A DNA stretch of 64,000 bases. It comes from Marinoscillum furvescens DSM 4134. Lineage in GTDB: Bacteria > Bacteroidota > Bacteroidia > Cytophagales > Cyclobacteriaceae. The DNA is taken from NCBI RefSeq assembly GCF_003386095.1, contig NZ_QREG01000019.1, positions 62,001 through 126,000 of the forward strand, in the 5' to 3' direction. Below the pieces are notes generated by a model. The model was not told the DNA's origin. It saw only the letters and a list, made by a program, of their open reading frames with translations, and ran no database searches. Positions 1 through 64,000 of this stretch are shown here, piece after piece; positions within the stretch are counted from its first letter, which is position 1, and each line of letters starts with the position of its first letter. A program made the translations under genes and the position numbers.

Positions 1-1
1 T

Positions 2-142
2 TTCTTCGTTTTCTCCAATATTAAAGCTCAGGAAGCAGAGAGATTTGCTTTAGAATTATATAAACTGAATAAGGCTTTTACGGAAGAGCAGGCAAAATCA
101 GCACGGTTGCAATTGGAGCTGGATAAGTGTAAGCAGCAATAG
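2..142 (+). CDS. C-terminal end of an unidentified protein (5' cut by window)
   Basis: An open frame enters from the left edge and ends at the TAG at 140-142, giving about 46 residues. The visible part is rich in Glu, Lys, Leu, Ala and Gln (for example EAERFALELYKLNKAF) and looks like one amphipathic or coiled-coil helix ending KCKQQ. It stops about 40 bp before a strong bidirectional terminator, which fits the true end of a gene. No family can be named from this fragment. Confidence 0.55.
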   Translation, partial: FFVFSNIKAQEAERFALELYKLNKAFTEEQAKSARLQLELDKCKQQ

Positions 143-184
143 TGAAGTTGTATGGATGGCTTTAAGAACCATCATTGCAAAAAT

Positions 185-206
185 AAAAGGGGCCGAGGCC
201 CCTTTT
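185..206. terminator. Bidirectional intrinsic terminator between convergent genes
   Basis: A perfect 10-bp inverted repeat, AAAAGGGGCC then GA then GGCCCCTTTT, sits between the gene ending at 142 on plus and the gene ending at 211 on minus. A-tract and T-tract flanks make it functional in both directions. Confidence 0.85.
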
Positions 207-210
207 CGTG

Positions 211-909
211 TTAAAAACTGTGGTGAATACTGATCTGTGCCTGGTTTTTGGCCCAGTTGACGGTGGTTTGTCGCATCCAGCCAAGCTGGGCACGCATGTT
301 TTTGAGTAGCCCATACCCCACGCCTACGTAAGTTCGGTTTCTGTCAAAGTACTGCACGGAAAGTCCATCACCTATATCTGTTTGTCCATTGATAAACAGC
401 TCATTGTACAGGGCGGCATACACCACGCCTTTGCCCAAACTCGTGTCATTAAAAGGGACGTTTAAAAAGAGATTGTACCGGTACCTTGTTCTAAAATCCT
501 GGTTTTCTACAAATCGTTGTTCGTACCGCACGCGGTGGGTGAGCAGAAAACGATTTCCGATCTTTTGTGGAAAAAGGGCTTCCTGATAGATTCGATGCTC
601 TACTACCGAGCTGGTGCTTTCGCCAAAAGCCCCTGTAGAGATAAATCCATATCCCTGAGTAAACTGGATATTGGCATTTTGAGGCCTGTAAGTAACGCCA
701 GTTCGCAGCAGGATTTGCTCCCGGTCGGCACCAAAATCCCAAAACCGAAACTGGTAGTCACCCTGAATACCAAACTGACTGTTTTCAAACGATTTGTTGA
801 AAAAGTACATGTACCAGGCACCCAATTGATCTTCGTCGGGACCTTGTGCGTACAAGGACAGGGTGCACAGTGTGATAAGTGCTGAAAGTAAAAAGTGTTT
901 AATGCGCAT
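211..909 (-). CDS. DUF2490-type outer-membrane beta-barrel protein
   Basis: About 232 residues starting at the ATG at 909 (MRIKHFLLSALITLC), which gives a normal signal peptide ending near LYAQ; an upstream in-frame start would add an unlikely 28-residue extension. The mature protein has alternating aromatic/polar strands (GAWYMYFFNKSF, GDYQFRFWDF, LLTHRVRYEQRF, RYRYNLFLNVPF) and ends in a Phe (SIHHSF), typical of an outer-membrane barrel. Length and pattern match the Bacteroidota DUF2490 family of unknown function. It is transcribed alone and ends at the shared terminator at 185-206. Confidence 0.75.
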   Translation of the reverse strand: MRIKHFLLSALITLCTLSLYAQGPDEDQLGAWYMYFFNKSFENSQFGIQGDYQFRFWDFGADREQILLRTGVTYRPQNANIQFTQGYGFISTGAFGESTSSVVEHRIYQEALFPQKIGNRFLLTHRVRYEQRFVENQDFRTRYRYNLFLNVPFNDTSLGKGVVYAALYNELFINGQTDIGDGLSVQYFDRNRTYVGVGYGLLKNMRAQLGWMRQTTVNWAKNQAQISIHHSF

Positions 910-1056
910 AATGATTTTGCTGTAGCTGTCCGAAGAACTACATCGTGGCTGGTAGCACGCTTTTCTTTTTTTGGCAGGCCAATAATAGCACATTTGGGGT
1001 AATTACAGAGGGTACCAGGCGTATTATTCTGCTGGAGCTACGGTAATAAGAAGGAA

Positions 1057-1112
1057 TAAAAAATCCCGAAAGGAGGTATCGGCAATGCGCTACCTTTGGA
1101 ACCTTTCGGGAT
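1057..1112 (-). terminator. Intrinsic terminator of the esterase gene
   Basis: Read on the minus strand, ATCCCGAAAGG (from 1112) pairs with CCTTTCGGGAT (ending at 1063), with an inner AGGTA/TACCT pairing, and is followed by a T-run. It lies about 95 bp past the stop codon of the minus-strand esterase at 1208. Confidence 0.75.
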
Positions 1113-1207
1113 ATTACCACCACGCTAAACGGAGACTACAGTACACGCATGGCTGTCAGGGGCAGTCATGGGCATTTAGCGTCGTGGGCAACAAAATGAT
1201 ATTGTTT

Positions 1208-3145
1208 TTAAGGGTTTCGCTCAATGATCAGTTTTCGACTGTGTTTTTGATCGCCTTGCTGCAGTGCCAATAGGTAAACTCCAGGTTTATAGGTGCTTAC
1301 GTCTACATTCAGTGAGCTTTTTTTCATGGTTTGTTCATATACTTTGCCCCCATGAAGGCTGTAGAGCTCTACGGTGGTGGCGGGCTGTGCCTCAATAGCA
1401 AGCCGGCTTACGGCCGGATTAGGGTACACTCTTACCAGCGAAGAAGAAGCCGTAGGGCTGGTGAGTTGCCTGTTTCCACTCCCGGTACTGATGGAGACGA
1501 CAAAGGCCACATCAAAGGAAGTGTAAGCGATGTTGTCATACCACATAATTCCGCCATTGTACACGTTGGAGTAGTGGTATCGGATGGAGGCATTGGTTAG
1601 CTGGAAAGTATACGTTTGGTTGTCTACCAGAGTAGGTGGGTTGGTTAGGGTGATTTCTTGCCAGCCGCTACCGGCGCTCACTCCACTTTGGGTGTAAATA
1701 GGTGTGCCAGACACGCCATTGCCGGCGTATATCTTGAGTGTGGAGTTTGATATGGCATATACCAGCTTAGCTTCTATAGCTACCAGTTGGCCATCAGCTA
1801 TAGCTGTAAAAGACTGTCCCATGTCATGAGCGTTGCCATAGGTAAAGATGCTGTTGCCTTGCAGCTGCTCTATGGTGACTATGGTGCCACCACCACCTCC
1901 AGAGGATTGGGTTGTGGCACTGGCTACGCTGCTCGCGGCAGTATTGGATCCATCACTAGCCAGCACTTTGTAATAATAGGTCGTGGAAGCAGCTAGCGAG
2001 CCATCGCTATAGCTGGTGCTGTTGGCACTTAGGGTAGCTATGGTGGTGTAGGTGCCTCCAGAGCTTGTAGAGCGTTTGACAAGGTAGGTCGTTTCATTGG
2101 AGGCATTGTCTGTCCAGCTTAGGTTGATCTGAGAGGAAGATATGGCACTAGCGGCAAGGTTGGTAGGAGCGGCGAGCGATCCACCTCCGCCATCTCCGCC
2201 TGTGAGCCCAAAAAATTTGGCAGCCCAATAGGAAGAAAAGAAGTTGACATCTGTGGCATAGGATCCGGTATTTCCGCCTTGCTTGGTGCCATTGCCCGGA
2301 TCGATGGCTATGGCATGGCCCATGTTGTTGATGCTGTAGGTAACTACTACCGGGTCACCAGAGCTGTTGCGGTATTCTTTTCGGCTTACTACGCTGTTGC
2401 CATCAAAGGCATTGTCCGTAGCATCGGCGGTTTGGTCGGCACCGTGTACATTGGTCCATTGTTCCATGATTTCATTTTGGTTCATGTAGTACACCGTGTA
2501 GTCAGACGTGCCGTGGAAAACTGCTACTGTAGGCCAGGGGCCGGAATGGTTGGAGGCATTTCTTACGGCATTGCCGTGTTGGTTGGGGCTCTTGTTTACA
2601 TTGCCAAACATTGCCTGAAAGGCCTGGTTGCTGCTGGTTGCTACTTTGTAGGGGAGTCCTGCCATCACTGCGCCACCGCTAAATACATCCGGGTAGGTAG
2701 CTAGCATCACGGTGGTCATGGCGCCTCCGGCCGAAAAACCGGTTACAAATACCTGATCACTGTCTATCGAATAGTTGTTTTTCATGTAGTCAGTCATGTT
2801 TTTCAGCGAGGCAGCTTCACCATATCCCCGGGAGATGTCGCCAGTCTCAAACCAATTGAAACATTCAGAGGAATTGTTGCTGCTTTTTTGCTGTGCATAG
2901 ATGATATAAAACCCGTAGGTGTCTGCCAGGCTATTCCAGTCACTTTCCGATGCGTACGAACTGGCTGTCTGTGTGCAGCCGTGGAGTACCAGCACCAGTG
3001 GTGCATTGGAGGGCATGTTGTTAGGAATGTACGTGTACATTTTTAGATTTCCAGGATTGGATCCAAACGATGATACAGCATTCAATTGGGCTGATAGCGC
3101 AATAGTCCATAGCCAGAATAGAGTGGTTGAGGTTAATTTTTTCAT
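1208..3145 (-). CDS. Secreted PHB-depolymerase-type esterase with FnIII and T9SS sorting domains
   Basis: 645 residues. A signal peptide (about 1-23) is followed by an alpha/beta-hydrolase domain of the LpqC/PHB depolymerase type (about 25-315): oxyanion region LVLHGCTQT near 55, nucleophile motif GFSAG with Ser138, an acid in FHGTSDYTVYY and a His in NMGHAIAID. Next come a fibronectin type III domain (about 325-412, NLAASAISSSQINLSW), a beta-sandwich domain (about 420-555) and a T9SS type A C-terminal domain (VYPNPAVSRL to the end). The family hydrolyses polyhydroxyalkanoates or acetyl/feruloyl esters outside the cell; the substrate cannot be fixed from sequence. It is divergent from the reductase-ligase cluster at 3538, which would suit polyester or hydroxy-acid use. 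No TTAA box array precedes it. Confidence 0.85.
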   Translation of the reverse strand: MKKLTSTTLFWLWTIALSAQLNAVSSFGSNPGNLKMYTYIPNNMPSNAPLVLVLHGCTQTASSYASESDWNSLADTYGFYIIYAQQKSSNNSSECFNWFETGDISRGYGEAASLKNMTDYMKNNYSIDSDQVFVTGFSAGGAMTTVMLATYPDVFSGGAVMAGLPYKVATSSNQAFQAMFGNVNKSPNQHGNAVRNASNHSGPWPTVAVFHGTSDYTVYYMNQNEIMEQWTNVHGADQTADATDNAFDGNSVVSRKEYRNSSGDPVVVTYSINNMGHAIAIDPGNGTKQGGNTGSYATDVNFFSSYWAAKFFGLTGGDGGGGSLAAPTNLAASAISSSQINLSWTDNASNETTYLVKRSTSSGGTYTTIATLSANSTSYSDGSLAASTTYYYKVLASDGSNTAASSVASATTQSSGGGGGTIVTIEQLQGNSIFTYGNAHDMGQSFTAIADGQLVAIEAKLVYAISNSTLKIYAGNGVSGTPIYTQSGVSAGSGWQEITLTNPPTLVDNQTYTFQLTNASIRYHYSNVYNGGIMWYDNIAYTSFDVAFVVSISTGSGNRQLTSPTASSSLVRVYPNPAVSRLAIEAQPATTVELYSLHGGKVYEQTMKKSSLNVDVSTYKPGVYLLALQQGDQKHSRKLIIERNP

Positions 3146-3537
3146 AGGTATTCATTTTTGGTCTACTCTTAAGAAATTGATCATTTCCCTGTTCTATTGG
3201 AAGTTTCTGCCAGATTGCGGGGTGCGGACTTTTTGGCCTATGGGTACATTTTGGCTCGTTTGAAGCTTATAGCCACGTTTTTAGAAGTCGGACTTTGTAG
3301 CTACACTTTTATGAAATTTTCAAAACATGCCCGCTTGGTGATCAGTCTAAAATTAAAAGTCCGGGTAAGGAAAAAACGTCTTTAATTGCTTTAATGGCAT
3401 ATAATGAGTCATATATGGAAGCCTGAACAGCAATAGTCCATGTTGCTTTATTTTCTTTTCCTAATATCCTGGGGTATCAAATTTCTATTTTTAGCCTAAT
3501 CAAATTTCAAGAATTTCAATACGAACGGACATTATCA
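3146..3537. promoter_or_regulatory. Divergent promoter region, esterase / reductase cluster
   Basis: 392 bp without a credible gene. It must hold the promoters for the minus-strand esterase and the plus-strand cluster. An inverted repeat CATATA / TATATG with an 8-bp spacer lies at 3398-3417 and could be an operator. TTAA occurs at 3353, 3382 and 3391 but not at 11-bp spacing, unlike the mannan locus. I could not assign a convincing TAnnTTTG element. Confidence 0.4.
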
Positions 3538-4272
3538 ATGAATAGACTAGCAAGTAAAGTAGCAGTGATCACCGGGGGTGCGTCAGGTATAGGCAGAGCG
3601 GCTGTAGAGAAATTTGTAGCGGAGGGTGCCAGGGTCGCCATATGGGACGTAAACGAACAAGCAGGGCAGGAGCTGGAAGCCAGATTTCCCGATCAGACTG
3701 CATTTTTCAAGGTGGACACTTCTCGTGCCGATGCTGTGGAGGATGCCACAGCCCAAACGTTGGATAAGTTCACTACCGTAGATATACTCATCAACAATGC
3801 CGGAATCACGCGTGATGCTACGATTAAGAAAATGACCCATGAGCAATGGGATCAGGTGATCAGCATCAACCTTACCGGAGTTTTTAATTGTGTGAAAGCG
3901 ATCTCACCGGTAATGATAGCAGCCGGCAGTGGCCGTATTATCAATACCTCATCCGTGGTAGGAGTATATGGTAATTTTGGGCAAACCAACTATGCTGCTA
4001 CCAAGTCTGGAGTGATCGGCATGAGCAAAACACTGGCCAAGGAGCTGGGAAAGCACGGCATTACGGTAAATGCCGTAGCACCCGGGTTTATTGCTACTGA
4101 CATGGTGCGCGCCATGCCACAAAAGGTCATCGATATGATGGAAGGTAAAACACCGCTGGGCAGGCTGGGAGAACCTTCAGATATTGCCAATGCATATACA
4201 TTTCTTGCTTCAGAGGAAGCTTCATTTATTAGCGGTTCGGTCCTCAGTGTGGATGGAGCTGTCACCCTTTAA
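3538..4272 (+). CDS. SDR-family 3-oxoacyl-ACP / acetoacetyl-CoA reductase (FabG/PhaB-like)
   Basis: 244 residues, full length for classical short-chain dehydrogenases. The NAD(P) motif TGGASGIG lies at 12-19, the NNAG motif near 86-89, and the catalytic triad is Ser139, Tyr152 and Lys156 (NYAATKSG). The stretch GNFGQTNYAATKSG and the PGFIATDM loop resemble both FabG and PhaB reductases, so it should interconvert a 3-oxoacyl and a 3-hydroxyacyl thioester in the cytoplasm; a 3-hydroxyacid dehydrogenase is an alternative. It is first in a compact cluster, with the next start only 9 bp after its stop, which argues for one transcript with the ketoacyl synthase homologue, symporter and ligase. Confidence 0.85.
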   Translation: MNRLASKVAVITGGASGIGRAAVEKFVAEGARVAIWDVNEQAGQELEARFPDQTAFFKVDTSRADAVEDATAQTLDKFTTVDILINNAGITRDATIKKMTHEQWDQVISINLTGVFNCVKAISPVMIAAGSGRIINTSSVVGVYGNFGQTNYAATKSGVIGMSKTLAKELGKHGITVNAVAPGFIATDMVRAMPQKVIDMMEGKTPLGRLGEPSDIANAYTFLASEEASFISGSVLSVDGAVTL

Positions 4273-4281
4273 CTGATCCAA

Positions 4282-5268
4282 ATGAGAAGAGCAACACTAA
4301 CCGGAATTGGGGCTTATGCACCCAATCAGGAAATTCCCAACAGCTACTTCAATGAGCTGCTTGGTGAAGACGTAGACACCTGGCTTCAGGAAAATGTAAA
4401 CATCAGCACACGCCGATGGTGTACAGCATCAGAGTCTGTGGCCGATCTTTGTGAGCAGGCTGCCCTGGAAGCTATCGCTGATGCGGGATTACAACCTGAA
4501 AATATTGACCTCATCATTGTGTCTACGGATACTCCTGAGTTTATTTCACCTTCTACCGCCTCTGTGCTGCAGGATCGACTTGGGCTCACAAATGCAGGAA
4601 CCTTCGATCTGAATACGGCATGTGCGGGTTTTGTGACGGCTATGGATGTAGCCGCCAAGTACATAGCTGCCGACGAGCGTTACGAACATGTGTTGGTGCT
4701 GGGTGGCTATGCCATGAGCAAGTACCTAAACAAAGCCGATAAAAAGACTGTGACGCTTTTTGCTGATGGAGCTGGTGCCGTAGTGATGTCTGCAGGTTCG
4801 GGAGAGCGTGGAATGCTGGCCAGTGACCTGAAAACCGAAGGACAGTACAATAGCTGGATGGGGATCTATGGAGGTGCTACTCGCATGCCTATAAGTGAAG
4901 ACGTAGTGGCCAATAAGGATCATCAGCTCAAGTTTGTGCATAAATTCCCCAAAGAGCTCAACCCAAAAATGTGGACGGAAATGGCTCAGGACATCTGCCA
5001 GCGCATCGGAGTGGATCCGCAAGACGTGGATCATTATTTTATCACCCAGCTCAACTTCAACTCCATCAATGAAACCATGGACAACCTGGGAGTAGACCGG
5101 GCAAAAGCACATATGGTCATGAATCAGTATGGCTATACGGGATCGGCGTGTATCCCCATGGCACTGCATGATGCTTATCAGAAAGGCAAAGTATCACCGG
5201 GTGACTTGATGATATTTATAGGGTCAGGTGGGGGGTTGGCCTTCGCTGCAGCAGCTATTCGGTTTTAG
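4282..5268 (+). CDS. Ketoacyl-ACP synthase III homologue with altered active site
   Basis: 328 residues, the usual KAS III/FabH length. The nucleophilic Cys is present (Cys114 in NTACAGF), as are the C-terminal GSGGGLAFAA loop and the overall thiolase fold pattern. The other two catalytic residues differ: the HQAN motif of FabH reads TQLN at 255-258 (His to Thr), and the Asn of the GNTSAA motif is Tyr285 in QYGYTGSAC. A standard decarboxylating Claisen condensation needs that His and Asn, so this is probably not a housekeeping FabH. It may transfer acyl groups, act on a free carboxylate or bind acyl-CoA in a degradative route. Its place between a reductase and a transporter/ligase supports a specialised role. 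Confidence 0.75.
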   Translation: MRRATLTGIGAYAPNQEIPNSYFNELLGEDVDTWLQENVNISTRRWCTASESVADLCEQAALEAIADAGLQPENIDLIIVSTDTPEFISPSTASVLQDRLGLTNAGTFDLNTACAGFVTAMDVAAKYIAADERYEHVLVLGGYAMSKYLNKADKKTVTLFADGAGAVVMSAGSGERGMLASDLKTEGQYNSWMGIYGGATRMPISEDVVANKDHQLKFVHKFPKELNPKMWTEMAQDICQRIGVDPQDVDHYFITQLNFNSINETMDNLGVDRAKAHMVMNQYGYTGSACIPMALHDAYQKGKVSPGDLMIFIGSGGGLAFAAAAIRF

Positions 5269-5271
5269 GCT

Positions 5272-6786
5272 ATGAGTAGTTTAGCATCTTCAGACCAGAT
5301 CGTGGCTACGTGGATCGTAGTGCTACTGTATATGGCCGTGATTCTGTTTTTTGTCGTGCGTGGAGCCATACGTGTGAAGACCATAAGTGACTATGCGCTG
5401 GGCAGTATATCGTTTTCGCCGTTGGCTGTGGGACTGGCACTGGCGGCCTCCATGACCAGCGCGGCTACCTTTATTATCAACCCGGGCTTTATAGCCTTGT
5501 ATGGGCTGAGTGGAGTGCTGTCGTTCGGTATCGTTATGCCCCTGGCCATCTTCGTGTCGCTCATTGTAATGACCAAGCGTTTTCGCAAGTCCGGTAGCCA
5601 CGTAAAAGCGCTGACTATGGCCCAGTGGATGGGCAAAATGTACAATAGCTCTTCCTATGGTATTTTCTTTGCTTTTTTGTCGCTGCTACTGATCACTTTT
5701 ATTGTCTTGATTTGTGTGGGGCTCACACAGGTGCTTTCCAGTGCATTGGCGCTGGAGCCTCTGGGGGTATTGGTATCGGTGATCGTTTTCGTGTTTGGTT
5801 ACATGATGTTCGGCGGAGCCAACTCCATGGTTTATACCAATGCCATTCAAGCTACACTTATGCTCATCGTGGCGGTGGTGCTGCTGGCGTCAGGGGCAGA
5901 TTTATTTGATGGGGGATTGTCGGGTTTTAAAGCTCAGTTGGAGGATATCGGTCCTCACTTTGCTAGCTGGACCAACCCTGAAAGTTTTTTGTTTCGAGAC
6001 TATTTTGAGATCATCTTTTGCCAGGTGGTTATTGGTATAGCCATCGTTTGTCAGCCACATGTTATTACTAAGTCCCTGCTGCTCAAAGACGAGCAGGACG
6101 TCAACCGTTATTTGCTTATTGGTATCCTGGTGCTGGTGGTGTTTTTTCAGGTAGTGATCGTTGGGCTTTTTGCGCGATTGCGCTTTCCTGATCTGATGAT
6201 CAGCGGGCAGCCGATTCCTATGGACGGTATCGTGTCGGCGTATGTAGTAAGTGAGTTTTCTGTATACGTGACCATTTTGGTCGTGTTGGGCTTAATTTCT
6301 GCTGGCTTGTCCACCCTGGAAGGGCTCATTCAGTCACTGAGTGCGTCGCTCACCGCAGACCTGATCAAGCCCTTGTTCGGTAAACGATTTAGTGCCGACC
6401 CAGACCGGAAATCCCGCCAGGAGGTATTGGTCAACAAATTGGTCATCGTGTTTCTGGCTATCGTGAGTTTTATGTTTTCTTATCAGCAGCTATTATCACC
6501 CAATCTGAGTGTGGGGATCTTTGCTCAAAATGGGGTGTATGCTTACTTTTCGGCAGCTTTTGTTCCCGTATTTTTCGGTATGTTTATCAAAGGAGTACGA
6601 CTTAAGACCGTATATACAGCTTCTATTGTAGCGGTAGTTGTGCATTTTTCGGTGTATTACGGCCAGTTTATGCCTTATATGAAAGAAACCGTAAACAATC
6701 CCGCCATAGCCAGTACGATGGCACTGCTGATGTCTGGCAGTGTGGGGTTAATCATGCATTATACAGGAGGGAGGCAACATGTATAG
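5272..6786 (+). CDS. Sodium:solute symporter family transporter
   Basis: 504 residues with about 13 predicted membrane helices, from IVATWIVVLLYMAVILFF to ASTMALLMSGSVGLIMHY. The helix pattern and the segment ALAASMTSAATFIINPGF are characteristic of the SSS (TC 2.A.21) family, which imports sugars, carboxylates, amino acids or vitamins with Na+. Substrate is not evident. The gene starts 3 bp after the KAS III homologue and overlaps the following ligase by 8 bp, so they are translationally linked. The ligase next door makes a carboxylate the best guess for the imported solute; this is inference. Confidence 0.85.
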   Translation: MSSLASSDQIVATWIVVLLYMAVILFFVVRGAIRVKTISDYALGSISFSPLAVGLALAASMTSAATFIINPGFIALYGLSGVLSFGIVMPLAIFVSLIVMTKRFRKSGSHVKALTMAQWMGKMYNSSSYGIFFAFLSLLLITFIVLICVGLTQVLSSALALEPLGVLVSVIVFVFGYMMFGGANSMVYTNAIQATLMLIVAVVLLASGADLFDGGLSGFKAQLEDIGPHFASWTNPESFLFRDYFEIIFCQVVIGIAIVCQPHVITKSLLLKDEQDVNRYLLIGILVLVVFFQVVIVGLFARLRFPDLMISGQPIPMDGIVSAYVVSEFSVYVTILVVLGLISAGLSTLEGLIQSLSASLTADLIKPLFGKRFSADPDRKSRQEVLVNKLVIVFLAIVSFMFSYQQLLSPNLSVGIFAQNGVYAYFSAAFVPVFFGMFIKGVRLKTVYTASIVAVVVHFSVYYGQFMPYMKETVNNPAIASTMALLMSGSVGLIMHYTGGRQHV

Positions 6787-8251
6787 CAAAGATTGGATCA
6801 GTAGGTGGGCAATGTACAGCCCAGAGAAGGTCGCCATAGAAGAACTAGAAACGGGCCGGTCAATTACCTATGCGCAATTAAACAGACGGGCCAATTTTTT
6901 GGCCGAGTGGATGACTAAAAACCTGGGTCTCAGTAAGGGTGATCGGGTGATGGTGATGGCAGAGCATTGCATCGACTATGTGACGCTGTTTTCTATAGCG
7001 CAGAAGACAGGAATTATACTGGTACCGGTCAACTACCGTCTGGCAGCTTCTGAAATCGACTACCTGATCAAAGATGCAGACCCAGCATGCTTGATTGTAG
7101 AAAATAAATTTGCGGATATAGCCAAAGCTCTTCAGGTAGAACTCCCACGAATGGAGTTGGAGATGCTGCCAGAAGGGGAGTCGGAGACTTTTGTGCCCCA
7201 CGCTATCCACGAAGATGATCCCTTATTTATCCTTTACACTTCGGGCTCTACGGGTTTCCCCAAAGGAGCGATGTACTCGCACAAAATGCTCTTGTGGAAC
7301 AGTCTAAATACGACTCAGAGCCTGGAGATCACTGCAGATGACCACACAGTAAACTGTATGCCGCCCTTTCACACTGGAGGCTGGAATGTGCTGCTTACAC
7401 CAATGTTGCACCGGGGAGCTACGGTTTGTTTGATGAAGAAGTTTGATGCCGACCGGGTGTTGGAGCAGATCGATAAGTCCAACGCTAATCTATTTATGGG
7501 GGTGCCTACCATGCTTAAAATGATGGCCGAGAGTGCTGCCTTTCAGTCATGCTCACTGGCGTCTATACGTTATTTTATTGTAGGTGGCGAGGCTTTACCA
7601 CTGCCTGTAATACACCTGTGGCATGAGCGTGGAGTGAAAATCCGACAAGGGTATGGTCTCACAGAAGTAGGGCCAAATATCACTTCACTGCATCAGGAAT
7701 ACGCCGCTCAAAAGATCGGCTCTATAGGCCTGCCCAACTTTTATGTGGAGTATGCTTTGCTCGACGACTTGGGCAATCAGGTGCCGCCTGGAGAGGTAGG
7801 GGAGTTTTGCCTAAAAGGCCCTATGGTGACCCCCGGGTATTGGAAAAACCCGGAAGCTACTGCTCAATCGATCGTTCATGGCTTTTTTCACACTGGCGAC
7901 CTGGTACGACAAGATGCTGATGGCTTTCTGTACATAGTAGACCGTAAAAAGTGCATGTTTATTTCTGGTGGCGAAAACGTGTATCCTGCAGAAGTGGAAC
8001 GTGTGCTACGCGAGCTCGAGGTGATCGATGAGGCTGCTGTAGTAGGTGTCAAAGACCCAAAGTGGGGGGAAGTAGGGAAGGCATATTTGTCTATAAAATC
8101 TGGTATGACCTACACCAAAGATGGCATCATAGCTCATTGCCAGTCTCGATTGGCGCGGTTTAAGGTGCCCAGATACCTGGAAATTGTAAATGAGCTTCCA
8201 AAAAATGGAAGTGGTAAAATAGATCGAAAAAAATTGGCTAGCCTGGCATAG
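6779..8251 (+). CDS. AMP-forming acyl-CoA synthetase (ANL superfamily)
   Basis: 490 residues. The phosphate-binding motif YTSGSTGFPKG lies at about 153-163, the YGLTEVGP motif follows in the middle, then TGDLVRQDADGFLYIVDRKK and the C-terminal catalytic lysine region NGSGKIDRKKLA. These show an ATP-dependent carboxylate-CoA ligase of the fatty-acyl type. The ATG at 6779 is preceded by a purine-rich GGAGGGAGG stretch, one of the few clear Shine-Dalgarno-like sites in the window. It overlaps the symporter gene by 8 bp. With the symporter it would import and activate a carboxylic acid; the chain length or identity is unknown. Confidence 0.9.
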   Translation: MYSKDWISRWAMYSPEKVAIEELETGRSITYAQLNRRANFLAEWMTKNLGLSKGDRVMVMAEHCIDYVTLFSIAQKTGIILVPVNYRLAASEIDYLIKDADPACLIVENKFADIAKALQVELPRMELEMLPEGESETFVPHAIHEDDPLFILYTSGSTGFPKGAMYSHKMLLWNSLNTTQSLEITADDHTVNCMPPFHTGGWNVLLTPMLHRGATVCLMKKFDADRVLEQIDKSNANLFMGVPTMLKMMAESAAFQSCSLASIRYFIVGGEALPLPVIHLWHERGVKIRQGYGLTEVGPNITSLHQEYAAQKIGSIGLPNFYVEYALLDDLGNQVPPGEVGEFCLKGPMVTPGYWKNPEATAQSIVHGFFHTGDLVRQDADGFLYIVDRKKCMFISGGENVYPAEVERVLRELEVIDEAAVVGVKDPKWGEVGKAYLSIKSGMTYTKDGIIAHCQSRLARFKVPRYLEIVNELPKNGSGKIDRKKLASLA

Positions 8252-8275
8252 TCCTACACATCAATCACCCCAAAT

Positions 8276-9217
8276 ATGAATACTTACAATCTTATACTCG
8301 CACTCTTTTGTTGTTTGATCGGTGTGGTGGCCAGTGCCCAGCAAACGGTGGCCGATGTGATTGCGCCCTACGCCTATAAAACCAACTATTTGAACCTCAA
8401 CGACTCCACTCGCCTGGCCTACATCGATGAAGGTAAAGGTGAGCGTACCCTGATTATGATACATGGGTTGGCAACTTATTTACCCTCATTTTACCCGGTG
8501 TTTGATGACCTAAAGAAAGAAAACCGATGCATTGCCGTGGACTTGCCCGGCTATGGACGGTCGTCTAAGCGGGAGTATCCGGCGACCATGAGCTATTATG
8601 CAGCAGTCATCGAGCAGCTGATTGAAAAGCTGGAAGTGACTAACCCAGTGCTTGTAGGACATAGCATGGGTGCGCAGGTGGCGGTGACTGCTGTGTTAGA
8701 AAACCCCAAAAGGTATCGAGAACTGATACTCTTGGCACCGGCGGGATTCGAAACATTTACCACTGAGCAGGCTGCCTGGCTCAAGGCCATTACCCGGCTG
8801 GATGTAATTTGTGACGCCACAGATGAGCAGATCCGCTCCAACTGGGCCCTGAATTTTTACAGGATGCCTCAGCAGGTAGCGTTCATGATTACGGACCGCA
8901 TCGCTATGAGAACCGCAACGGACTTTCGCAGCTATGGACAGGCAATAGTGAGCAGTGTGAGCGGCATGCTCGACCAGCCAGTATATGATCGTCTTGGAGA
9001 GCTGCCTACCCGTACGCTCGTGGTGTATGGCGCCGATGATGCCCTCATCCCGAACAAATATTTGAACCCCGCACTCACTACTGCCGCTGTGGCTGAAGCC
9101 GGGACGGAAAAGATTGCGGATGTACGTCTGGAAATGATTCCGCAGTGTGGTCACTTTATTACCTACGATCAGCCTGAGGCAATTAATAAAATATTGAATA
9201 GCTTTCTGAAAGAATAA
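8276..9217 (+). CDS. Secreted or periplasmic alpha/beta hydrolase
   Basis: 313 residues. A signal peptide (about 1-21, ending VVASAQ) is followed by a complete alpha/beta-hydrolase fold: oxyanion HG in MIHGLATY, nucleophile elbow GHSMG with Ser130, acid in VVYGADDALIPNKY, and His in PQCGHFITYD. It lies 24 bp after the acyl-CoA ligase gene and probably belongs to the same operon. An exported esterase or lactonase that frees a carboxylic acid for the symporter and ligase fits the context, but substrate is not shown by the sequence. Confidence 0.8.
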   Translation: MNTYNLILALFCCLIGVVASAQQTVADVIAPYAYKTNYLNLNDSTRLAYIDEGKGERTLIMIHGLATYLPSFYPVFDDLKKENRCIAVDLPGYGRSSKREYPATMSYYAAVIEQLIEKLEVTNPVLVGHSMGAQVAVTAVLENPKRYRELILLAPAGFETFTTEQAAWLKAITRLDVICDATDEQIRSNWALNFYRMPQQVAFMITDRIAMRTATDFRSYGQAIVSSVSGMLDQPVYDRLGELPTRTLVVYGADDALIPNKYLNPALTTAAVAEAGTEKIADVRLEMIPQCGHFITYDQPEAINKILNSFLKE

Positions 9218-9229
9218 ACTCAACGTGCG

Positions 9230-10666
9230 GTGAAGGTCAAACTGAAAAAATTTACGGCATATGCAAAGGAGATCCTACCTCATGAGGCGGACTATTTGCT
9301 GAGTATTCAGGAGTTTGAAGATGCGGAAAAGGTGGAGATCTTACGCCGAGTGAGTGAAAATGCGCACCAGCAGCAAGATCAGCTGCCCTTCAATACCGCC
9401 ATTAATAAGCGCAAGTATTCCAGTCTGATGGACTGGATCCAGAAACGACTAGATGGTATAGACGTGGATAAGTACTTTCAGTGGATCAACGAAATGGATC
9501 GGAAGGTGATCACGGATGCCATTACCCATGAGGAAGAAAAGGTGTTGCTGCGCCGCATCAAAACTTACCAGCACCCCATTCATAATTTTATGAAGTTTTT
9601 TGAGCTGGTGATCAACTACCGGCATTACCTGCTGATCCGTCTGCGGCACAGTGATTATCAGGAAGCTAACCAGTTTATCGAAAAGTATCAGGTGCAGTAT
9701 GACTATAGCAAGGAAGTAAATGCCAAGCTACATCAGGCTACAGTAGATATCATCCACCAGTTCAAGGAGAAAAAAGGCGACTCACGTCAGTGGGAAGATT
9801 GGCTGCTGGGCTTGTTTGGCGATACCCAGCTCGACGGCTTCAACCGTTACATGGCTGTGGTGCGGCTCACGTTTTTATATTTCAACAGCCGGGAGTTTAA
9901 CAAGCTCAAGCAGGTATATGATCAGCTCGATGTGCTATTGAGCAAAGGCAAGTTCTATACCCGTCGCATATTGTATAACTACTATGCCAACCGCCTGATG
10001 CTGCATAGTAAATTTGATGTACTGCAGCAGGCGGAGGAGTATGGCTACCTCTCCATCCGACAGAAGAACTCAGATCATGTCCAATACCTGAGTAATTTCA
10101 GCTCCATTTTGATTCGTAGAGGGAAGATAGAAGAAGCCCTTAACCTGCTGAAAGAGTCCTTTGCCGAAGTGCAAAAGTCTACCAATTTTTATCATAAAAT
10201 TGGCTTTATCTCATTCTATATCAAGTGTTTAAACTTAAACAACCAGCCACAACGTGGTGAGATATTGGCGGATAGCTTTTTGCGCATCTATACTGATGAC
10301 ATCATGAATCAGCGGTGGTATTCGTTTTTTACCGCCTACATACAGGCCCTGGTAAAGCAGGACAAGTACCACAAGGTACTACAGACCTTTAAGCGGTATG
10401 ATCTGCTCGCGCGAGACCTGGAAGACAGCAAAAAATCAGTGTATCTGCCTACCATCCGCTGGTACTACGAGATAGCACAAGTGAAGGTAGGTAAGCTAGA
10501 GGCCAAAGAGCTGGTAGCGTCTATCGTGGCTTGCTCTCAGGAATACCTTGGCGACCCACACAAAACCTTTATCCTCAATCAGGTGCTCTCAGAGCTTGAA
10601 ACCTATGTGCCTCGATCGGTGGTGCAGGCTAAAGCACAGCTGTTTCAGAGCGAACACGTACGATAG
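9230..10666 (+). CDS. Helical-repeat (TPR-like) protein of unknown function
   Basis: 478 residues using a GTG start at 9230, 12 bp after the hydrolase stop; the first in-frame ATG would remove about 66 conserved-looking residues. There is no signal peptide. The sequence is almost wholly alpha-helical with aromatic and Leu spacing like TPR solenoids (YLSNFSSILIRRGKIEEALN, then LKESFAEVQKSTNFY). Similar repeat proteins in Bacteroidota act as scaffolds. It is the last gene of the cluster and I do not recognise a family. Confidence 0.65.
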   Translation: MKVKLKKFTAYAKEILPHEADYLLSIQEFEDAEKVEILRRVSENAHQQQDQLPFNTAINKRKYSSLMDWIQKRLDGIDVDKYFQWINEMDRKVITDAITHEEEKVLLRRIKTYQHPIHNFMKFFELVINYRHYLLIRLRHSDYQEANQFIEKYQVQYDYSKEVNAKLHQATVDIIHQFKEKKGDSRQWEDWLLGLFGDTQLDGFNRYMAVVRLTFLYFNSREFNKLKQVYDQLDVLLSKGKFYTRRILYNYYANRLMLHSKFDVLQQAEEYGYLSIRQKNSDHVQYLSNFSSILIRRGKIEEALNLLKESFAEVQKSTNFYHKIGFISFYIKCLNLNNQPQRGEILADSFLRIYTDDIMNQRWYSFFTAYIQALVKQDKYHKVLQTFKRYDLLARDLEDSKKSVYLPTIRWYYEIAQVKVGKLEAKELVASIVACSQEYLGDPHKTFILNQVLSELETYVPRSVVQAKAQLFQSEHVR

Positions 10667-11030
10667 TCCACCCCTGGTAGGTGGTTGGCATCCTATTGCC
10701 TACTTTTTGGTCCTATACCAAGGTGGTGTACTTTTCTTTCAAAATATTCTTTGTGTAATGATGGTGGGGCTTTTTAGCCTTTTCGGGCCTAGTCTGTATT
10801 TGCCGAATAATGACTGGTAGGCTGTTTGAAATTTTGTGCGCCAGGTCAAAACATAGTCCATGCAGTGGGTGTAAGTCTTATCTTGCTGAAAAACAGAGAG
10901 ATAAGAAAAAATATCTTGTTTTATTAATCTAAAGTCCACACCTGGTAATATTGCGATATTTCTATTTGCGTTGCTCCTTTCTCTAGGTTTATTGAACGAG
11001 ATTGAAAAACAACCTAAATAACTTGAAAAA
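10667..11030. other. Non-coding gap before the TonB receptor
   Basis: 364 bp. It holds a weak terminator (10677-10708) and the AT-rich leader of the TonB-dependent receptor gene. One TTAA occurs at 10924 but there is no 11-bp phased array. No credible short gene was seen. Confidence 0.4.
10677..10708 (+). terminator. Possible terminator of the reductase-ligase cluster
   Basis: GTAGG at 10677 can pair with CCTAC at 10699, followed by five T. The stem is short, so this is tentative. Confidence 0.35.
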
Positions 11031-13502
11031 ATGAAAAAGACCTTTACCATCTTAATCATGAGCCTGCTGTTCATCAGCTTTCGGTCATACAGCCAATCTA
11101 CTGTACAGGGCCGGGTGATGGATGCGGACTCAGGGCAGCCATTGATCGGAGCAACGGCCATGCTGGAGGGCACTTCCAAAGGAGCCACTACAGATACCAA
11201 CGGAACATTTGCCATCCAGGGAGTAGAGGATGGTACCTATTCATTGACTATAAGCTATGTAGGCTATTCGGACTTTACGCAGAAAGTAACTGTGGACGGG
11301 GCTGATGTGCGACTGGGTGAACTGTCTATGGCGGAAGCAATTTTTGCTTTTGACCAGGTGGTGGTGTCTGGTACACGCCAGGCCGAAAAAGTCACAGAAA
11401 CGCCTGCTACTATTGAGATTATTTCCTCCAAAGACCTGGAGGAGCTACCATCTTTTAACCCGGGCGAACTCCTTGCGCGTGTAAAGGGTGTAGATTTTAT
11501 TAGAGCTGGTGTGGTGGGCACGGGTATCAATATCCGAGGGTTTAACAGCAACTTCAACGCCAAAAACCTTCAGGTAAACGATGGCCGCTTTGCTACACTG
11601 ATCGCTACGGGGCTTCCCATGGGCCCTTTGACCACACAGATAAAGGAAGACGTAGAGCGAGTGGAGGTAATCCTGGGTCCAAATGCCGCGTTGTACGGTC
11701 CCAATGCTCACAATGGCCTGGTACATACCATTACCAAAGACCCACGTACTTCGCAGGGAACTACCATAGCGGTAGGGGCAGGAAACCAAAGCATGTTTAC
11801 GGCGAGAATGCGCCATGCTCAGGTGCTAAGCGACAAGTTTTCTTTTAAGGTAACCGGTGAATACACCCGGGCCGAGGAGTTTGAATTTACCGATTCCGTA
11901 TACATCGACCGAAAAGATGCTGCTGGCAATATGGGTGCTGATGGAGTGAAAGAAGGCTATGAAGAATACATGCTAGACAATGACCTGGAATTTTTGCGTG
12001 CAGAAGCAGCGCTGTACTACAGCGTGAGCAATACCTCCGACCTGATATTTAGCTGGGGCGGAAGCAACAGTACCTACCTATCACCAACAAACGTGGGGCG
12101 TAACCAGATCAAAGACTGGCGCATGAATCAGTTTCACCTCAGGTATACCTCCGACAAGTTTTTTGCTCAGGTGTATCATACCAAAAGTAAAACCGATGAT
12201 ACCTATGCCATCGATCAACGTACTAAAAACTACTATGCGGCGATAGATGGTGGAGCCACTGAAGCAGAAGCACGTGAGAGCTCACTTGGAAATGGCGCCA
12301 CCTTTGCTGATGATTCGAAAAGATGGAATGCTGAGGTGCAGTATCATGACAAGTTTGGGGACCTGGGGGTAGTGATAGGCTCACAGTGGCAGCGAGACCA
12401 TGCCAATAGCAACGGAACCTATTTGCTGGACAACAATGGTGAAGATCCTATCATTATTAGCCAGGTAGGGGTATATGGACAGTTGGATTATCAGTTTACT
12501 CCAGAGTTTAAAGCTACGGCGGCTTTTCGCGGCGACAACCACGAAGTATATGGGTTCAACTTTATTCCAAAATCAGGATTGGTGTATGCTAAAAACAACA
12601 ATGCTTTCCGCTTTACTTACGGAAAAGGCATAGCCGCACCTACCATCCTCAACATGTATGGCGACTTGTTTGCAGGACTGATTTTGGGAAATGCTGAAGG
12701 GTTTACGCTAAACGATGGTACAAAAGTAGAAAAGCAGAAAGTAGAGCAAATTCAGACATTTGAAGTGGGCTATAAGGGAGAACTGGTACCCAAAAGGTTT
12801 TTTGTAGATGCCAATGCTTATTACAATATTTCTCGCGATTTCCTTTCTCCTGTGACGATTGTAGGGGTGGCTACAGAGCGTGGAGACACTCCGATGGAGG
12901 AGGTGCAGTCTGGATATAGCGTCTTTGGCGGCTTGGTAGCCACTTATGTCAATTTTGGAAAGGTGAATACCTATGGGTTTGATATCGGAACCAACCTGTA
13001 CCTTTCAGATCGTATCAACTGGACGTTTAACTACTCTTATTTTGACTACACCTATGATGAGGATGACCTGGAAAACAATGACTTTAACAATGACGGTGAG
13101 GTAAACAAGCTAGACGTACTGGTAAATGCACCCAAAAACAAGTTTGGAACAGGCGTGTACTACCGTGGTAATAAGTTTTTCTCCAACATCTACATCCGTT
13201 GGGTGCAGGAGTATGACTACTTCTCCAGCTATCAGATAGCTGCCAAAACCCAGGACCTTTCCTGGAGGGGCACCCCTGTGGTGGAGAATGCGCGCAGCAC
13301 GGATGCCTGGAACTACGGTCCGCTGGGCGGATTTGTCAATGTAGACTTTGGGCTTGGTTATCGCGTAAACAATGTCTTTACCGTCTCTGGTCAGGTGACC
13401 AACTTGTTCAACGCAGAGTACAGAGAGTTTACCGCCGCTCCATTCACAGGCAGACTCTTCTCCATTGAGCTAAAGGCCAACTTACCAGCCATCGGAAACT
13501 AG
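11031..13502 (+). CDS. TonB-dependent receptor with carboxypeptidase-regulatory-like domain
   Basis: 823 residues. Signal peptide (about 1-22), an N-terminal beta-sandwich of the CarboxypepD_reg-like type (about 24-105, VQGRVMDADSGQPLIGATA), a plug domain (about 115-225, VVVSGTRQAEKVTETPATIE and GINIRGFNSNF), then a 22-strand-type outer-membrane barrel. It imports a ligand across the outer membrane using TonB energy. It is clearly shorter than the SusC at 35892 and has no SusD partner, so it is more like siderophore or small-ligand receptors. It follows the transporter-ligase cluster and may serve it, but a terminator-like hairpin and 364 bp separate them. Confidence 0.85.
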   Translation: MKKTFTILIMSLLFISFRSYSQSTVQGRVMDADSGQPLIGATAMLEGTSKGATTDTNGTFAIQGVEDGTYSLTISYVGYSDFTQKVTVDGADVRLGELSMAEAIFAFDQVVVSGTRQAEKVTETPATIEIISSKDLEELPSFNPGELLARVKGVDFIRAGVVGTGINIRGFNSNFNAKNLQVNDGRFATLIATGLPMGPLTTQIKEDVERVEVILGPNAALYGPNAHNGLVHTITKDPRTSQGTTIAVGAGNQSMFTARMRHAQVLSDKFSFKVTGEYTRAEEFEFTDSVYIDRKDAAGNMGADGVKEGYEEYMLDNDLEFLRAEAALYYSVSNTSDLIFSWGGSNSTYLSPTNVGRNQIKDWRMNQFHLRYTSDKFFAQVYHTKSKTDDTYAIDQRTKNYYAAIDGGATEAEARESSLGNGATFADDSKRWNAEVQYHDKFGDLGVVIGSQWQRDHANSNGTYLLDNNGEDPIIISQVGVYGQLDYQFTPEFKATAAFRGDNHEVYGFNFIPKSGLVYAKNNNAFRFTYGKGIAAPTILNMYGDLFAGLILGNAEGFTLNDGTKVEKQKVEQIQTFEVGYKGELVPKRFFVDANAYYNISRDFLSPVTIVGVATERGDTPMEEVQSGYSVFGGLVATYVNFGKVNTYGFDIGTNLYLSDRINWTFNYSYFDYTYDEDDLENNDFNNDGEVNKLDVLVNAPKNKFGTGVYYRGNKFFSNIYIRWVQEYDYFSSYQIAAKTQDLSWRGTPVVENARSTDAWNYGPLGGFVNVDFGLGYRVNNVFTVSGQVTNLFNAEYREFTAAPFTGRLFSIELKANLPAIGN

Positions 13503-13538
13503 TCAAAGAATACTTTGTTCATACATAACCCAAAATGG

Positions 13539-13566
13539 AAAGGGCCGCGATTTTGCGGCCTTTTTT
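13539..13566 (+). terminator. Intrinsic terminator of the TonB-dependent receptor gene
   Basis: GGCCGC (13543-13548) pairs with GCGGCC (13555-13560), extended by flanking A and T, and is followed by a T-run at 13561-13566. It lies 37 bp past the stop codon. Confidence 0.85.
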
Positions 13567-13605
13567 GTGGAAGGAAGTCACCCTTATGAAGGACTTCCTG
13601 TCAAA

Positions 13606-13650
13606 TTAAGAGATTATTTAGTGCAAATTAAGCCTTCAGGCTTAAGCTTA
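13606..13650 (+). promoter_or_regulatory. Phased TTAA box array and -7 element before the 13712 lipoprotein gene
   Basis: Boxes begin at 13606 (TTAAG), 13617 (TTTAG) and 13628 (TTAAG), exactly 11 bp apart. A -7-like element TAAGCTTA begins at 13643, 15 bp after the start of the last box. The geometry is the same as in the mannan locus downstream, so the 13712 gene may belong to the same regulon. A palindrome around 13630-13643 overlaps the element. Confidence 0.55.
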
Positions 13651-13711
13651 AGGTAGAAATTATTTTTGGGCAATGTGCACGAGCATCTGCCTGCTAACTA
13701 ACCTTAACCTT

Positions 13712-14725
13712 ATGCGTACTTTAACCTTTTTCACAGTTTGGATCACTTGCCTGGCCCTGGGTTGCGGTGAAAAAAAGACCGAATCGGAACTCACCTTCGA
13801 CCTAAAGGGCAAGAGTCATCTTTACCTGATCAACCATACCAATGACTCTCTGGATCTAAGAATTCGTGACAATGCCATCTGGCCGGAGAAAAACTACTAC
13901 GATGTAAAAGTGCTGGCACCTAAGGTCACCCAGCTGGAAATCAGGAAAACCCAGGGGAGAAACGATTTTTATCTCTCAGTAGAAGGTGAAACGTACAATC
14001 TCTATGCATACCCGGGTTCACGTGATACAGTGATCATTAGTGGAGCAAAGAGCGGCGATCTTGTTGTTGATTTTGCAGGAGACCTTCAGGTTGTCAATCA
14101 GTTTTTGAAGCAAAAAAGCACTCATTTTGGCGCGTATCATTCAGATCGAGAGGGGCGTAGCAAGTTCATGATCGATGGAAGCAAGGCACTGGAGGATATT
14201 TATGCATACAATGACTCCATCACGGCAGTCCAAAAGACTTTTTTAAACACGCATCAGTCTAGCATCCCCAATTGGTATGTGCAGTTTGAGTTGAAAAGAC
14301 TGGACTACCTCAACACCTGGTACAAAGTGAATGCATTGATTTACCGCACAAAAACCCTGAAACAGGAAGGTGTGAGCTCGGAGCTAATAGCAGCGCCCTA
14401 CAAGGGACTTCTTATTTTGAAAAAAGAGCTATTGGGAAACAGAGATTACATGAGCTTTTTGGATCAATACATCACGCATCAGATTGAATTTGAGGCGGTT
14501 GACGCGCAGCCCTTCAAAACAAGAAAAGAAGAGTTGGCATACAGACTTTCGGTAATCGAAAAGCGCCTGAAGGGAGAGGTCAAGGAGGCTTATCTTACCC
14601 GCGAGCTGAGCCAGTATATTGATAGAGGGATCCTGTATGATTCGGCCTGGCTCGCCAAAGTGAATAACCCCAAATACAGTGATTTTATCGGCGGTGTAAA
14701 GAGCTATTACTTAAAAGAGCACTAA
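13712..14725 (+). CDS. Predicted lipoprotein of unknown function
   Basis: About 337 residues from the ATG at 13712 (MRTLTFFTVW), which places a lipobox LALGC correctly; an upstream in-frame start would put 13 extra residues before it. The mature part has a beta-rich N-terminal half (SHLYLINHTNDSLDLRI) and a helical second half. The N-terminal half recalls the region found ahead of thioredoxin domains in some Bacteroidota lipoproteins, but there is no CxxC motif and no thioredoxin domain. The upstream phased TTAA boxes suggest co-regulation with the mannan locus. No function is assigned. Confidence 0.65.
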   Translation: MRTLTFFTVWITCLALGCGEKKTESELTFDLKGKSHLYLINHTNDSLDLRIRDNAIWPEKNYYDVKVLAPKVTQLEIRKTQGRNDFYLSVEGETYNLYAYPGSRDTVIISGAKSGDLVVDFAGDLQVVNQFLKQKSTHFGAYHSDREGRSKFMIDGSKALEDIYAYNDSITAVQKTFLNTHQSSIPNWYVQFELKRLDYLNTWYKVNALIYRTKTLKQEGVSSELIAAPYKGLLILKKELLGNRDYMSFLDQYITHQIEFEAVDAQPFKTRKEELAYRLSVIEKRLKGEVKEAYLTRELSQYIDRGILYDSAWLAKVNNPKYSDFIGGVKSYYLKEH

Positions 14726-14731
14726 TCAACG

Positions 14732-14784
14732 ATCAGAGGCATGTCAGTTGCAGAATTAAGTCCTGCTCTCGGCATGCCTCTGAT
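14732..14784. terminator. Bidirectional terminator between convergent genes
   Basis: A perfect 12-bp inverted repeat, ATCAGAGGCATG at 14732-14743 and CATGCCTCTGAT at 14773-14784, followed by a T-rich stretch, lies between the stops at 14725 (plus) and 14800 (minus). Confidence 0.8.
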
Positions 14785-14799
14785 TTTATATTTTAAGCT

Positions 14800-15690
14800 T
14801 TAGTTACTCATTTCCAATTTCGGATGTGCTTCTTTCTGCGTTCCAAATTTGAAATATTGACTTAGTGGATAGATCAATAGTAGGGGCACCAAACCATGCG
14901 GTATTCTCATTACCGTCTCGAAAGTCCACTGGTTGAGCGATGTAAGTAAAAAGTCAAAATGGATATTGGCCCAGATTCTCGCAGCAGCTGTAGCAAACCC
15001 CCAGAGTGCAGCATAGAGGAGTGCCCAGCGTGATGCCTGCGGCACAAAGATCAGAATACTCAGCGCCACGTCCGCCCATCCGAAGCACTTGAGTAGCAAT
15101 CGGGCCGTGGTTTCATCGATACTCAAAATGCCTAGCGTCATACTCACAAAATGCCCCGGCTGAGGATAGTAACCTAATGCATACAAGCCATGACATGTAA
15201 ATGTCAGCGCTATCGCTACTTTCATCAGTAGTATCAGCCGCCTTTGATCTACAGCAGGCTTCAGCGCCATATACAGGAGCAATGGAGCACCAAATTGTAT
15301 GGAATACTCCAGAAGCTGACCCACCTGATAGAACTTTTCTTTGAAGTATAAAAGAGAAAGTAGAAAGAGCATTCCACTTCCCACCAGCAACAGTCCTCTT
15401 AACCTCTTGAGGCTCGGAAGGTGAGCTAATAGACTGAAAACGGCCAAGAGCGTATAGACAGCTCCACAAAAGGTCTTGATGCCATTAATCATGCCGTCTA
15501 CTTGTGGGGAAGTGGCGTACTCATGCCAGGACATGCCTGTGAGGATAGGGACGATCCCCGATAGGAGGCTTTCGTCCCAGAAGAAGGTGCGAAAGGGGGC
15601 ATCCCAAAAGAGGTGCTGCCAGGCGCGACCTGCGAAAACAAAAAAACAACAAAGCTGGAATCCATTGATAAATAAATTGCGTCGGTCCAT
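14800..15690 (-). CDS. Integral membrane protein of unknown function
   Basis: 296 residues with about seven to eight predicted membrane helices (for example GIKTFCGAVYTLLAVFSLLA, LLLVGSGMLFLLSLLYF, WALLYAALWGFATAAARIW). The positively charged N-terminus MDRRN precedes the first helix. No catalytic motif is evident; the layout slightly recalls DoxX-like proteins, without firm support. It is monocistronic and converges on the 13712 gene. The ATG at 15690 gives a plausible start with no better alternative. Confidence 0.6.
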   Translation of the reverse strand: MDRRNLFINGFQLCCFFVFAGRAWQHLFWDAPFRTFFWDESLLSGIVPILTGMSWHEYATSPQVDGMINGIKTFCGAVYTLLAVFSLLAHLPSLKRLRGLLLVGSGMLFLLSLLYFKEKFYQVGQLLEYSIQFGAPLLLYMALKPAVDQRRLILLMKVAIALTFTCHGLYALGYYPQPGHFVSMTLGILSIDETTARLLLKCFGWADVALSILIFVPQASRWALLYAALWGFATAAARIWANIHFDFLLTSLNQWTFETVMRIPHGLVPLLLIYPLSQYFKFGTQKEAHPKLEMSN

Positions 15691-15788
15691 GATCTCAAAA
15701 GGTTAGTGTTCGAAAAATCCTTTTCAAAACCGCACAGTATACAACAAGCTTGTGTCGGAGGTTTTAAACCTCACTGTACGATTTACAA

Positions 15789-15881
15789 ATCATGTAGATT
15801 AAAATACTGCGTATGGAGTGACCTAAGACAAAGCCTTTAAAGAAGGAAGGAATAATGAGGCTTTGTGCTGAGCAGCTAGTC
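15789..15881 (+). ncRNA. Structured RNA-like element, copy A
   Basis: It shares three exact blocks with copy B: CATGTAGAT (15791), GGAGTGACCTA (15815) and GGAAGGAA (15845), in the same order and nearly the same spacing. Between the blocks a stem ACAAAGCC (15828-15835) / GGCTTTGT (15859-15866) forms. Its sequence differs from the matching stem of copy B while pairing is kept. The outer stem is weak here (TACTGC with GCAG). It matches no riboswitch I can name. Confidence 0.5.
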
Positions 15882-16047
15882 AAATATACAAACTCCTCGG
15901 CAGAAATTAAAAGTTGTAGCTGACACCTTAATCAAACTTAAGGTTTTGGAAGTGCTGCGATCGATTTCCTAACCACTAAATGATAATTTGATTGAATACT
16001 GAGAATATAAGGTGTTCATTTTTAGATTTTTTCAATAAACTCCTCGA

Positions 16048-16105
16048 TTAATTCATTTTTTACTTCTGATTAATCAGGAATTAACTGCTTGCCAGGATAA
16101 TTGAG
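16048..16105 (+). promoter_or_regulatory. Phased TTAA box array and -7 element before the 16308 gene
   Basis: Boxes begin at 16048 (TTAAT), 16059 (TTTA), 16070 (TTAAT) and 16081 (TTAAC), exactly 11 bp apart. A -7-like TAATTGAG begins at 16098, 17 bp after the start of the last box. Transcription from here would include RNA element copy B in the leader. Confidence 0.65.
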
Positions 16106-16106
16106 G

Positions 16107-16196
16107 CTCATGTAGATGATACTACTGGGTGGAGTGACCTAGTTAATGGCTTTTCCTTGGAAGGAACGGGAAGCCGTTAATAACAGCCATCCAGTA
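16107..16196 (+). ncRNA. Structured RNA-like element, copy B, in the 5' leader of the 2525-residue protein
   Basis: It carries the same blocks as copy A: CATGTAGAT (16109), GGAGTGACCTA (16131) and GGAAGGAA (16159). A closing stem ACTGGGTGG (16124-16132) / CCATCCAGT (16187-16195) pairs over 9 bp with one G-U, and an inner stem TTAATGGC (16143-16150) / GCCGTTAA (16173-16180) pairs with one G-U. A T-run follows at 16209-16214. It lies just downstream of the predicted promoter, so it would be transcribed in the mRNA leader. Confidence 0.55.
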
Positions 16197-16307
16197 ATTG
16201 AAATGTACTTTTTTAACCACCTAACCAAGTGAGCCATGAAAATATAAAAGCTTCATCCAATCCACCTTGACTAACTGACACTAACTAAAAACCTTAAATG
16301 AGATTGT

Positions 16308-19300
16308 ATGATCAAGCACATACCACTAACCTGTGTGGCGTTGCTACTGGCGATCAGCCTGTATGCCACCACAGACAAATACCGACTAACCCTTCGGGAT
16401 GACCCGGCCACTTCTATAGTTATCGGGTGGAATCAAATAGATGGCACCGGCGTAACGGTGTATTATGGTACCACGGATCAGGGTACAGATTATGCTAGCT
16501 ACTCACATTCCACAGGTGCTACACGTAGTGTTGGTTTTGCAGGAATGGACAACCATTTTGCACGGCTCAGTGGATTGCAGCCAAATACCATTTACTATTT
16601 TGTAATTAAGGACTCGAATAGTACGAGTCCACGGTTTTGGTTTAAAACCGCTCCAAACGTGCCCACTGAAAGGCTTGCCTTCATTGCAGGAGGCGATTCG
16701 CGCAATAACCGGACGCCCAGACAAAATGGGAATCGTTTAGTTAGCAAGCTGAAGCCGCACGCAGTACTTTTTGGTGGGGATATGACCAATGCCTGCACTA
16801 ATACCGAGTGGAAGCAATGGTTTGACGACTGGCAGTTCACCATCAGCGATGATGGAAGGATGTATCCCATCGTTGCTGCAAGAGGAAATCACGAAACAAA
16901 CGATGACTATATCTACCACCTCTTTGATACACCCAGAAACAACAACAGCGTCTATTACGCATTGACTTTTGGAGGTTCGCTCATCAGAGCTTACACGCTG
17001 AACACTGAAATACCAGTAGGGGGTGATCAAGAAAGTTGGCTTCATACTGATCTGCTGGCCCACGACCACATCATCTGGAAAGCAGCGCAATATCATAAGC
17101 CGATTCGCCCGCATGTAGGCGGCAAGCCTGAGAAAAACGATCAGTATGACGCATGGGCTCGAAAGTTTTATGATTACAATGTGAAGCTCGTAGTAGAGTG
17201 TGATGCACATACCGTGAAAACTACCTGGCCAATAATACCATCCACCAATTCGGGTAATGATGAGGGTTTTATCAGAGATGATGCAAATGGCACGGTGTAC
17301 GTCGGTGAAGGCTGCTGGGGAGCACCCAATCGGCCAAATGATGATAATAAAAGCTGGACTCGAAATTCCGGAGATTTCAATCAGTTTAAGTGGATTTTTG
17401 TAGATCAAAGCAAAATAGAAGTACGGACAATCAAGCTGGATAACGTTACCTCTGTGGGCGAAAACCCCAATAATAATCCTTTTGCAATACCTGCAAATTT
17501 GGACACCTGGAAACCCAGCAACGGAGAGGTTGTAACTATTCTCAATAATAATGTGACGCTACCAACGGTAGCTATCACTGCACCTGGAGATGGCGCTTAT
17601 TATCAAGACTTGCAGACGATCACGGTCAGTGCGGATGCCTCAGATGCCGATGGGTCGGTGAGCAGCGTAGCCTTTTATAGCAATGGTGAGTTGATCGCCA
17701 CAGACAATGCCGCACCCTATGCGGTATCATTTACCATTCCTGGAGATGGTAGTTTTCAGCTTACGGCAGTTGCCACAGACAATGATGGCAATACCAAAAC
17801 GTCTGATATGGTCAACATCACTGCGGGAGATTACAATTTCCTGGATGATGCAGAGTCTCTCAGTGGCTGGCAGTCTTCAGGATCCATCGCGCTGAGTCCG
17901 GTTTCCAGACAGGGAGCCAACTCTATTGAGTTTGTGGGACAGGCCACGGATGAGTTTAGAAAAGCATTTACCACGGCCTACAACTCAGGAGCAGACCCAA
18001 CACACGCTCGCTTGGAGTTTTGGTACTATGTATCCGATGTGTCCAAACTTGTGGGTAGCAATCAGGTGGAGCTGGGCAGTGGAGGTGCAGCCGATGTAAA
18101 TGAATACAACTGGAAGCTCAATAACCTGAATAATGGATGGAACTTTATCAGTCTAAAAACGAATGAACCAAGGGGTGTAATCGGTAATCCCGATCTAAAT
18201 GCGATCAACTGGTTTCGGTTATACAATACCAACAAGTCAGGGTCTGTCACCACTCGAATAGATGGACTAAAAATAGTAGACCCATCGGTCAACTACTCTG
18301 TGCGAAACATCGAAGATCTGGATAACGGGTCGTTGTTTCATTTTTCGGTGATGAGTGACAATAAGGGAGAAAGCCCGCTACAAGCCAGTAATTCACAGTC
18401 GCTGACTAGTATGCAGCGCCTGGATGCGTGGATTCAAAGCTCGGAGTTTGTCATAGGCCTTGGAGACCATTTGGTGAGTAAGAATGAGGACGATCCCTTC
18501 CTTAGTTTTATTCAAAATGATCCTTATTGGAAAACAAATTTCTATCCCAATATTGCCGATGGTGAAAACCAGGCTTTTGGTAAAAACCAGGGCGCATGGG
18601 GCACCGGATGGGAGCTGTTTAACTATGTAGACAACTTTTTTGGAAGAAGCAATGTAGACATGCAACCAAATAAGGTGGATTATTACGCGCATTTTTCACA
18701 TAGTGGTTTTAAAATTCACCTGATACAGCTACACTTTCCGGATGAGCCGAAAAACTCCACTCCATTTAGAGAAGAGTCACGTGCCTACATGCAGCAAAAG
18801 CTGGATTCCCTGGCACCGATCAAAACTAATAAGGATATCATCATCGTAGCAGTGCATAGTTATGATGGAGATTTTGTGCGGGATGGAAATCTCAATGCCT
18901 ATCGCAAAAACCTGTTGCTTTCCACAGCAGACATCTGCTTGTCAGCCACGATTCATACTTTCGAGCGCTACCCACAATACAATGTGGACTACCCGAATGG
19001 TGCGGTACATTATAATACAGGTGCGGCATGCCATACCGGCTCTACACATGGGTATATGGAATTTCACGTGCTGGACAACCCACCACGTGTGGTCATCCAA
19101 TACATCAACACAGAAGATAACGCCACGCGACAATTACAAACCGGCTATATCGATGGAATCGGAGATCCTACGCTAGCGATTGTAAAAGAAATCAATGGTC
19201 CGGCTTATGAGGTCGACTGGGCTACATTACCCTTGTCGACTGATGATTGCCCGAATGATCCTGACAAGTCGGCGCCTGGAGATTGTGGCTGTGGTATCCC

Positions 19301-22300
19301 CGAAGGTACCTGTACACCACACACACTGGTGGTAAATAATGGCACGGGTGATGGCAGCTATGCCCACGATGCTACCGTTTCTATCACCGCCGACACACCT
19401 CCGGCCAGTCAGGTTTTTGATCGATGGGTGGTAAACAGTGGCGTGCCTAACATAGCCGATGCTACAGCAAGTAGCACGACGCTCGTGATGGGCACAGAAG
19501 ATGCCTCCGTTACGGCAACTTACAAGGCATCCAATCTGACTAATGGTGCAGAGTTTGTCTCCAGAACGGTACCCAATGAAGTGATCGCCGGTGATACGGT
19601 CTCGGTGACAGTAGTCATGAAAAATACCGGCTTAACCACCTGGACAAATGCAGAAGGCTATAAACTCGGAAGCCAAAACCAACAGGATAATACCGATTGG
19701 GGATTTAACCGAGTACAGTTGGAGACTAATGATGAAATAGCTCCAGGTCAAAATAAGGCATTCACCTTTGAAATTTATGTGCCGGAAACACCTGGTACAT
19801 ACAATTTTCAATGGAAAATGGTGCAGGAAAATGTGGAGTGGTTTGGAGACCCATCATTGAATCTAGAGGTACAGGTAGCTGCTGCTCCTGGGGATAATCA
19901 GTTGACCAGTAAACTTATGATGGGCTATCAGGGCTGGTTTTTGGCTAAACCCGATAACTCCGTACCCAATGAGTGGAGACACTGGTTTACAAATGGTGCA
20001 GGCAACGATACTCCCGATGCGGCATACTATGGAGCTGATATGTGGCCGGATATGAGTGAGTACAGCATGGCATACAATACCAATATGACCTATGCGGATG
20101 GTTCCAATGCGCAGCTGTTTAGTTCCTATGATAGCAGCACTACCAATAAGCATTTTGAATGGATGCGCGACTACAATATTCATGGGGTATACCTACAGCG
20201 ATTTATTGCGGAGGCTCAGGATAGTCGTTTTTTCGATACTCGAAATCAAGTGCTCAGCAATGTGATCAATGCTGCGGCCATGTATGATCGAAAGTTCGCG
20301 CTCATGTATGATTTGTCCGACTGGCCTACCACAGCTGATCTATCTGATCAGATAAAGGCAGACTGGGAATACCTGGAATTGAATTACAACGTGCCCAATA
20401 ATCCAGGCTATGCGCGGCAAGAGGGTAAGCCTGTGATCGCTATTTGGGGCATAGGCTTTCAGGATAGGGGGCTAGCATTAAGTGAAATTCAGGATATCAT
20501 CACCTATTTCAAGAATAGAAATGGAGGCATGTACCTGGTGGGGGGAGTACCCAGTCAATGGGCTACACTGACCGGTGACTCTGAAAGTGGCTCTGAATGG
20601 AGAGACGTGTATCGATCTTTGGATATGCTGTCACCCTGGACAGTAGGTAGGTACGCAACCGACCCCAACAATAACTGGCAGACAGAAGTAGACAACTGGC
20701 TCAATACTAAAATTAAGCCAGATTTGGATACCTGTTTGGCGCAGGGTATGGACTATATGCCGGTGATATGGCCAGGCTTTTCCTCTCATAACATTTACAA
20801 TAACAAACCGCTAAATGAGGTGCCTAGAAGAGGAGGTGATTTTTACTGGCGACAAGCCTACAACGTAATCAACGAGGGTATAGACTTTGTCTACGTTGCG
20901 ATGTTTGATGAAGTAGATGAAGGTACGGCGATGTTTAAGACTGCTGAAACGAAGGCAGATGTCCCCGTACAGCTTCAAAATACGCTCATTACCATGGATG
21001 AGGACGGTGAGGCCCTTCCTTCTGACTGGTACCTGCAGCTGGCAGGTCAGACTCAGGATATGCTGGACGGCACCATTCCAATTTCCAGTACGATTCCTAT
21101 CTCGCCTTCAGTGAATGGCAATGGAGCTGTATTTATAAGTCAGGATGTACCGCCTACCTTGGCTACAGGTGCTTCATTTACAGCTACAGTCACCATGAAA
21201 AATACCGGAACCACGACCTTTACTCCTGGAGGCCTTTATAAATTGGGAAGTCAGAATACTCAGGACAATGTAAACTGGGGCACCAATAGAATTGAGCTGG
21301 GTACTGGAATGTCCGTTGCTCCAAATGAGCAGGTGACCTTTACCCTGAGCGGTACGGCTCCTGCCAACCCGGGAGTATACAATTTCCAATGGCGTATGGT
21401 TCAGGATCAGGTAGAATGGTTCGGAGCCTCTTCAGAAAACTTCCTGATCACCGTGGGCAATGTCTCCAATTTTCTAGATGATTGTGATGCAACGACAGGT
21501 TGGGGGTCTTCACAGACATTAAGTCTAAATACTACCACACATCAGCAAGGTTCAGGTAGCCTTTCGTTTACAGGAAGCACCGAGATGGAGTTCCAAAAAG
21601 TATTTTCTCCGGCGCATAATGGCAGCCTGGATGAAAATACGGCCGTATTGAGGTTTTGGTATTATATCTCTGATGCCTCACAGATGACTGGAGTCAACCA
21701 GGTAGAGCTTGGGAGTGGTGGTACGGCTGATTCTATGGAGTACAACTGGAGCTTACCTGCCTTACAAAACGGGTGGAACCTGATCAACCTGCAACTAAGT
21801 GAGGCTTCTAAAATCGGTACGCCAGATATCAATGCCATCAACTGGTTCCGACTTTACAACTTCAAAAGCACAAGTATCACCACAGGACTGGATGCTATTC
21901 AGTTGATCGATCCGCAAGGAGGCGTCAATTATGAGGTAGTTGTCAATTCTGGTTCGGGTGATGGCACTTATGCTGACAGCACGGCTGTGTCCATTTCGGC
22001 AGATGCTCCTCCGTCTGGTAAAGAGTTCGATGCGTGGGTGATCACCGAGGGTACGGCTACCATTGCTGATATCAATGCTGCGAATACTACCCTGACCATC
22101 AATGGCAGCAGTGTCATCGTAGGCGCAACATACAAAGACGTGGATTATGACCTGGTGGTAACCAGCGGCACAGGCGATGGTGCGTATACCTCCGGCACAG
22201 ATGTGACCATAGTAGCAGACCCAGCTCCAGAAGGGCAGGAGTTTGATGCCTGGGTGATCGTTTCGGGTTCGCCTGCTATATTGGATGCCAATGCAATCAG

Positions 22301-23885
22301 TACCAACCTGGTGATGGGTGCTCAAAATGCTGAGGTGCAGGCTACTTATCGAAATATCAACTACACGCTCACGGTAGGAAGTGGCACAGGTGATGGATCT
22401 TACACATTCAATGAAAATGCGACCATCACAGCGGATGCCGCCCCCTCAGGGCAAGAGTTTGATAGATGGGTGATTGCCTCTGGTAGTGCAACTCTGGCTG
22501 ATGAACTGGCCAGCAGTACTACGCTGACTATGGGGGCAAACGATGTGACCGTAAATGCGACCTACGTCACGACCACCTATGCCCTGGTAGTCAACAGTGG
22601 CAATGGCAGTGGCAGCTATGCTCCGGGTGCTCAGGTAAACATTAGTGCGTATGCTGCACCTGCAGGTCAGGTGTTTGCCGGCTGGGTGATTGATGCGGGG
22701 ACCCCCACGATAGCGGATGCCAGTGCTGCATCCACTACGCTCACCATGTCCACAGGTACGGCTACCATTTCTGCCACCTATCAGGCCATCAGCAATGGAG
22801 CCACCTATGTTTCCCAAAGTGGAGTGCCCAGCACCCTAAATGTTGGCCAAACGGCTACTGTAAGTGTGACGATGCAAAACTCAGGGACCTCTACCTGGAC
22901 TCGTGATGCCTTATATAAGCTGGGAAGTCAAAACAATCAGGATAACACCGACTGGGGCTTCAATCGTGTCTGGCTAGACGTGAGTGATCAGATTGCTCCG
23001 AATCAAAACAAGGTGTTCACCTTTGATATCACCGCTCCGGCAACAGCAGGTCAGTATAATTTTCAGTGGAAAATGGTGCAGGATCATGTGGAGTGGTTTG
23101 GTGGACAATCGGCCAATGTGAGCATTACGGTAGTAGATCCCAATCAGTTCCTCGATGATTGCGATGCTTTGACAGGCTGGAGTACGTCTAGTTCGAACAA
23201 CCTCATTTTGAGTGGTACGGTGCAGCAAGGCACCAATAGTGTGAAAATCGTTGGCAGTGGAACGGACGAGTTTAAGAAAGTCTTTTCGCCTGCCTACAAT
23301 TCAGGGCTCACAGCCACCAATGCACGACTTGAGTTTTGGTATTATGTATCCAGCCCTGGGCTGATGAGCACATCATCTAATCAGGTGGAGCTGGGCAGCG
23401 GCGGTGGACCGGATGTAAACGAATACAACTGGACCATTTCCAGCTTCAGTTCTGGGTGGAACTTTATCAGCCTGGATATCAGCAACGCCGGTATCACTGG
23501 TGGCACACCTAATCTCAATGCAATCAACTGGTTTAGAATTTATAATTCGAAATCTGGCTCGGTTACCAATCGCATTGACGCGATCAAGCTGGTAAATAAT
23601 GGAAGTTCCCGAACGGCAGAGATTGACGTAGATCAGTCTGTTGACATTAGTATCTATCCAGTGCCGGCCACAGATTTTGTCACGGTGGATGCTGGGTCGT
23701 TGGTTGCAGAAAAAGTAACAGCGAAGGTCTATAACCTCGCAGGAATAGAAGTGAGCTCGATGCAGTTGGAAAAAGCTAGTGGCAATACCTGGAGCATACC
23801 AGTTTCAGGCCTGGAGTCAGGGCTTTATGTTTTGCATCTCTCACTGGATGAACATCGCATCGCGAAGCGAATCATCATAAGATAG
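16308..23885 (+). CDS. Giant secreted protein: two metallophosphoesterase domains, GH71/GH99-like domain, three CBM-like modules, T9SS
   Basis: 2525 residues. Order: signal peptide (1-20); purple-acid-phosphatase-like domain (about 25-375; GGDSRN, FGGDMTN, ARGNHE, QYHKP, CDAH); Ig-like domain (417-510); CBM-like module starting LDDAESLSGW (510-657); second phosphoesterase-like domain (675-935; MSDNKG, GLGDH, VHSYDGD, ATIHTF) in which the GNHE motif reads DGENQ; Ca-binding-type linker (978-1000); repeat; NBR1-type Ig domain (1075-1190); GH71/GH99-like domain (1197-1600) with Glu1535 and Glu1538 in MFDEVDEGTA, matching the paired catalytic Glu of GH99; NBR1-type Ig; second CBM-like module; four repeats of about 72 residues (1875-2160); NBR1-type Ig; third CBM-like module; T9SS sorting domain. 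It probably dephosphorylates and cuts a phosphorylated mannan at the cell surface. Confidence 0.85.
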   Translation: MIKHIPLTCVALLLAISLYATTDKYRLTLRDDPATSIVIGWNQIDGTGVTVYYGTTDQGTDYASYSHSTGATRSVGFAGMDNHFARLSGLQPNTIYYFVIKDSNSTSPRFWFKTAPNVPTERLAFIAGGDSRNNRTPRQNGNRLVSKLKPHAVLFGGDMTNACTNTEWKQWFDDWQFTISDDGRMYPIVAARGNHETNDDYIYHLFDTPRNNNSVYYALTFGGSLIRAYTLNTEIPVGGDQESWLHTDLLAHDHIIWKAAQYHKPIRPHVGGKPEKNDQYDAWARKFYDYNVKLVVECDAHTVKTTWPIIPSTNSGNDEGFIRDDANGTVYVGEGCWGAPNRPNDDNKSWTRNSGDFNQFKWIFVDQSKIEVRTIKLDNVTSVGENPNNNPFAIPANLDTWKPSNGEVVTILNNNVTLPTVAITAPGDGAYYQDLQTITVSADASDADGSVSSVAFYSNGELIATDNAAPYAVSFTIPGDGSFQLTAVATDNDGNTKTSDMVNITAGDYNFLDDAESLSGWQSSGSIALSPVSRQGANSIEFVGQATDEFRKAFTTAYNSGADPTHARLEFWYYVSDVSKLVGSNQVELGSGGAADVNEYNWKLNNLNNGWNFISLKTNEPRGVIGNPDLNAINWFRLYNTNKSGSVTTRIDGLKIVDPSVNYSVRNIEDLDNGSLFHFSVMSDNKGESPLQASNSQSLTSMQRLDAWIQSSEFVIGLGDHLVSKNEDDPFLSFIQNDPYWKTNFYPNIADGENQAFGKNQGAWGTGWELFNYVDNFFGRSNVDMQPNKVDYYAHFSHSGFKIHLIQLHFPDEPKNSTPFREESRAYMQQKLDSLAPIKTNKDIIIVAVHSYDGDFVRDGNLNAYRKNLLLSTADICLSATIHTFERYPQYNVDYPNGAVHYNTGAACHTGSTHGYMEFHVLDNPPRVVIQYINTEDNATRQLQTGYIDGIGDPTLAIVKEINGPAYEVDWATLPLSTDDCPNDPDKSAPGDCGCGIPEGTCTPHTLVVNNGTGDGSYAHDATVSITADTPPASQVFDRWVVNSGVPNIADATASSTTLVMGTEDASVTATYKASNLTNGAEFVSRTVPNEVIAGDTVSVTVVMKNTGLTTWTNAEGYKLGSQNQQDNTDWGFNRVQLETNDEIAPGQNKAFTFEIYVPETPGTYNFQWKMVQENVEWFGDPSLNLEVQVAAAPGDNQLTSKLMMGYQGWFLAKPDNSVPNEWRHWFTNGAGNDTPDAAYYGADMWPDMSEYSMAYNTNMTYADGSNAQLFSSYDSSTTNKHFEWMRDYNIHGVYLQRFIAEAQDSRFFDTRNQVLSNVINAAAMYDRKFALMYDLSDWPTTADLSDQIKADWEYLELNYNVPNNPGYARQEGKPVIAIWGIGFQDRGLALSEIQDIITYFKNRNGGMYLVGGVPSQWATLTGDSESGSEWRDVYRSLDMLSPWTVGRYATDPNNNWQTEVDNWLNTKIKPDLDTCLAQGMDYMPVIWPGFSSHNIYNNKPLNEVPRRGGDFYWRQAYNVINEGIDFVYVAMFDEVDEGTAMFKTAETKADVPVQLQNTLITMDEDGEALPSDWYLQLAGQTQDMLDGTIPISSTIPISPSVNGNGAVFISQDVPPTLATGASFTATVTMKNTGTTTFTPGGLYKLGSQNTQDNVNWGTNRIELGTGMSVAPNEQVTFTLSGTAPANPGVYNFQWRMVQDQVEWFGASSENFLITVGNVSNFLDDCDATTGWGSSQTLSLNTTTHQQGSGSLSFTGSTEMEFQKVFSPAHNGSLDENTAVLRFWYYISDASQMTGVNQVELGSGGTADSMEYNWSLPALQNGWNLINLQLSEASKIGTPDINAINWFRLYNFKSTSITTGLDAIQLIDPQGGVNYEVVVNSGSGDGTYADSTAVSISADAPPSGKEFDAWVITEGTATIADINAANTTLTINGSSVIVGATYKDVDYDLVVTSGTGDGAYTSGTDVTIVADPAPEGQEFDAWVIVSGSPAILDANAISTNLVMGAQNAEVQATYRNINYTLTVGSGTGDGSYTFNENATITADAAPSGQEFDRWVIASGSATLADELASSTTLTMGANDVTVNATYVTTTYALVVNSGNGSGSYAPGAQVNISAYAAPAGQVFAGWVIDAGTPTIADASAASTTLTMSTGTATISATYQAISNGATYVSQSGVPSTLNVGQTATVSVTMQNSGTSTWTRDALYKLGSQNNQDNTDWGFNRVWLDVSDQIAPNQNKVFTFDITAPATAGQYNFQWKMVQDHVEWFGGQSANVSITVVDPNQFLDDCDALTGWSTSSSNNLILSGTVQQGTNSVKIVGSGTDEFKKVFSPAYNSGLTATNARLEFWYYVSSPGLMSTSSNQVELGSGGGPDVNEYNWTISSFSSGWNFISLDISNAGITGGTPNLNAINWFRIYNSKSGSVTNRIDAIKLVNNGSSRTAEIDVDQSVDISIYPVPATDFVTVDAGSLVAEKVTAKVYNLAGIEVSSMQLEKASGNTWSIPVSGLESGLYVLHLSLDEHRIAKRIIIR

Positions 23886-23894
23886 TTAGTTAAG

Positions 23895-23942
23895 GTGATG
23901 ACTACCGGGTGCAAGTGTTCTTGTGCCTGGTAGCACCTTTTC
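23895..23942 (+). terminator. Intrinsic terminator of the 16308 gene
   Basis: A long interrupted hairpin (GGTG..CTACC..CAAG, loop, CTTG..GGTAG..CACC) ends in TTTT about 10 bp after the stop codon at 23885. Confidence 0.75.
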
Positions 23943-23989
23943 TGCTTTGGTTAATACGTTTATTTATAATTCACTACTATTAGGATTAG

Positions 23990-24027
23990 CAGTTTGGCGA
24001 CATTGACCTGGAGCCAAACTGTTTTTT
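23990..24027 (+). terminator. Hairpin plus T-run just upstream of the phosphoesterase start (attenuator-like)
   Basis: CAGTTTGGC (23990-23998) pairs perfectly with GCCAAACTG (24013-24021) and is followed by TTTTTT. It ends only 15 bp before the ATG at 24042, so it is either a second terminator or a leader attenuator. It also argues against a TTG start at 23994 inside the stem. Confidence 0.7.
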
Positions 24028-24041
24028 ATTACTTCTTAACT

Positions 24042-24860
24042 ATGCAAATGCGCCGGATCATATATGTTATCGCACTCTATTGGTTAGTTGCCGCGTGTGG
24101 TGAGCCCAAAAGAGATTTTACTTTTGTACAGCTATGTGATACGCAGCTGGGCTTTGGAGGCTACAGTCAAGATTCACTTAGCTTTCGTCAGGCTGTCAAT
24201 GTCATCAACAACCTGGCGCCAGATTTCGTGGTGATTTGTGGTGATCTGGTAGATGACCGGGATGCTAAGTCTTTTGAAGATTTCTTATTAATTGCTGAAG
24301 GGTTCGAAATGCCATACTTTCCCGCACCGGGCAATCATGATGTGGGGAATACACCCAGCGACAGTACCCTGGAGGTCTACCGACGCACCATCGGGCCAGA
24401 CTACTATTACGAAGACCACAAAGGATGCCGTGTGATCGTCACCAATACGCAGCTATGGAAAGCTCCACTCGCAGGGGCTTCAGAAAAACATCAGGAGTGG
24501 TTTGAAGCCACGCTTGCAGGACATAGTGGCCAAGGGCCGGTCTTTGTCGTGGGGCATTACCCCTTGTTTCTTGAAAACCCGGAAGAGGAGGAAGCTTACT
24601 TCAATTTGCCATTGCCCATTCGTGCCGAACTTATGGGGCTATTTGAAAAACACCAGGTCAGTGCATACCTCGCAGGTCATACGCACCGCAGAGTGATCAA
24701 TCACCACAATGGAGTCAATTATGTTGGCGGTGAGACGATCAGTAAAAATTTTGATCAGACTCCTTTAGGGTTTAGAATGTGGGAAGTGTCGGAACAATCC
24801 GTAACGCATCAGTTCCTGCCGTTGGATTCGCTCATCAATTCGTATCAATTAGAAAAATAA
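24042..24860 (+). CDS. Calcineurin-like metallophosphoesterase lipoprotein
   Basis: About 272 residues from the ATG at 24042 (an ATG two codons later, MRRIIYVIALYW, is equally good), giving a lipobox LVAAC. All metal-binding motifs of calcineurin-like phosphoesterases are present in order: CDTQ, ICGDLVDDRD, PGNHD, VVGHYP and AGHTHRR. It should hydrolyse a phosphomonoester or diester in the periplasm or at the surface. With the two phosphoesterase domains of the preceding protein it suggests that phosphate must be removed from the glycan. A terminator-like hairpin sits directly before the start, so expression may be attenuated relative to 16308. Confidence 0.85.
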   Translation: MQMRRIIYVIALYWLVAACGEPKRDFTFVQLCDTQLGFGGYSQDSLSFRQAVNVINNLAPDFVVICGDLVDDRDAKSFEDFLLIAEGFEMPYFPAPGNHDVGNTPSDSTLEVYRRTIGPDYYYEDHKGCRVIVTNTQLWKAPLAGASEKHQEWFEATLAGHSGQGPVFVVGHYPLFLENPEEEEAYFNLPLPIRAELMGLFEKHQVSAYLAGHTHRRVINHHNGVNYVGGETISKNFDQTPLGFRMWEVSEQSVTHQFLPLDSLINSYQLEK

Positions 24861-24878
24861 TTACCGGTTTCGTGGTAC

Positions 24879-24923
24879 TTAATTGGATATTAATGAGTCA
24901 TTAAGCCAATCGGGTTAGAATTG
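24879..24923 (+). promoter_or_regulatory. Phased TTAA box array and -7 element before the sulfatase gene
   Basis: Boxes begin at 24879 (TTAAT), 24890 (TTAAT) and 24901 (TTAAG), exactly 11 bp apart. A -7-like TAGAATTG begins at 24916, 15 bp after the start of the last box. Confidence 0.7.
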
Positions 24924-24991
24924 AAGCTTTGGGATCAGCAATCAATGGTGTTGCAGTCTCATGATTTTATTTTTACCTAAACTCATTATTG

Positions 24992-26401
24992 ATGGTTTTA
25001 TCACCTTTCAAACTGTTACGCTTTTTCTTTTATGCCCCGCTGATTGGTATTTGGCTAAATGGCTGTGGAGTCAAAGCTCCAACGACCGATTCCACTTATC
25101 AAAATGTACTTTTCATTATTGTAGATGACCTGAAGCCCACTTTAGGTGCCTACGGAGATTCGTTGGCCATCACACCCAACATTGATAAACTGGCAAGTCG
25201 GGGGATTACTTTCACCAATGCCCATTGCAATTTTGCGGTTTGCGGCCCGAGCCGCGGATCATTCCTGTCTGGGTTAAGGCCGGAGACGCTTGGCATTCTA
25301 GACAATGTAACGCCTCTGCAACCTAAACTTCAGGGCCGACCAACATTGCCTAAACTTTTCCTCCAAAATGGCTTTGAGACGATCGGTTTGGGTAAAACTT
25401 TTCATGACAAAGAACCCGATCACGAAGACCCTGCTGCATGGAATGCTTACTACAAGTATGGTTCTACAGAAAAAGGAAAGCAAGGCCTCAAGGTGAACCC
25501 TACAGATGATCAATTGCCGTGGTGCTACTGGCAGGCAGCAGAGGGGGATGATGAGGACCAGGCAGATGGTAGGATCGCCCAAAAGGCTGTGGAACTCCTG
25601 CATGAAAAGCGCGACCAACCGTTTTTTCTAGCTGTTGGTTTTCATAAACCGCATGATCCGTATGTAGCACCAAAAAAATACTTTGATTGGTATACGCTGG
25701 AGCAATGTACACCCCCAGTACTGCCAGATCAGTGGCAGCCGGCTTACAAGCACTCTTTGCCGGGCTGGTCAAAGGTGTTTCATGAAACCATGACCGAAAA
25801 AGAGCAGCGTGAGTTTATTCGTTCCTATTATGCATGTGTGTCTTTTATGGATGCGCAGGTGGGCAAACTCCTGGATGCATTGGAGGCAACAGGTCAAGCC
25901 GAAAATACGCTAATTGTATTCATGGGAGACCATGGCTATCACCTGGGAGAGCACAATTGGTGGAATAAGGTGACGGTCTACGAGGAAGGAACCAACGCAC
26001 CCTTGATCGTGGCAGGCAATAAAATTGCTGAGGCAGGCAAGACTTCCAATGCTTTGGTGGAGTTTATTGATCTCTACCCAACCTTTTTGGATTTAATGGG
26101 CATATCTGAAAAGCCTGATCATTTAGAGGGCGAGAGTTTTGCGCAGCTTTTAGATAATCCAAATGCAAGTTTTAAAGAAGCAGTATACGCATCGACACTA
26201 CGAGGTGAAACCACCGGCCGGATGGTGAAAACTGAGGAATGGAGATACATTGAGTGGGATGAAGGTGTAAAAGGAAAAGAGCTGTACAATCAGCAAAATG
26301 ATCCACAAGAGTATGTCAACCTTGCCGAAGATCCTGCCCACGCAAGTGTGGTGAGTGAGCTGAGCTTGCTGCTCAAAAACAAGGGGCAAAAAAGTGAATA
26401 A
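24992..26401 (+). CDS. Type I sulfatase lipoprotein (iduronate-2-sulfatase-like)
   Basis: About 469 residues from the ATG at 24992; a TTG one codon earlier is also possible. A hydrophobic N-terminus ends in LNGC, a plausible lipobox. The formylglycine signature CGPSR lies at residues 84-88, followed by GSFLSG, and metal ligands are visible in IIVDDLKP near the start and GDHGYHLGEH later. The overall pattern (KPHDPYVAPKKYFDWY) resembles S1 sulfatases of the iduronate-2-sulfatase subgroup. Activation needs a formylglycine-generating enzyme encoded elsewhere. It implies that the substrate mannan carries sulfate esters, or that the locus handles mixed glycans. Confidence 0.9.
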   Translation: MVLSPFKLLRFFFYAPLIGIWLNGCGVKAPTTDSTYQNVLFIIVDDLKPTLGAYGDSLAITPNIDKLASRGITFTNAHCNFAVCGPSRGSFLSGLRPETLGILDNVTPLQPKLQGRPTLPKLFLQNGFETIGLGKTFHDKEPDHEDPAAWNAYYKYGSTEKGKQGLKVNPTDDQLPWCYWQAAEGDDEDQADGRIAQKAVELLHEKRDQPFFLAVGFHKPHDPYVAPKKYFDWYTLEQCTPPVLPDQWQPAYKHSLPGWSKVFHETMTEKEQREFIRSYYACVSFMDAQVGKLLDALEATGQAENTLIVFMGDHGYHLGEHNWWNKVTVYEEGTNAPLIVAGNKIAEAGKTSNALVEFIDLYPTFLDLMGISEKPDHLEGESFAQLLDNPNASFKEAVYASTLRGETTGRMVKTEEWRYIEWDEGVKGKELYNQQNDPQEYVNLAEDPAHASVVSELSLLLKNKGQKSE

Positions 26402-26470
26402 ACTCTGATTGCTATAAAGGCCTCAATTAAACTGCAATTATTTGAGATTATGGCAAAATTAAGTCTTTGG

Positions 26471-26515
26471 TTAAGTGGATTTTAAGTAAATCTTTAGTTG
26501 TTCCAAATACATTTG
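26471..26515 (+). promoter_or_regulatory. Phased TTAA box array with a perfect TAnnTTTG -7 element before the 26584 gene
   Basis: Boxes begin at 26471 (TTAAG), 26482 (TTAAG) and 26493 (TTTAG), 11 bp apart. TACATTTG at 26508 is a perfect Bacteroidota -7 element, 15 bp after the start of the last box. Less regular boxes occur upstream at 26427, 26438 (TTAT) and 26459. Confidence 0.75.
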
Positions 26516-26583
26516 ACCGCAGGTTTAGGGCCTTTTTCAGGACTTAAACACTATCACTAACCATAACTAAATCTTTTTTCAGT

Positions 26584-28845
26584 ATGAACATGAAAACACT
26601 CTTTGCGTTGGTCTTGCTCAGTGCTACTTCGGTGGTCTTTGGGCAGACTACTGCGGTCTGGAACCCGGCTGCCAATTCGTCTAGTACGGGCAACTTCAAT
26701 GAAGCCGCCAACTGGACTACAGGTACTGTGCCGGATAACACCATCAAGGTGGTGCTGAATGTGCCCGGAGCACAGGATTGTAAAGTCACCGATACTCAGG
26801 CAGTTTATCAGCTGGTAATGGGAGACAATAATGTAGGCGAAATCCTACGTATACAGGATGGGGGTACACTTACCACCGACAATACCATCTGGTCAGCTAT
26901 TGGCTACAATGATCAGGCAGAACTTATTGTAGAATCAGGAGGGACCATCACGTTTGGTCAGCATATGTGGGTAGGGCTCATCGCCGGTGGCGAGGGAACT
27001 GTCAACATCACAGGGGGCACAGTCAATGTGACGTCCATGACCGGTCTCGGATGGGACGGAGGTGTTGGCTATGTAAACGTCAAAAGTGGAAACCTGAACT
27101 GTGCACAGTTTCATGATACCAATTCCATCAAAGATGGATCGGTGATGGATATCGAAGAAGGTACTGTTAAGATTACCACAGGACTTACTGTCGATGCTTT
27201 TACCACAAATTATGTAGCGAATGGGCGCATCACGGCCTATGGCGGGTCCGGTACTGTGGTTGTAGAAAAGATCGATGGGGATATTTTCGTGACGGCTATT
27301 GCTCCCACCACCTGGAACGGAAGCTGGACTAACGGTGCTCCATCCGCAGGCGTCAACGCCATCATCAGCGCAGCTTACGATGGAGAAGGTTTTACTTGCA
27401 ACAACCTATCCATAGGGGTAAATGCATTAGTCAATATTGCCTCGGGTACGCTAGATGTGCAGGGTGATGTACTAGTAGAAGGGTCTCTTTCGGTGGCCTC
27501 TGGGGCATCATTGCTTACTTATGAAGCCAACAGCTGGGCGGGTAATGCAACCATTTATCGAGATACGCGCTATGCAGATGGAAAATACAGCTTTGTAGGC
27601 TCACCTGTGCAGCAGGATGCAGCCATTACAGGGAGCCTACTGGGTACTTCGGTATATAGCTATGACGAAACGCAAAATTATGATACCGATAGTGGACTCA
27701 GCCGGTGGATTGACGCTGCCAACACTGAGCTTGTGCCGGGAGTAGGCTATACACAGGCATTTACCCAGTCACTTTCCTTTGTCGGTGCACCCAATTCCGG
27801 ATCGGTGGTAGTCTCAGGATTGTCGCATACTGTAGCAGCAGCTGCTTCTACCTCAGACAGAGGATGGAACCTCGTGAGCAACCCATATGCTGCAGCGATT
27901 AATGTAGAGACTTTTTTGGCGGATAACAGTACCGTAATCAATAATGCCATTTACCTGTGGGATGACGGTGGGTCTAATGCCGGGCGCCGTACCAACAGTG
28001 ACTACATCACGGCAAATGCTATCGGAACAGTTAATAATGGCCCCTCCGGGGATAGCTTTCACGGCTATATTGCCAGTGGTCAGGGATTTTTTGTGCAGGT
28101 TACCAGTGAAACTGCAGATGCATCTGTGACCTTCAATGAAAGTCAGCGTGTGTCAGGAAATAACAACAGCTTTTTCCGTAAGGCAAAAGCAAGCAGTCAT
28201 TTGAAACTGGCACTTGCCGGGGAATTTTACAATGAACTTTTGATCGGTTTTAGAGCCGATGCTACCACAGGTTTTGACAAACGCTACGACGCTGTGAAGT
28301 TGAAAGGCAATGATGCTTTCTCCTTTTATTCATTGCTGAATGATCAACGACTGGCTATCCAGGGATTGCCAGAGCTCACAAGTGAGGAGCTCACCGTAGC
28401 GCTGGGCTATGAGCTAGAGCAAGCGGGTACATATTCCTTATCGGTGGCAGAAATGCAAGGTATCCCCGCAGGGTATGACCTGATCATTGAGGTAGCTCAT
28501 AAAAGCTATGTACTTGGTATGGGGCAAGCGGTGACACTCGAGCTGCCCGCTGGAAACGGGCAGATGACGGCTCACTTGCGCAAGAGTGGGATTTTGTCTG
28601 CGCAAGGTTCTACGGACGTGCGTGTCTTCAACGATGGCTCCCAGCTGACAATTGCAGGGCTGGAGACTGGTCTTCAAGACCTGCATTTGTTTGACCTTTC
28701 GGGAAAAGCTTGTTTCGAGGCATTGGCGGTAACCCCTGATCACCTGGGAAGTTGGTCTGCAATGGTGCCATTGGAATCAGGCAAAGTGTTCATCCTCAAG
28801 GTTGTCAATGGCCGGGAGCTTACCAGCATCAAGTTTGTCTACTAA
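26584..28845 (+). CDS. Large secreted beta-rich protein with an unrecognised N-terminal module
   Basis: 753 residues with a signal peptide (about 1-20, ending VVFGQ). The first 230 or so residues (AVWNPAANSSSTGNFNEAAN, then GGTLTTDNTIWSAIGYND and FGQHMWVGLIAGGEGTVNIT) closely parallel the N-terminal half of the 47946 protein and look like a beta-solenoid. A second region (about 240-290, TTWNGSWTNGAPSAG) resembles cell-surface solenoid repeats, followed by a long region typical of Bacteroidota surface proteins and a C-terminal T9SS-like domain ending in SIKFVY. I do not know its function; its own phased-box promoter places it in the mannan regulon. A surface glycan-binding or glycan-cleaving role is inference. 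Confidence 0.6.
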   Translation: MNMKTLFALVLLSATSVVFGQTTAVWNPAANSSSTGNFNEAANWTTGTVPDNTIKVVLNVPGAQDCKVTDTQAVYQLVMGDNNVGEILRIQDGGTLTTDNTIWSAIGYNDQAELIVESGGTITFGQHMWVGLIAGGEGTVNITGGTVNVTSMTGLGWDGGVGYVNVKSGNLNCAQFHDTNSIKDGSVMDIEEGTVKITTGLTVDAFTTNYVANGRITAYGGSGTVVVEKIDGDIFVTAIAPTTWNGSWTNGAPSAGVNAIISAAYDGEGFTCNNLSIGVNALVNIASGTLDVQGDVLVEGSLSVASGASLLTYEANSWAGNATIYRDTRYADGKYSFVGSPVQQDAAITGSLLGTSVYSYDETQNYDTDSGLSRWIDAANTELVPGVGYTQAFTQSLSFVGAPNSGSVVVSGLSHTVAAAASTSDRGWNLVSNPYAAAINVETFLADNSTVINNAIYLWDDGGSNAGRRTNSDYITANAIGTVNNGPSGDSFHGYIASGQGFFVQVTSETADASVTFNESQRVSGNNNSFFRKAKASSHLKLALAGEFYNELLIGFRADATTGFDKRYDAVKLKGNDAFSFYSLLNDQRLAIQGLPELTSEELTVALGYELEQAGTYSLSVAEMQGIPAGYDLIIEVAHKSYVLGMGQAVTLELPAGNGQMTAHLRKSGILSAQGSTDVRVFNDGSQLTIAGLETGLQDLHLFDLSGKACFEALAVTPDHLGSWSAMVPLESGKVFILKVVNGRELTSIKFVY

Positions 28846-28864
28846 ACCACTAACCACTACTCCA

Positions 28865-29029
28865 ATGAAAACGAATTATATACTTTCCGCAATCGTCCTA
28901 TTGATCAGCATACCTGTTTTAGCTCAAGGCGCACCTCCAGCTACACCTATCGATGGTGGGCTGAGTATACTCCTGGCTGCTGGCGGGGCTTATGGGGTCA
29001 AAAAACTGATCGATCGCAGAAAACCCTAA
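28865..29029 (+). CDS. PID-CTERM small sorted protein
   Basis: 54 residues from the ATG at 28865 (MKTNYILSAIVLLIS), 19 bp after the preceding stop. A signal peptide ending VLAQ is followed directly by APPATPIDGGLSILLAAGGA and a basic tail KKLIDRRKP. This is the PID-CTERM sorting layout (PID motif, membrane segment, Arg/Lys tail), here with almost no mature domain. Family knowledge points to a dedicated sorting or processing pathway in Bacteroidota. It is probably co-transcribed with the 26584 gene. What such a tiny protein does is unknown. Confidence 0.75.
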   Translation: MKTNYILSAIVLLISIPVLAQGAPPATPIDGGLSILLAAGGAYGVKKLIDRRKP

Positions 29030-29076
29030 GAATCATTTTTTGCAGAGCGGGCTGATGCCTGCTCTGTGATTCTTTT
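29028..29076 (+). terminator. Intrinsic terminator of the 26584-29029 unit
   Basis: GCAGAGCGGGC pairs with GCCTGCTCTG, flanked by AAGAATCA / TGATTCTTT, immediately after the PID-CTERM stop codon. Confidence 0.75.
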
Positions 29077-29151
29077 AATCGATAATGTGTGTTAACATTA
29101 AGTAAGGCTAATTGAAGGAGACTACCACTTTTTATATAGACCACCAACCCA

Positions 29152-29178
29152 AAACACAGGGAATAATTCCCTGTGTTT
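29152..29178. repeat. Perfect 13-bp inverted repeat upstream of a box array
   Basis: AAACACAGGGAAT, one A, then ATTCCCTGTGTTT. It lies just before the phased boxes at 29184. It may be an extra terminator or an operator palindrome. Confidence 0.7.
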
Positions 29179-29183
29179 ACCTA

Positions 29184-29252
29184 TTAACAAACGTTTTATT
29201 CAAAATTAATTGAGGATTTACCCGGCATTAATCGCCGCATCTTTTATTAGTC
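29184..29252 (+). promoter_or_regulatory. Phased TTAA box array before the 29319 gene
   Basis: Five boxes begin at 29184 (TTAAC), 29195 (TTTA), 29206 (TTAAT), 29217 (TTTA) and 29228 (TTAAT), exactly 11 bp apart. A TATTAGTC that could be the -7 element begins at 29245, 17 bp after the start of the last box. Confidence 0.65.
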
Positions 29253-29280
29253 ACCACAGAAACTTAAACTAAACCGAAAA

Positions 29281-29314
29281 GACCAGTTTGTACTGGCGCT
29301 TTTCAAAACTGGTC
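29281..29314 (+). promoter_or_regulatory. Leader hairpin abutting the 29319 start codon
   Basis: GACCAGTTT (29281-29289) pairs perfectly with AAACTGGTC (29306-29314), ending 5 bp before the ATG at 29319. It could control translation, or favour the alternative ATG at 29352. Confidence 0.5.
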
Positions 29315-29318
29315 CATC

Positions 29319-32300
29319 ATGGCATACCTAAAATATATTCATTTAAAATACATGCTTTCCATCCTCTTGCTATGGGTAGTGACACTCGCAATGGCTCAGC
29401 CGGTGAAGCTACCTGTAGAAGTTATCGGGGAGCAAGGCAAGGTCGTGGACAGGATGTTATATCTGGATCAGAATACTGCAAGTCAGGCCTCCACGCTTTG
29501 GCTGCAAATCAATAACCTTTCTTACGAAAACAAGGCTTCCATAAAAGTAAATGATGGCGCATGGTATGACCTTAACCATGAGTCTGTCACCATGCAGTAT
29601 CAAGAGGAGGCCCGAGGGGGTATGGTTCACGGAGGGTTTAATACCATTCGGTTGAGCATTCCTATATCGCTGGACTCAGGTGAAAACGTTTTGAGTTTTA
29701 GGTTTAACCGATCAGACGGAATATCCAACGGGTATCGGGTGGTAGATTTTAACCTTCTTGATGCAGGAGGTGCACGTTTACTTGGGAAGGAGGCTTTTGT
29801 GCAAGATGATCCTTTCACCTGGGAGGCGCCCTACACCGATGCGAGTGCCATAGCAGAAGGAAAAGAACTTTGGGAAAACGCCACACTTTGGAGCAACTAC
29901 TTAAATGAAGATACCCTCGGTGTATGGTATGCTTATGACCTGCAACCTGCCGTAGAGATGAAAGCGACTTGTGCAGACTGTCATGTGTCCAATGGGTACG
30001 ATCTGGAGTATTTCAGCTATAGCAATGAGTCGATAATCGAGCGTTCAAAATTTCATTTGCTAAGTGAAGAGGAGGGAAAAAAGATAGCTTCTTATATCCG
30101 TTCGCTTTCTGGAGAGATTGATGGATTGGAACGCTACGGTCGTCCATGGAACCCCCCGTATCAGCCAGGTCCGGCTTTAGCCGACAAAACCATCGATGAA
30201 TGGGCTGCGGGAGCGGGGCTCAATGCAGTATTGGAAAAAGATGAAGACATGCTCCCTTACATGTTTCCCGATGGAATCGATAGTGTGACCATAGCTGATT
30301 ATTTTGATTCAGATAACATGGAGGATCGCACCCTCATGCCGCTGGCTGTGCAGCTGCCAGACTGGAAGCATTGGTTGCCACTGGTGCATCCAATGGATGC
30401 TTTTTCTGTAAACGACTACTACCACAATACTACCGTAGCTATTCAGCCGCGAGAGGGCCTGAAACGCATTTTTGACTACCTCAATGCTATGCCGCTGGAG
30501 CAACGAGACAAATCTGAGCTTCAAAATGAGTTACGGATTTTTCATCGACATTTCCGCCATTTTATGGATCAGACCGAAGGTCAGGTGCGGCACTGGCGGA
30601 CCGGTGGCGATGCAGTCCGCAACAATCGCTACAACGACCGGGTGGCACATATCCCCGATGACATCCCGATAGAAATGGCCGTAACCAGCCTTGCCAGACT
30701 ACTAGCTGTAAAGAATTTTGAGTTTATGAATGTCTATGAACTACGAGACAAGGCCAGGTGGTTCGCCATAGAGGAGGATTATGATGAGCTCAATCCACGG
30801 GGCTGGCAGTGGGTAGGTATTGATTACAATGTGTTTGAAGTTCCTCCACATTTTACGTCATGTATCACCACGGTAAACTGTGATGAGTTTGTAGGCCAAC
30901 CGCGCAAAACGGGTCACTATGAGTCTACAGCGTGGTATCAGCTGCAGTTGGTACTCAATGGTGGCAATGGAAACACCGGTGGCAATGAACCAATGGACTG
31001 GCAATATCAATTGGATTTTATCAAACGAGCCTCTTCCAGTTCGGGAATCTACGAACCCATTCGCTACTATCACTCGCTCAATTCGATGTATCAATTGCGG
31101 ACGAATAAAAAGAATAAAGGTCCGAACAGCGGGAGAGGATTTAGAGCACGTCAGCAATTGCCGCATTGGTTTTATGGGCTAGATGACAATAATTCCTTCT
31201 CCGGTTTCGAACCGGGGGCTTTTCCTGCGCTGCTTGATGAGATTAAGCCCGGAATGCAGCGAATGGTTTTGGATGCACTCCTGCGTCAATTTCTACGCGA
31301 AATGGACAAGCCTGAAAATGATCTTAGCAGATGGGATCGGAGGTCACCGCATGGAGGTGCCAACGAGCTGGAACCGGCCTCCAAGTCGGGAGAGCTCGTC
31401 AACATTGAAAGCAAATTGGGTTTATACTATTACACGGACAAGATGTATTACCTCATCCCTCGCTTTGCGGCTCTGGGTGTGGATTGTGAGCTGATCAACC
31501 GTTTAGTTGACTGGTCGGCCGAGGCCTGGCCCAACTATGACTGGGAGCAATTCCGGGCACATACTACAGCGAGTGTGATGCTCGCATATGAGGCGGAAGG
31601 TAGTTGTAATCCGGTACCTGAATCCTTTGAGGCCGTGACTGGAAACCTGGGCCAAAGCCCAACCTATATCTGGTCTGTAAATGACGTAAGAATCCCTGAA
31701 GGGTCTTCAAAGCTGGAGTATGCAGGACTTGAGCCAGGTGATTTACTGCAGGTGCGTGTAGTCAGTGACAGGCCATGTGTCACCAAAAAAGAAGCAGTGG
31801 CTACCTATCTAGTGCCACAAGCCGAATTTGATGTGATGGTCAGTAAAAATGGTGGAGCGTGGACCCTCGCAACTGATATGACAGTTTGTGACAATGATCA
31901 GATCTCGCTAAAAGTGGATATGCCTTTTGAGCCGATCCTTTGGCTGGATGCATTTGCGTTGGAAGCAGCCGGCGAGCTGGCCGATGGGGCAAAAGTGGGG
32001 CAATGGGATGACCGATCTGGAAACGACTATGAAGTAGTAGCCAATTCAGAAGCGCTCATGCCGTATTTTGATAAGGATGGATTCAACGGACTTCCGGCCG
32101 TGATGTTTGGTATGGAAGACAATGCCGATGGCTTGCGCTTGTTTACTACGGAGGAGGACGACTTTATGGAAGATGACTGGACCATGGCGATGGTAGGGCA
32201 GCAACAGGGAATCAACAACTGGGCCGATGTGATCGGTAATAAAACCGAAAGTAAATATGATGATGGTTGGTTCATGCGCTTTTCTGAAAATGGAAGAACG

Positions 32301-34289
32301 GAGATATCAGCTGGGGGTGCCTATTATGGTGGTAATACCTACGAGCTCCCGTTTGATTTTGTAGCCGTAATGACCAAAAAAGGCCGGGAGGTCAGCTTTT
32401 ACCTCAATGGAAAATTCGAACGCTCGCTTACGATGGAACCAGGTGAGAAAATTACGACGGCTTATGAAATTTTCCTGGGTCTTTCCGATAAGGGGAATGC
32501 CAACTCCAGCCGCTTTCATAAAGGACCTATTTCAGAGGTTATGTTTTATGACTATGCGATGGAGCAGTCAGAACGAAACGTGCTGGAAGGGTACCTAAGT
32601 CACCGGTGGGAAATTGGAAACCAGTTGCCAAATGCCCATCCGTACATGGCTGCATCACCATTGGCTGTTTCTGCCCAGCTACCCAATGCTGAGAAGGTAA
32701 CGCTAAGCTCAACAGCTACTTATGACTATGTGGTTTCATCATCCCTGCAGGGGCAGTTGACATTTAGTCCCCTGGCGTGCTCTCAGGTAGAAGCTACCAC
32801 GAAAATCGCCTATGCATATGATCCGTCATTGACGAATGCGCAAATCGGATATGTCCTCGATGAGGATGCAATTTCAGTTGATAATCAGGTAGTTGTACGA
32901 GCTGATCAAAGTTTGGCTTTACAGCCGATGGAGGATTATGGTGATTACCAATGGGAACAGCCAAATGGGGATTTAATGCCGATCAACGAAGATCCTAAAA
33001 TAGCCGCCACCTCCAACCAACCTGATATAATCGGAACCTGGAAATTACACCTGGGATTAGGCGCATGTTATGCGGATTTGGATCAGGAAATCAACTTTGA
33101 GGTGATCTTCACAGAACTACCAGCACACGACGTAGTGGTGGCGGTATCCGGTGATGGGCATAGTTCCCAAACCGGTACGCTGTTGGTCAATGATGGTAAC
33201 AATCTGAAGCTACAGCTCACCCCGTCCACAGGTCATCAGCTATCAGCTGTTCTGGTGGATGGTGAGTCACAGGTATTTGATGTGGCACCAGGTCAGGCAT
33301 ATCAGTTTGAGCTGGGTGCGGTGACGCAATCGCATCAGGTGGACGTGGCGTTTGCAGCCAGGACCTCATATGAGGTGACGGTAGTTGTAGGTGATGGCGG
33401 TGAGTCAAGCCTGACACCAGGTACACATGAGGTCTTTGCTGGAGAAAGTTGGGAAGTTGTGTTTAATCCACTGTCTGGCCATAGGCTGGCGGATGTTACC
33501 GTTGATGGACAGTCTGTTGGAGCGCAAAGCAAAATCACATTGTCGGACGTAAATGCTGCTCACCAGATCAGTGCTACTTTCGAAAAGCATTATTATCAGA
33601 TTTCGGCAACTGCCGGTGCCAATGGGTCCATTTCTCCGTCAGGTACAGCCGCTTATGCTTTTGGAAGTGCGCCGGAGTTTGTCATAACCCCGGACAAGGA
33701 TTATGAAATCGATCAGGTGTTTGTAGATGGTGAATACGTAGGCCAATCATCAAGCTATCAGTTCGGTGCGGTTACCTCCAGTCACAGCATTGCCGTGAGC
33801 TTCAAACGTAAAATCATTCATCACACCATCACTGTGGAGGTTGCAGAAGGAGGGGCGATTAGTCCGGGAAGTCAGACTTTGCTGGAAGGTAAGACCGCCA
33901 CTTTTGCGATCTCTCCATTTGAGGGTTACGAGCTCCGAGACGTCTTTGTTGATGGTCGGTCTGTAGGAGTGGTTAATAGTTATACGTTTACCAAAATCAA
34001 AGATTCGCATACGATTCGAGCAGAGTTTAAGCCAATTCCACTTCATGCTACAGTAGAAGCTTTTACCGTTTATCCAAATCCGGCAACAGATCACTTTTTC
34101 CTCACTGCTACCAAAGAAGTGGTGGGCATTGCTGTTCACACACTTGCTGGTAGCGAGGTGTCGATTAGCGCTTCTGCCGATTACCAAACAGTGCGATTGT
34201 TGCAGGACGTATCTGGCGAGCGCATGCTTTTGGTGACGGTGCAGTTTCGAGAGGGTACATCGGCCAGTACACGACTACTGCTCAGGTAA
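29319..34289 (+). CDS. Secreted multidomain protein with a heme-binding CxxCH motif, LamG domain, repeats and T9SS domain
   Basis: 1656 residues. The signal peptide ends LAMAQ; a start at 29352 (MLSILLLWVV) would give a tidier one. A single CADCH motif at 218-222 is a c-type heme attachment site, followed by helices (ERSKFHLLSEEEGKKIASYI) as in small cytochromes. Residues about 250-760 are a large helical region I do not recognise. A LamG/concanavalin-like domain follows (about 873-1080, ILWLDAFALEAAG), then four repeats of about 75 residues (about 1270-1565) and a T9SS sorting domain (VYPNPATDHFF). Heme suggests a redox role on the glycan, or electron delivery to a partner; this is inference. 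It has its own box array and is followed by the ROK kinase gene. Confidence 0.75.
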   Translation: MAYLKYIHLKYMLSILLLWVVTLAMAQPVKLPVEVIGEQGKVVDRMLYLDQNTASQASTLWLQINNLSYENKASIKVNDGAWYDLNHESVTMQYQEEARGGMVHGGFNTIRLSIPISLDSGENVLSFRFNRSDGISNGYRVVDFNLLDAGGARLLGKEAFVQDDPFTWEAPYTDASAIAEGKELWENATLWSNYLNEDTLGVWYAYDLQPAVEMKATCADCHVSNGYDLEYFSYSNESIIERSKFHLLSEEEGKKIASYIRSLSGEIDGLERYGRPWNPPYQPGPALADKTIDEWAAGAGLNAVLEKDEDMLPYMFPDGIDSVTIADYFDSDNMEDRTLMPLAVQLPDWKHWLPLVHPMDAFSVNDYYHNTTVAIQPREGLKRIFDYLNAMPLEQRDKSELQNELRIFHRHFRHFMDQTEGQVRHWRTGGDAVRNNRYNDRVAHIPDDIPIEMAVTSLARLLAVKNFEFMNVYELRDKARWFAIEEDYDELNPRGWQWVGIDYNVFEVPPHFTSCITTVNCDEFVGQPRKTGHYESTAWYQLQLVLNGGNGNTGGNEPMDWQYQLDFIKRASSSSGIYEPIRYYHSLNSMYQLRTNKKNKGPNSGRGFRARQQLPHWFYGLDDNNSFSGFEPGAFPALLDEIKPGMQRMVLDALLRQFLREMDKPENDLSRWDRRSPHGGANELEPASKSGELVNIESKLGLYYYTDKMYYLIPRFAALGVDCELINRLVDWSAEAWPNYDWEQFRAHTTASVMLAYEAEGSCNPVPESFEAVTGNLGQSPTYIWSVNDVRIPEGSSKLEYAGLEPGDLLQVRVVSDRPCVTKKEAVATYLVPQAEFDVMVSKNGGAWTLATDMTVCDNDQISLKVDMPFEPILWLDAFALEAAGELADGAKVGQWDDRSGNDYEVVANSEALMPYFDKDGFNGLPAVMFGMEDNADGLRLFTTEEDDFMEDDWTMAMVGQQQGINNWADVIGNKTESKYDDGWFMRFSENGRTEISAGGAYYGGNTYELPFDFVAVMTKKGREVSFYLNGKFERSLTMEPGEKITTAYEIFLGLSDKGNANSSRFHKGPISEVMFYDYAMEQSERNVLEGYLSHRWEIGNQLPNAHPYMAASPLAVSAQLPNAEKVTLSSTATYDYVVSSSLQGQLTFSPLACSQVEATTKIAYAYDPSLTNAQIGYVLDEDAISVDNQVVVRADQSLALQPMEDYGDYQWEQPNGDLMPINEDPKIAATSNQPDIIGTWKLHLGLGACYADLDQEINFEVIFTELPAHDVVVAVSGDGHSSQTGTLLVNDGNNLKLQLTPSTGHQLSAVLVDGESQVFDVAPGQAYQFELGAVTQSHQVDVAFAARTSYEVTVVVGDGGESSLTPGTHEVFAGESWEVVFNPLSGHRLADVTVDGQSVGAQSKITLSDVNAAHQISATFEKHYYQISATAGANGSISPSGTAAYAFGSAPEFVITPDKDYEIDQVFVDGEYVGQSSSYQFGAVTSSHSIAVSFKRKIIHHTITVEVAEGGAISPGSQTLLEGKTATFAISPFEGYELRDVFVDGRSVGVVNSYTFTKIKDSHTIRAEFKPIPLHATVEAFTVYPNPATDHFFLTATKEVVGIAVHTLAGSEVSISASADYQTVRLLQDVSGERMLLVTVQFREGTSASTRLLLR

Positions 34290-34344
34290 TGGGCATATGG
34301 AATAGCTGGTTAATAGCAAGTTTGAATAAGTAATTGATATAAGA

Positions 34345-35280
34345 ATGAATAATGCAAGTCTGATAGGAATAGGAGTGGATGTTGGAGGGTCTCATATCGC
34401 ATGCGGTGGAGTAGATTTAGCTACCGGAGAGCTGGTGGCTGGTACCCACTTTGAGGCGGACCTGGATAATAAGGCTACCAAAGAATTGGTATTTGAACAA
34501 TGGGCTCGGCCGATCAATCAGTGTTTAGAAAAGATCGGTGATGCAGCCATAGATGGTATTGGATTTGGGATGCCGGGAGCATTCAATTACCGCGATGGAA
34601 TAGCACTGTACTCGGGCAACGACAAATATGAAAACCTGTATGGAGTAAGTGTGGTAGACGAATTGCCCGCCTACCTTTCCAAAAAGAATATATCGCTGCG
34701 ATTTATCAATGATGCCACAGCTTTTGCAGTGGGTACATCCTGGTTTGGGGCAGCTAAAGGCACGTCTAAAGCGATCTGCATGACGCTAGGTACTGGATTT
34801 GGTTCGGCTTTTATCCATAACGGGGCACCCGTGGCTCATGGTACCGGCGTGCCGGCAAATGGATGCCTGTGGGACGCTCCCTTTCAGTCGGGAATTGCAG
34901 ATGAGTATTTTTCTACGCGTTGGTTTGTAAATGAGTTTGAGCTGCGCCTTGGTGAGCGTGTAGCCGGAGTAAAAGAAATGGTAGCCCATCCACGTCAGGG
35001 GGTAGTAGAAGGTGTTTTCAAAACCTTTGCTGAGAACCTGGTGCAGTTTATGGCCCCCTGGATCACTGGATTCCAGCCGGAAGTGATCGTGATAGGTGGA
35101 AATATTTCCAGGGCCTGGAACCGCATAGAGCCCTGGTTGGGAAAAGCTTTTGAGCACCGCGGTATTCACATCAGGTGCCTTGTTTCCGATCAATTGGAAG
35201 AGGCAGCCATTGCCGGAAGTGCCCGATTGCTCAATGATGACTTTTGGACACAGATTAAAGACGATCTACCGAGTCAATAA
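34345..35280 (+). CDS. ROK-family sugar kinase
   Basis: 311 residues, usual ROK length. The phosphate-binding motif GVDVGGSHIACGGVD lies at about 9-23, the catalytic Asp is in FINDATAFAVG, and a second ATP motif is CMTLGTGFGSAF. The zinc-binding CxCGxxGC motif of many ROK kinases is absent (only NGCLWDAPF remains), as in a subset of Bacteroidota members. It is cytoplasmic, with no signal peptide. It probably phosphorylates the hexose released by the GH92 enzymes (mannose) or glucose. It lies 55 bp after the 29319 gene and probably shares its transcript. Confidence 0.85.
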   Translation: MNNASLIGIGVDVGGSHIACGGVDLATGELVAGTHFEADLDNKATKELVFEQWARPINQCLEKIGDAAIDGIGFGMPGAFNYRDGIALYSGNDKYENLYGVSVVDELPAYLSKKNISLRFINDATAFAVGTSWFGAAKGTSKAICMTLGTGFGSAFIHNGAPVAHGTGVPANGCLWDAPFQSGIADEYFSTRWFVNEFELRLGERVAGVKEMVAHPRQGVVEGVFKTFAENLVQFMAPWITGFQPEVIVIGGNISRAWNRIEPWLGKAFEHRGIHIRCLVSDQLEEAAIAGSARLLNDDFWTQIKDDLPSQ

Positions 35281-35311
35281 TTCTCCTCAATTAGTTGAAA
35301 TAGATGTTAGG

Positions 35312-35347
35312 AACCCTGGTGAGCTTCGCCGGGGTTTCTTTGTTTTT
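35312..35347 (+). terminator. Intrinsic terminator of the ROK kinase unit
   Basis: AACCCTGGTG (35312-35321) pairs with CGCCGGGGTT (35327-35336) using two G-U pairs, followed by a T-rich tract. Confidence 0.85.
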
Positions 35348-35701
35348 CGACTCTGGGATAAGATGCTTTTATGGTATTCGAAACCAGCCGGGTTTGGTTA
35401 AGCTATATGCCCGTGGCTTTTAAATATTCCTGAAGTTTCAATAGCAAATCAGCGAGGTATTGGAGGTGAAATTCATGGCATAGCAGTATCTAATCAAGCA
35501 CGAATTCACTTTAGCTACAGCCATTATTTCCAGTTCGCTACAAGTCCGCACCTGTTCGGGCATAACATCCAATTAATCGGTAATTAATGCCCCAAATATC
35601 TGCCCCTAGATCGGTATTTTTGTTAAGCACCTTTCTTTGAAAATTTGTGAATTTTTAGCCAATAAAGCTTCAAAAATTGCATTTTGATGCCTTTTTTGAA
35701 T

Positions 35702-35758
35702 TTAATTAATGAGTTAATTCCATTTTAAGCTGTAATTAATCCCACCGTCCTAAGTTCG
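35702..35758 (+). promoter_or_regulatory. Phased TTAA box array and -7 element before susC
   Basis: Boxes begin at 35714 (TTAAT), 35725 (TTAAG) and 35736 (TTAAT), exactly 11 bp apart, with another at 35702 (12 bp). A -7-like TAAGTTCG begins at 35751, 15 bp after the start of the last box. CCCACCG after the last box resembles CCCGCCC after the array at 56430. Confidence 0.7.
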
Positions 35759-35891
35759 AAATGCAATTAAAAATCATAACACCAAAAACCTTACACTAAC
35801 GTCGAGGTGCAGGAGGAACAAGAGCATACCGGGAACACCTTGAACCGCTTACAATACTTCCGACATTAGTTTTTGACTTAATGATAAAATT

Positions 35892-38800
35892 ATGAGAAAA
35901 GCAGTACAACAGTCCATAGTGCGCAAGACATTATGGCTATTCGCATTCTTGGCGGTTGTTGGCATGAGTAGTATTGCTGCCATGGCACAGTCCGCAAGTC
36001 CCAACGACCTGAAAGTGTCCGGGACAGTGACAGATGAGACGGGATCGGGATTGCCCGGAGCTACTATCGTAGTAAAAGGTACCACCACGGGTACCACCAC
36101 AGATATAGATGGTAAGTATTCACTACAAGTACCGGAGGGAAGCACCATCACAGTTTCCTTTATTGGGTACAAAACAGAAGAGATGGCTGTAAATGGCCGA
36201 TCGGTCATCGACCTGAGCCTTACAGAGGATCTGGGAGATTTAGAAGAGGTGGTTGTTGTGGGGTACTCCACACAAAACAAAGCCAGCCTGACCTCCGCTG
36301 TTTCTGTAATCGGAAATGAAAACATTCAAACAACCAACCACACCAGTTTGGCACAAAAGCTCCAGGGAAAAGTTGCAGGCCTAAATATCCGTCAGGCAAG
36401 TGGCCAGCCAGGGGTTTTTGACAATGACATCAATATCCGTGGGTTTGGAAACCCGATTTACGTAATTGACGGTATTCGTCGGGAAGGCAAGGGAGAGTTT
36501 CAGCAGCTCAATGCCAACGATATCGAGAGCATCACCGTGCTCAAGGATGCCTCTGCTGCTATTTACGGACTAGGCGCTGCAAACGGTGTAATTCTGGTTA
36601 CCACCAAGAAAGGAACCAAAGGGGCTCCAAAATTTAAGTTTGACATGAACTTTGGCGCGCTTACTCCAACCAACGTGCCGGACATGGCCAATGCCGCACA
36701 GTATATGGAGATGACCAACTATGCTACGATTTATGAGCGTGGCAACAACGACCGCACGCCGTTGATATCTCAGGAAGAGCTAGCCAAATGGCAAGAAGGT
36801 GGCCCTGGTTATGAAAGCACTAACTGGTACGATGAGGTTATGAAAGATCGAGCTGATTTTCAGCAATACAACCTGTCTGTAACCGGAGGTGGCGATAAAG
36901 TAGGGTACTATGTGGGTTTCGAGCACTTGCGTGAAAATGGCCTGCTCAAAAGTGAGGATATGGGTTACAAGCGCTACAACCTACGCTCCAATATCACCAC
37001 GCAGTTGACGGACAATCTGGAAGCACAACTCCTGTTAGGGGTACGTCACAGTACTAAAACGCAACCGGGAACGGGCTTTTTCAACATCTTTAAAGGTTCC
37101 AGGGTAAGCTTACCCACCGAAGGGCCATATGCCAATGGAAACCCTGAATATCCGGCAGTGATCTATTTGGATCAAAATCCAGTAGCCTTAGCCGAGCGTG
37201 ACATTACAGGCTACGCGGAGGAAGAGACTCAAAGCTTACAGTCTTCTTTTTCCTTGGAGTACAAAGCACCATTTTTAGAGGGACTTTCCTTCAAAGGGGT
37301 AGCATCTTATGACCTCAACAACTATGAGGCAAAAAACCTCGCTAAGCCATATTTTCTCTATACTTATGACTCGGCAGCCGGATACGTAAAAAACAAATAC
37401 CGCGATGGATCTGGAAACATCCAGCACCGGAATAGACTCAATCAGTACCTGACTTTTCAGGGATATATCAACTTTGATCGTAAGTTCGGTACCAAACATG
37501 ATGTGAATGCGGTCCTTGTTTATGAGCAAAACCAGCACAATAGAGAAGAATACTGGATCAGAAGGTACTATGGAGATTTCTATACCAAAGACGTATTAGA
37601 ATTCGCTGGATTACGCATGGAAAGCGGCTCCAATCCCTGGAATGGAGCGGATGTGTCTTACATCGGGCGAGTCAACTATAGCTATGCCAACAAATATCTG
37701 CTGGAAGCTGCTGCCAGATATATGGGCGAGTTTAGATATGCGCCTTCCAACAGATGGGGGCTGTTCCCCATGATGTCACTGGGATGGAGAATCTCTGAGG
37801 AATCATTCATCCGAGATAATGTGGCGATGCTGTCAAACCTGAAAATACGCGGATCTTTTGGTACCGTGGGAGGACCTGAAGGACTTCCATTTCAGTATGT
37901 AGAGGGCTATTCTGTAAACAGTGGCGGTCCTTACGAATTTGAGGATGGCGTGCAACTATTCGGAATCTCAGCTCCGGCTCCAGCCAATGCAAAACTTTCG
38001 TGGCAAACAGCTGAAACCATCAATGCGGGAATAGACGTAGGGCTTTGGGATAACAAACTGACCCTGTCGGCAGATGTCTTCCAAAGACACCTTAAAGGCA
38101 TACCAGCTCGTAAAAACATATCACTTCCTGATACTTACGGAGGTGAACTGCCCGAGGAAAACCTAAATAGTAATCTCACTCGTGGATGGGAAATGATTGT
38201 AGGTTACAAATGCAACATCGGAGAGCTTTCTTACAATGTGTCTGCTAACTACACCTTCAATCGCACGAAAGCCGTTCATCGGGAGGGAGAAACTTTCACC
38301 AACAGCTACAGTAAGTGGAGAAACCAGCGTGCAGACAGATGGCAAGGTATTGTTTGGGCATACGACTATGCTGGCCAGTTCCAAAACGAAGACGAGCTGC
38401 GCAACTCTGCCATGCAAAACGGTAGCGATGGGAACATCACACGTGCCTTGCCCGGAGATTTTCGATACAATGACGTGAATGGTGACGGAATCATCAATGG
38501 CGATGACCTTTCGCCAATCCTTTCAGACGGTACACCTCGCCATCAGTATGGTTTAAACCTTGACCTGTTTTACAAAGGCTTTGATTTCAACATGTTGCTA
38601 CAAGGTCAGGCCGGTCATACCTTGAGGTTCCGAGAAGTATACGGTCAAATCTTTGCCTTCAGAGGCAATACGCCAGCATACTTCTACGATAGCTGGAGGA
38701 AAGAAGATCCTTACAATCAGGACAGTGAGTGGATAGCAGGTGAATGGCCAGTGCCAAGAAACATTGACTCAATGCCAGGCATGACCTACAGTGAGCACAG

Positions 38801-39062
38801 CATGTGGAGAAGAAATGCCACCTACCTAAGACTCAAAAGCGTGCAGTTGGGCTACACCTTCAACACGGAGCTTATCAAAAAGACCGGAATCGCTTCTATG
38901 AGACTTTATACCACAGGTTTTAACCTGATTACGCTTACTGATCCCTGGGTGAAACCTCACGATCCAGAGCGTACCAACAATGGTCCTGGCTTGAGCTATG
39001 ATGCGGGCTTTGGCTATCCACTAGCCAAAACCTATACCGTGGGCCTAAACATTACTTTCTAA
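35892..39062 (+). CDS. susC: SusC/RagA-family TonB-linked outer-membrane transporter
   Basis: 1056 residues, normal for SusC. A long N-terminus with a signal peptide ending AAMAQ is followed by a CarboxypepD_reg-like domain (about 40-115, VSGTVTDETGSGLPGATIVV), the SusC plug with the hallmark EEVVVVGYSTQNKASLTSAV, then INIRGFGNPIYVIDGI, and a large barrel ending LNITF. It imports oligosaccharides across the outer membrane in complex with the SusD-like lipoprotein encoded 18 bp downstream. The neighbouring GH92 and GH99-like genes point to mannose oligosaccharides as cargo. It is the first gene of a unit running to 47386. Confidence 0.95.
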   Translation: MRKAVQQSIVRKTLWLFAFLAVVGMSSIAAMAQSASPNDLKVSGTVTDETGSGLPGATIVVKGTTTGTTTDIDGKYSLQVPEGSTITVSFIGYKTEEMAVNGRSVIDLSLTEDLGDLEEVVVVGYSTQNKASLTSAVSVIGNENIQTTNHTSLAQKLQGKVAGLNIRQASGQPGVFDNDINIRGFGNPIYVIDGIRREGKGEFQQLNANDIESITVLKDASAAIYGLGAANGVILVTTKKGTKGAPKFKFDMNFGALTPTNVPDMANAAQYMEMTNYATIYERGNNDRTPLISQEELAKWQEGGPGYESTNWYDEVMKDRADFQQYNLSVTGGGDKVGYYVGFEHLRENGLLKSEDMGYKRYNLRSNITTQLTDNLEAQLLLGVRHSTKTQPGTGFFNIFKGSRVSLPTEGPYANGNPEYPAVIYLDQNPVALAERDITGYAEEETQSLQSSFSLEYKAPFLEGLSFKGVASYDLNNYEAKNLAKPYFLYTYDSAAGYVKNKYRDGSGNIQHRNRLNQYLTFQGYINFDRKFGTKHDVNAVLVYEQNQHNREEYWIRRYYGDFYTKDVLEFAGLRMESGSNPWNGADVSYIGRVNYSYANKYLLEAAARYMGEFRYAPSNRWGLFPMMSLGWRISEESFIRDNVAMLSNLKIRGSFGTVGGPEGLPFQYVEGYSVNSGGPYEFEDGVQLFGISAPAPANAKLSWQTAETINAGIDVGLWDNKLTLSADVFQRHLKGIPARKNISLPDTYGGELPEENLNSNLTRGWEMIVGYKCNIGELSYNVSANYTFNRTKAVHREGETFTNSYSKWRNQRADRWQGIVWAYDYAGQFQNEDELRNSAMQNGSDGNITRALPGDFRYNDVNGDGIINGDDLSPILSDGTPRHQYGLNLDLFYKGFDFNMLLQGQAGHTLRFREVYGQIFAFRGNTPAYFYDSWRKEDPYNQDSEWIAGEWPVPRNIDSMPGMTYSEHSMWRRNATYLRLKSVQLGYTFNTELIKKTGIASMRLYTTGFNLITLTDPWVKPHDPERTNNGPGLSYDAGFGYPLAKTYTVGLNITF

Positions 39063-39080
39063 CGACTAACATCCAAAGAA

Positions 39081-41009
39081 ATGAAAAAAGCTAAATATAT
39101 ATTATCGCTGGTTGCATCTACCTTTCTTGCAGTAGGATGCCACGATGCACTAGATGTAGAGCCGTTCGATAAAATCACTGCTCAGGACCTGTTTTCAGAT
39201 CCTGCAGGTACCGAACTCTACATGGCAGACTTGTATTACCGCATGCCGGTAGAAGATCTAAATTATTACCCCAAGCAGGGATTTGAAGTTAATTACGGTG
39301 GGCCAAACAATGCCGGAGAAGTGCTGGCAATGCTCACTCCCTGGGCCAATCACAGTGGTAGAAACCTTTTTGTGAATGGTGACTATGGCGAATGGTGGAA
39401 AGTAGAAGATAATGCGCGACCGGACAAAACCTTTACTCCGTGGACACTGATACGTAACACCAATGCTTTGATAGAGATTATTCCAGACCTCAATGTGGAT
39501 GAACCTACCAAGCAACAGTATTTAGGTGAGGCTTCATTCATCCGTGCCTTTGCATATTTTGGCCTGGCCAAGCGTTATGGTGGAGTACCGATTATTAAAG
39601 AGCGTCAAATCTACGAAGGTGATCCTGATGCGTTGTTAGTCAGTAGATCCACAGAAAAAGAGACCTGGGATTTTATCCTTTCTGAGTGTGATGTAGCTAT
39701 ACAAAATCTTGAAGGGGTAGAAGATCCGAATTATAGAAAAGCGACCAAATGGGTGGCACTTGCACTGAAGTCTAGAGCTGCTTTGCATGCGGCTTCAATC
39801 GCTAAGTTTGGGGCACAGGCGGATCTGGTAGGACCCGCTGTGGAGCAGGGGCTGGTGGGTATACCTGCCAGTGAGGCTGCCAACTACTACCAGCAGTGTC
39901 TGGATGCCTCCAAGGCATTGATGGATGGACCGTTTGAGTTGTACAAAGCCAGCCCGGGTGGGCCGGAAGAGGCGGCAGAAAACTTCCGTGAGATGTTCGA
40001 AAATCCAAACCTTGCAATAGGCACAGAAGCCATTTTTATCAAAGGAAAAGCCTCTCCCGGAGACTTTTTGGGGAATAACTACGACATCTGGTTTAATCCA
40101 AACCAAACACGAAACGGATGGCCGCACCCAGGACGTTTTTGTCCTACGCTGGATTTCGTAGACATGTTTGAGTCCTACGGTGGAGGTGGAGTCAGCGACC
40201 CTATCGAAACAACCATAGACGGAGATGTCACGAACTATCTGGGATATGATCCCGCTCGTGAATACTTGAAATTTGATCACCCAATGGACATCTTCCAGGG
40301 AAAAGATGCGCGACTTTTTGGCAGTGTGATGCTACCAGGCGCAGAGTGGAAAGGTGTGGAGATCGTCTACCAAAATGGATACATTCAGCCAGATGGGGAG
40401 TTTAAGACTGATACCAAGTTGAGCATGGAAATCGATGGTGTGACCTACCATACTTTTGGTGGGGCTACTCAGGCGGACTACTCTGGTTTTGATCCTACAG
40501 GATCCAATCATTCCAGCACAGGCTTTGGCCTGAAAAAGTTTCTAAGCACAGACCCTGTTGTGCCGGCATGGAACCAAAGCTTTACAGATTTCATGGAGTT
40601 TAGACTGGCCGAAGTGATGCTTAATTACGCGGAAGCTCAGGTAGAAAGCGGTCTGGGTGATGCAGATGTGGCCACTGCAGCTATCAATGCGCTTCGTCGC
40701 AGAGCAGGACATTCTGATAACATTCCATTATCAGTAGAAAATGTTCAGCGTGAGCGGGTAGTGGAGTTGGCGTTCGAAAACAAGCTGTTTTGGGACATGA
40801 TTCGCAGAAGAGAATTCCATACGTATTTTGATCAGACGCGTACTCATGCGCTAGTGCCGGTGTTGGACTTGCGTGAAAGTCCTCCAAAGTACATCTTCTT
40901 GCGTAAAGACATCCGTCCGAACTCTCCACAAACTTTTGTGCACAGAGAATACTATCGCAGAATCGATAACCTCGGACTCAACCAACTCACTCAAAACCCG
41001 GGTTGGTAA
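39081..41009 (+). CDS. susD: SusD/RagB-family surface glycan-binding lipoprotein
   Basis: 642 residues, slightly long for SusD. A lipobox LAVGC follows the signal peptide. Typical family segments are visible: LDVEPFDKITAQDLF at the N-terminus, YLGEASFIRAFAYFGLAKRYGGVPI in the helical TPR core, and FRLAEVMLNYAEAQ plus RVVELAFENKLFWDMIRRREF near the C-terminus. It caps the SusC barrel at the outer surface and binds the oligosaccharide. It lies 18 bp after susC and 68 bp before the DUF3823 gene. Confidence 0.95.
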   Translation: MKKAKYILSLVASTFLAVGCHDALDVEPFDKITAQDLFSDPAGTELYMADLYYRMPVEDLNYYPKQGFEVNYGGPNNAGEVLAMLTPWANHSGRNLFVNGDYGEWWKVEDNARPDKTFTPWTLIRNTNALIEIIPDLNVDEPTKQQYLGEASFIRAFAYFGLAKRYGGVPIIKERQIYEGDPDALLVSRSTEKETWDFILSECDVAIQNLEGVEDPNYRKATKWVALALKSRAALHAASIAKFGAQADLVGPAVEQGLVGIPASEAANYYQQCLDASKALMDGPFELYKASPGGPEEAAENFREMFENPNLAIGTEAIFIKGKASPGDFLGNNYDIWFNPNQTRNGWPHPGRFCPTLDFVDMFESYGGGGVSDPIETTIDGDVTNYLGYDPAREYLKFDHPMDIFQGKDARLFGSVMLPGAEWKGVEIVYQNGYIQPDGEFKTDTKLSMEIDGVTYHTFGGATQADYSGFDPTGSNHSSTGFGLKKFLSTDPVVPAWNQSFTDFMEFRLAEVMLNYAEAQVESGLGDADVATAAINALRRRAGHSDNIPLSVENVQRERVVELAFENKLFWDMIRRREFHTYFDQTRTHALVPVLDLRESPPKYIFLRKDIRPNSPQTFVHREYYRRIDNLGLNQLTQNPGW

Positions 41010-41077
41010 GCTAAAAAAAACAGGACAGACCGTCGGCAGGATAAGCCGGCGGTGATTTAAACAAGACATTTACAGAG

Positions 41078-41824
41078 ATGAAAAAGATTAAAAATATAGC
41101 ATTGGCGCTGTGCACGGTAGGGGCACTCTCAGCCTGCGAGCTGGATAACTTTGAAGGTCCTGATGCTGGCTTGTACGGTGAAATTATTGATAAAGAAACA
41201 GGGCGTAAAGTACCTCAGGACATCATCAATGGTACGCTCATAGAAATATGGGAGTACGGTTATGATCCGGTGACACCCCAGCGATTGGAAGTAAAAACGG
41301 ATGGTAGCTACATGGATACCCGTTTGTTTAGCAACATGTATGACGTCATTCCTGTTAATACCAACTTCCACAACAATGCCACTGAAAGCATAGATACCTT
41401 ACAAGTGGAGATCAAAGGACAAACCGAACTCAACTTTGAGGTGGTACCTTACCTGCGGGTAGTAGATGCCAACATTTCTAAAACAGGTAGTAAGGCAGTG
41501 GCCACCTTCAGGCTGGAGCAGCCGATCGATTCGGTGTATCTAAACGCTGGGGATACCGTCAAGCGTGCTGTCGTGATTAAAGAAGTTGGTCTATATGCAC
41601 ACCTGGACCCGAATGTAGGAAAGGACATGAACCTGGGTAAAACCACCGTGACGGTCAATGACGTAATCCGTGAGGGGGAAAATGATGTCTATAGCCTGGA
41701 GTTTGATACTTCTCGTGATACAGACTTTGTAAACGGAGGTAAAGTTTACCTGAGAGTAGGTGCCATCTCTGACATGCCAACTGCGCGATCAAATTACGGC
41801 AGTACGGTGGAGATGGATTTTTAA
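41078..41824 (+). CDS. DUF3823-type lipoprotein, likely surface glycan-binding protein
   Basis: 248 residues with a lipobox LSAC. The N-terminal domain (about 25-110, LYGEIIDKETGRKVPQDIIN) has the transthyretin-like beta-sandwich of the DUF3823 family, followed by a second beta domain (about 115-248, RVVDANISKTGSKAVATFRL). Members of this family sit directly after SusC/SusD in many Bacteroidota loci that carry GH92 genes, and are treated as surface glycan-binding proteins. Position and size agree. No catalytic motif was seen. Confidence 0.8.
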   Translation: MKKIKNIALALCTVGALSACELDNFEGPDAGLYGEIIDKETGRKVPQDIINGTLIEIWEYGYDPVTPQRLEVKTDGSYMDTRLFSNMYDVIPVNTNFHNNATESIDTLQVEIKGQTELNFEVVPYLRVVDANISKTGSKAVATFRLEQPIDSVYLNAGDTVKRAVVIKEVGLYAHLDPNVGKDMNLGKTTVTVNDVIREGENDVYSLEFDTSRDTDFVNGGKVYLRVGAISDMPTARSNYGSTVEMDF

Positions 41825-41845
41825 AATAAATCAATAACACATACT

Positions 41846-41907
41846 GAGGCTGTTTCTGTCAGGTTATCTACAGTTTTCTGGAATCTGTCTACCGCTGAAG
41901 CAGCCTC
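41846..41907 (+). promoter_or_regulatory. Hairpin between the susCD part and the GH92 gene
   Basis: GAGGCTG (41846-41852) pairs with CAGCCTC (41901-41907) around a possible inner CTGT / ACAG stem. It is followed at about 41917-41946 by another possible hairpin with GAAGCT / AGCTTC arms. No T-run and no phased boxes are present, so this looks like an mRNA processing or stability element rather than a terminator-promoter pair. Confidence 0.4.
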
Positions 41908-42019
41908 CATTTTCGAAGAAGCTCAATTTTTACATAAAGCTTCGCTCCACCGCGGAGGATCGGGGGAGTGCTGGCTGCGTGTTGCCAAAATACAATCTGA
42001 CTTGTCTGATTAGGAAACA

Positions 42020-44299
42020 ATGAAAAAGAATTATCGAACCAGGATCTTGGGAATTTTAGTTAGCCTTGGGCTAAGCCTGATCATCCTATATGCCTGTAAT
42101 AGATCACGTGCCGAGCGGATCTATGGCGAACCAACCACGGAACAACAATCACTTACCCAATTGGTAAATCCATTCATCGGTACTGGTGGCCATGGACATA
42201 CTTTTCCGGGTGCTAGCATGCCCAATGGCATGGTGCAGCTCAGTCCGGATACACGCCTCATGGGGTGGGATGCCTGCAGTGGCTATCATATCACTGATGA
42301 AAGCATTTTGGGCTTTTCACATACCCACCTAAGCGGTACAGGTATTGGCGACTATGGAGATATCCTGTTTATGCCAATCACGACCACTCCCGAATTCACA
42401 CCAAACGAAAATGGCAACTACAGCCATGCATATGCCAATAAGAAACGAAAGGGTAGTGAAAAAGCGGAGCCAGGATATTACTCGGTGGTCTTGGATGACA
42501 ACAATATCGGTGTAGAGCTCACCACCACCACACGAGCAGGTTTCCATCGCTACAGCTTTGAAGGCAGTCATGCAGGGCTACTCATAGACCTAAACCACAC
42601 GCTGCAGGGGCATCGGCAGGTCGAAAACATATTGGAGGTAGTGGGTCCCAATGAAATTCGCGGGGTGAAGCGCACCAGTGGATGGGCACGGAAGCATGAA
42701 GTCTATTTTCACGCAGTATTTTCCATGCCTTTTCAGTCCCAACTCCATGCTGATGGTAGCATAGCGGAACTTACGTTTGAAGACAATACGCACGAGCTAC
42801 TGGTGAAAGTGGGGATTTCTCATGTGGATTGGAAAGGAGCCAAACGCAACCTCGACGAAGAGATTTTGGATTGGAGTTTTGATAAAGTGCGTAGGGCTGC
42901 CAAAGACTCCTGGGAGCAATACCTCTCCACAGTGACCGTAGAAGGTGGCAGCATGGATGACCGCACCATCTTTTACACGGCGATGTACCATGCCGGGCTT
43001 GCACCCAATACATTTAGTGATGTAGACGGTAGGTACATGGGTATGGATCGCCAGATTCATCAATCCGATCGACCTATTTTTACCGTTTATTCCCTTTGGG
43101 ACACCTATAGAGCCCTGCATCCGTTTAACACACTTGTGCGACCGGCCATCAATCAGGACATGATCCAGTCCCTCATTACCAAGTATGAAGAAGGAGGTGC
43201 GCTGCCCAAGTGGGAACTGGCCGGCAACTATACGGGCACCATGATCGGCTACCATGGAGTTGCAGTGATTGCTGATGCTTTTACCAAAGGTCAAAAAGAC
43301 TTTGATATCGAAACGGCCTATGAGGCCATGATCAAATCGGCACATTACGACACAGCGGGGATTCATTTTCCAGACGCTCACATTAGAGAAAAACTCATGC
43401 CTAAAGCGAAAGCGTTGAACAATGAGCTGGGCTTTATTCCGGCAGATTTGGAAAACGAATCTGTATCCAAGGCCCTGGAATATGCTTACAATGACTGGTG
43501 CATTGCGCAAATGGCGAAAGGACTGGGTAAGACGGCTGATTATGAATACTTCATGACCCGCTCGAAACGATACGTTCAGTATTTTGACAAGGAGACGGGC
43601 TTTATGAGAGGTAAACTGGCCGAAGGAGGTTGGAGAGAGCCTTTTGATCCGAAATATTCGCGCCACCGAAAAGACGACTATGTAGAGGGTAATGCCTGGC
43701 AGTGGTCGTGGTTTGTGCCGCACGATATCAAAGGGCTGGTTTCACTGCACGGAGGTCGGGAGGCCTTTGTAGCAAAGCTGGATCAACTTTTTACAGAAAG
43801 CAGTGAAATTACCGGAGACCATAGCTCGGCTGATATTTCCGGGCTGATCGGCCAGTACGCGCACGGCAATGAGCCCAGCCATCATATTGCGTACATGTAC
43901 AACTATGTAGGGGCACCTCATCGGGCACAAGAGCTTACTCGCCAAATACTGACTTCTCAGTATTCCAACAACCCCAACGGACTTTCCGGCAATGAAGATT
44001 GCGGCCAAATGTCCGCGTGGTATCTGCTGAGTGCAATGGGCATCTATCAGGTAGCACCGGGAAGTCCATACTATACCTTTGGTTCTCCACTGTTTGACAA
44101 AGTGACCATTCATCAGGAAAATGGAAAAGACTTTACCATTGAGGCACTCAATAACTCTCCGGAGAATATCTACCTGCAGCGGTATGTGTATAATGAAAAA
44201 GAGCTGGAAGTGCCTTTTATCAGTCACAAGCAAATAGAAGAGGGAGGAGTTTTACAATTTGAAATGGCATCCTCGCCCAAAAGTGAGGACCCACAATAA
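42020..44299 (+). CDS. GH92 alpha-mannosidase lipoprotein
   Basis: 759 residues. A lipobox-like LYAC follows the membrane segment. GH92 hallmarks: VNPFIGTGGHGHTFPGAS near the N-terminus, GFSHTHLSGTGIGDYGD, the EGNAWQW motif with Glu556, HGNEPSHHIAYMYNY, and GNEDCGQMSAWYLLSAMG with Glu659/Asp660, motifs that contain the general acid and base region in characterised GH92 enzymes. The family removes terminal alpha-linked mannose by an inverting, calcium-dependent mechanism. This protein has the most canonical motifs of the four GH92-type proteins here. It is followed after 9 bp by the GH99-like gene. Confidence 0.93.
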   Translation: MKKNYRTRILGILVSLGLSLIILYACNRSRAERIYGEPTTEQQSLTQLVNPFIGTGGHGHTFPGASMPNGMVQLSPDTRLMGWDACSGYHITDESILGFSHTHLSGTGIGDYGDILFMPITTTPEFTPNENGNYSHAYANKKRKGSEKAEPGYYSVVLDDNNIGVELTTTTRAGFHRYSFEGSHAGLLIDLNHTLQGHRQVENILEVVGPNEIRGVKRTSGWARKHEVYFHAVFSMPFQSQLHADGSIAELTFEDNTHELLVKVGISHVDWKGAKRNLDEEILDWSFDKVRRAAKDSWEQYLSTVTVEGGSMDDRTIFYTAMYHAGLAPNTFSDVDGRYMGMDRQIHQSDRPIFTVYSLWDTYRALHPFNTLVRPAINQDMIQSLITKYEEGGALPKWELAGNYTGTMIGYHGVAVIADAFTKGQKDFDIETAYEAMIKSAHYDTAGIHFPDAHIREKLMPKAKALNNELGFIPADLENESVSKALEYAYNDWCIAQMAKGLGKTADYEYFMTRSKRYVQYFDKETGFMRGKLAEGGWREPFDPKYSRHRKDDYVEGNAWQWSWFVPHDIKGLVSLHGGREAFVAKLDQLFTESSEITGDHSSADISGLIGQYAHGNEPSHHIAYMYNYVGAPHRAQELTRQILTSQYSNNPNGLSGNEDCGQMSAWYLLSAMGIYQVAPGSPYYTFGSPLFDKVTIHQENGKDFTIEALNNSPENIYLQRYVYNEKELEVPFISHKQIEEGGVLQFEMASSPKSEDPQ

Positions 44300-44308
44300 T
44301 TTGAAAAT

Positions 44309-47300
44309 ATGAAGAAACTTACCATAACATGTCTGATGCTGCTCGTCGCTCGCCTGTCCATGGCGCAGATGATAGTAGATAGATGTGAAATTACGCCCGG
44401 GTGGGAAAGTGACAATGTGCTGACCGTAGAGCGTACGGATAAGAAAGAAGGACTTGGAGCTCTTAGTTTTAGCGGTACAGGTACCAAATGGTTTAGTAAG
44501 AAATATGCACAGATTCAGTCTGGTGTGTCCGAAAATGGCTACTTATCCTTTTGGCTCTACCTCTCTGATGCCTCCACCTTTAGTGGAAGTGGTTTTGTGG
44601 AGCTCAATAGCTCCGCTACCGAAGGTACAGATGCCTATCGATGGAGCATGCAGGATTTGTCTTTGGTCGATGGCTGGAACGAACTCAACCTCACATTCAC
44701 TTCTGCTCAAAAGCTGGGTACGCCAGATCTCAGTGCTGTACGCGGATTCATCATCTCACAGGCATTATCAGGCACGCTAGAAGCCAGATTGGATGGCTTG
44801 AAACTACGCAATAGTCTGACGACCAGCACCCCAGAGTTGTTGGATATCAAAACGGTAGACCCCTCGACCCTGGATGGCAAAGTCATGTTTGGCTATCAGG
44901 GGTGGTTTTCATCACCTGGTGACGGCACTACGCTTGGTGATCGCTACCATCACTGGGGCGATTTGGCTCCTGGTGAGGGAAAGCAAAGCAATCTCAGTAT
45001 AGAAATGTGGTTTGATGACCGTGAGTTTGATCCAGACGAACTTTACCCCACGGGATACAGATTTCCCGACGGACGGGAAGCAAGATCATTTTCGTCAGGC
45101 AATAAAAAGACGGTCATGAGACACATGAAGTGGCTCCGCGATTATGACTTGGATGGAGTTTTCCTTCAGCGCTTTATGTCCGAGGCACGAGATGCAAAGT
45201 TTAAGACCTTTCGGGACACGGTAGCCGTACATGTAAAAGATGGATGCGAGCGATATGGACGCACCTTTGCCATGATGTGGGATGGCCTCAACTATGCGGG
45301 GGCTGCAGAAGATATCAAAAACGACTGGATGCATTTGGTAGATGACCTCAAATTGACCGAAAGCCCCAATTATTTGCACCACCGAGGTAAACCGCTGATC
45401 TCACTGTGGGGGTATACCGTACGTGATGAAGCCAAGCTGGAGGAACTGGAAGAGCTGATTGAGTTTTTTCATAACCATCCGGAAGAAAAGTACCGCGCCT
45501 CTATCAAGCTAGGCTGCAATGACAGCTGGCGTACCCGTGGTGGTGGCATGTGGCAGGAAGCATTTAGTAAGGTGGAGGTAATAAGCCCTTGGACAGTGGG
45601 GCGTTATGGTTCTTCAAAAGAAGGCTATGAAAACTTTGCCAATCGTACCACCGTGCCAGATATGGTATGGTGCAATGAAAGAAACATAGACTACTTGCCG
45701 GTAAACTGGCCTGGATTTTCCTGGTTCAACTTACATGATGGACCTAAAAACCAGCACCCAAGACGCAGTGGAGACTTTTTCTGGGAGCAGGCCAGCGGCA
45801 ATATCAGTAGAGGGGCCAAAAGTTTGTATATCGCCATGTTCGATGAGATAGACGAGGCGACTGCATTTTTCAAACTACCGGAAAATAAAGACATGTCGCC
45901 AGACAAGGGTTACTGGCTTTCACTGGATGCGGATGGAAAAGAGATCCCGAGTGACTGGTATTTGCGTGCGGTGAGTCTGGTAACTCAGGTTGTGCGTGGC
46001 GAGGAAGAAAACCGTGAGTTTCTGGAGACACCTCCGGACGGTATTGATGCCTTTAGTTTAAAAGCTACACATGCTACCTGTGCATCAGCAAATGGCGCAC
46101 TTGCTTTAGGCTATCCTGCGGGATCCGAAGCCTGGCAATTTAGTATTGACGGTGGGCAGAACTATAGCTACACGGCAGACCCGACAGTTTCTGCGCTACA
46201 AGTGCCTAACCTGTCCGCTGGTTTGTACAATGTCTGGGTGAAATATGCGGATGGATCATTGCCTACCGATCTTGGGGATGTGCTCATCGTAGATTCTCAA
46301 CCTGAAATAACGCTTACCAAAGAAGATGCCTCTTGCCTTTCGGATGGTGTAATTCATATTTCTGTAGGTACCAATCCGTATTTAGGAGCCGTATCAATCA
46401 GCATGGATGGTGGTGCTACTTATGGTATCACGCTTGAGGAAGGTGTCTATCAAAAAACACTCGAAGGTATCGCAGAAGGGCAATACGACGTTTGGGCCCA
46501 ATGGGAAAGTACCACTTGCGCACAGGCTGTGGGTGTAGTGGACATTGCGGCGATTGTGCCTGCTCCGACAATCAACCCTGAGGTCTTTGATGAGCCTGCT
46601 ACAGGGAGTATTTGTCTGGGTAGCAGTCTGACTTTGGCGGCTATCGTAGACGAATCGGTAACTGTGGAGTCTTGGTTGTGGTCTGGCCCGGGTGGTTTTG
46701 AAGCCAATACATCCGAAATTTCCGTTACGAAGAGCCTCTCAGAGGCAGAGGCCGGTACTTATACAGTGACTTATACGGATGCCAAAGGTTGTTCGGCTAC
46801 AGAAAGCTATGAAGTAGTCGTAGGTGAGGGGTCGGTTCCTGAGGTTGCCTTTCAGGTAGAAGCGGATGGTAACCTAAGAAATCCTGAAGAGGTCGTATTT
46901 TGCGAAGGTGAACGACTTATTTTGGAGGCTACACCCAATGAGTCGACCTACACCTATGAGTGGGAAGGACCAAATGGATTTCGAAAATCCGGTCGTAGAG
47001 CAACACTTTCTAATAGCGCGTCAGCTGATTTGAATGGTACCTATTTACTAAAAGTGACCAGCGCGGAGTGTTTTTCAAAAATAGAACAAGTAATCAGCGT
47101 AGGAGTCGAAGGACAGTGTGGGTCGCAAGTACTCGGATCGCAAGCCTCTCAGGCTTTTCAAGTTTTCCCAAACCCAGGGCATGGTCAATTCGCATTGGTC
47201 GGTGAGACAAATCTGGGAAACGTTAAATTGACAGACTTTACCGGGAAGGAGCTCAACCCAAGGCTATTACAAACCGGTAATGAATCCTACGAATTAGATA

Positions 47301-47386
47301 TTCGAGACCAGCCAAACGGCATTTACTTACTCTACTTTATATCGACGGCCAATCAAAGCCACACCATTAAACTGGTAAAGCGCTAG
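44309..47386 (+). CDS. Secreted GH71/GH99-like glycosidase with N-terminal CBM-like module and T9SS domain
   Basis: 1025 residues. Signal peptide (1-19, ending SMAQ); CBM-like module (about 22-165, MIVDRCEITPGW and GFVELNSSATEGTDAYRW); GH71/GH99-like barrel (about 176-575) with VMFGYQGWFSSPGDG at its start and MFDEIDEATAFF at 510-521, giving a Glu513/Glu516 pair like the catalytic pair of GH99; tandem Ig-like domains (about 590-930); T9SS sorting domain (VFPNPGHGQF). GH99 enzymes cut internal alpha-mannosidic bonds, so an endo-acting surface mannanase is likely. It follows GH92 by 9 bp and ends the unit begun by susC. Confidence 0.82.
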   Translation: MKKLTITCLMLLVARLSMAQMIVDRCEITPGWESDNVLTVERTDKKEGLGALSFSGTGTKWFSKKYAQIQSGVSENGYLSFWLYLSDASTFSGSGFVELNSSATEGTDAYRWSMQDLSLVDGWNELNLTFTSAQKLGTPDLSAVRGFIISQALSGTLEARLDGLKLRNSLTTSTPELLDIKTVDPSTLDGKVMFGYQGWFSSPGDGTTLGDRYHHWGDLAPGEGKQSNLSIEMWFDDREFDPDELYPTGYRFPDGREARSFSSGNKKTVMRHMKWLRDYDLDGVFLQRFMSEARDAKFKTFRDTVAVHVKDGCERYGRTFAMMWDGLNYAGAAEDIKNDWMHLVDDLKLTESPNYLHHRGKPLISLWGYTVRDEAKLEELEELIEFFHNHPEEKYRASIKLGCNDSWRTRGGGMWQEAFSKVEVISPWTVGRYGSSKEGYENFANRTTVPDMVWCNERNIDYLPVNWPGFSWFNLHDGPKNQHPRRSGDFFWEQASGNISRGAKSLYIAMFDEIDEATAFFKLPENKDMSPDKGYWLSLDADGKEIPSDWYLRAVSLVTQVVRGEEENREFLETPPDGIDAFSLKATHATCASANGALALGYPAGSEAWQFSIDGGQNYSYTADPTVSALQVPNLSAGLYNVWVKYADGSLPTDLGDVLIVDSQPEITLTKEDASCLSDGVIHISVGTNPYLGAVSISMDGGATYGITLEEGVYQKTLEGIAEGQYDVWAQWESTTCAQAVGVVDIAAIVPAPTINPEVFDEPATGSICLGSSLTLAAIVDESVTVESWLWSGPGGFEANTSEISVTKSLSEAEAGTYTVTYTDAKGCSATESYEVVVGEGSVPEVAFQVEADGNLRNPEEVVFCEGERLILEATPNESTYTYEWEGPNGFRKSGRRATLSNSASADLNGTYLLKVTSAECFSKIEQVISVGVEGQCGSQVLGSQASQAFQVFPNPGHGQFALVGETNLGNVKLTDFTGKELNPRLLQTGNESYELDIRDQPNGIYLLYFISTANQSHTIKLVKR

Positions 47387-47406
47387 CAATAGGGCTAATT
47401 ATTCGG

Positions 47407-47463
47407 AAAAAGGCTGTCTCCAATGCAACTGTAACGTTTTACATTTGAGACAGCCTTTTTTTA
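47407..47463 (+). terminator. Intrinsic terminator of the susC-to-GH99-like unit
   Basis: AAAAAGGCTGTCTC (47407-47420) pairs perfectly with GAGACAGCCTTTTT (47447-47460), followed by more T. Confidence 0.9.
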
Positions 47464-47830
47464 TTTCTAAGTTCAATGCATACCTGATCAGGCTGTCATG
47501 CACCGCTCAGGCTTATTTCATTAAAGTTTCCAGCAACCACGACTGAGAAAAAGGACGAGCTGTTACCCTTCTGTTTGCTATAGCCGCTGCTCCTGGCTTC
47601 TTTGTCTAGCTCACATATCAGTACCGTTTTTCGGGTCAACTATCGGCCACTTCTTGGTGCGAAATCATTGCCCATTGAAACCCGAAGGAGGTGCGTGAGC
47701 TTATGAAATTCATGAAATAGCAGTGGAATGGACTGGGCAAATTAGCAAGTCGACAATTTTTTTTTGAAATACTAAAAAATAGATAACCCCTAAAAGCGCC
47801 AAAAACGGTGATTAATTAGAAAAAGTGCGA

Positions 47831-47908
47831 TTAAGTCTGATTTAAGCCGATTTTAACAAGCTGTTAAGAGCATTTTAATCGCATTTTAAGTACCGCCCTC
47901 TACTTTAG
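47831..47908 (+). promoter_or_regulatory. Six-copy phased TTAA box array and -7 element before the 47946 gene
   Basis: TTAA begins at 47831, 47842, 47853, 47864, 47875 and 47886, exactly 11 bp apart each time; four of the six read TTAAG. A -7-like TACTTTAG begins at 47901, 15 bp after the start of the last box. This is the longest and cleanest array in the window. Confidence 0.8.
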
Positions 47909-47945
47909 GTCCAGAAATTAAATGTACAACTAATCACTAATAGTT

Positions 47946-49241
47946 ATGAAAAAAGGAATTTTACAATTGGTGGCAGCCGTTGCTGTAAGCGTAGGTGCCT
48001 ATGGCCAAACCACAGTTTGGAATCCTGCGGCAAACCCTGATGGTACGGGCAATTGGAATGAAGCTGCCAACTGGACAGAAGGTATCCCAAATCCAGGATC
48101 TGGTAAGGCTGTATTTAATGTAGAAGATGCTGCACCATGTCTGATCACTGACACTCAGGAGGTATTCCAAATGGTTGCTGGTGACAATGGTATCGCTAGC
48201 GAAATTGTCATAAAGAATGGAGGAACACTCACTACCGGAGATGTATGGAGTGGTATTGGGTACAACAATGTGGCGACCGTAACAGTAGAAACTGGTGGTT
48301 CCTTGACATTTGGTCAGCATATGTGGGTTGGATTTCTGGCTGGTGCTGAGGGCACTGTAAATGTTGCCGGTGGTACGGTAAGCGTAGTAGCTATGACTGG
48401 TCTTGGCTGGGAAGGTGGAATCGGTAAAGTTTACGTTTCTGACGGACTGCTGGATCTAGCCAATATCAATGCCACAGATATGAAGTCAATCGGAGAAGGG
48501 TCACTTATTGACGTATCTGGTGGTGGACTGATTACCATCAATGGCAATAGACTAGCACACACAGGTGAAGACAATGTGGACTATGAAGATCAGCTGAAGC
48601 CTTTCATTGAGGCTGGAAGACTCACCGCTCTTGGTGGAAACGGTGACGTGATCTACTGGTACAACGCAGAAGCTGATGAGACCTACATCGTAGCACCTAC
48701 GCTGGTAGAGTCTACTTTCCCTGCGGACGCGTCTACGGAAGTATCCAGAGATGCAGACATACAAATTGTCTTTACCAAAGCAATGGATCAGGCAAGCGTA
48801 TCGGACAATATCACGATTACACCGGCTATCGACAACCAGGCGATGGGATGGTCTACAAGTGGCGATACACTGACGATTTCTGGTGACCTAAAAGATGGGG
48901 TGACGTACGCTATCTCTGTGAGCAAGTCGGCCAAGGATATTTACGGATACGGTTTGGCGTTTGACGAATCACTTTCTTTTACTATCGAAGGAGACGTGCT
49001 GCTCAATTCTGATCAGAACATTCAGGAGCAATTGGTAGCATACCCGAACCCAACAGTAGACTTCTTCTCATTCAACAAAGGTTTGGCCTCAGAAGTAAAG
49101 GTTTTTGATGCTACAGGTCGTCTAATGCTGCAAGAGTACAACGTGTCTAAAGTAAACGTTCAAAATCTTCAGTCAGGTACTTACCTGGTAAAAGCGATTG
49201 TGAATGGTGATGCATTCACTGGCCGTATTCTGGTCAAATAA
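47946..49241 (+). CDS. Secreted protein with the shared beta-solenoid-like module, Ig-like domain and T9SS domain
   Basis: 431 residues. Signal peptide (1-20, ending AYGQ). The module at about 22-230 (WNPAANPDGTGNWNEAANWT, GGTLTTGDVWSGIGYNN, FGQHMWVGFLAGAEGTVNV) is clearly paralogous to the start of the 26584 protein. A Big_5-like Ig domain follows (about 255-350, STFPADASTEVSRDADIQIV), then a T9SS sorting domain (AYPNPTVDFFSF to the end). It has the longest box array in the window, so it is probably strongly regulated and may be abundant at the surface. Its function is unknown; a glycan-binding or lyase-like beta-helix is possible. Confidence 0.7.
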   Translation: MKKGILQLVAAVAVSVGAYGQTTVWNPAANPDGTGNWNEAANWTEGIPNPGSGKAVFNVEDAAPCLITDTQEVFQMVAGDNGIASEIVIKNGGTLTTGDVWSGIGYNNVATVTVETGGSLTFGQHMWVGFLAGAEGTVNVAGGTVSVVAMTGLGWEGGIGKVYVSDGLLDLANINATDMKSIGEGSLIDVSGGGLITINGNRLAHTGEDNVDYEDQLKPFIEAGRLTALGGNGDVIYWYNAEADETYIVAPTLVESTFPADASTEVSRDADIQIVFTKAMDQASVSDNITITPAIDNQAMGWSTSGDTLTISGDLKDGVTYAISVSKSAKDIYGYGLAFDESLSFTIEGDVLLNSDQNIQEQLVAYPNPTVDFFSFNKGLASEVKVFDATGRLMLQEYNVSKVNVQNLQSGTYLVKAIVNGDAFTGRILVK

Positions 49242-49374
49242 ATCGAATATCCGTTGGACGCTTGTGATTCCTTTTGATTCATGACCGCCACCAACCTTAA
49301 CCAATATTGATAAATCAAAGCCGTGTTTGTCCTGCGTGCAGGAGGGTAGACCGGCGATCAAAACCATAGAAATC

Positions 49375-49836
49375 ATGAAATACTTTTTGAAACTTTCTAC
49401 ATACATGCTTGTGCTGGCATTGCTTGCAAGCTGCAACTCATCGGGCTCAGATGAGCCGTCACCACTGATTGGCAAAGCCGAGATCCTTACTTCAGGACAG
49501 GCTACACTTTCTTCTGTAAGCATTCCCAATGGTAGCAATGTGACCAGCTGGACAGGCTTTACTATTCAGTTTACCGGAGATGAAAACGGTGGTACTTATA
49601 CCACGAATGCAGAAGCAGATCTTTATCAAACTGCCGTTTGGAAAAAGTCTGGTACCTGGGCGTTTGGTGATGAGGAAGGTGCAGTAATTATCAGAGATGG
49701 TAATACTGCAGAGCCTATAACTGTAACCAAACTGTCAGAAACATCTGTTGAAATTGAATTTGCCATGACCACCGCACTTTCTAGCGGCCGAGTAGATGTA
49801 GTAGAAGGCCCCTGGGTCTTCACATTCAATTTTTAA
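49375..49836 (+). CDS. Small lipoprotein of unknown function
   Basis: 153 residues from the ATG at 49375 (MKYFLKLSTYMLVLALLASC), which positions a lipobox LLASC; an upstream in-frame start adds 16 residues with no signal character. The mature part is beta-rich (TLSSVSIPNGSNVTSWTGFT, TYTTNAEADLYQTAVW, GPWVFTFNF) and could be a small beta-sandwich or lipocalin-like fold. It probably shares the transcript of the 47946 protein and may work with it at the cell surface. No family recognised. Confidence 0.65.
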   Translation: MKYFLKLSTYMLVLALLASCNSSGSDEPSPLIGKAEILTSGQATLSSVSIPNGSNVTSWTGFTIQFTGDENGGTYTTNAEADLYQTAVWKKSGTWAFGDEEGAVIIRDGNTAEPITVTKLSETSVEIEFAMTTALSSGRVDVVEGPWVFTFNF

Positions 49837-49867
49837 TATTTTTTCATAGTCGTTTACATCGGTTGAT

Positions 49868-49896
49868 AAAGCTGTCACATACGTGGCAGCTTTTTT
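49868..49896 (+). terminator. Intrinsic terminator of the 47946-49836 unit
   Basis: AAAGCTGTCAC (49868-49878) pairs with GTGGCAGCTTT (49883-49893) with one G-U, followed by a T-run. Confidence 0.9.
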
Positions 49897-49912
49897 ATTT
49901 ACACTGAATCTA

Positions 49913-50095
49913 CTTCCTGTCACTCGTTGCAATTGACACCTACAGGAAGACACTTACCATGCTCATGTGGTAAGATAAACGGCAGGACCCCTGGCGAGCA
50001 GATCTGCTCGTTTTCCTAGGTCCTAAAGTGGTCAAAATAGGACGTTCACTCATCCTCTGGCTTTATTCAATTACGTCCTTCCTATGGCGTGAAGG
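49913..50095. repeat. Chain of consecutive inverted repeats
   Basis: CTTCCTGT (49913) / ACAGGAAG (49942); CTTACC (49953) / GGTAAG (49969); a perfect 16-bp palindrome CGAGCAGATCTGCTCG (49995-50010); TCCTA (50021) / TAGGA (50038); GGACGT (50040) / ACGTCC (50073); CCTTC (50077) / GAAGG (50091). All lie upstream of the predicted promoter of the 50527 gene. Confidence 0.6.
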
Positions 50096-50183
50096 CGATG
50101 TTCCAAGATAACTACTAGTTGTAAGCATTAGGAAATAGAATTCTCATTTCCAGTATTGCAAAAAAATGCAATATACCTACCGA

Positions 50184-50239
50184 TTAATTAAGAATTCACT
50201 TGCTATTAAGTTGATATTAAGTCATTGATTTTAAGATTA
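50184..50239 (+). promoter_or_regulatory. Phased TTAA box array and -7 element before the 50527 gene
   Basis: Boxes begin at 50184 (TTAAT), 50195 (TTCA, imperfect), 50206 (TTAAG) and 50217 (TTAAG), 11 bp apart. A -7-like TAAGATTA begins at 50232, 15 bp after the start of the last box, and resembles the TAAGCTTA at 13643. Confidence 0.65.
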
Positions 50240-50526
50240 CTAAAAGGCTAAAAGCCATAAAAAATTTAGCTGAATTGATCGCCTTGCAAGGTGTGTGAAA
50301 GAGGACGCAAATCTAATAGTGGCCGGAAAACTCAAGGACTCGCTCAGGCGCACTTCAATGAAAAGAGCTAGTTAATACGGCTGGTCAATTTCGCAGCGGT
50401 ATTTCTGAATTTATTCTTTAAACCTAAAAAAAGAAAAACATGAAAACATAACCACACAGGAATTCAGGATCCATAGGATCTCTACTAACAAAGGATAAAT
50501 CAATTTCTAACCATTAATTCAATATT

Positions 50527-53340
50527 ATGATGAAAAAATTATATCTAACCCTAATAGCGGTTTTGTGCGTGTTCGGATTGCACGCCCAAAATGAGCTCAC
50601 GAACAAAGTCATGATGGGGTATCAAGGATGGTTTCTGGCCCAATCGGATAGCTCTACGCCCAATGAATGGCGTCATTGGTTCAACAGTGCAGGGCGAACA
50701 GACCCTTCGGCTGCCAATATTGGCGTGGACATGTGGCCAGATATGTCGGAGTACACAGTTACACATAATACCAACATGACGTATTCGGATGGTTCCAATG
50801 CGGCATTGTTTTCCTCGCATGACTTGAGTACTACACGCAAGCACTTTGAATGGATGAGTGATTATAATGTGCATGGGGTCTATTTGCAACGCTTTTTAGG
50901 TGAAGTCCAGGACAATCGATTCTTCCAGGTCCGAAACGATGTATTGGAAAATGTAATCGCAGCGTCTACAGAATATGGTCGTAAGTTTTCAATCATGTAT
51001 GATATATCTGGAGTAGCGGATGATGGCACCATGCTCAGCAAAATCACGGATGACTGGGAATATTTAATTGATACATTTGACATACTCAATGCTCCTGAAT
51101 ATGTACATCAGGATGGCAAACCCGTCATTGCCATTTGGGGGATTGGTTTTAAAAATCGCGGCCTTACCACAGCCACCATGCAGTCGATCATCGATTATTT
51201 TAGAAATACACACGGCATGTATGTGGTAGGAGGCGTACCTAGTGGCTGGAGGACACTTTCAAACGATTCAGAAACAGGCAGTGCCTGGACCAGCGTTTAT
51301 CAATCACTAGACATGATTTCTCCGTGGACTGTAGGGCGATATGGATTCAGTGGTGTGGACAGCTGGAAGACGAGCAAAATTGTGCCCGACCTGAGTGATT
51401 GCAACTCCCGAGGGAAGGATTATATGCCAGTGATCTGGCCGGGGTTTTCCTGGCTCAACCTTCATGGGGGTGCATTCAATCAGCACCCAAGGTATGGAGG
51501 CGATTTTTACTGGAAGCAGGCCTACAATGCAATAGATGCTGGTTCGGACTTTATCTATGTGGCCATGTTTGATGAGGTGGATGAAGGTACGGCTATGTTT
51601 AAAATTGCCGAAACAGAAGCTGACTTGCCCACTCAACTTACTTCCACACTGGTGACACTGGATGAGGATGGAGTGAGCTTGCCCAGCGATTGGTATTTGC
51701 AGTTGGCAGATGAAACACAAAAAATGCTGGACGGTACTACAGGGATAAGTAGTACGATTCCTATTACTCCATCCACTGCCAATGGTAATGGGGCATCCTT
51801 CGTTTCACAAAGTGTTCCTACCACGTTAACAGAAGGGGCGTCATTTACAGCCACCATTACCATGAAAAATACAGGGAGCACCACCTGGACAAAATCAAAC
51901 CTATACAAGTTGGGAAGTCAAAACCCTCAGGATAACACCACTTGGGGTAGTACCCGTATAGAGTTGCAACCCAGTGAAAGTGTAGCGCCCGGCGCTCAGG
52001 TAACTTTCACGCTAAATGGTACCGCTCCCGCCAGTGCAGGAACCTATAATTTTCAGTGGAAAATGGTACAGGACAATGTGGAGTGGTTCGGTGCAACCAC
52101 TGATAATTTGGTGATTACAGTTGGGAATATCGACTATCTGGATGATTGTGAAGCCTTAACGGGCTGGGGCTCTTCCCAGTCGCTATCGCTGAGCACTGAC
52201 AGTCAGCAAGGTACAAATAGTCTTCAGTTTACCGGCTCCACAGAAATGGAATTCCAAAAAGCTTTTAGCCCGGCATACAATGGAAATGTCAGTCAGTCAG
52301 ATGCTATTTTAAGGTTTTGGTACTATGTCTCAGATGCTTCCAAATTTACCGGTGTAAATCAGGTAGAGTTAGGCAGTGGCGGTCAGGCTGATACGGATGA
52401 GTTCAATTGGGCTTTGCCGACTTTAGTAAATGGCTGGAATTTGATAGATCTAAATATCAGTGCTGCAAACCAGATAGGCACGCCGGACATCAATGCAATT
52501 GACTGGTTCCGTCTCTATAATTTCAAGTCAGCTTCTGTAACTACCCGTTTAGATGCTATTCAACTAATCGACCCAAATCAATCAAACAACATGCTCGATG
52601 ATTGTGATGCCCTGACCGATTGGGGAACAGCAGGGTCAAATAGCTTATCATTAGATGGTACCACCCTAAAGCAGGGAAGTGCTAGTATTCAAATGAGCGG
52701 ATCTGGCACAAATGAATTTCAGAAAGCATTTGCTACGGCTTACAATTCTGGCCTTACAGCATCCAATGCGCGATTAGAGTTCTGGTATTATGTGTCTGAC
52801 CCATCAAATATGAGCACATCCAATAACCAGGTAGAGATCGGTAGTGGAGGGGTGGCTGATGTAAATGAGTACCACTGGAAGCTTTCAAGCTTTACTACAG
52901 GATGGAATTTCATCAGCCTGGATGTGAGTGCTGCAAGTACGACAGGTGGTACCCCAGACCTGAACGCGATTAATTGGTTCAGGATATATAATGCCAAATC
53001 CGGATCGGTCACCAATAGAATTGATGAGATCAAACTAGTGAATAATGGAGGGGCACGTGCTACGAATATCCATGAAGGAGGACAATTGAATGATCCAAAA
53101 GTCACCGTTTATCCTAATCCTGCTAGTGAGTTCATCACCATCGATTTGGGAATACCTCAGGAGCAGCAGGTGCACGCGTCAGTGTATAATCTCGCAGGGG
53201 TACGCTTATTAACTCATGATTTTGAACAGACTGACACGTCAAAGTGGAGGCTCCCCATTGAGGGATTAGAGCCCGGGATTCATGTCTTGGAAATCAAAGT
53301 TGGGGCTCAAAGGATAGTTAGACGATTCTTTATAAAATAA
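50527..53340 (+). CDS. Secreted GH71/GH99-like glycosidase with NBR1-type Ig, two CBM-like modules and T9SS domain
   Basis: 937 residues. Signal peptide (1-20, ending GLHAQ); GH71/GH99-like barrel (about 25-395) starting VMMGYQGWFLAQSDSS and holding MFDEVDEGTAMF at 347-358, giving a Glu350/Glu353 pair; NBR1-type Ig domain (about 415-535); two CBM-like modules (about 537-682 and 690-840, each starting LDDCxALTxW); T9SS sorting domain (VYPNPASEFITIDLG). It is in effect a streamlined version of the C-terminal part of the 2525-residue protein, without phosphoesterase domains. Predicted role: endo-acting cleavage of alpha-mannan outside the cell. It has its own box array. Confidence 0.85.
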   Translation: MMKKLYLTLIAVLCVFGLHAQNELTNKVMMGYQGWFLAQSDSSTPNEWRHWFNSAGRTDPSAANIGVDMWPDMSEYTVTHNTNMTYSDGSNAALFSSHDLSTTRKHFEWMSDYNVHGVYLQRFLGEVQDNRFFQVRNDVLENVIAASTEYGRKFSIMYDISGVADDGTMLSKITDDWEYLIDTFDILNAPEYVHQDGKPVIAIWGIGFKNRGLTTATMQSIIDYFRNTHGMYVVGGVPSGWRTLSNDSETGSAWTSVYQSLDMISPWTVGRYGFSGVDSWKTSKIVPDLSDCNSRGKDYMPVIWPGFSWLNLHGGAFNQHPRYGGDFYWKQAYNAIDAGSDFIYVAMFDEVDEGTAMFKIAETEADLPTQLTSTLVTLDEDGVSLPSDWYLQLADETQKMLDGTTGISSTIPITPSTANGNGASFVSQSVPTTLTEGASFTATITMKNTGSTTWTKSNLYKLGSQNPQDNTTWGSTRIELQPSESVAPGAQVTFTLNGTAPASAGTYNFQWKMVQDNVEWFGATTDNLVITVGNIDYLDDCEALTGWGSSQSLSLSTDSQQGTNSLQFTGSTEMEFQKAFSPAYNGNVSQSDAILRFWYYVSDASKFTGVNQVELGSGGQADTDEFNWALPTLVNGWNLIDLNISAANQIGTPDINAIDWFRLYNFKSASVTTRLDAIQLIDPNQSNNMLDDCDALTDWGTAGSNSLSLDGTTLKQGSASIQMSGSGTNEFQKAFATAYNSGLTASNARLEFWYYVSDPSNMSTSNNQVEIGSGGVADVNEYHWKLSSFTTGWNFISLDVSAASTTGGTPDLNAINWFRIYNAKSGSVTNRIDEIKLVNNGGARATNIHEGGQLNDPKVTVYPNPASEFITIDLGIPQEQQVHASVYNLAGVRLLTHDFEQTDTSKWRLPIEGLEPGIHVLEIKVGAQRIVRRFFIK

Positions 53341-53346
53341 CCAAAT

Positions 53347-53390
53347 AAGAGCTTGCGGAAGCCTACATGACCAGGCTTCCGCATTCTCTT
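53347..53390. terminator. Bidirectional terminator between convergent genes
   Basis: GCGGAAGCCT (53355-53364) and AGGCTTCCGC (53373-53382) form a perfect 10-bp stem, flanked by AAGAG / CTCTT, between the stops at 53340 (plus) and 53444 (minus). Confidence 0.9.
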
Positions 53391-53443
53391 CAATTTTATC
53401 CTGCGTTCATTAAAGAACGAGTCTACAGGAAGGTTGAAAGGGG

Positions 53444-55960
53444 TTAAATCTCACTACCCTTCACAAATTCATCAAAGGGAACATCGAAAGCTTCCCCATA
53501 GAGTAGCTCATATTCCTTTTCATAGCTTTCATAGCACTTCTTGGCCAGCGCAAATTTCTTCTTGGCATTCAGATATCTTACCTTGATCGACAGGGCATCC
53601 TGATTGATGATGTCGTGCTGGAAGATGCTATCGGCTATGTCCAGCTGAATGTCCGCATCGTGTGGGTTTACACGGCTATTGGTGATGAGATAATCTACGA
53701 TCTTATTGGACAGTTTCGCTTTATAGCCATCCACCCAGTCGAGTTCCAGCGAAGGGAGTATGTTTCCCCTTTTAATGAGCCCGAGAAGAGCCGGAGTGAT
53801 TGGGCGTTGTTCTTCCAGGCATTCGATGAGGTAGCCATAGTCAAAAAAGACCTCCTCGTCAAACGTGATTTGCCATTTGTCACTGGTACTTTTGATGGTG
53901 ATGTCTCCCACACTTTCCAGTAAGTCTCGAAGTTTTTTGATGTTTACATTTCGGTTATTTCGAGCGCTGTTTTGTGACTTGTCACTCCACAAGGCTTCCC
54001 AGATAAAATTACTTGGCACCCCTTTGCCCTTATTGCTGGAGTAGAGCAGGAGCATGGTCAGCAAGGTTCTCAGCGTACTGCTAAACTTCTCACTGATTTC
54101 ATTTCCTTGTTTGTCCAATACCTGAAAACCACCCAGAAAGAGGATGGCGCTTTTCTTATCATCGAAATCTTTCGGTGGCTCCACCACTGGGAGAGGCGCT
54201 GGAGCTGCATGTTCTTCTACAGGATTTGCCGGTGCATCAACGCTGGTCTTTCTGCGCCTTTTACGTATCCAAAACATCACCACTACAAGTAACGCCGACC
54301 CACCCAAGATCGACCATAATATAGAATAGGGGAAGGGCTTGCTTTGTATGATTTCTGACGAGTGTAGGGGTGGAAAATCGAGGGTATAAAAGGAAATGTC
54401 ATATCCCTGCTGGCCACCACTCAAAATTACTGCGGTCAGCTCATTGGTTTTTTTGTTGAGTAGCAAGTCCACATAGGAGTTGGTATCCAAAAAATCCAAA
54501 TCGATCGAATCCTCAAAAACCTCTTTTTCGCCAGTGAATAAGTCATAGGCTTCCAATACAGCCTTGGAGTTAAACTTATCTCTCGGGTAGCGCAGTACAT
54601 AAAAGAGCGAATCGGACTCACCAAATACCAGAGAATTAGAAAATACATTGCCGCCGGCTTCCTCCTCCAGCGTCCAGAGTTCTTTTGCGGATTGTTGCTC
54701 CAGGTCGAGCTCATACAGGTTATGAAAAGATCGGGCACCGTATTCCTGGCTGCCGTTTTTACTACCATACCCACCAAATACGTACGTTTTGCCCTGACTA
54801 TTCTGCCCTAAGGCACTGAGGTAGCGTGGCTCAATATCAGATACAATCGTTTTTTGTCCTGCGCTATCAAAAACCAACAATTCATTGTTGTAAGTATAGT
54901 GCCCATAACCACCAAAAAACACGACTTTACCATCCTGGGTTTTTACTTTGTTGGCGTGCCAGTGGGAGGTAGGTATCACGAAGTTTGAGTTGACCTCATA
55001 AAATTCTTTTCGCTCAAGGCTAAGCTTATTGATCGACATGGAGTCCAGGTCATAGCACCAGATTTCATGCAGGTCTTTCATGTACATGCTCGCCTGATTG
55101 AACGGGAGGGCGACGGATTGGGCAAGAGTATCCGTTTTGGATACATCCGTTGCCATATTGTAGCTGGTGATGTATTCCGGAGAGATTACATAGAAGGTCT
55201 CCTCCTGATCAAATACCACCTGAGGTCTTCCCGTGAAGGAAAGTGTGTTCTTCAGTTGCCATCTTACATGGCGGTCCACCATCCAGTTAGGGTTGGTGGC
55301 CTCTGCCACGTGTGCACCCAACTCATCGAAGCACTTCGAACCGCGGTATTTGACGAGTGGCCAGTGCCGCACGGTATCGCCGTTTACTTCAAAGGTCACC
55401 TCGCGAAGATTCAGCGGTGGTACATCGCTGGTCGTATATTTACCAAGCATGTTTTTGCCAAAGGCTACCAGAGCCTTTTCCAATTCAAAATCGAGCGTCT
55501 TGCGCTTTTCTTTACCATCCAACGACAGGGCGATGTAGTGCTCTCGTGGAGAGATGGTGAGCTCACATAAAATCCACTTATTAGGTTGTAGGCCTATTTC
55601 TTCGAACGAAAAAGATACCGCCGTGGCAGAATCCCCAAGAATCAGGTTTAGGTCATCAAATTTGGAGTTGTAGGGGCTGGAGATCAGGTCGATGTTGTTG
55701 TCATCAGATCCGATAATACGAAAAATATGCCCATACGCTTGAAACTCCCTCCAATAGCTGAAGTAGAAGCTCATTTTAAAGTGACCACCCATCGGTAGTG
55801 CACGGTCAGGAGTGAAGTTGATACCCGTGCGGTTATCCTTTATCTCTTCATATGAGTTGAATTTCAACCCCCCTTTGATGTCGCTACCCTTCAGATCGAT
55901 CACTAACAGCGACCAAAGAATAAAAGTGAAAGAGAAAACTCTCAATATCCGTTTTGTCAT
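53444..55960 (-). CDS. Transmembrane one-component regulator: lectin-like and kelch-like sensor with SARP/OmpR-type winged helix
   Basis: 838 residues. Signal peptide or first membrane segment (about 5-23); LamG/concanavalin-like beta-sandwich (about 30-205, HFKMSFYFSYW); kelch-like beta-propeller (about 235-530) with VVFFGGYGHYTYNNELLVFD at 346-365 and YVFGGYGSKNG near 393; one membrane helix (545-566, ILWSILGGSALLVVVMF) followed by RKRRRK; Pro/Ala-rich linker; winged helix of the SARP/OmpR fold (about 605-702) with LLTMLLLYSSNKG, FIWEALWSDKSQNSARNNRN and VNIKKLRDLLESVG; and a helical C-terminal region (705-838) like the SARP BTAD domain. There is no kinase or receiver domain. It probably senses a glycan in the periplasm and activates the phased-box promoters directly. 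It is divergent from the GH92 unit at 56555 and is the only regulator in the window. Confidence 0.8.
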   Translation of the reverse strand: MTKRILRVFSFTFILWSLLVIDLKGSDIKGGLKFNSYEEIKDNRTGINFTPDRALPMGGHFKMSFYFSYWREFQAYGHIFRIIGSDDNNIDLISSPYNSKFDDLNLILGDSATAVSFSFEEIGLQPNKWILCELTISPREHYIALSLDGKEKRKTLDFELEKALVAFGKNMLGKYTTSDVPPLNLREVTFEVNGDTVRHWPLVKYRGSKCFDELGAHVAEATNPNWMVDRHVRWQLKNTLSFTGRPQVVFDQEETFYVISPEYITSYNMATDVSKTDTLAQSVALPFNQASMYMKDLHEIWCYDLDSMSINKLSLERKEFYEVNSNFVIPTSHWHANKVKTQDGKVVFFGGYGHYTYNNELLVFDSAGQKTIVSDIEPRYLSALGQNSQGKTYVFGGYGSKNGSQEYGARSFHNLYELDLEQQSAKELWTLEEEAGGNVFSNSLVFGESDSLFYVLRYPRDKFNSKAVLEAYDLFTGEKEVFEDSIDLDFLDTNSYVDLLLNKKTNELTAVILSGGQQGYDISFYTLDFPPLHSSEIIQSKPFPYSILWSILGGSALLVVVMFWIRKRRRKTSVDAPANPVEEHAAPAPLPVVEPPKDFDDKKSAILFLGGFQVLDKQGNEISEKFSSTLRTLLTMLLLYSSNKGKGVPSNFIWEALWSDKSQNSARNNRNVNIKKLRDLLESVGDITIKSTSDKWQITFDEEVFFDYGYLIECLEEQRPITPALLGLIKRGNILPSLELDWVDGYKAKLSNKIVDYLITNSRVNPHDADIQLDIADSIFQHDIINQDALSIKVRYLNAKKKFALAKKCYESYEKEYELLYGEAFDVPFDEFVKGSEI

Positions 55961-56163
55961 ACCCTTTGCCTTGGTTGTCTGGATAATAGGTTTTGGTAAA
56001 ATTTAAATAAGGATAGTGAGTCTAAAGCAACTCGTGAGTAAAGCGCATGTTCAAGGGCTGGTCGGTTTTAGAGTCGTTCATGTCTGTTCCAAATGTTTTT
56101 AGTTAGGTACATATAGGTGTGATGCAAAAACCACGCTTCTCGACGGTGTGAATTGCAACTTAA

Positions 56164-56209
56164 TCAAAGTAAAAGAACTCTGGTTAAAAGCAGATTAATT
56201 TCAAATTAA
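56164..56209 (-). promoter_or_regulatory. Phased TTAA box array likely serving the regulator's own promoter
   Basis: TTAA lies at 56184, 56195 and 56206, 11 bp apart. Read on the minus strand, the last box begins at 56187 and a -7-like TACTTTGA begins at 56171, 16 bp further. This puts the regulator under its own boxes about 200 bp upstream of its start. Confidence 0.5.
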
Positions 56210-56407
56210 AGGAATTCCAATTGTATTAGAAGATTACTAATCATCAAGTGAGATTTCGCTCATTATTTTCGATTTCCTGCAAAAATAGATGCTTTGTTGA
56301 AAATTTTTTGATCCATCGGTAAATCAATTGTCAGCAAGAGTGTGGCCATTTGATAGCCAAAATGTCTCCTCAGATTTGTTAGCAAAAATCTCGGGATTTG
56401 ATATCGG

Positions 56408-56452
56408 TTAAGTTGAAGTTAACCACTAATTAATCCCGCCCCGATAAATTGA
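56408..56452 (+). promoter_or_regulatory. Phased TTAA box array and -7 element before the 56555 GH92 unit
   Basis: Boxes begin at 56408 (TTAAG), 56419 (TTAAC) and 56430 (TTAAT), exactly 11 bp apart. A -7-like TAAATTGA begins at 56445, 15 bp after the start of the last box. Confidence 0.7.
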
Positions 56453-56514
56453 GCACTTCCAAATATTCTAAAAATGATGTTCCATCGACAAACGAAGCTG
56501 GATCGATTTTCGAC

Positions 56515-56539
56515 CCGACTTACGTGTCGGTTCAATTTT
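56515..56539 (+). promoter_or_regulatory. Small leader hairpin with T-run before the 56555 start
   Basis: CCGAC (56515-56519) / GTCGG (56526-56530) is followed by TTCA and a T-run. It ends about 15 bp before the ATG, as does the hairpin before the 24042 gene, and may attenuate expression. The stem is short. Confidence 0.35.
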
Positions 56540-56554
56540 TTTAAACAGCTAAAA

Positions 56555-58852
56555 ATGAATACGAAAAAGTTAGCCCTTGGAATCGGTACTATCTGGATGA
56601 GCATGCTACTCCTCACTTCTGGTTGTGGTTCGAGATCTGCTGAAAGACCTACAGTGGAGCCAGTAGATTATGTAGATCCATATATAGGGAATATCAGTCA
56701 TTTGCTGGTGCCTACTTACCCCACCATTCATCTGCCCAACAGTATGCTGAGGTTATATCCTGAGCGACGTGATTTTACTGGAGATATGCTAAAGGGACTG
56801 CCATCTGTAGTGACCGGTCACCGTCGCGGGTCTGCGTTTCATATCAGTCCTTTTCAGGGAGATAAAAGTAAACTTCGCCCGGTGGTTAACTACAGCTATG
56901 ACCTGGAGGAAATCAAACCCTATGCTTACAGTGTATATTTAGATGAAGCCCTGATCAATGTCGATTTTGGGGTTTCGCATCAGTCGGCGATGTATGCTTT
57001 TGAGTTTGAGAAAGAGGAACCTGTTTCATTGGTGCTTAACTCCCTGAATGGGGCTGTGAAGTGGGACGGAGAGGCTTTTTCGGGTTATCAGCTAATTGAA
57101 AACAACACCAAAATTTACCTCTACCTAAAGCCAGCCGCACAACCAAAAGCAGTAAATGCGCTGGTGGGAGGTAAGCTGGTAGATGCACAGGAAGCTAGCG
57201 GTCGGAATGCCTGCCTGGTACTGGATTATGGTACGGATATTTCTGCGTTAGAGCTGCAGTACGGCATCTCCTTTATTGATGAAGCTCAGGCTCGCCAAAA
57301 CATGGAACGCGAAGTTGTGGGGAAATCGCTTGCCGAAATTCAGTCAATAGGGCGCGATTTATGGAATCAGACCCTGGGTAAAATATCCGTTTCTGGCACT
57401 GATGAAGACGCCAAGAAGGTGTTTTACACTTCACTCTATCGAACTTTTGAGCGGCCAGTGTGCCTTTCGGAAGACGGTCGCTACTACAGTGCGTTTGATG
57501 GGACTATACATCAGGACAATGGACGTCCGTTTTACACTGATGACTGGATTTGGGACTCATACCGTGCCCATCATCCTTTAAATGTCTTGATAGATTCGGA
57601 AAAGGAAAACGACATCTTGCATTCGTTTATCCTCATGGCTGAGCAAATGGACAATATGTGGATGCCTACTTTTCCGGAGGTAAGCGGAGATAGTCGTCGG
57701 ATGAACTCCAACCATGCCGTAGCCTCGGTAATCGACGCGTATCGGAAAGGCCTGCGCGGGTTCGATCTCGAAAAAGCATTTTTAGCTTGTAAAGGTGCCA
57801 TTACCGAAAAGACCCTTGCTCCCTGGTCTGGGATGCCTGCTGGTGAGCTCGATCAATTTTATAAAGACGAGGGCTATTTTCCTGCACTGCCTGAAGGCGT
57901 GGAGGAGACCGTGCCAGAAGTGCATGGATTCGAGAGCAGACAACCTGTGGCAGTGACACTAGGTACGTCGTATGACGAATGGTGCCTGGCACAGATAGCG
58001 AAGGAGTTGGACAGAGAAGAAGACTATAAAAAGCACCTCGAAAATTCATACAACTACCGCAACCTGTTTCATGCCCAAACCCACTTTTTTCATCCTAAAG
58101 ACGCTCAGGGCAACTTCATAGAGCCGTTTGATTATCGCTTTTCGGGTGGAATGGGAGCTCGTAAGTTTTATGGCGAAAACAATGGGTGGGTATACCGATG
58201 GGATGTACAGCACAACGTCAGTGACCTGGTCGGACTCATGGGCGGCCCCGAGCAGTTCGTAGCAAACCTCAATGCTACCTTCAATGAGCCGCTAGGCAGA
58301 AGCAAATATGGGTTTTATGCCCAACTTCCAGATCATACTGGAAACGTAGGACAGTTTTCGATGGCTAACGAGCCGTCCTTGCATGTGCCTTATCTCTACA
58401 ACTATGCCGGGCAACCCTGGAAAACACAAAAGCGAATCCGTACGCTGATGGATCAGTGGTTTAGAAATGATCTGATGGGTGTGCCTGGAGATGAAGATGG
58501 TGGCGGCATGACCTCCTTTGTGGTCTTCTCTCAGCTCGGCTTTTATCCGGTGACCCCTGGCCTGGCCATGTACAACATAGGTTCACCAGAATTTGAAAAA
58601 GCATCCATCACGCTACCCAATGGCAAAACGTTTACCATCACGGCTGAAAATTATGCTCCAGAGCACAAGTACATACAATCAGCTACGCTCAACGGTGCTC
58701 CGCTGGATCAGCCGTACTTCTGGCACGATGACATCAGAGACGGTGGGGAGCTCACAGTGGTGATGGGATCAAAGGCCAACTTCGAGTGGGGAGCCAACCA
58801 GGCCCCGCCTTCAGGAGTGAGCAACGAGGAATTTCAGCAGCTGGATTTGTAA
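56555..58852 (+). CDS. GH92-family glycosidase lipoprotein, divergent clade
   Basis: About 765 residues from the ATG at 56555 (MNTKKLALGIG), giving a lipobox LTSGC; the longer in-frame version starts 27 residues earlier with no signal character. The N-terminal motif VDPYIGNISHLLVPTYPTIH replaces the canonical GTGGHGHTFPGA, and the catalytic-region motifs read GENNGW (Glu541) and GDEDGGGMTSFVVF (Glu647/Asp648). It matches the partial protein at 63825 much better than the other two GH92s, so the locus has a distinct subgroup, possibly with another linkage or a phosphomannosyl substrate (inference). It starts a unit of at least five genes. Confidence 0.85.
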   Translation: MNTKKLALGIGTIWMSMLLLTSGCGSRSAERPTVEPVDYVDPYIGNISHLLVPTYPTIHLPNSMLRLYPERRDFTGDMLKGLPSVVTGHRRGSAFHISPFQGDKSKLRPVVNYSYDLEEIKPYAYSVYLDEALINVDFGVSHQSAMYAFEFEKEEPVSLVLNSLNGAVKWDGEAFSGYQLIENNTKIYLYLKPAAQPKAVNALVGGKLVDAQEASGRNACLVLDYGTDISALELQYGISFIDEAQARQNMEREVVGKSLAEIQSIGRDLWNQTLGKISVSGTDEDAKKVFYTSLYRTFERPVCLSEDGRYYSAFDGTIHQDNGRPFYTDDWIWDSYRAHHPLNVLIDSEKENDILHSFILMAEQMDNMWMPTFPEVSGDSRRMNSNHAVASVIDAYRKGLRGFDLEKAFLACKGAITEKTLAPWSGMPAGELDQFYKDEGYFPALPEGVEETVPEVHGFESRQPVAVTLGTSYDEWCLAQIAKELDREEDYKKHLENSYNYRNLFHAQTHFFHPKDAQGNFIEPFDYRFSGGMGARKFYGENNGWVYRWDVQHNVSDLVGLMGGPEQFVANLNATFNEPLGRSKYGFYAQLPDHTGNVGQFSMANEPSLHVPYLYNYAGQPWKTQKRIRTLMDQWFRNDLMGVPGDEDGGGMTSFVVFSQLGFYPVTPGLAMYNIGSPEFEKASITLPNGKTFTITAENYAPEHKYIQSATLNGAPLDQPYFWHDDIRDGGELTVVMGSKANFEWGANQAPPSGVSNEEFQQLDL

Positions 58853-58894
58853 AAAAACAACAGGTTTTCTACTCCCAACATTAGATAAGTCGAT

Positions 58895-60184
58895 ATGATA
58901 AAAAATAGCTTTTTAGGTGCCGTACTATTGACACTAAGCTGGTGTGTACTGGCACAAAGCTCAAAACACACCAGCAGTCCCAGGTTTACATCTTACAAAG
59001 GGCTGGTGATGGCCGGATATCAGGGGTGGTTTAGAGCACCCGGAGATGGGTCGGGGCGCGGATGGGGGCATTATGGCAAAGGCAGTGCGTTTGATGCTCA
59101 AAACAATACGATCGATTTTTGGCCAGATGTAAGTGATTATAAGAAAACATACGAAACGCCATTTGTAGCTGCCGATGGTAAAAAGGCCAGGGTATTCAGT
59201 TCAGTAGATAAAAGCACGACAGACCTACACTTTAGCTGGATGAAGCAATATGAGGTAGATGGTGTCTTTATGCAGCGTTTTTTCAATGTGGCCCGGCGAT
59301 ATGATGAACCTAAAAAGAGTGAAGACATTATTTTGGCGAATGCAGTAAAAGCCGCCGAATCCAATGACAGGGCCATTGCGGTCATGTATGACCTGTCAGG
59401 TCTGAGAGCCGATGGTGAGGACTGCTCGGCTGTCATAGAGGACTGGAAGCGCCTGGTGGATGGGCTTCAGGTAACACAAAGTACTAATTACCTGCATCAT
59501 AATGGGAAGCCACTAGTCGCTATTTGGGGATTGGGTTTTCCAGACAGACCCTACGACATCCGTAAGATTGGCATCAATCGCCTCATCGACTTTTTGAAGA
59601 ATGATCCGGTCTATGGGGGGTGCACGGTAATGCTTGGCGTGCCTACCTACTTTCGTGAGCTTGACAAGGATTGTCTGCCAGATCCTTACTTGCACGAGGT
59701 GATTGCTTCGGCCGATATTGTATTGCCCTGGATGGTGCAGCGCTTTACGCCATTGCTGCACCAGGACGAAATCCGCTATCGTGACCATGTGATGGCAGAC
59801 ATTCGGTGGTGTGCAGAGCGCGGCGTGGATTATGTGCCTTTGGTCTATCCCGGCTTCAGCTGGCACAACCTCTCCAAAAGCAATCCCGGACTGGCGCGTC
59901 ATACGGCATATGGAGCCATTCCACGTGTAGGTGGTAAGTTTTACTGGGACCTCATGTACAATGCCATTCTGGCGGGGGCAGAGATGATCTATGTCGCCAT
60001 GTTTGATGAGATAGACGAGGGCACAGCCATTATACCTGTGAGTGATACACCTCCTAATAGCGAGGATGCACATTTCGTTTCTAATGATGGCGTAGCGCCA
60101 GATCATTACCTCAAGCTAACCGGCTGGGGTGCCAAAATGCTCCGGAAAGAAGTACCACTTAGCTCGGAAATGCCGGTAAACTAA
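58895..60184 (+). CDS. Secreted GH71/GH99-like glycosidase, single-domain form
   Basis: 429 residues. Signal peptide (about 1-20, ending VLAQ), then a GH71/GH99-like barrel alone: LVMAGYQGWFRAPGDGSGRG, FMQRFFNVARRYDEP, LVAIWGLGFPDRPYD, YPGFSWHN, and MFDEIDEGTAII at 369-380 with a Glu372/Glu375 pair. It lacks a T9SS domain and accessory modules, so it may act in the periplasm on imported oligosaccharides, whereas its larger relatives act at the surface. It lies 42 bp after the divergent GH92. Confidence 0.85.
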   Translation: MIKNSFLGAVLLTLSWCVLAQSSKHTSSPRFTSYKGLVMAGYQGWFRAPGDGSGRGWGHYGKGSAFDAQNNTIDFWPDVSDYKKTYETPFVAADGKKARVFSSVDKSTTDLHFSWMKQYEVDGVFMQRFFNVARRYDEPKKSEDIILANAVKAAESNDRAIAVMYDLSGLRADGEDCSAVIEDWKRLVDGLQVTQSTNYLHHNGKPLVAIWGLGFPDRPYDIRKIGINRLIDFLKNDPVYGGCTVMLGVPTYFRELDKDCLPDPYLHEVIASADIVLPWMVQRFTPLLHQDEIRYRDHVMADIRWCAERGVDYVPLVYPGFSWHNLSKSNPGLARHTAYGAIPRVGGKFYWDLMYNAILAGAEMIYVAMFDEIDEGTAIIPVSDTPPNSEDAHFVSNDGVAPDHYLKLTGWGAKMLRKEVPLSSEMPVN

Positions 60185-60232
60185 TTGGATTCATCCCAAG
60201 CTAAATAGTTCATTTAAAATCAACTAAATCAG

Positions 60233-61486
60233 ATGCTTAGAATCTCAGCGATAATTATTTTTTGCGCCACATTGGTGGGGTGTGGTATGTCTGAAGTACA
60301 ATCAGGAGAAGAGTCAACGAGGTATTCCATTCAGGATTTCGGAGTACTGCCCGACAATAGTCCAGAAGTAAATAAGACGAACCTGCAAAAAGCCATCGAC
60401 TGGGCTTCACCACGCGGTGCGGCCTTGTGGGTGGAGCCGGCAGACAAGCCTTACGCGGTTGCAGGGGGATTGGTGCTTAAAGACAATGTGTCCTTAATAG
60501 GCGTACATGGCCCAACACCGAGGGCTACTGTACACCCAGAAGATAAAGTGCCCGTAGGTAGTGTATTTGCTATTACGGATGAGGAAAATGCTTTCCTTAC
60601 GGTAAAAACCAGTACGCAGATCAAAGGAATCCAGTTTTGGTACCCGAATCAGACCATTACGGATCCAAATGCAATCATCGCTTATCCACCTACCATCAAG
60701 GTGGCACAGGATCAGCGCGTGGAGGGTGTCTTTCTCTCTTGTCTGAGTTTTTATGGTGAATACCTGCCGTTTGACTTTACGGCTAGCGCCAACTACGCCT
60801 GCGAGCTCATGACGTTTGAGCACTGCTATGGCTATCCGCTCAGTGGGGAGTTTATCAAAATGGACTATGTATATGATGTGCCCAGGGTGCTCCACTGTCA
60901 TGTAAACCCCGGATCTCAGCGATGGCTGGGAGGTCAGTACAGCAAAGAAGTGGTAGATGCGGTGATTCAGAAAAAGACCTATGCTTATACCATCAACCAT
61001 ACAGACAATGCGCAGCTGATTGACCTCTTCACATTTGGGACGTACGGCGGTATTTTGCTAGGTGATGAGTCGTACGGTCAGCTCACCAACTTCAATTTTG
61101 ACTGTGTTGCGGTTGGTATTTTGAAACAAGGTAGTAATACCAAAAACCGGAACTGGCAGATTGCTCAGGGGTCTATTATAGCGAATACCGGGGAGCCGCT
61201 AGCAAACATACATCCCATTATTATTGAAGGGCAGGGACATACGTCTCTCAGTAATGTAGAGGCTTTTTCTGGGGGTAATGCGGCATTGTCCACCGTACCC
61301 GAAAATATGTCTCAAGACTTTATTTTGGTAAGGGGTGATCAGAAGCTCACCGTGTCAGTATGGGGTAGCCGAATGCGCAATTATTTCAGTGAAAGTCCGA
61401 TCACATTGGAAAATGATCAGGCAATGGTGCATTTTGCAGGCTGTATCGATAAAGATGAAAAATTCTTTAATCGTGTGTATCAATAA
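60233..61486 (+). CDS. Right-handed beta-helix lipoprotein (pectate lyase/GH28-related superfamily)
   Basis: 417 residues. A lipobox LVGC follows the signal peptide. The start YSIQDFGVLPDNSPEVNKTN, then LQKAIDWASPRGAALWVEPA, is the classical N-terminal signature of pectate-lyase-3/GH28-type beta-helix proteins, and the remainder shows beta-helix periodicity (QIKGIQFWYPNQ, LSNVEAFSGGNAALS). No clear catalytic Asp set of GH28 is visible. Its presence between GH99-like and GH92 genes suggests action on a side chain or a non-mannose residue of the same glycan; it could also be only a binding protein. Confidence 0.75.
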   Translation: MLRISAIIIFCATLVGCGMSEVQSGEESTRYSIQDFGVLPDNSPEVNKTNLQKAIDWASPRGAALWVEPADKPYAVAGGLVLKDNVSLIGVHGPTPRATVHPEDKVPVGSVFAITDEENAFLTVKTSTQIKGIQFWYPNQTITDPNAIIAYPPTIKVAQDQRVEGVFLSCLSFYGEYLPFDFTASANYACELMTFEHCYGYPLSGEFIKMDYVYDVPRVLHCHVNPGSQRWLGGQYSKEVVDAVIQKKTYAYTINHTDNAQLIDLFTFGTYGGILLGDESYGQLTNFNFDCVAVGILKQGSNTKNRNWQIAQGSIIANTGEPLANIHPIIIEGQGHTSLSNVEAFSGGNAALSTVPENMSQDFILVRGDQKLTVSVWGSRMRNYFSESPITLENDQAMVHFAGCIDKDEKFFNRVYQ

Positions 61487-61507
61487 GATTTAACCCCAAT
61501 TAAAGTC

Positions 61508-63808
61508 ATGTTTAAAAGCACATTTACCATTTCATTCGTTTTAACACTACTTTTTTCCAGCCCATTGGTGCAGGCTCAAAATTCACCAGACCTTGTCGAT
61601 TATGTAAACCCACTCATGGGCACGGACTCAGAGTTTAGCTTATCTAATGGAAACACCTATCCGGCAATAGCTACGCCCTGGGGCATGAACTTCTGGACAC
61701 CCATGACCGCTCCGATGGGTGATGGCTGGACTTACAAATATGATGATTACAAGATCAGAGGGATCAAACAGACCCATCAGCCAAGTCCGTGGATCAATGA
61801 TTACGCAGCGTTTTCGCTGATGGCCGTCACAGGTGAACTCAAATTTGAGGAAGAATCGCGCGCATCATGGTTTTCACATAAGGCCGAAACGGTGCAGCCA
61901 CATTTTTACAAAGTATACCTGGCAGACTATGACGTAGTAGCTGAGGTGACACCAACCGAGCGTGCCGCACACTTTCGCTTTACGTTTCCTGAAACTGATT
62001 CTGCATACCTGATGTTGGATGCGTTTTTTCAGGGGTCGTATGTCAAAATCATTCCTGAAGAAAGACGCATTATTGGTTATTGCCGCAACAACCATGGAGG
62101 TGTTCCCTTCAATTTTCATAATTACTTCGTTGCAGAGTTTGATAAGGACTTTGAGCTGACACATACCTGGACTGACGACTGGACGCTTCAGCCAAACAGC
62201 ACGGAGCGAGAAGCCGATCATGTGGGCGCCATCGTAGGTTTCAAAACCAAAAGAGGGGAGCAGGTGCATGTAAAAGTGGCATCTTCTTTTATCAGCCCGG
62301 AACAAGCACAGCTGAATCTGGATCGTGAGATCGGAGGTGATACTTTCGAGCAAACCAAAGCCAAGGCAAGAGCCTCGTGGCAAAAGGAACTTTCACGCAT
62401 CCAGGTGACAGGCAGCAATCAGGATCACCTAAAGACTTTCTACTCGTGTTTGTATCGTGTTTTGCTGTTCCCAAGGAAGTTTTATGAGCTTGATGCAAAT
62501 AATCAGGTGGTGCATTATAGCCCCTACAATGGAAAGGTAGTGCCGGGCTACATGTTTACGGACAATGGCTTTTGGGATACCTTTCGTGCAGTTTTTCCCT
62601 TTTTCAACCTCATGTATGGAGAACTCACTACACAGATCATGGAGGGGCTGGCCAACACTTACAAAGAGTCTGGATGGCTGCCAGAGTGGGCAAGTCCTGG
62701 CCACCGCGATTGCATGATAGGATCCAATTCGGCACCAATCATTGTGGATGCCTACCTCAAAGGAAACGTAGCAGAACAAGATGTAGCCACACTTTGGGAG
62801 GCTATGCTTAAAAACGCTGATATAGAGGAAGGAAGGCCGCATGCATCTGTGGGGCGTGAAGGGGTGGACTACTACAACAAGCTCGGTTATGTGCCTTATG
62901 ATGTGAATATTAGGGAGAATACCGCTCGTACGCTGGAGTATGCATTTGCTGATTTTGCATTGGCCAAAATGGCCGATGAGCTGGAAAAGAAAAAGCTGGC
63001 TAAGCGTTTTTACAAGCAAGCGCAAAACTATCGCAACGTATTCGATCCGTCTACCAATCTGATGCGTGGGAAAAATGAGGACGGCACCTTTCAGTCACCA
63101 TTCAACCCGCTGAAATGGGGTGATGCTTTCACTGAGGGCAACAGCTTGCACTATACCTGGTCGGTGTTTCATGATGTGCAGGGCCTAGTTGATCTGATGG
63201 GTGGCACCGAAGCGTTCGAAGCTCAGCTTGATGGCGTATTTACCATGCCTCCAGATTTTGATGAGTCATACTATGGGCAGGTAATTCATGAGATCCGTGA
63301 AATGCAGATTGTCAACATGGGCAACTATGCACATGGAAACCAGCCTATTCAGCACATGATCTATCTCTACAACCATGCCGGTGCACCACAAAAGGCGCAA
63401 GAAAAAGTGAGAGATGTACTGACGAAACTCTATGCACCTACTCCCGATGGCTACTGTGGTGACGAGGACAATGGGCAGACATCTGCCTGGTATGTCTTTA
63501 GCGCTATGGGTTTTTATCCCGTGACGCCTACCAGCGACGAGTATGTGCTGGGAAGTCCGTTGTTTGATGAAGTAAAACTGAGCCTGGAAAATGGCGAAAC
63601 GTTCACCATCACAGCGGAAGACAATGGAAATCAAAGCCCTTATGTATCTGCTAAATCACTAAATGGAATTCCTTACACTCCCTTGTACTTGAAATTTGAG
63701 GATATCCAGAAGGGTGGAGAATTTAAGTTCCAAATGAGCGATTCACCGGAGCCATTCACTGGCGGTTCGGAGGATTTGCCTTATTCCTGGAGCCGCAAAC
63801 CAAAATAA
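61508..63808 (+). CDS. GH92-family alpha-mannosidase
   Basis: 766 residues. Signal peptide (about 1-23, ending VQAQ) without a lipobox Cys. N-terminal motif VDYVNPLMGTDSEFSLSNGN, then YPAIATPWGMNFWTPM; catalytic-region motifs TEGNSLHYTW (Glu543) and GDEDNGQTSAWYVFSAMG (Glu653/Asp654); HGNQPIQHMIYLYNHAG replaces the HGNEPSHH of the 42020 enzyme. This is a full-length GH92 of the canonical type but of another subgroup than 42020 and 56555. It should remove alpha-mannose residues in the periplasm. The next GH92 starts 16 bp after its stop. Confidence 0.92.
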   Translation: MFKSTFTISFVLTLLFSSPLVQAQNSPDLVDYVNPLMGTDSEFSLSNGNTYPAIATPWGMNFWTPMTAPMGDGWTYKYDDYKIRGIKQTHQPSPWINDYAAFSLMAVTGELKFEEESRASWFSHKAETVQPHFYKVYLADYDVVAEVTPTERAAHFRFTFPETDSAYLMLDAFFQGSYVKIIPEERRIIGYCRNNHGGVPFNFHNYFVAEFDKDFELTHTWTDDWTLQPNSTEREADHVGAIVGFKTKRGEQVHVKVASSFISPEQAQLNLDREIGGDTFEQTKAKARASWQKELSRIQVTGSNQDHLKTFYSCLYRVLLFPRKFYELDANNQVVHYSPYNGKVVPGYMFTDNGFWDTFRAVFPFFNLMYGELTTQIMEGLANTYKESGWLPEWASPGHRDCMIGSNSAPIIVDAYLKGNVAEQDVATLWEAMLKNADIEEGRPHASVGREGVDYYNKLGYVPYDVNIRENTARTLEYAFADFALAKMADELEKKKLAKRFYKQAQNYRNVFDPSTNLMRGKNEDGTFQSPFNPLKWGDAFTEGNSLHYTWSVFHDVQGLVDLMGGTEAFEAQLDGVFTMPPDFDESYYGQVIHEIREMQIVNMGNYAHGNQPIQHMIYLYNHAGAPQKAQEKVRDVLTKLYAPTPDGYCGDEDNGQTSAWYVFSAMGFYPVTPTSDEYVLGSPLFDEVKLSLENGETFTITAEDNGNQSPYVSAKSLNGIPYTPLYLKFEDIQKGGEFKFQMSDSPEPFTGGSEDLPYSWSRKPK

Positions 63809-63824
63809 AATCGATAAAGAGTTA

Positions 63825-64000
63825 ATGAACCGTTCCCAACTAAGTCTATTTTTTCTACTAATGATCACGGGAGCCTGGGCTCAGGATGTGACGCAGTATG
63901 TTGATCCCACGATTGGCAATGTTGCTCGCTTCCTGGTGCCCACATATCCTACCGCGCACCTGCCCAATCAAATGATTCGTGCTTACCCTGAAAAAGGAGA
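63825..64000 (+). CDS. N-terminal part of another GH92-family protein (cut by window end)
   Basis: 58 residues are visible from the ATG at 63825. A signal peptide (MNRSQLSLFFLLMITGAWAQ) is followed by YVDPTIGNVARFLVPTYPTA and NQMIRAYPEKG, nearly the same motif as in the 56555 protein (VDPYIGN, LVPTYPT, HLPNSMLRLYPE). It is therefore the second member of the divergent GH92 subgroup, in the same operon. The rest lies beyond the window. Confidence 0.85.
   Translation, partial: MNRSQLSLFFLLMITGAWAQDVTQYVDPTIGNVARFLVPTYPTAHLPNQMIRAYPEKG

Follow-up and report, generated by a model that had tools for sequence, protein, structure and literature searches.

Gene content and phased arrays of the locus

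The window, that is, the whole stretch of DNA analysed (64,000 nucleotides; G000:C19:62001-126000, within a 5.96-Mb genome of 62 contigs), contains a locus in which Pfam recognized three GH92 genes, SusC/SusD-type genes, DUF3823, sulfatase and ROK proteins, and several secreted proteins with T9SS tails, together with a weak GH99 match under the Pfam cut-off. From GH92 and GH99 we infer mannan as the likely substrate, and the region is called the mannan locus below. It encodes a regulator that combines a Kelch propeller with a SARP-type domain (Kelch-SARP), and ten arrays of TTAA-type boxes at 11-bp steps, each with a -7 element, were found in it:

13606-13650, plus strand: three boxes (13606, 13617, 13628) and a -7 element at 13643-13650, upstream of gene 13673-14725
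16048-16103, plus strand: four boxes, the last at 16081, and a -7 element at 16096, upstream of gene 16308-23885
24879-24923, plus strand: three boxes and a -7 element at 24916, upstream of the sulfatase gene 24989-26401
26471-26515, plus strand: three boxes and a perfect -7 element, TACATTTG, at 26508, upstream of gene 26584-28845
29184-29250, plus strand: five boxes, the last at 29228, and a -7 element at 29243, upstream of gene 29319-34289 (1656 aa, weak LamG match)
35714-35758, plus strand: three boxes and a -7 element at 35751, upstream of the SusC-SusD-DUF3823 genes from 35892, with GH92 at 42020
47831-47908, plus strand: six boxes, the last at 47886, and a -7 element at 47901, upstream of gene 47946-49241
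50184-50239, plus strand: four boxes, the second being TTCA and the last at 50217, and a -7 element at 50232, upstream of gene 50527-53340
56165-56209, minus strand: three boxes and a -7 element, TTACTTTG, at 56172-56165, facing the regulator gene 53444-55960 (array 56184 of the initial annotation)
56408-56452, plus strand: three boxes and a -7 element at 56445, upstream of the GH92, weak GH99, unknown and GH92 genes from 56474
53444-55960, minus strand: Kelch-SARP regulator gene, 838 aa (Pfam, structure models, hydrophobicity)
53444-54166, minus strand: C-terminal SARP-type domain of the regulator, a predicted OmpR-like winged helix plus BTAD-like helices (AlphaFold model, structure search)

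TTAA pairs in the window were most frequent at 11 bp (n = 17) and 22 bp (n = 15), with at most six at every other distance from 4 to 60 bp. On the plus strand there were ten runs of at least three TT[AT]A boxes at step 11, and none at steps 8-10 or 12-15. One of these ten, a weak extra run at 61489, is missing from the initial list. The intergenic set comprised 22 segments of at least 30 bp (6,603 bp in total), and 1000 dinucleotide shuffles of it yielded on average 0.005 strict TTAA arrays of at least three boxes at 11 bp (maximum 1) against the five observed, and 0.062 TT[AT]A arrays (maximum 2) against the nine observed; the 22 segments held no array at steps 7-10 or 12-16. The initial annotation had placed boxes at exact 11-bp steps in ten places, nine of which pass the TT[AT]A criterion, while 50184 lies outside these nine and counts as an array only if its degenerate second box may be TTCA. 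The consensus of 37 boxes was TTAA[GTC][TC]N, an A never being seen directly 3' of TTAA.

A genome-wide scan, as the initial annotation had proposed, found the strict pattern TTAA-N7-TTAA-N7-TTAA at eight sites (five merged arrays), all within C19:86879-118433, the mannan locus, and its reversed control at one site. The looser TTWA pattern was concentrated in the same contig, with 25 of 41 rows in a 48-kb stretch of C19 that makes up 0.8% of the genome and 16 rows outside it, compared with 26 for the reversed control pattern. A chance origin of the arrays was ruled out by the shuffles, the other step sizes and the genome scan.

The intergenic scan also bore out that the esterase, reductase-cluster and 11031 TonB-receptor genes are not preceded by arrays. 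The statement that arrays precede every transcription unit of the locus goes slightly too far: examples of array-free gaps are those upstream of 42020 (195 bp) and 23994 (108 bp), which we take, as an assumption, to be operon-internal.

Register of the -7 element

The sequence TAnnTTTG is the Flavobacterium -7 consensus, placed at -12 to -5 in the available text of PMC9723704. When its six specified bases were scored by offset from the start of the last box, the mean over the ten arrays was 4.4/6 at offset 15 and no more than 2.5 at any other offset between 5 and 39. The intergenic background had a mean of 1.73, with 6% of positions reaching 4, and in 200,000 random samples of ten intergenic positions a mean of 4.4 was never reached. 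The element was perfect in one array (26508) and scored 4 or 5 of 6 in the other nine, 56184 being taken on the minus strand; array 16048 matched equally at offsets 15 and 17 (4 each). A 15-bp distance had been reported for seven arrays and 17 bp for two; with 56184 read on the minus strand it applies to all ten, slightly more than had been claimed. That array scored 5/6 on the minus strand (TTACTTTG) and 3/6 on the plus strand, the better element pointing toward the regulator gene 53444-55960, and it was therefore taken as autoregulatory.

A -7 element with its first base at -12 puts the first base of the last TTAA at -27; T-27 and A-25 are contacted by the downstream protomer in the AfsR structure (PMC10936776). 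The rule given for Streptomyces SARPs in the part of that source available is of direct repeats 11 or 22 bp apart, with the 3' repeat 8 bp before the -10 element, and a second source, also available in part, gives a wider range for SARP sites, with spacers of 4-15 nt and a 10-bp unit (PMC10972967). A 7-bp box followed by 8 bp gives offset 15, so that the SARP repeat-to-promoter distance was found in all ten window arrays, with imperfect -7 elements. The arrays likewise show the direct repeats at 11 or 22 bp to which a SARP-type domain would bind, and relatives use 12 bp as well.

The Kelch-SARP regulator

From the N terminus, the regulator consists of a hydrophobic segment, a beta-sandwich, a Kelch propeller, a predicted membrane helix (about 545-572, with a hydrophobic stretch at 542-567) and the SARP-type domain. 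Among its Kelch matches only Kelch_3 exceeded its Pfam cut-off, and Pfam scans found no histidine kinase, receiver or AraC-type domain. The ectodomain model (pLDDT 86.9, 39 sequences) contained a long helix besides the beta-sandwich and the propeller, and its best PDB matches were Kelch domains. The AlphaFold model of the C-terminal domain (pLDDT 93.2, 47 sequences) matched six PDB chains at E <= 1e-3, all of them the AfsR SARP (8k60, 8hvr, in which it is complexed with RNA polymerase) or EmbR (2fez, 2ff4), with E-values of 2.6e-6 to 2.9e-5 and TM-scores of 0.57-0.64 of the query. By prediction, therefore, this domain has the SARP fold, a winged helix followed by BTAD.

Sequence searches gave fainter signals. 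Neither phmmer nor hmmsearch of the DNA-binding domain against PDB sequences returned a SARP; Pfam matched the window domain to Trans_reg_C only (E 0.003, under the cut-off) and not to BTAD, and at E <= 0.01 it found BTAD in nine and Trans_reg_C in two of 47 members of the domain family. No NCBIfam family exceeded its cut-off for four Kelch-SARPs and a second SARP-type protein. The alignments, from which near copies and truncated genes were excluded, comprised 50 sequences (A3: the window, two others and 47 named), 47 (A4: the window and 46 named, from 59 usable named domains) and 39 (A5: the window and 38 named, from 57). The SARP domain is C-terminal, behind the hydrophobic helix, and not N-terminal as in classical SARPs; the regulator is a SARP-type domain in another architecture and not a classical SARP protein.

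The second protein with a SARP-type C-terminal domain in this genome lies at G000:C15:7237-9444, minus strand (L047); it is 27% identical and has a different ectodomain, and the 40 kb around it hold no TTAA triple at 11 bp.

Relatives and box spacing by clade

A contig scan with the single regulator protein returned no relatives, while an alignment of four proteins (A1) led to 64 named loci in about a dozen families. The full-length profile matched 17 of 194 genomes of the same order, three of them only with an E-value between 3.5e-4 and 6.6e-4, with one of 4.7e-5, or by a domain-only match. In a sample of 395 genomes from the phylum the domain profile had matches in 30. Among the family f1 genomes examined the regulator was confined to the genome of the window, with no close relative carrying it. 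The 64 named loci frequently contained homologues of SusC (n = 44), SusD (n = 32), DUF3823 (n = 26) and GH92 (n = 25), and nine had a GH99-like gene.

TTAA arrays at 11 or 12 bp were present in the loci of relatives, often upstream of SusC/SusD, and in their non-coding DNA TTAA pairs peaked at 11 bp (n = 91) and 12 bp (n = 93), the other lags from 5 to 44 giving 19 to 72; exact 4-mer triples counted over whole loci, coding DNA included, were too noisy. The 27 loci with a type I recognition helix had 16 step-11 TTAA triples in 11 loci and four step-12 triples in three, and the 32 with a type II helix had 18 step-12 triples in 18 loci and one step-11 triple. These labels, assigned by regular expression, served for 59 of the 64 loci, with L107 and L130 mis-typed, L083 and L093 untyped, and L126, L131 and L136 too short; a tree of the domains was then built instead.

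The tree of 65 domains split into two fully supported halves, clade I and clade II. Clade I had 17 rows with 11 bp, two with 12 bp and 12 without a TTAA triple, six of the 17 labels being assigned by hand (WINDOW, G506, G542 twice, G472 and G290); clade II had 18 rows with 12 bp, one with both and 15 without, so that 27 of the 65 rows lacked a TTAA triple in the stretches fetched. Judged from these sequences, box spacing follows the clade of the DNA-binding domain, mostly 11 bp in clade I and 12 bp in clade II, with the exception of two Chitinophagaceae loci of clade I that carry 12-bp arrays. The 12-bp rows come mostly from Mucilaginibacter and therefore represent few independent events. In all 19 12-bp arrays of named loci the TA of the -7 element at +16 and its TTG at +21 were invariant.

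Co-occurrence of array and regulator within one genus

We screened 120 genomes for the exact 12-bp array pattern, all from the genus to which G302 belongs and which we take to be Mucilaginibacter. The pattern was present in 48 of 50 genomes with a top-clade Kelch-SARP versus none of the 70 others (Fisher 1.4e-31, kinship being ignored and the bit-score line of 820 that defines the top clade having been chosen after the gap between 826 and 789 was visible); inside a single genus, shared descent keeps such co-occurrences from being independent. When any Kelch-SARP match was counted, 48 of 67 genomes had the array, as opposed to none of the 53 without a match, and the reversed control gave zero.

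In 37 of the 48 genomes no more than 2 kb separated the array from the top-clade regulator gene; in the other 11 the two were over 100 kb apart or on different contigs. The unlinked arrays were all upstream of SusC-SusD (n = 11/11; ten fetched, plus that of G690, taken as M. oryzae), no Kelch-SARP was found in the stretches around them, and the TA and TTG of the -7 element at +16 and +21 were invariant in the ten fetched. These loci (L239:9403, L245-L254), where the regulator gene is far away and the operator still stands at the SusC/SusD operon, form a natural cis/trans separation. Two extra, overlapping pattern matches (G1147:C1:8074729 and G1115:C25:481820) were perfect 12-mer tandem repeats away from the SusC arrays and are probably unrelated to them.

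Arrays in other genomes with 11-bp spacing and at response-regulator loci

Merged strict 11-bp arrays numbered 101 in 12 genomes of the same order, and 30 of them were within 50 kb of a Kelch-SARP (1.6 expected) and 19 within 20 kb (0.67 expected), G290 being left out of this count and genome sizes rounded for all but the window genome, without which the 50-kb figure is 25 of 96. No strict array came closer than 50 kb to the regulator in G460, G522 and G510; in G522 the regulator's contig is just 33.6 kb long. In G542 and G472, whose regulators share up to 63% identity with the Flammeovirga aprica regulator, arrays stand upstream of genes homologous to those of the window (GH92, the 29319 gene and sulfatases), and an array of G506 precedes a SusC 48% identical to that of the window. 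The -7 offset was looser in G542 and G472 (best at 14, mean 3.1; 2.3 at offset 15; 16 oriented arrays) and in the named 11-bp loci (best at 14, mean 2.7; 2.4 at offset 15; 18 arrays), offsets in relatives being blurred because arrays in divergent gaps were scored in both orientations.

Arrays of four TTAA boxes at 11 bp also occurred elsewhere in the family f3 genomes G506, G290, G242 and G351 (L189-L191 and L193-L198). Among the nine loci fetched, OmpR-type response regulator genes were near three and AcrB-type pump genes near two, and a sulfate permease gene followed one array; the -7 element was best at offset 15 (mean 3.93/6, 15 oriented arrays). These arrays are likely a response-regulator operator in those genomes, and the geometry probably belongs to OmpR-like winged helices generally, the Kelch-SARP being the special part here.

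The same f3 loci, with their shared -7 distance, make it conceivable that the window arrays, too, are bound by a two-component response regulator of the OmpR/PhoB type whose gene lies elsewhere, and that the Kelch-SARP is a bystander. We regard this as improbable: none of the 30 window ORFs scanned with Pfam encodes a response regulator, the strict arrays of the genome are confined to the mannan locus, and in the one genus screened the array tracks the Kelch-SARP.

Proposed mechanism

We favour the reading in which the locus encodes a one-component activator that spans the membrane, the Kelch-SARP, with the arrays as its operators, to which it would bind and from which it would activate (probability about 0.85). 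The periplasmic beta-sandwich and Kelch propeller would sense a glycan, and the cytoplasmic SARP-type domain would, judging from fold and geometry, occupy the TTAA[GTC][TC]N boxes as side-by-side protomers, one per helical turn. By analogy with AfsR, the two promoter-proximal boxes may occupy the stretch that sigma region 4 would otherwise recognize, and the bound protomers would place RNA polymerase on the weak -7 element 8 bp downstream; extra boxes could allow cooperative binding, and one array (56184), to judge from its -7 element, may drive the regulator gene itself. A SARP-like mode of action is well supported by geometry and fold. The proposal of the initial annotation, an activator on tandem sites along one helix face beside RNA polymerase, is accordingly strengthened, as this is the published SARP arrangement (PMC10936776, in the text available), here coupled to a predicted SARP fold. 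New relative to that annotation are the predicted SARP fold, the array that faces the regulator gene on the minus strand, the 12-bp spacing in relatives and the recurrence of the geometry at promoters close to OmpR-type response regulators.

The direction of control is read as activation because the register matches SARP activation sites. A Kelch-SARP that binds the arrays and represses, or that switches between repression and activation by ligand, seems marginally less probable still than the bystander explanation: sequence does not reveal direction and a protein beside the -7 element could block polymerase, but the register is that of SARP activation sites, and the -7 element is imperfect in nine of ten arrays, as expected at activator-dependent promoters. 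That the phased TTAA steps act through intrinsic curvature or as UP-like elements, with no specific protein, is very unlikely: A+T-rich steps at helical phase can bend DNA, but the strict arrays are limited to one locus of the genome, the step varies with regulator clade in relatives, and array presence tracks the regulator.

Relation to known systems

The activator proposed here shares with AfsR, PimR and other SARPs, the activators of antibiotic genes in Streptomyces, an OmpR-like winged helix plus BTAD fold (here by prediction), and with Streptomyces SARP operators the tandem boxes at 11 bp, the last of them 8 bp before the -10 or -7 element (PMC10936776, available text). It differs from these proteins in carrying its SARP domain at the C terminus, preceded by a periplasmic Kelch sensor and a membrane helix, and the operators differ in their TTAA-type box, their number of up to six boxes, their TAnnTTTG-type -7 element, their glycan-use targets and the 12-bp spacing of relatives.

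Regulation of Bacteroides polysaccharide loci has been described, in the text available of PMC3878776, through SusR-like, HTCS and ECF systems. According to the same text, SusR of Bacteroides is likewise a membrane regulator with a periplasmic sensor and a cytoplasmic DNA-binding end that controls sus genes, and the HTCS, that of B. thetaiotaomicron mannan loci included, are also membrane sensors over mannan loci with direct-repeat sites; HTCS differ in being AraC-like, in having predicted tandem sites about 21 bp apart, and in their kinase and receiver domains, none of which is found in the regulator described here. OmpR/PhoB response regulators have a winged helix of the Trans_reg_C family in common with it, and same-geometry arrays lie near such genes in f3, yet they carry a receiver domain and neither a Kelch nor a membrane part. 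The TAACTGA repeats of Beggiatoaceae and Bacteroidetes (PMC4679880), in the portion of that report available, are 7-bp repeats, many near start codons, and were dismissed.

The initial annotation knew of no description of this operator in Bacteroidota, and in the part of the open-licence literature covered we likewise found none, either of a Bacteroidota SARP or of a phased TTAA operator. It is reasonably probable that the Kelch-SARPs are a regulator class for PULs in addition to SusR, HTCS and ECF sigma systems, distributed over a dozen named Bacteroidota families, and that through them SARP activation, familiar from Actinobacteria, operates on the different Bacteroidota promoter with an operator code, spacing by clade, usable for regulon prediction. 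If so, a sequence-readable operator would let regulons be predicted across many genomes, the system would reveal how sigma contacts on a Bacteroidota promoter can be substituted by an activator, and a sugar-responsive switch would be at hand for the engineering of harmless Bacteroidota.

Other gene products downstream of arrays

Two genes with an array upstream, 16308-23885 (2525 aa) and 29319-34289 (1656 aa), encode very large products with Ig-like, InlB-repeat or LamG-type domains, and stretches homologous to both are present in the matching loci of G542 and G472. Genes 13673-14725 and 26584-28845, which also have array promoters, encode products without any Pfam match and may represent unnamed families.
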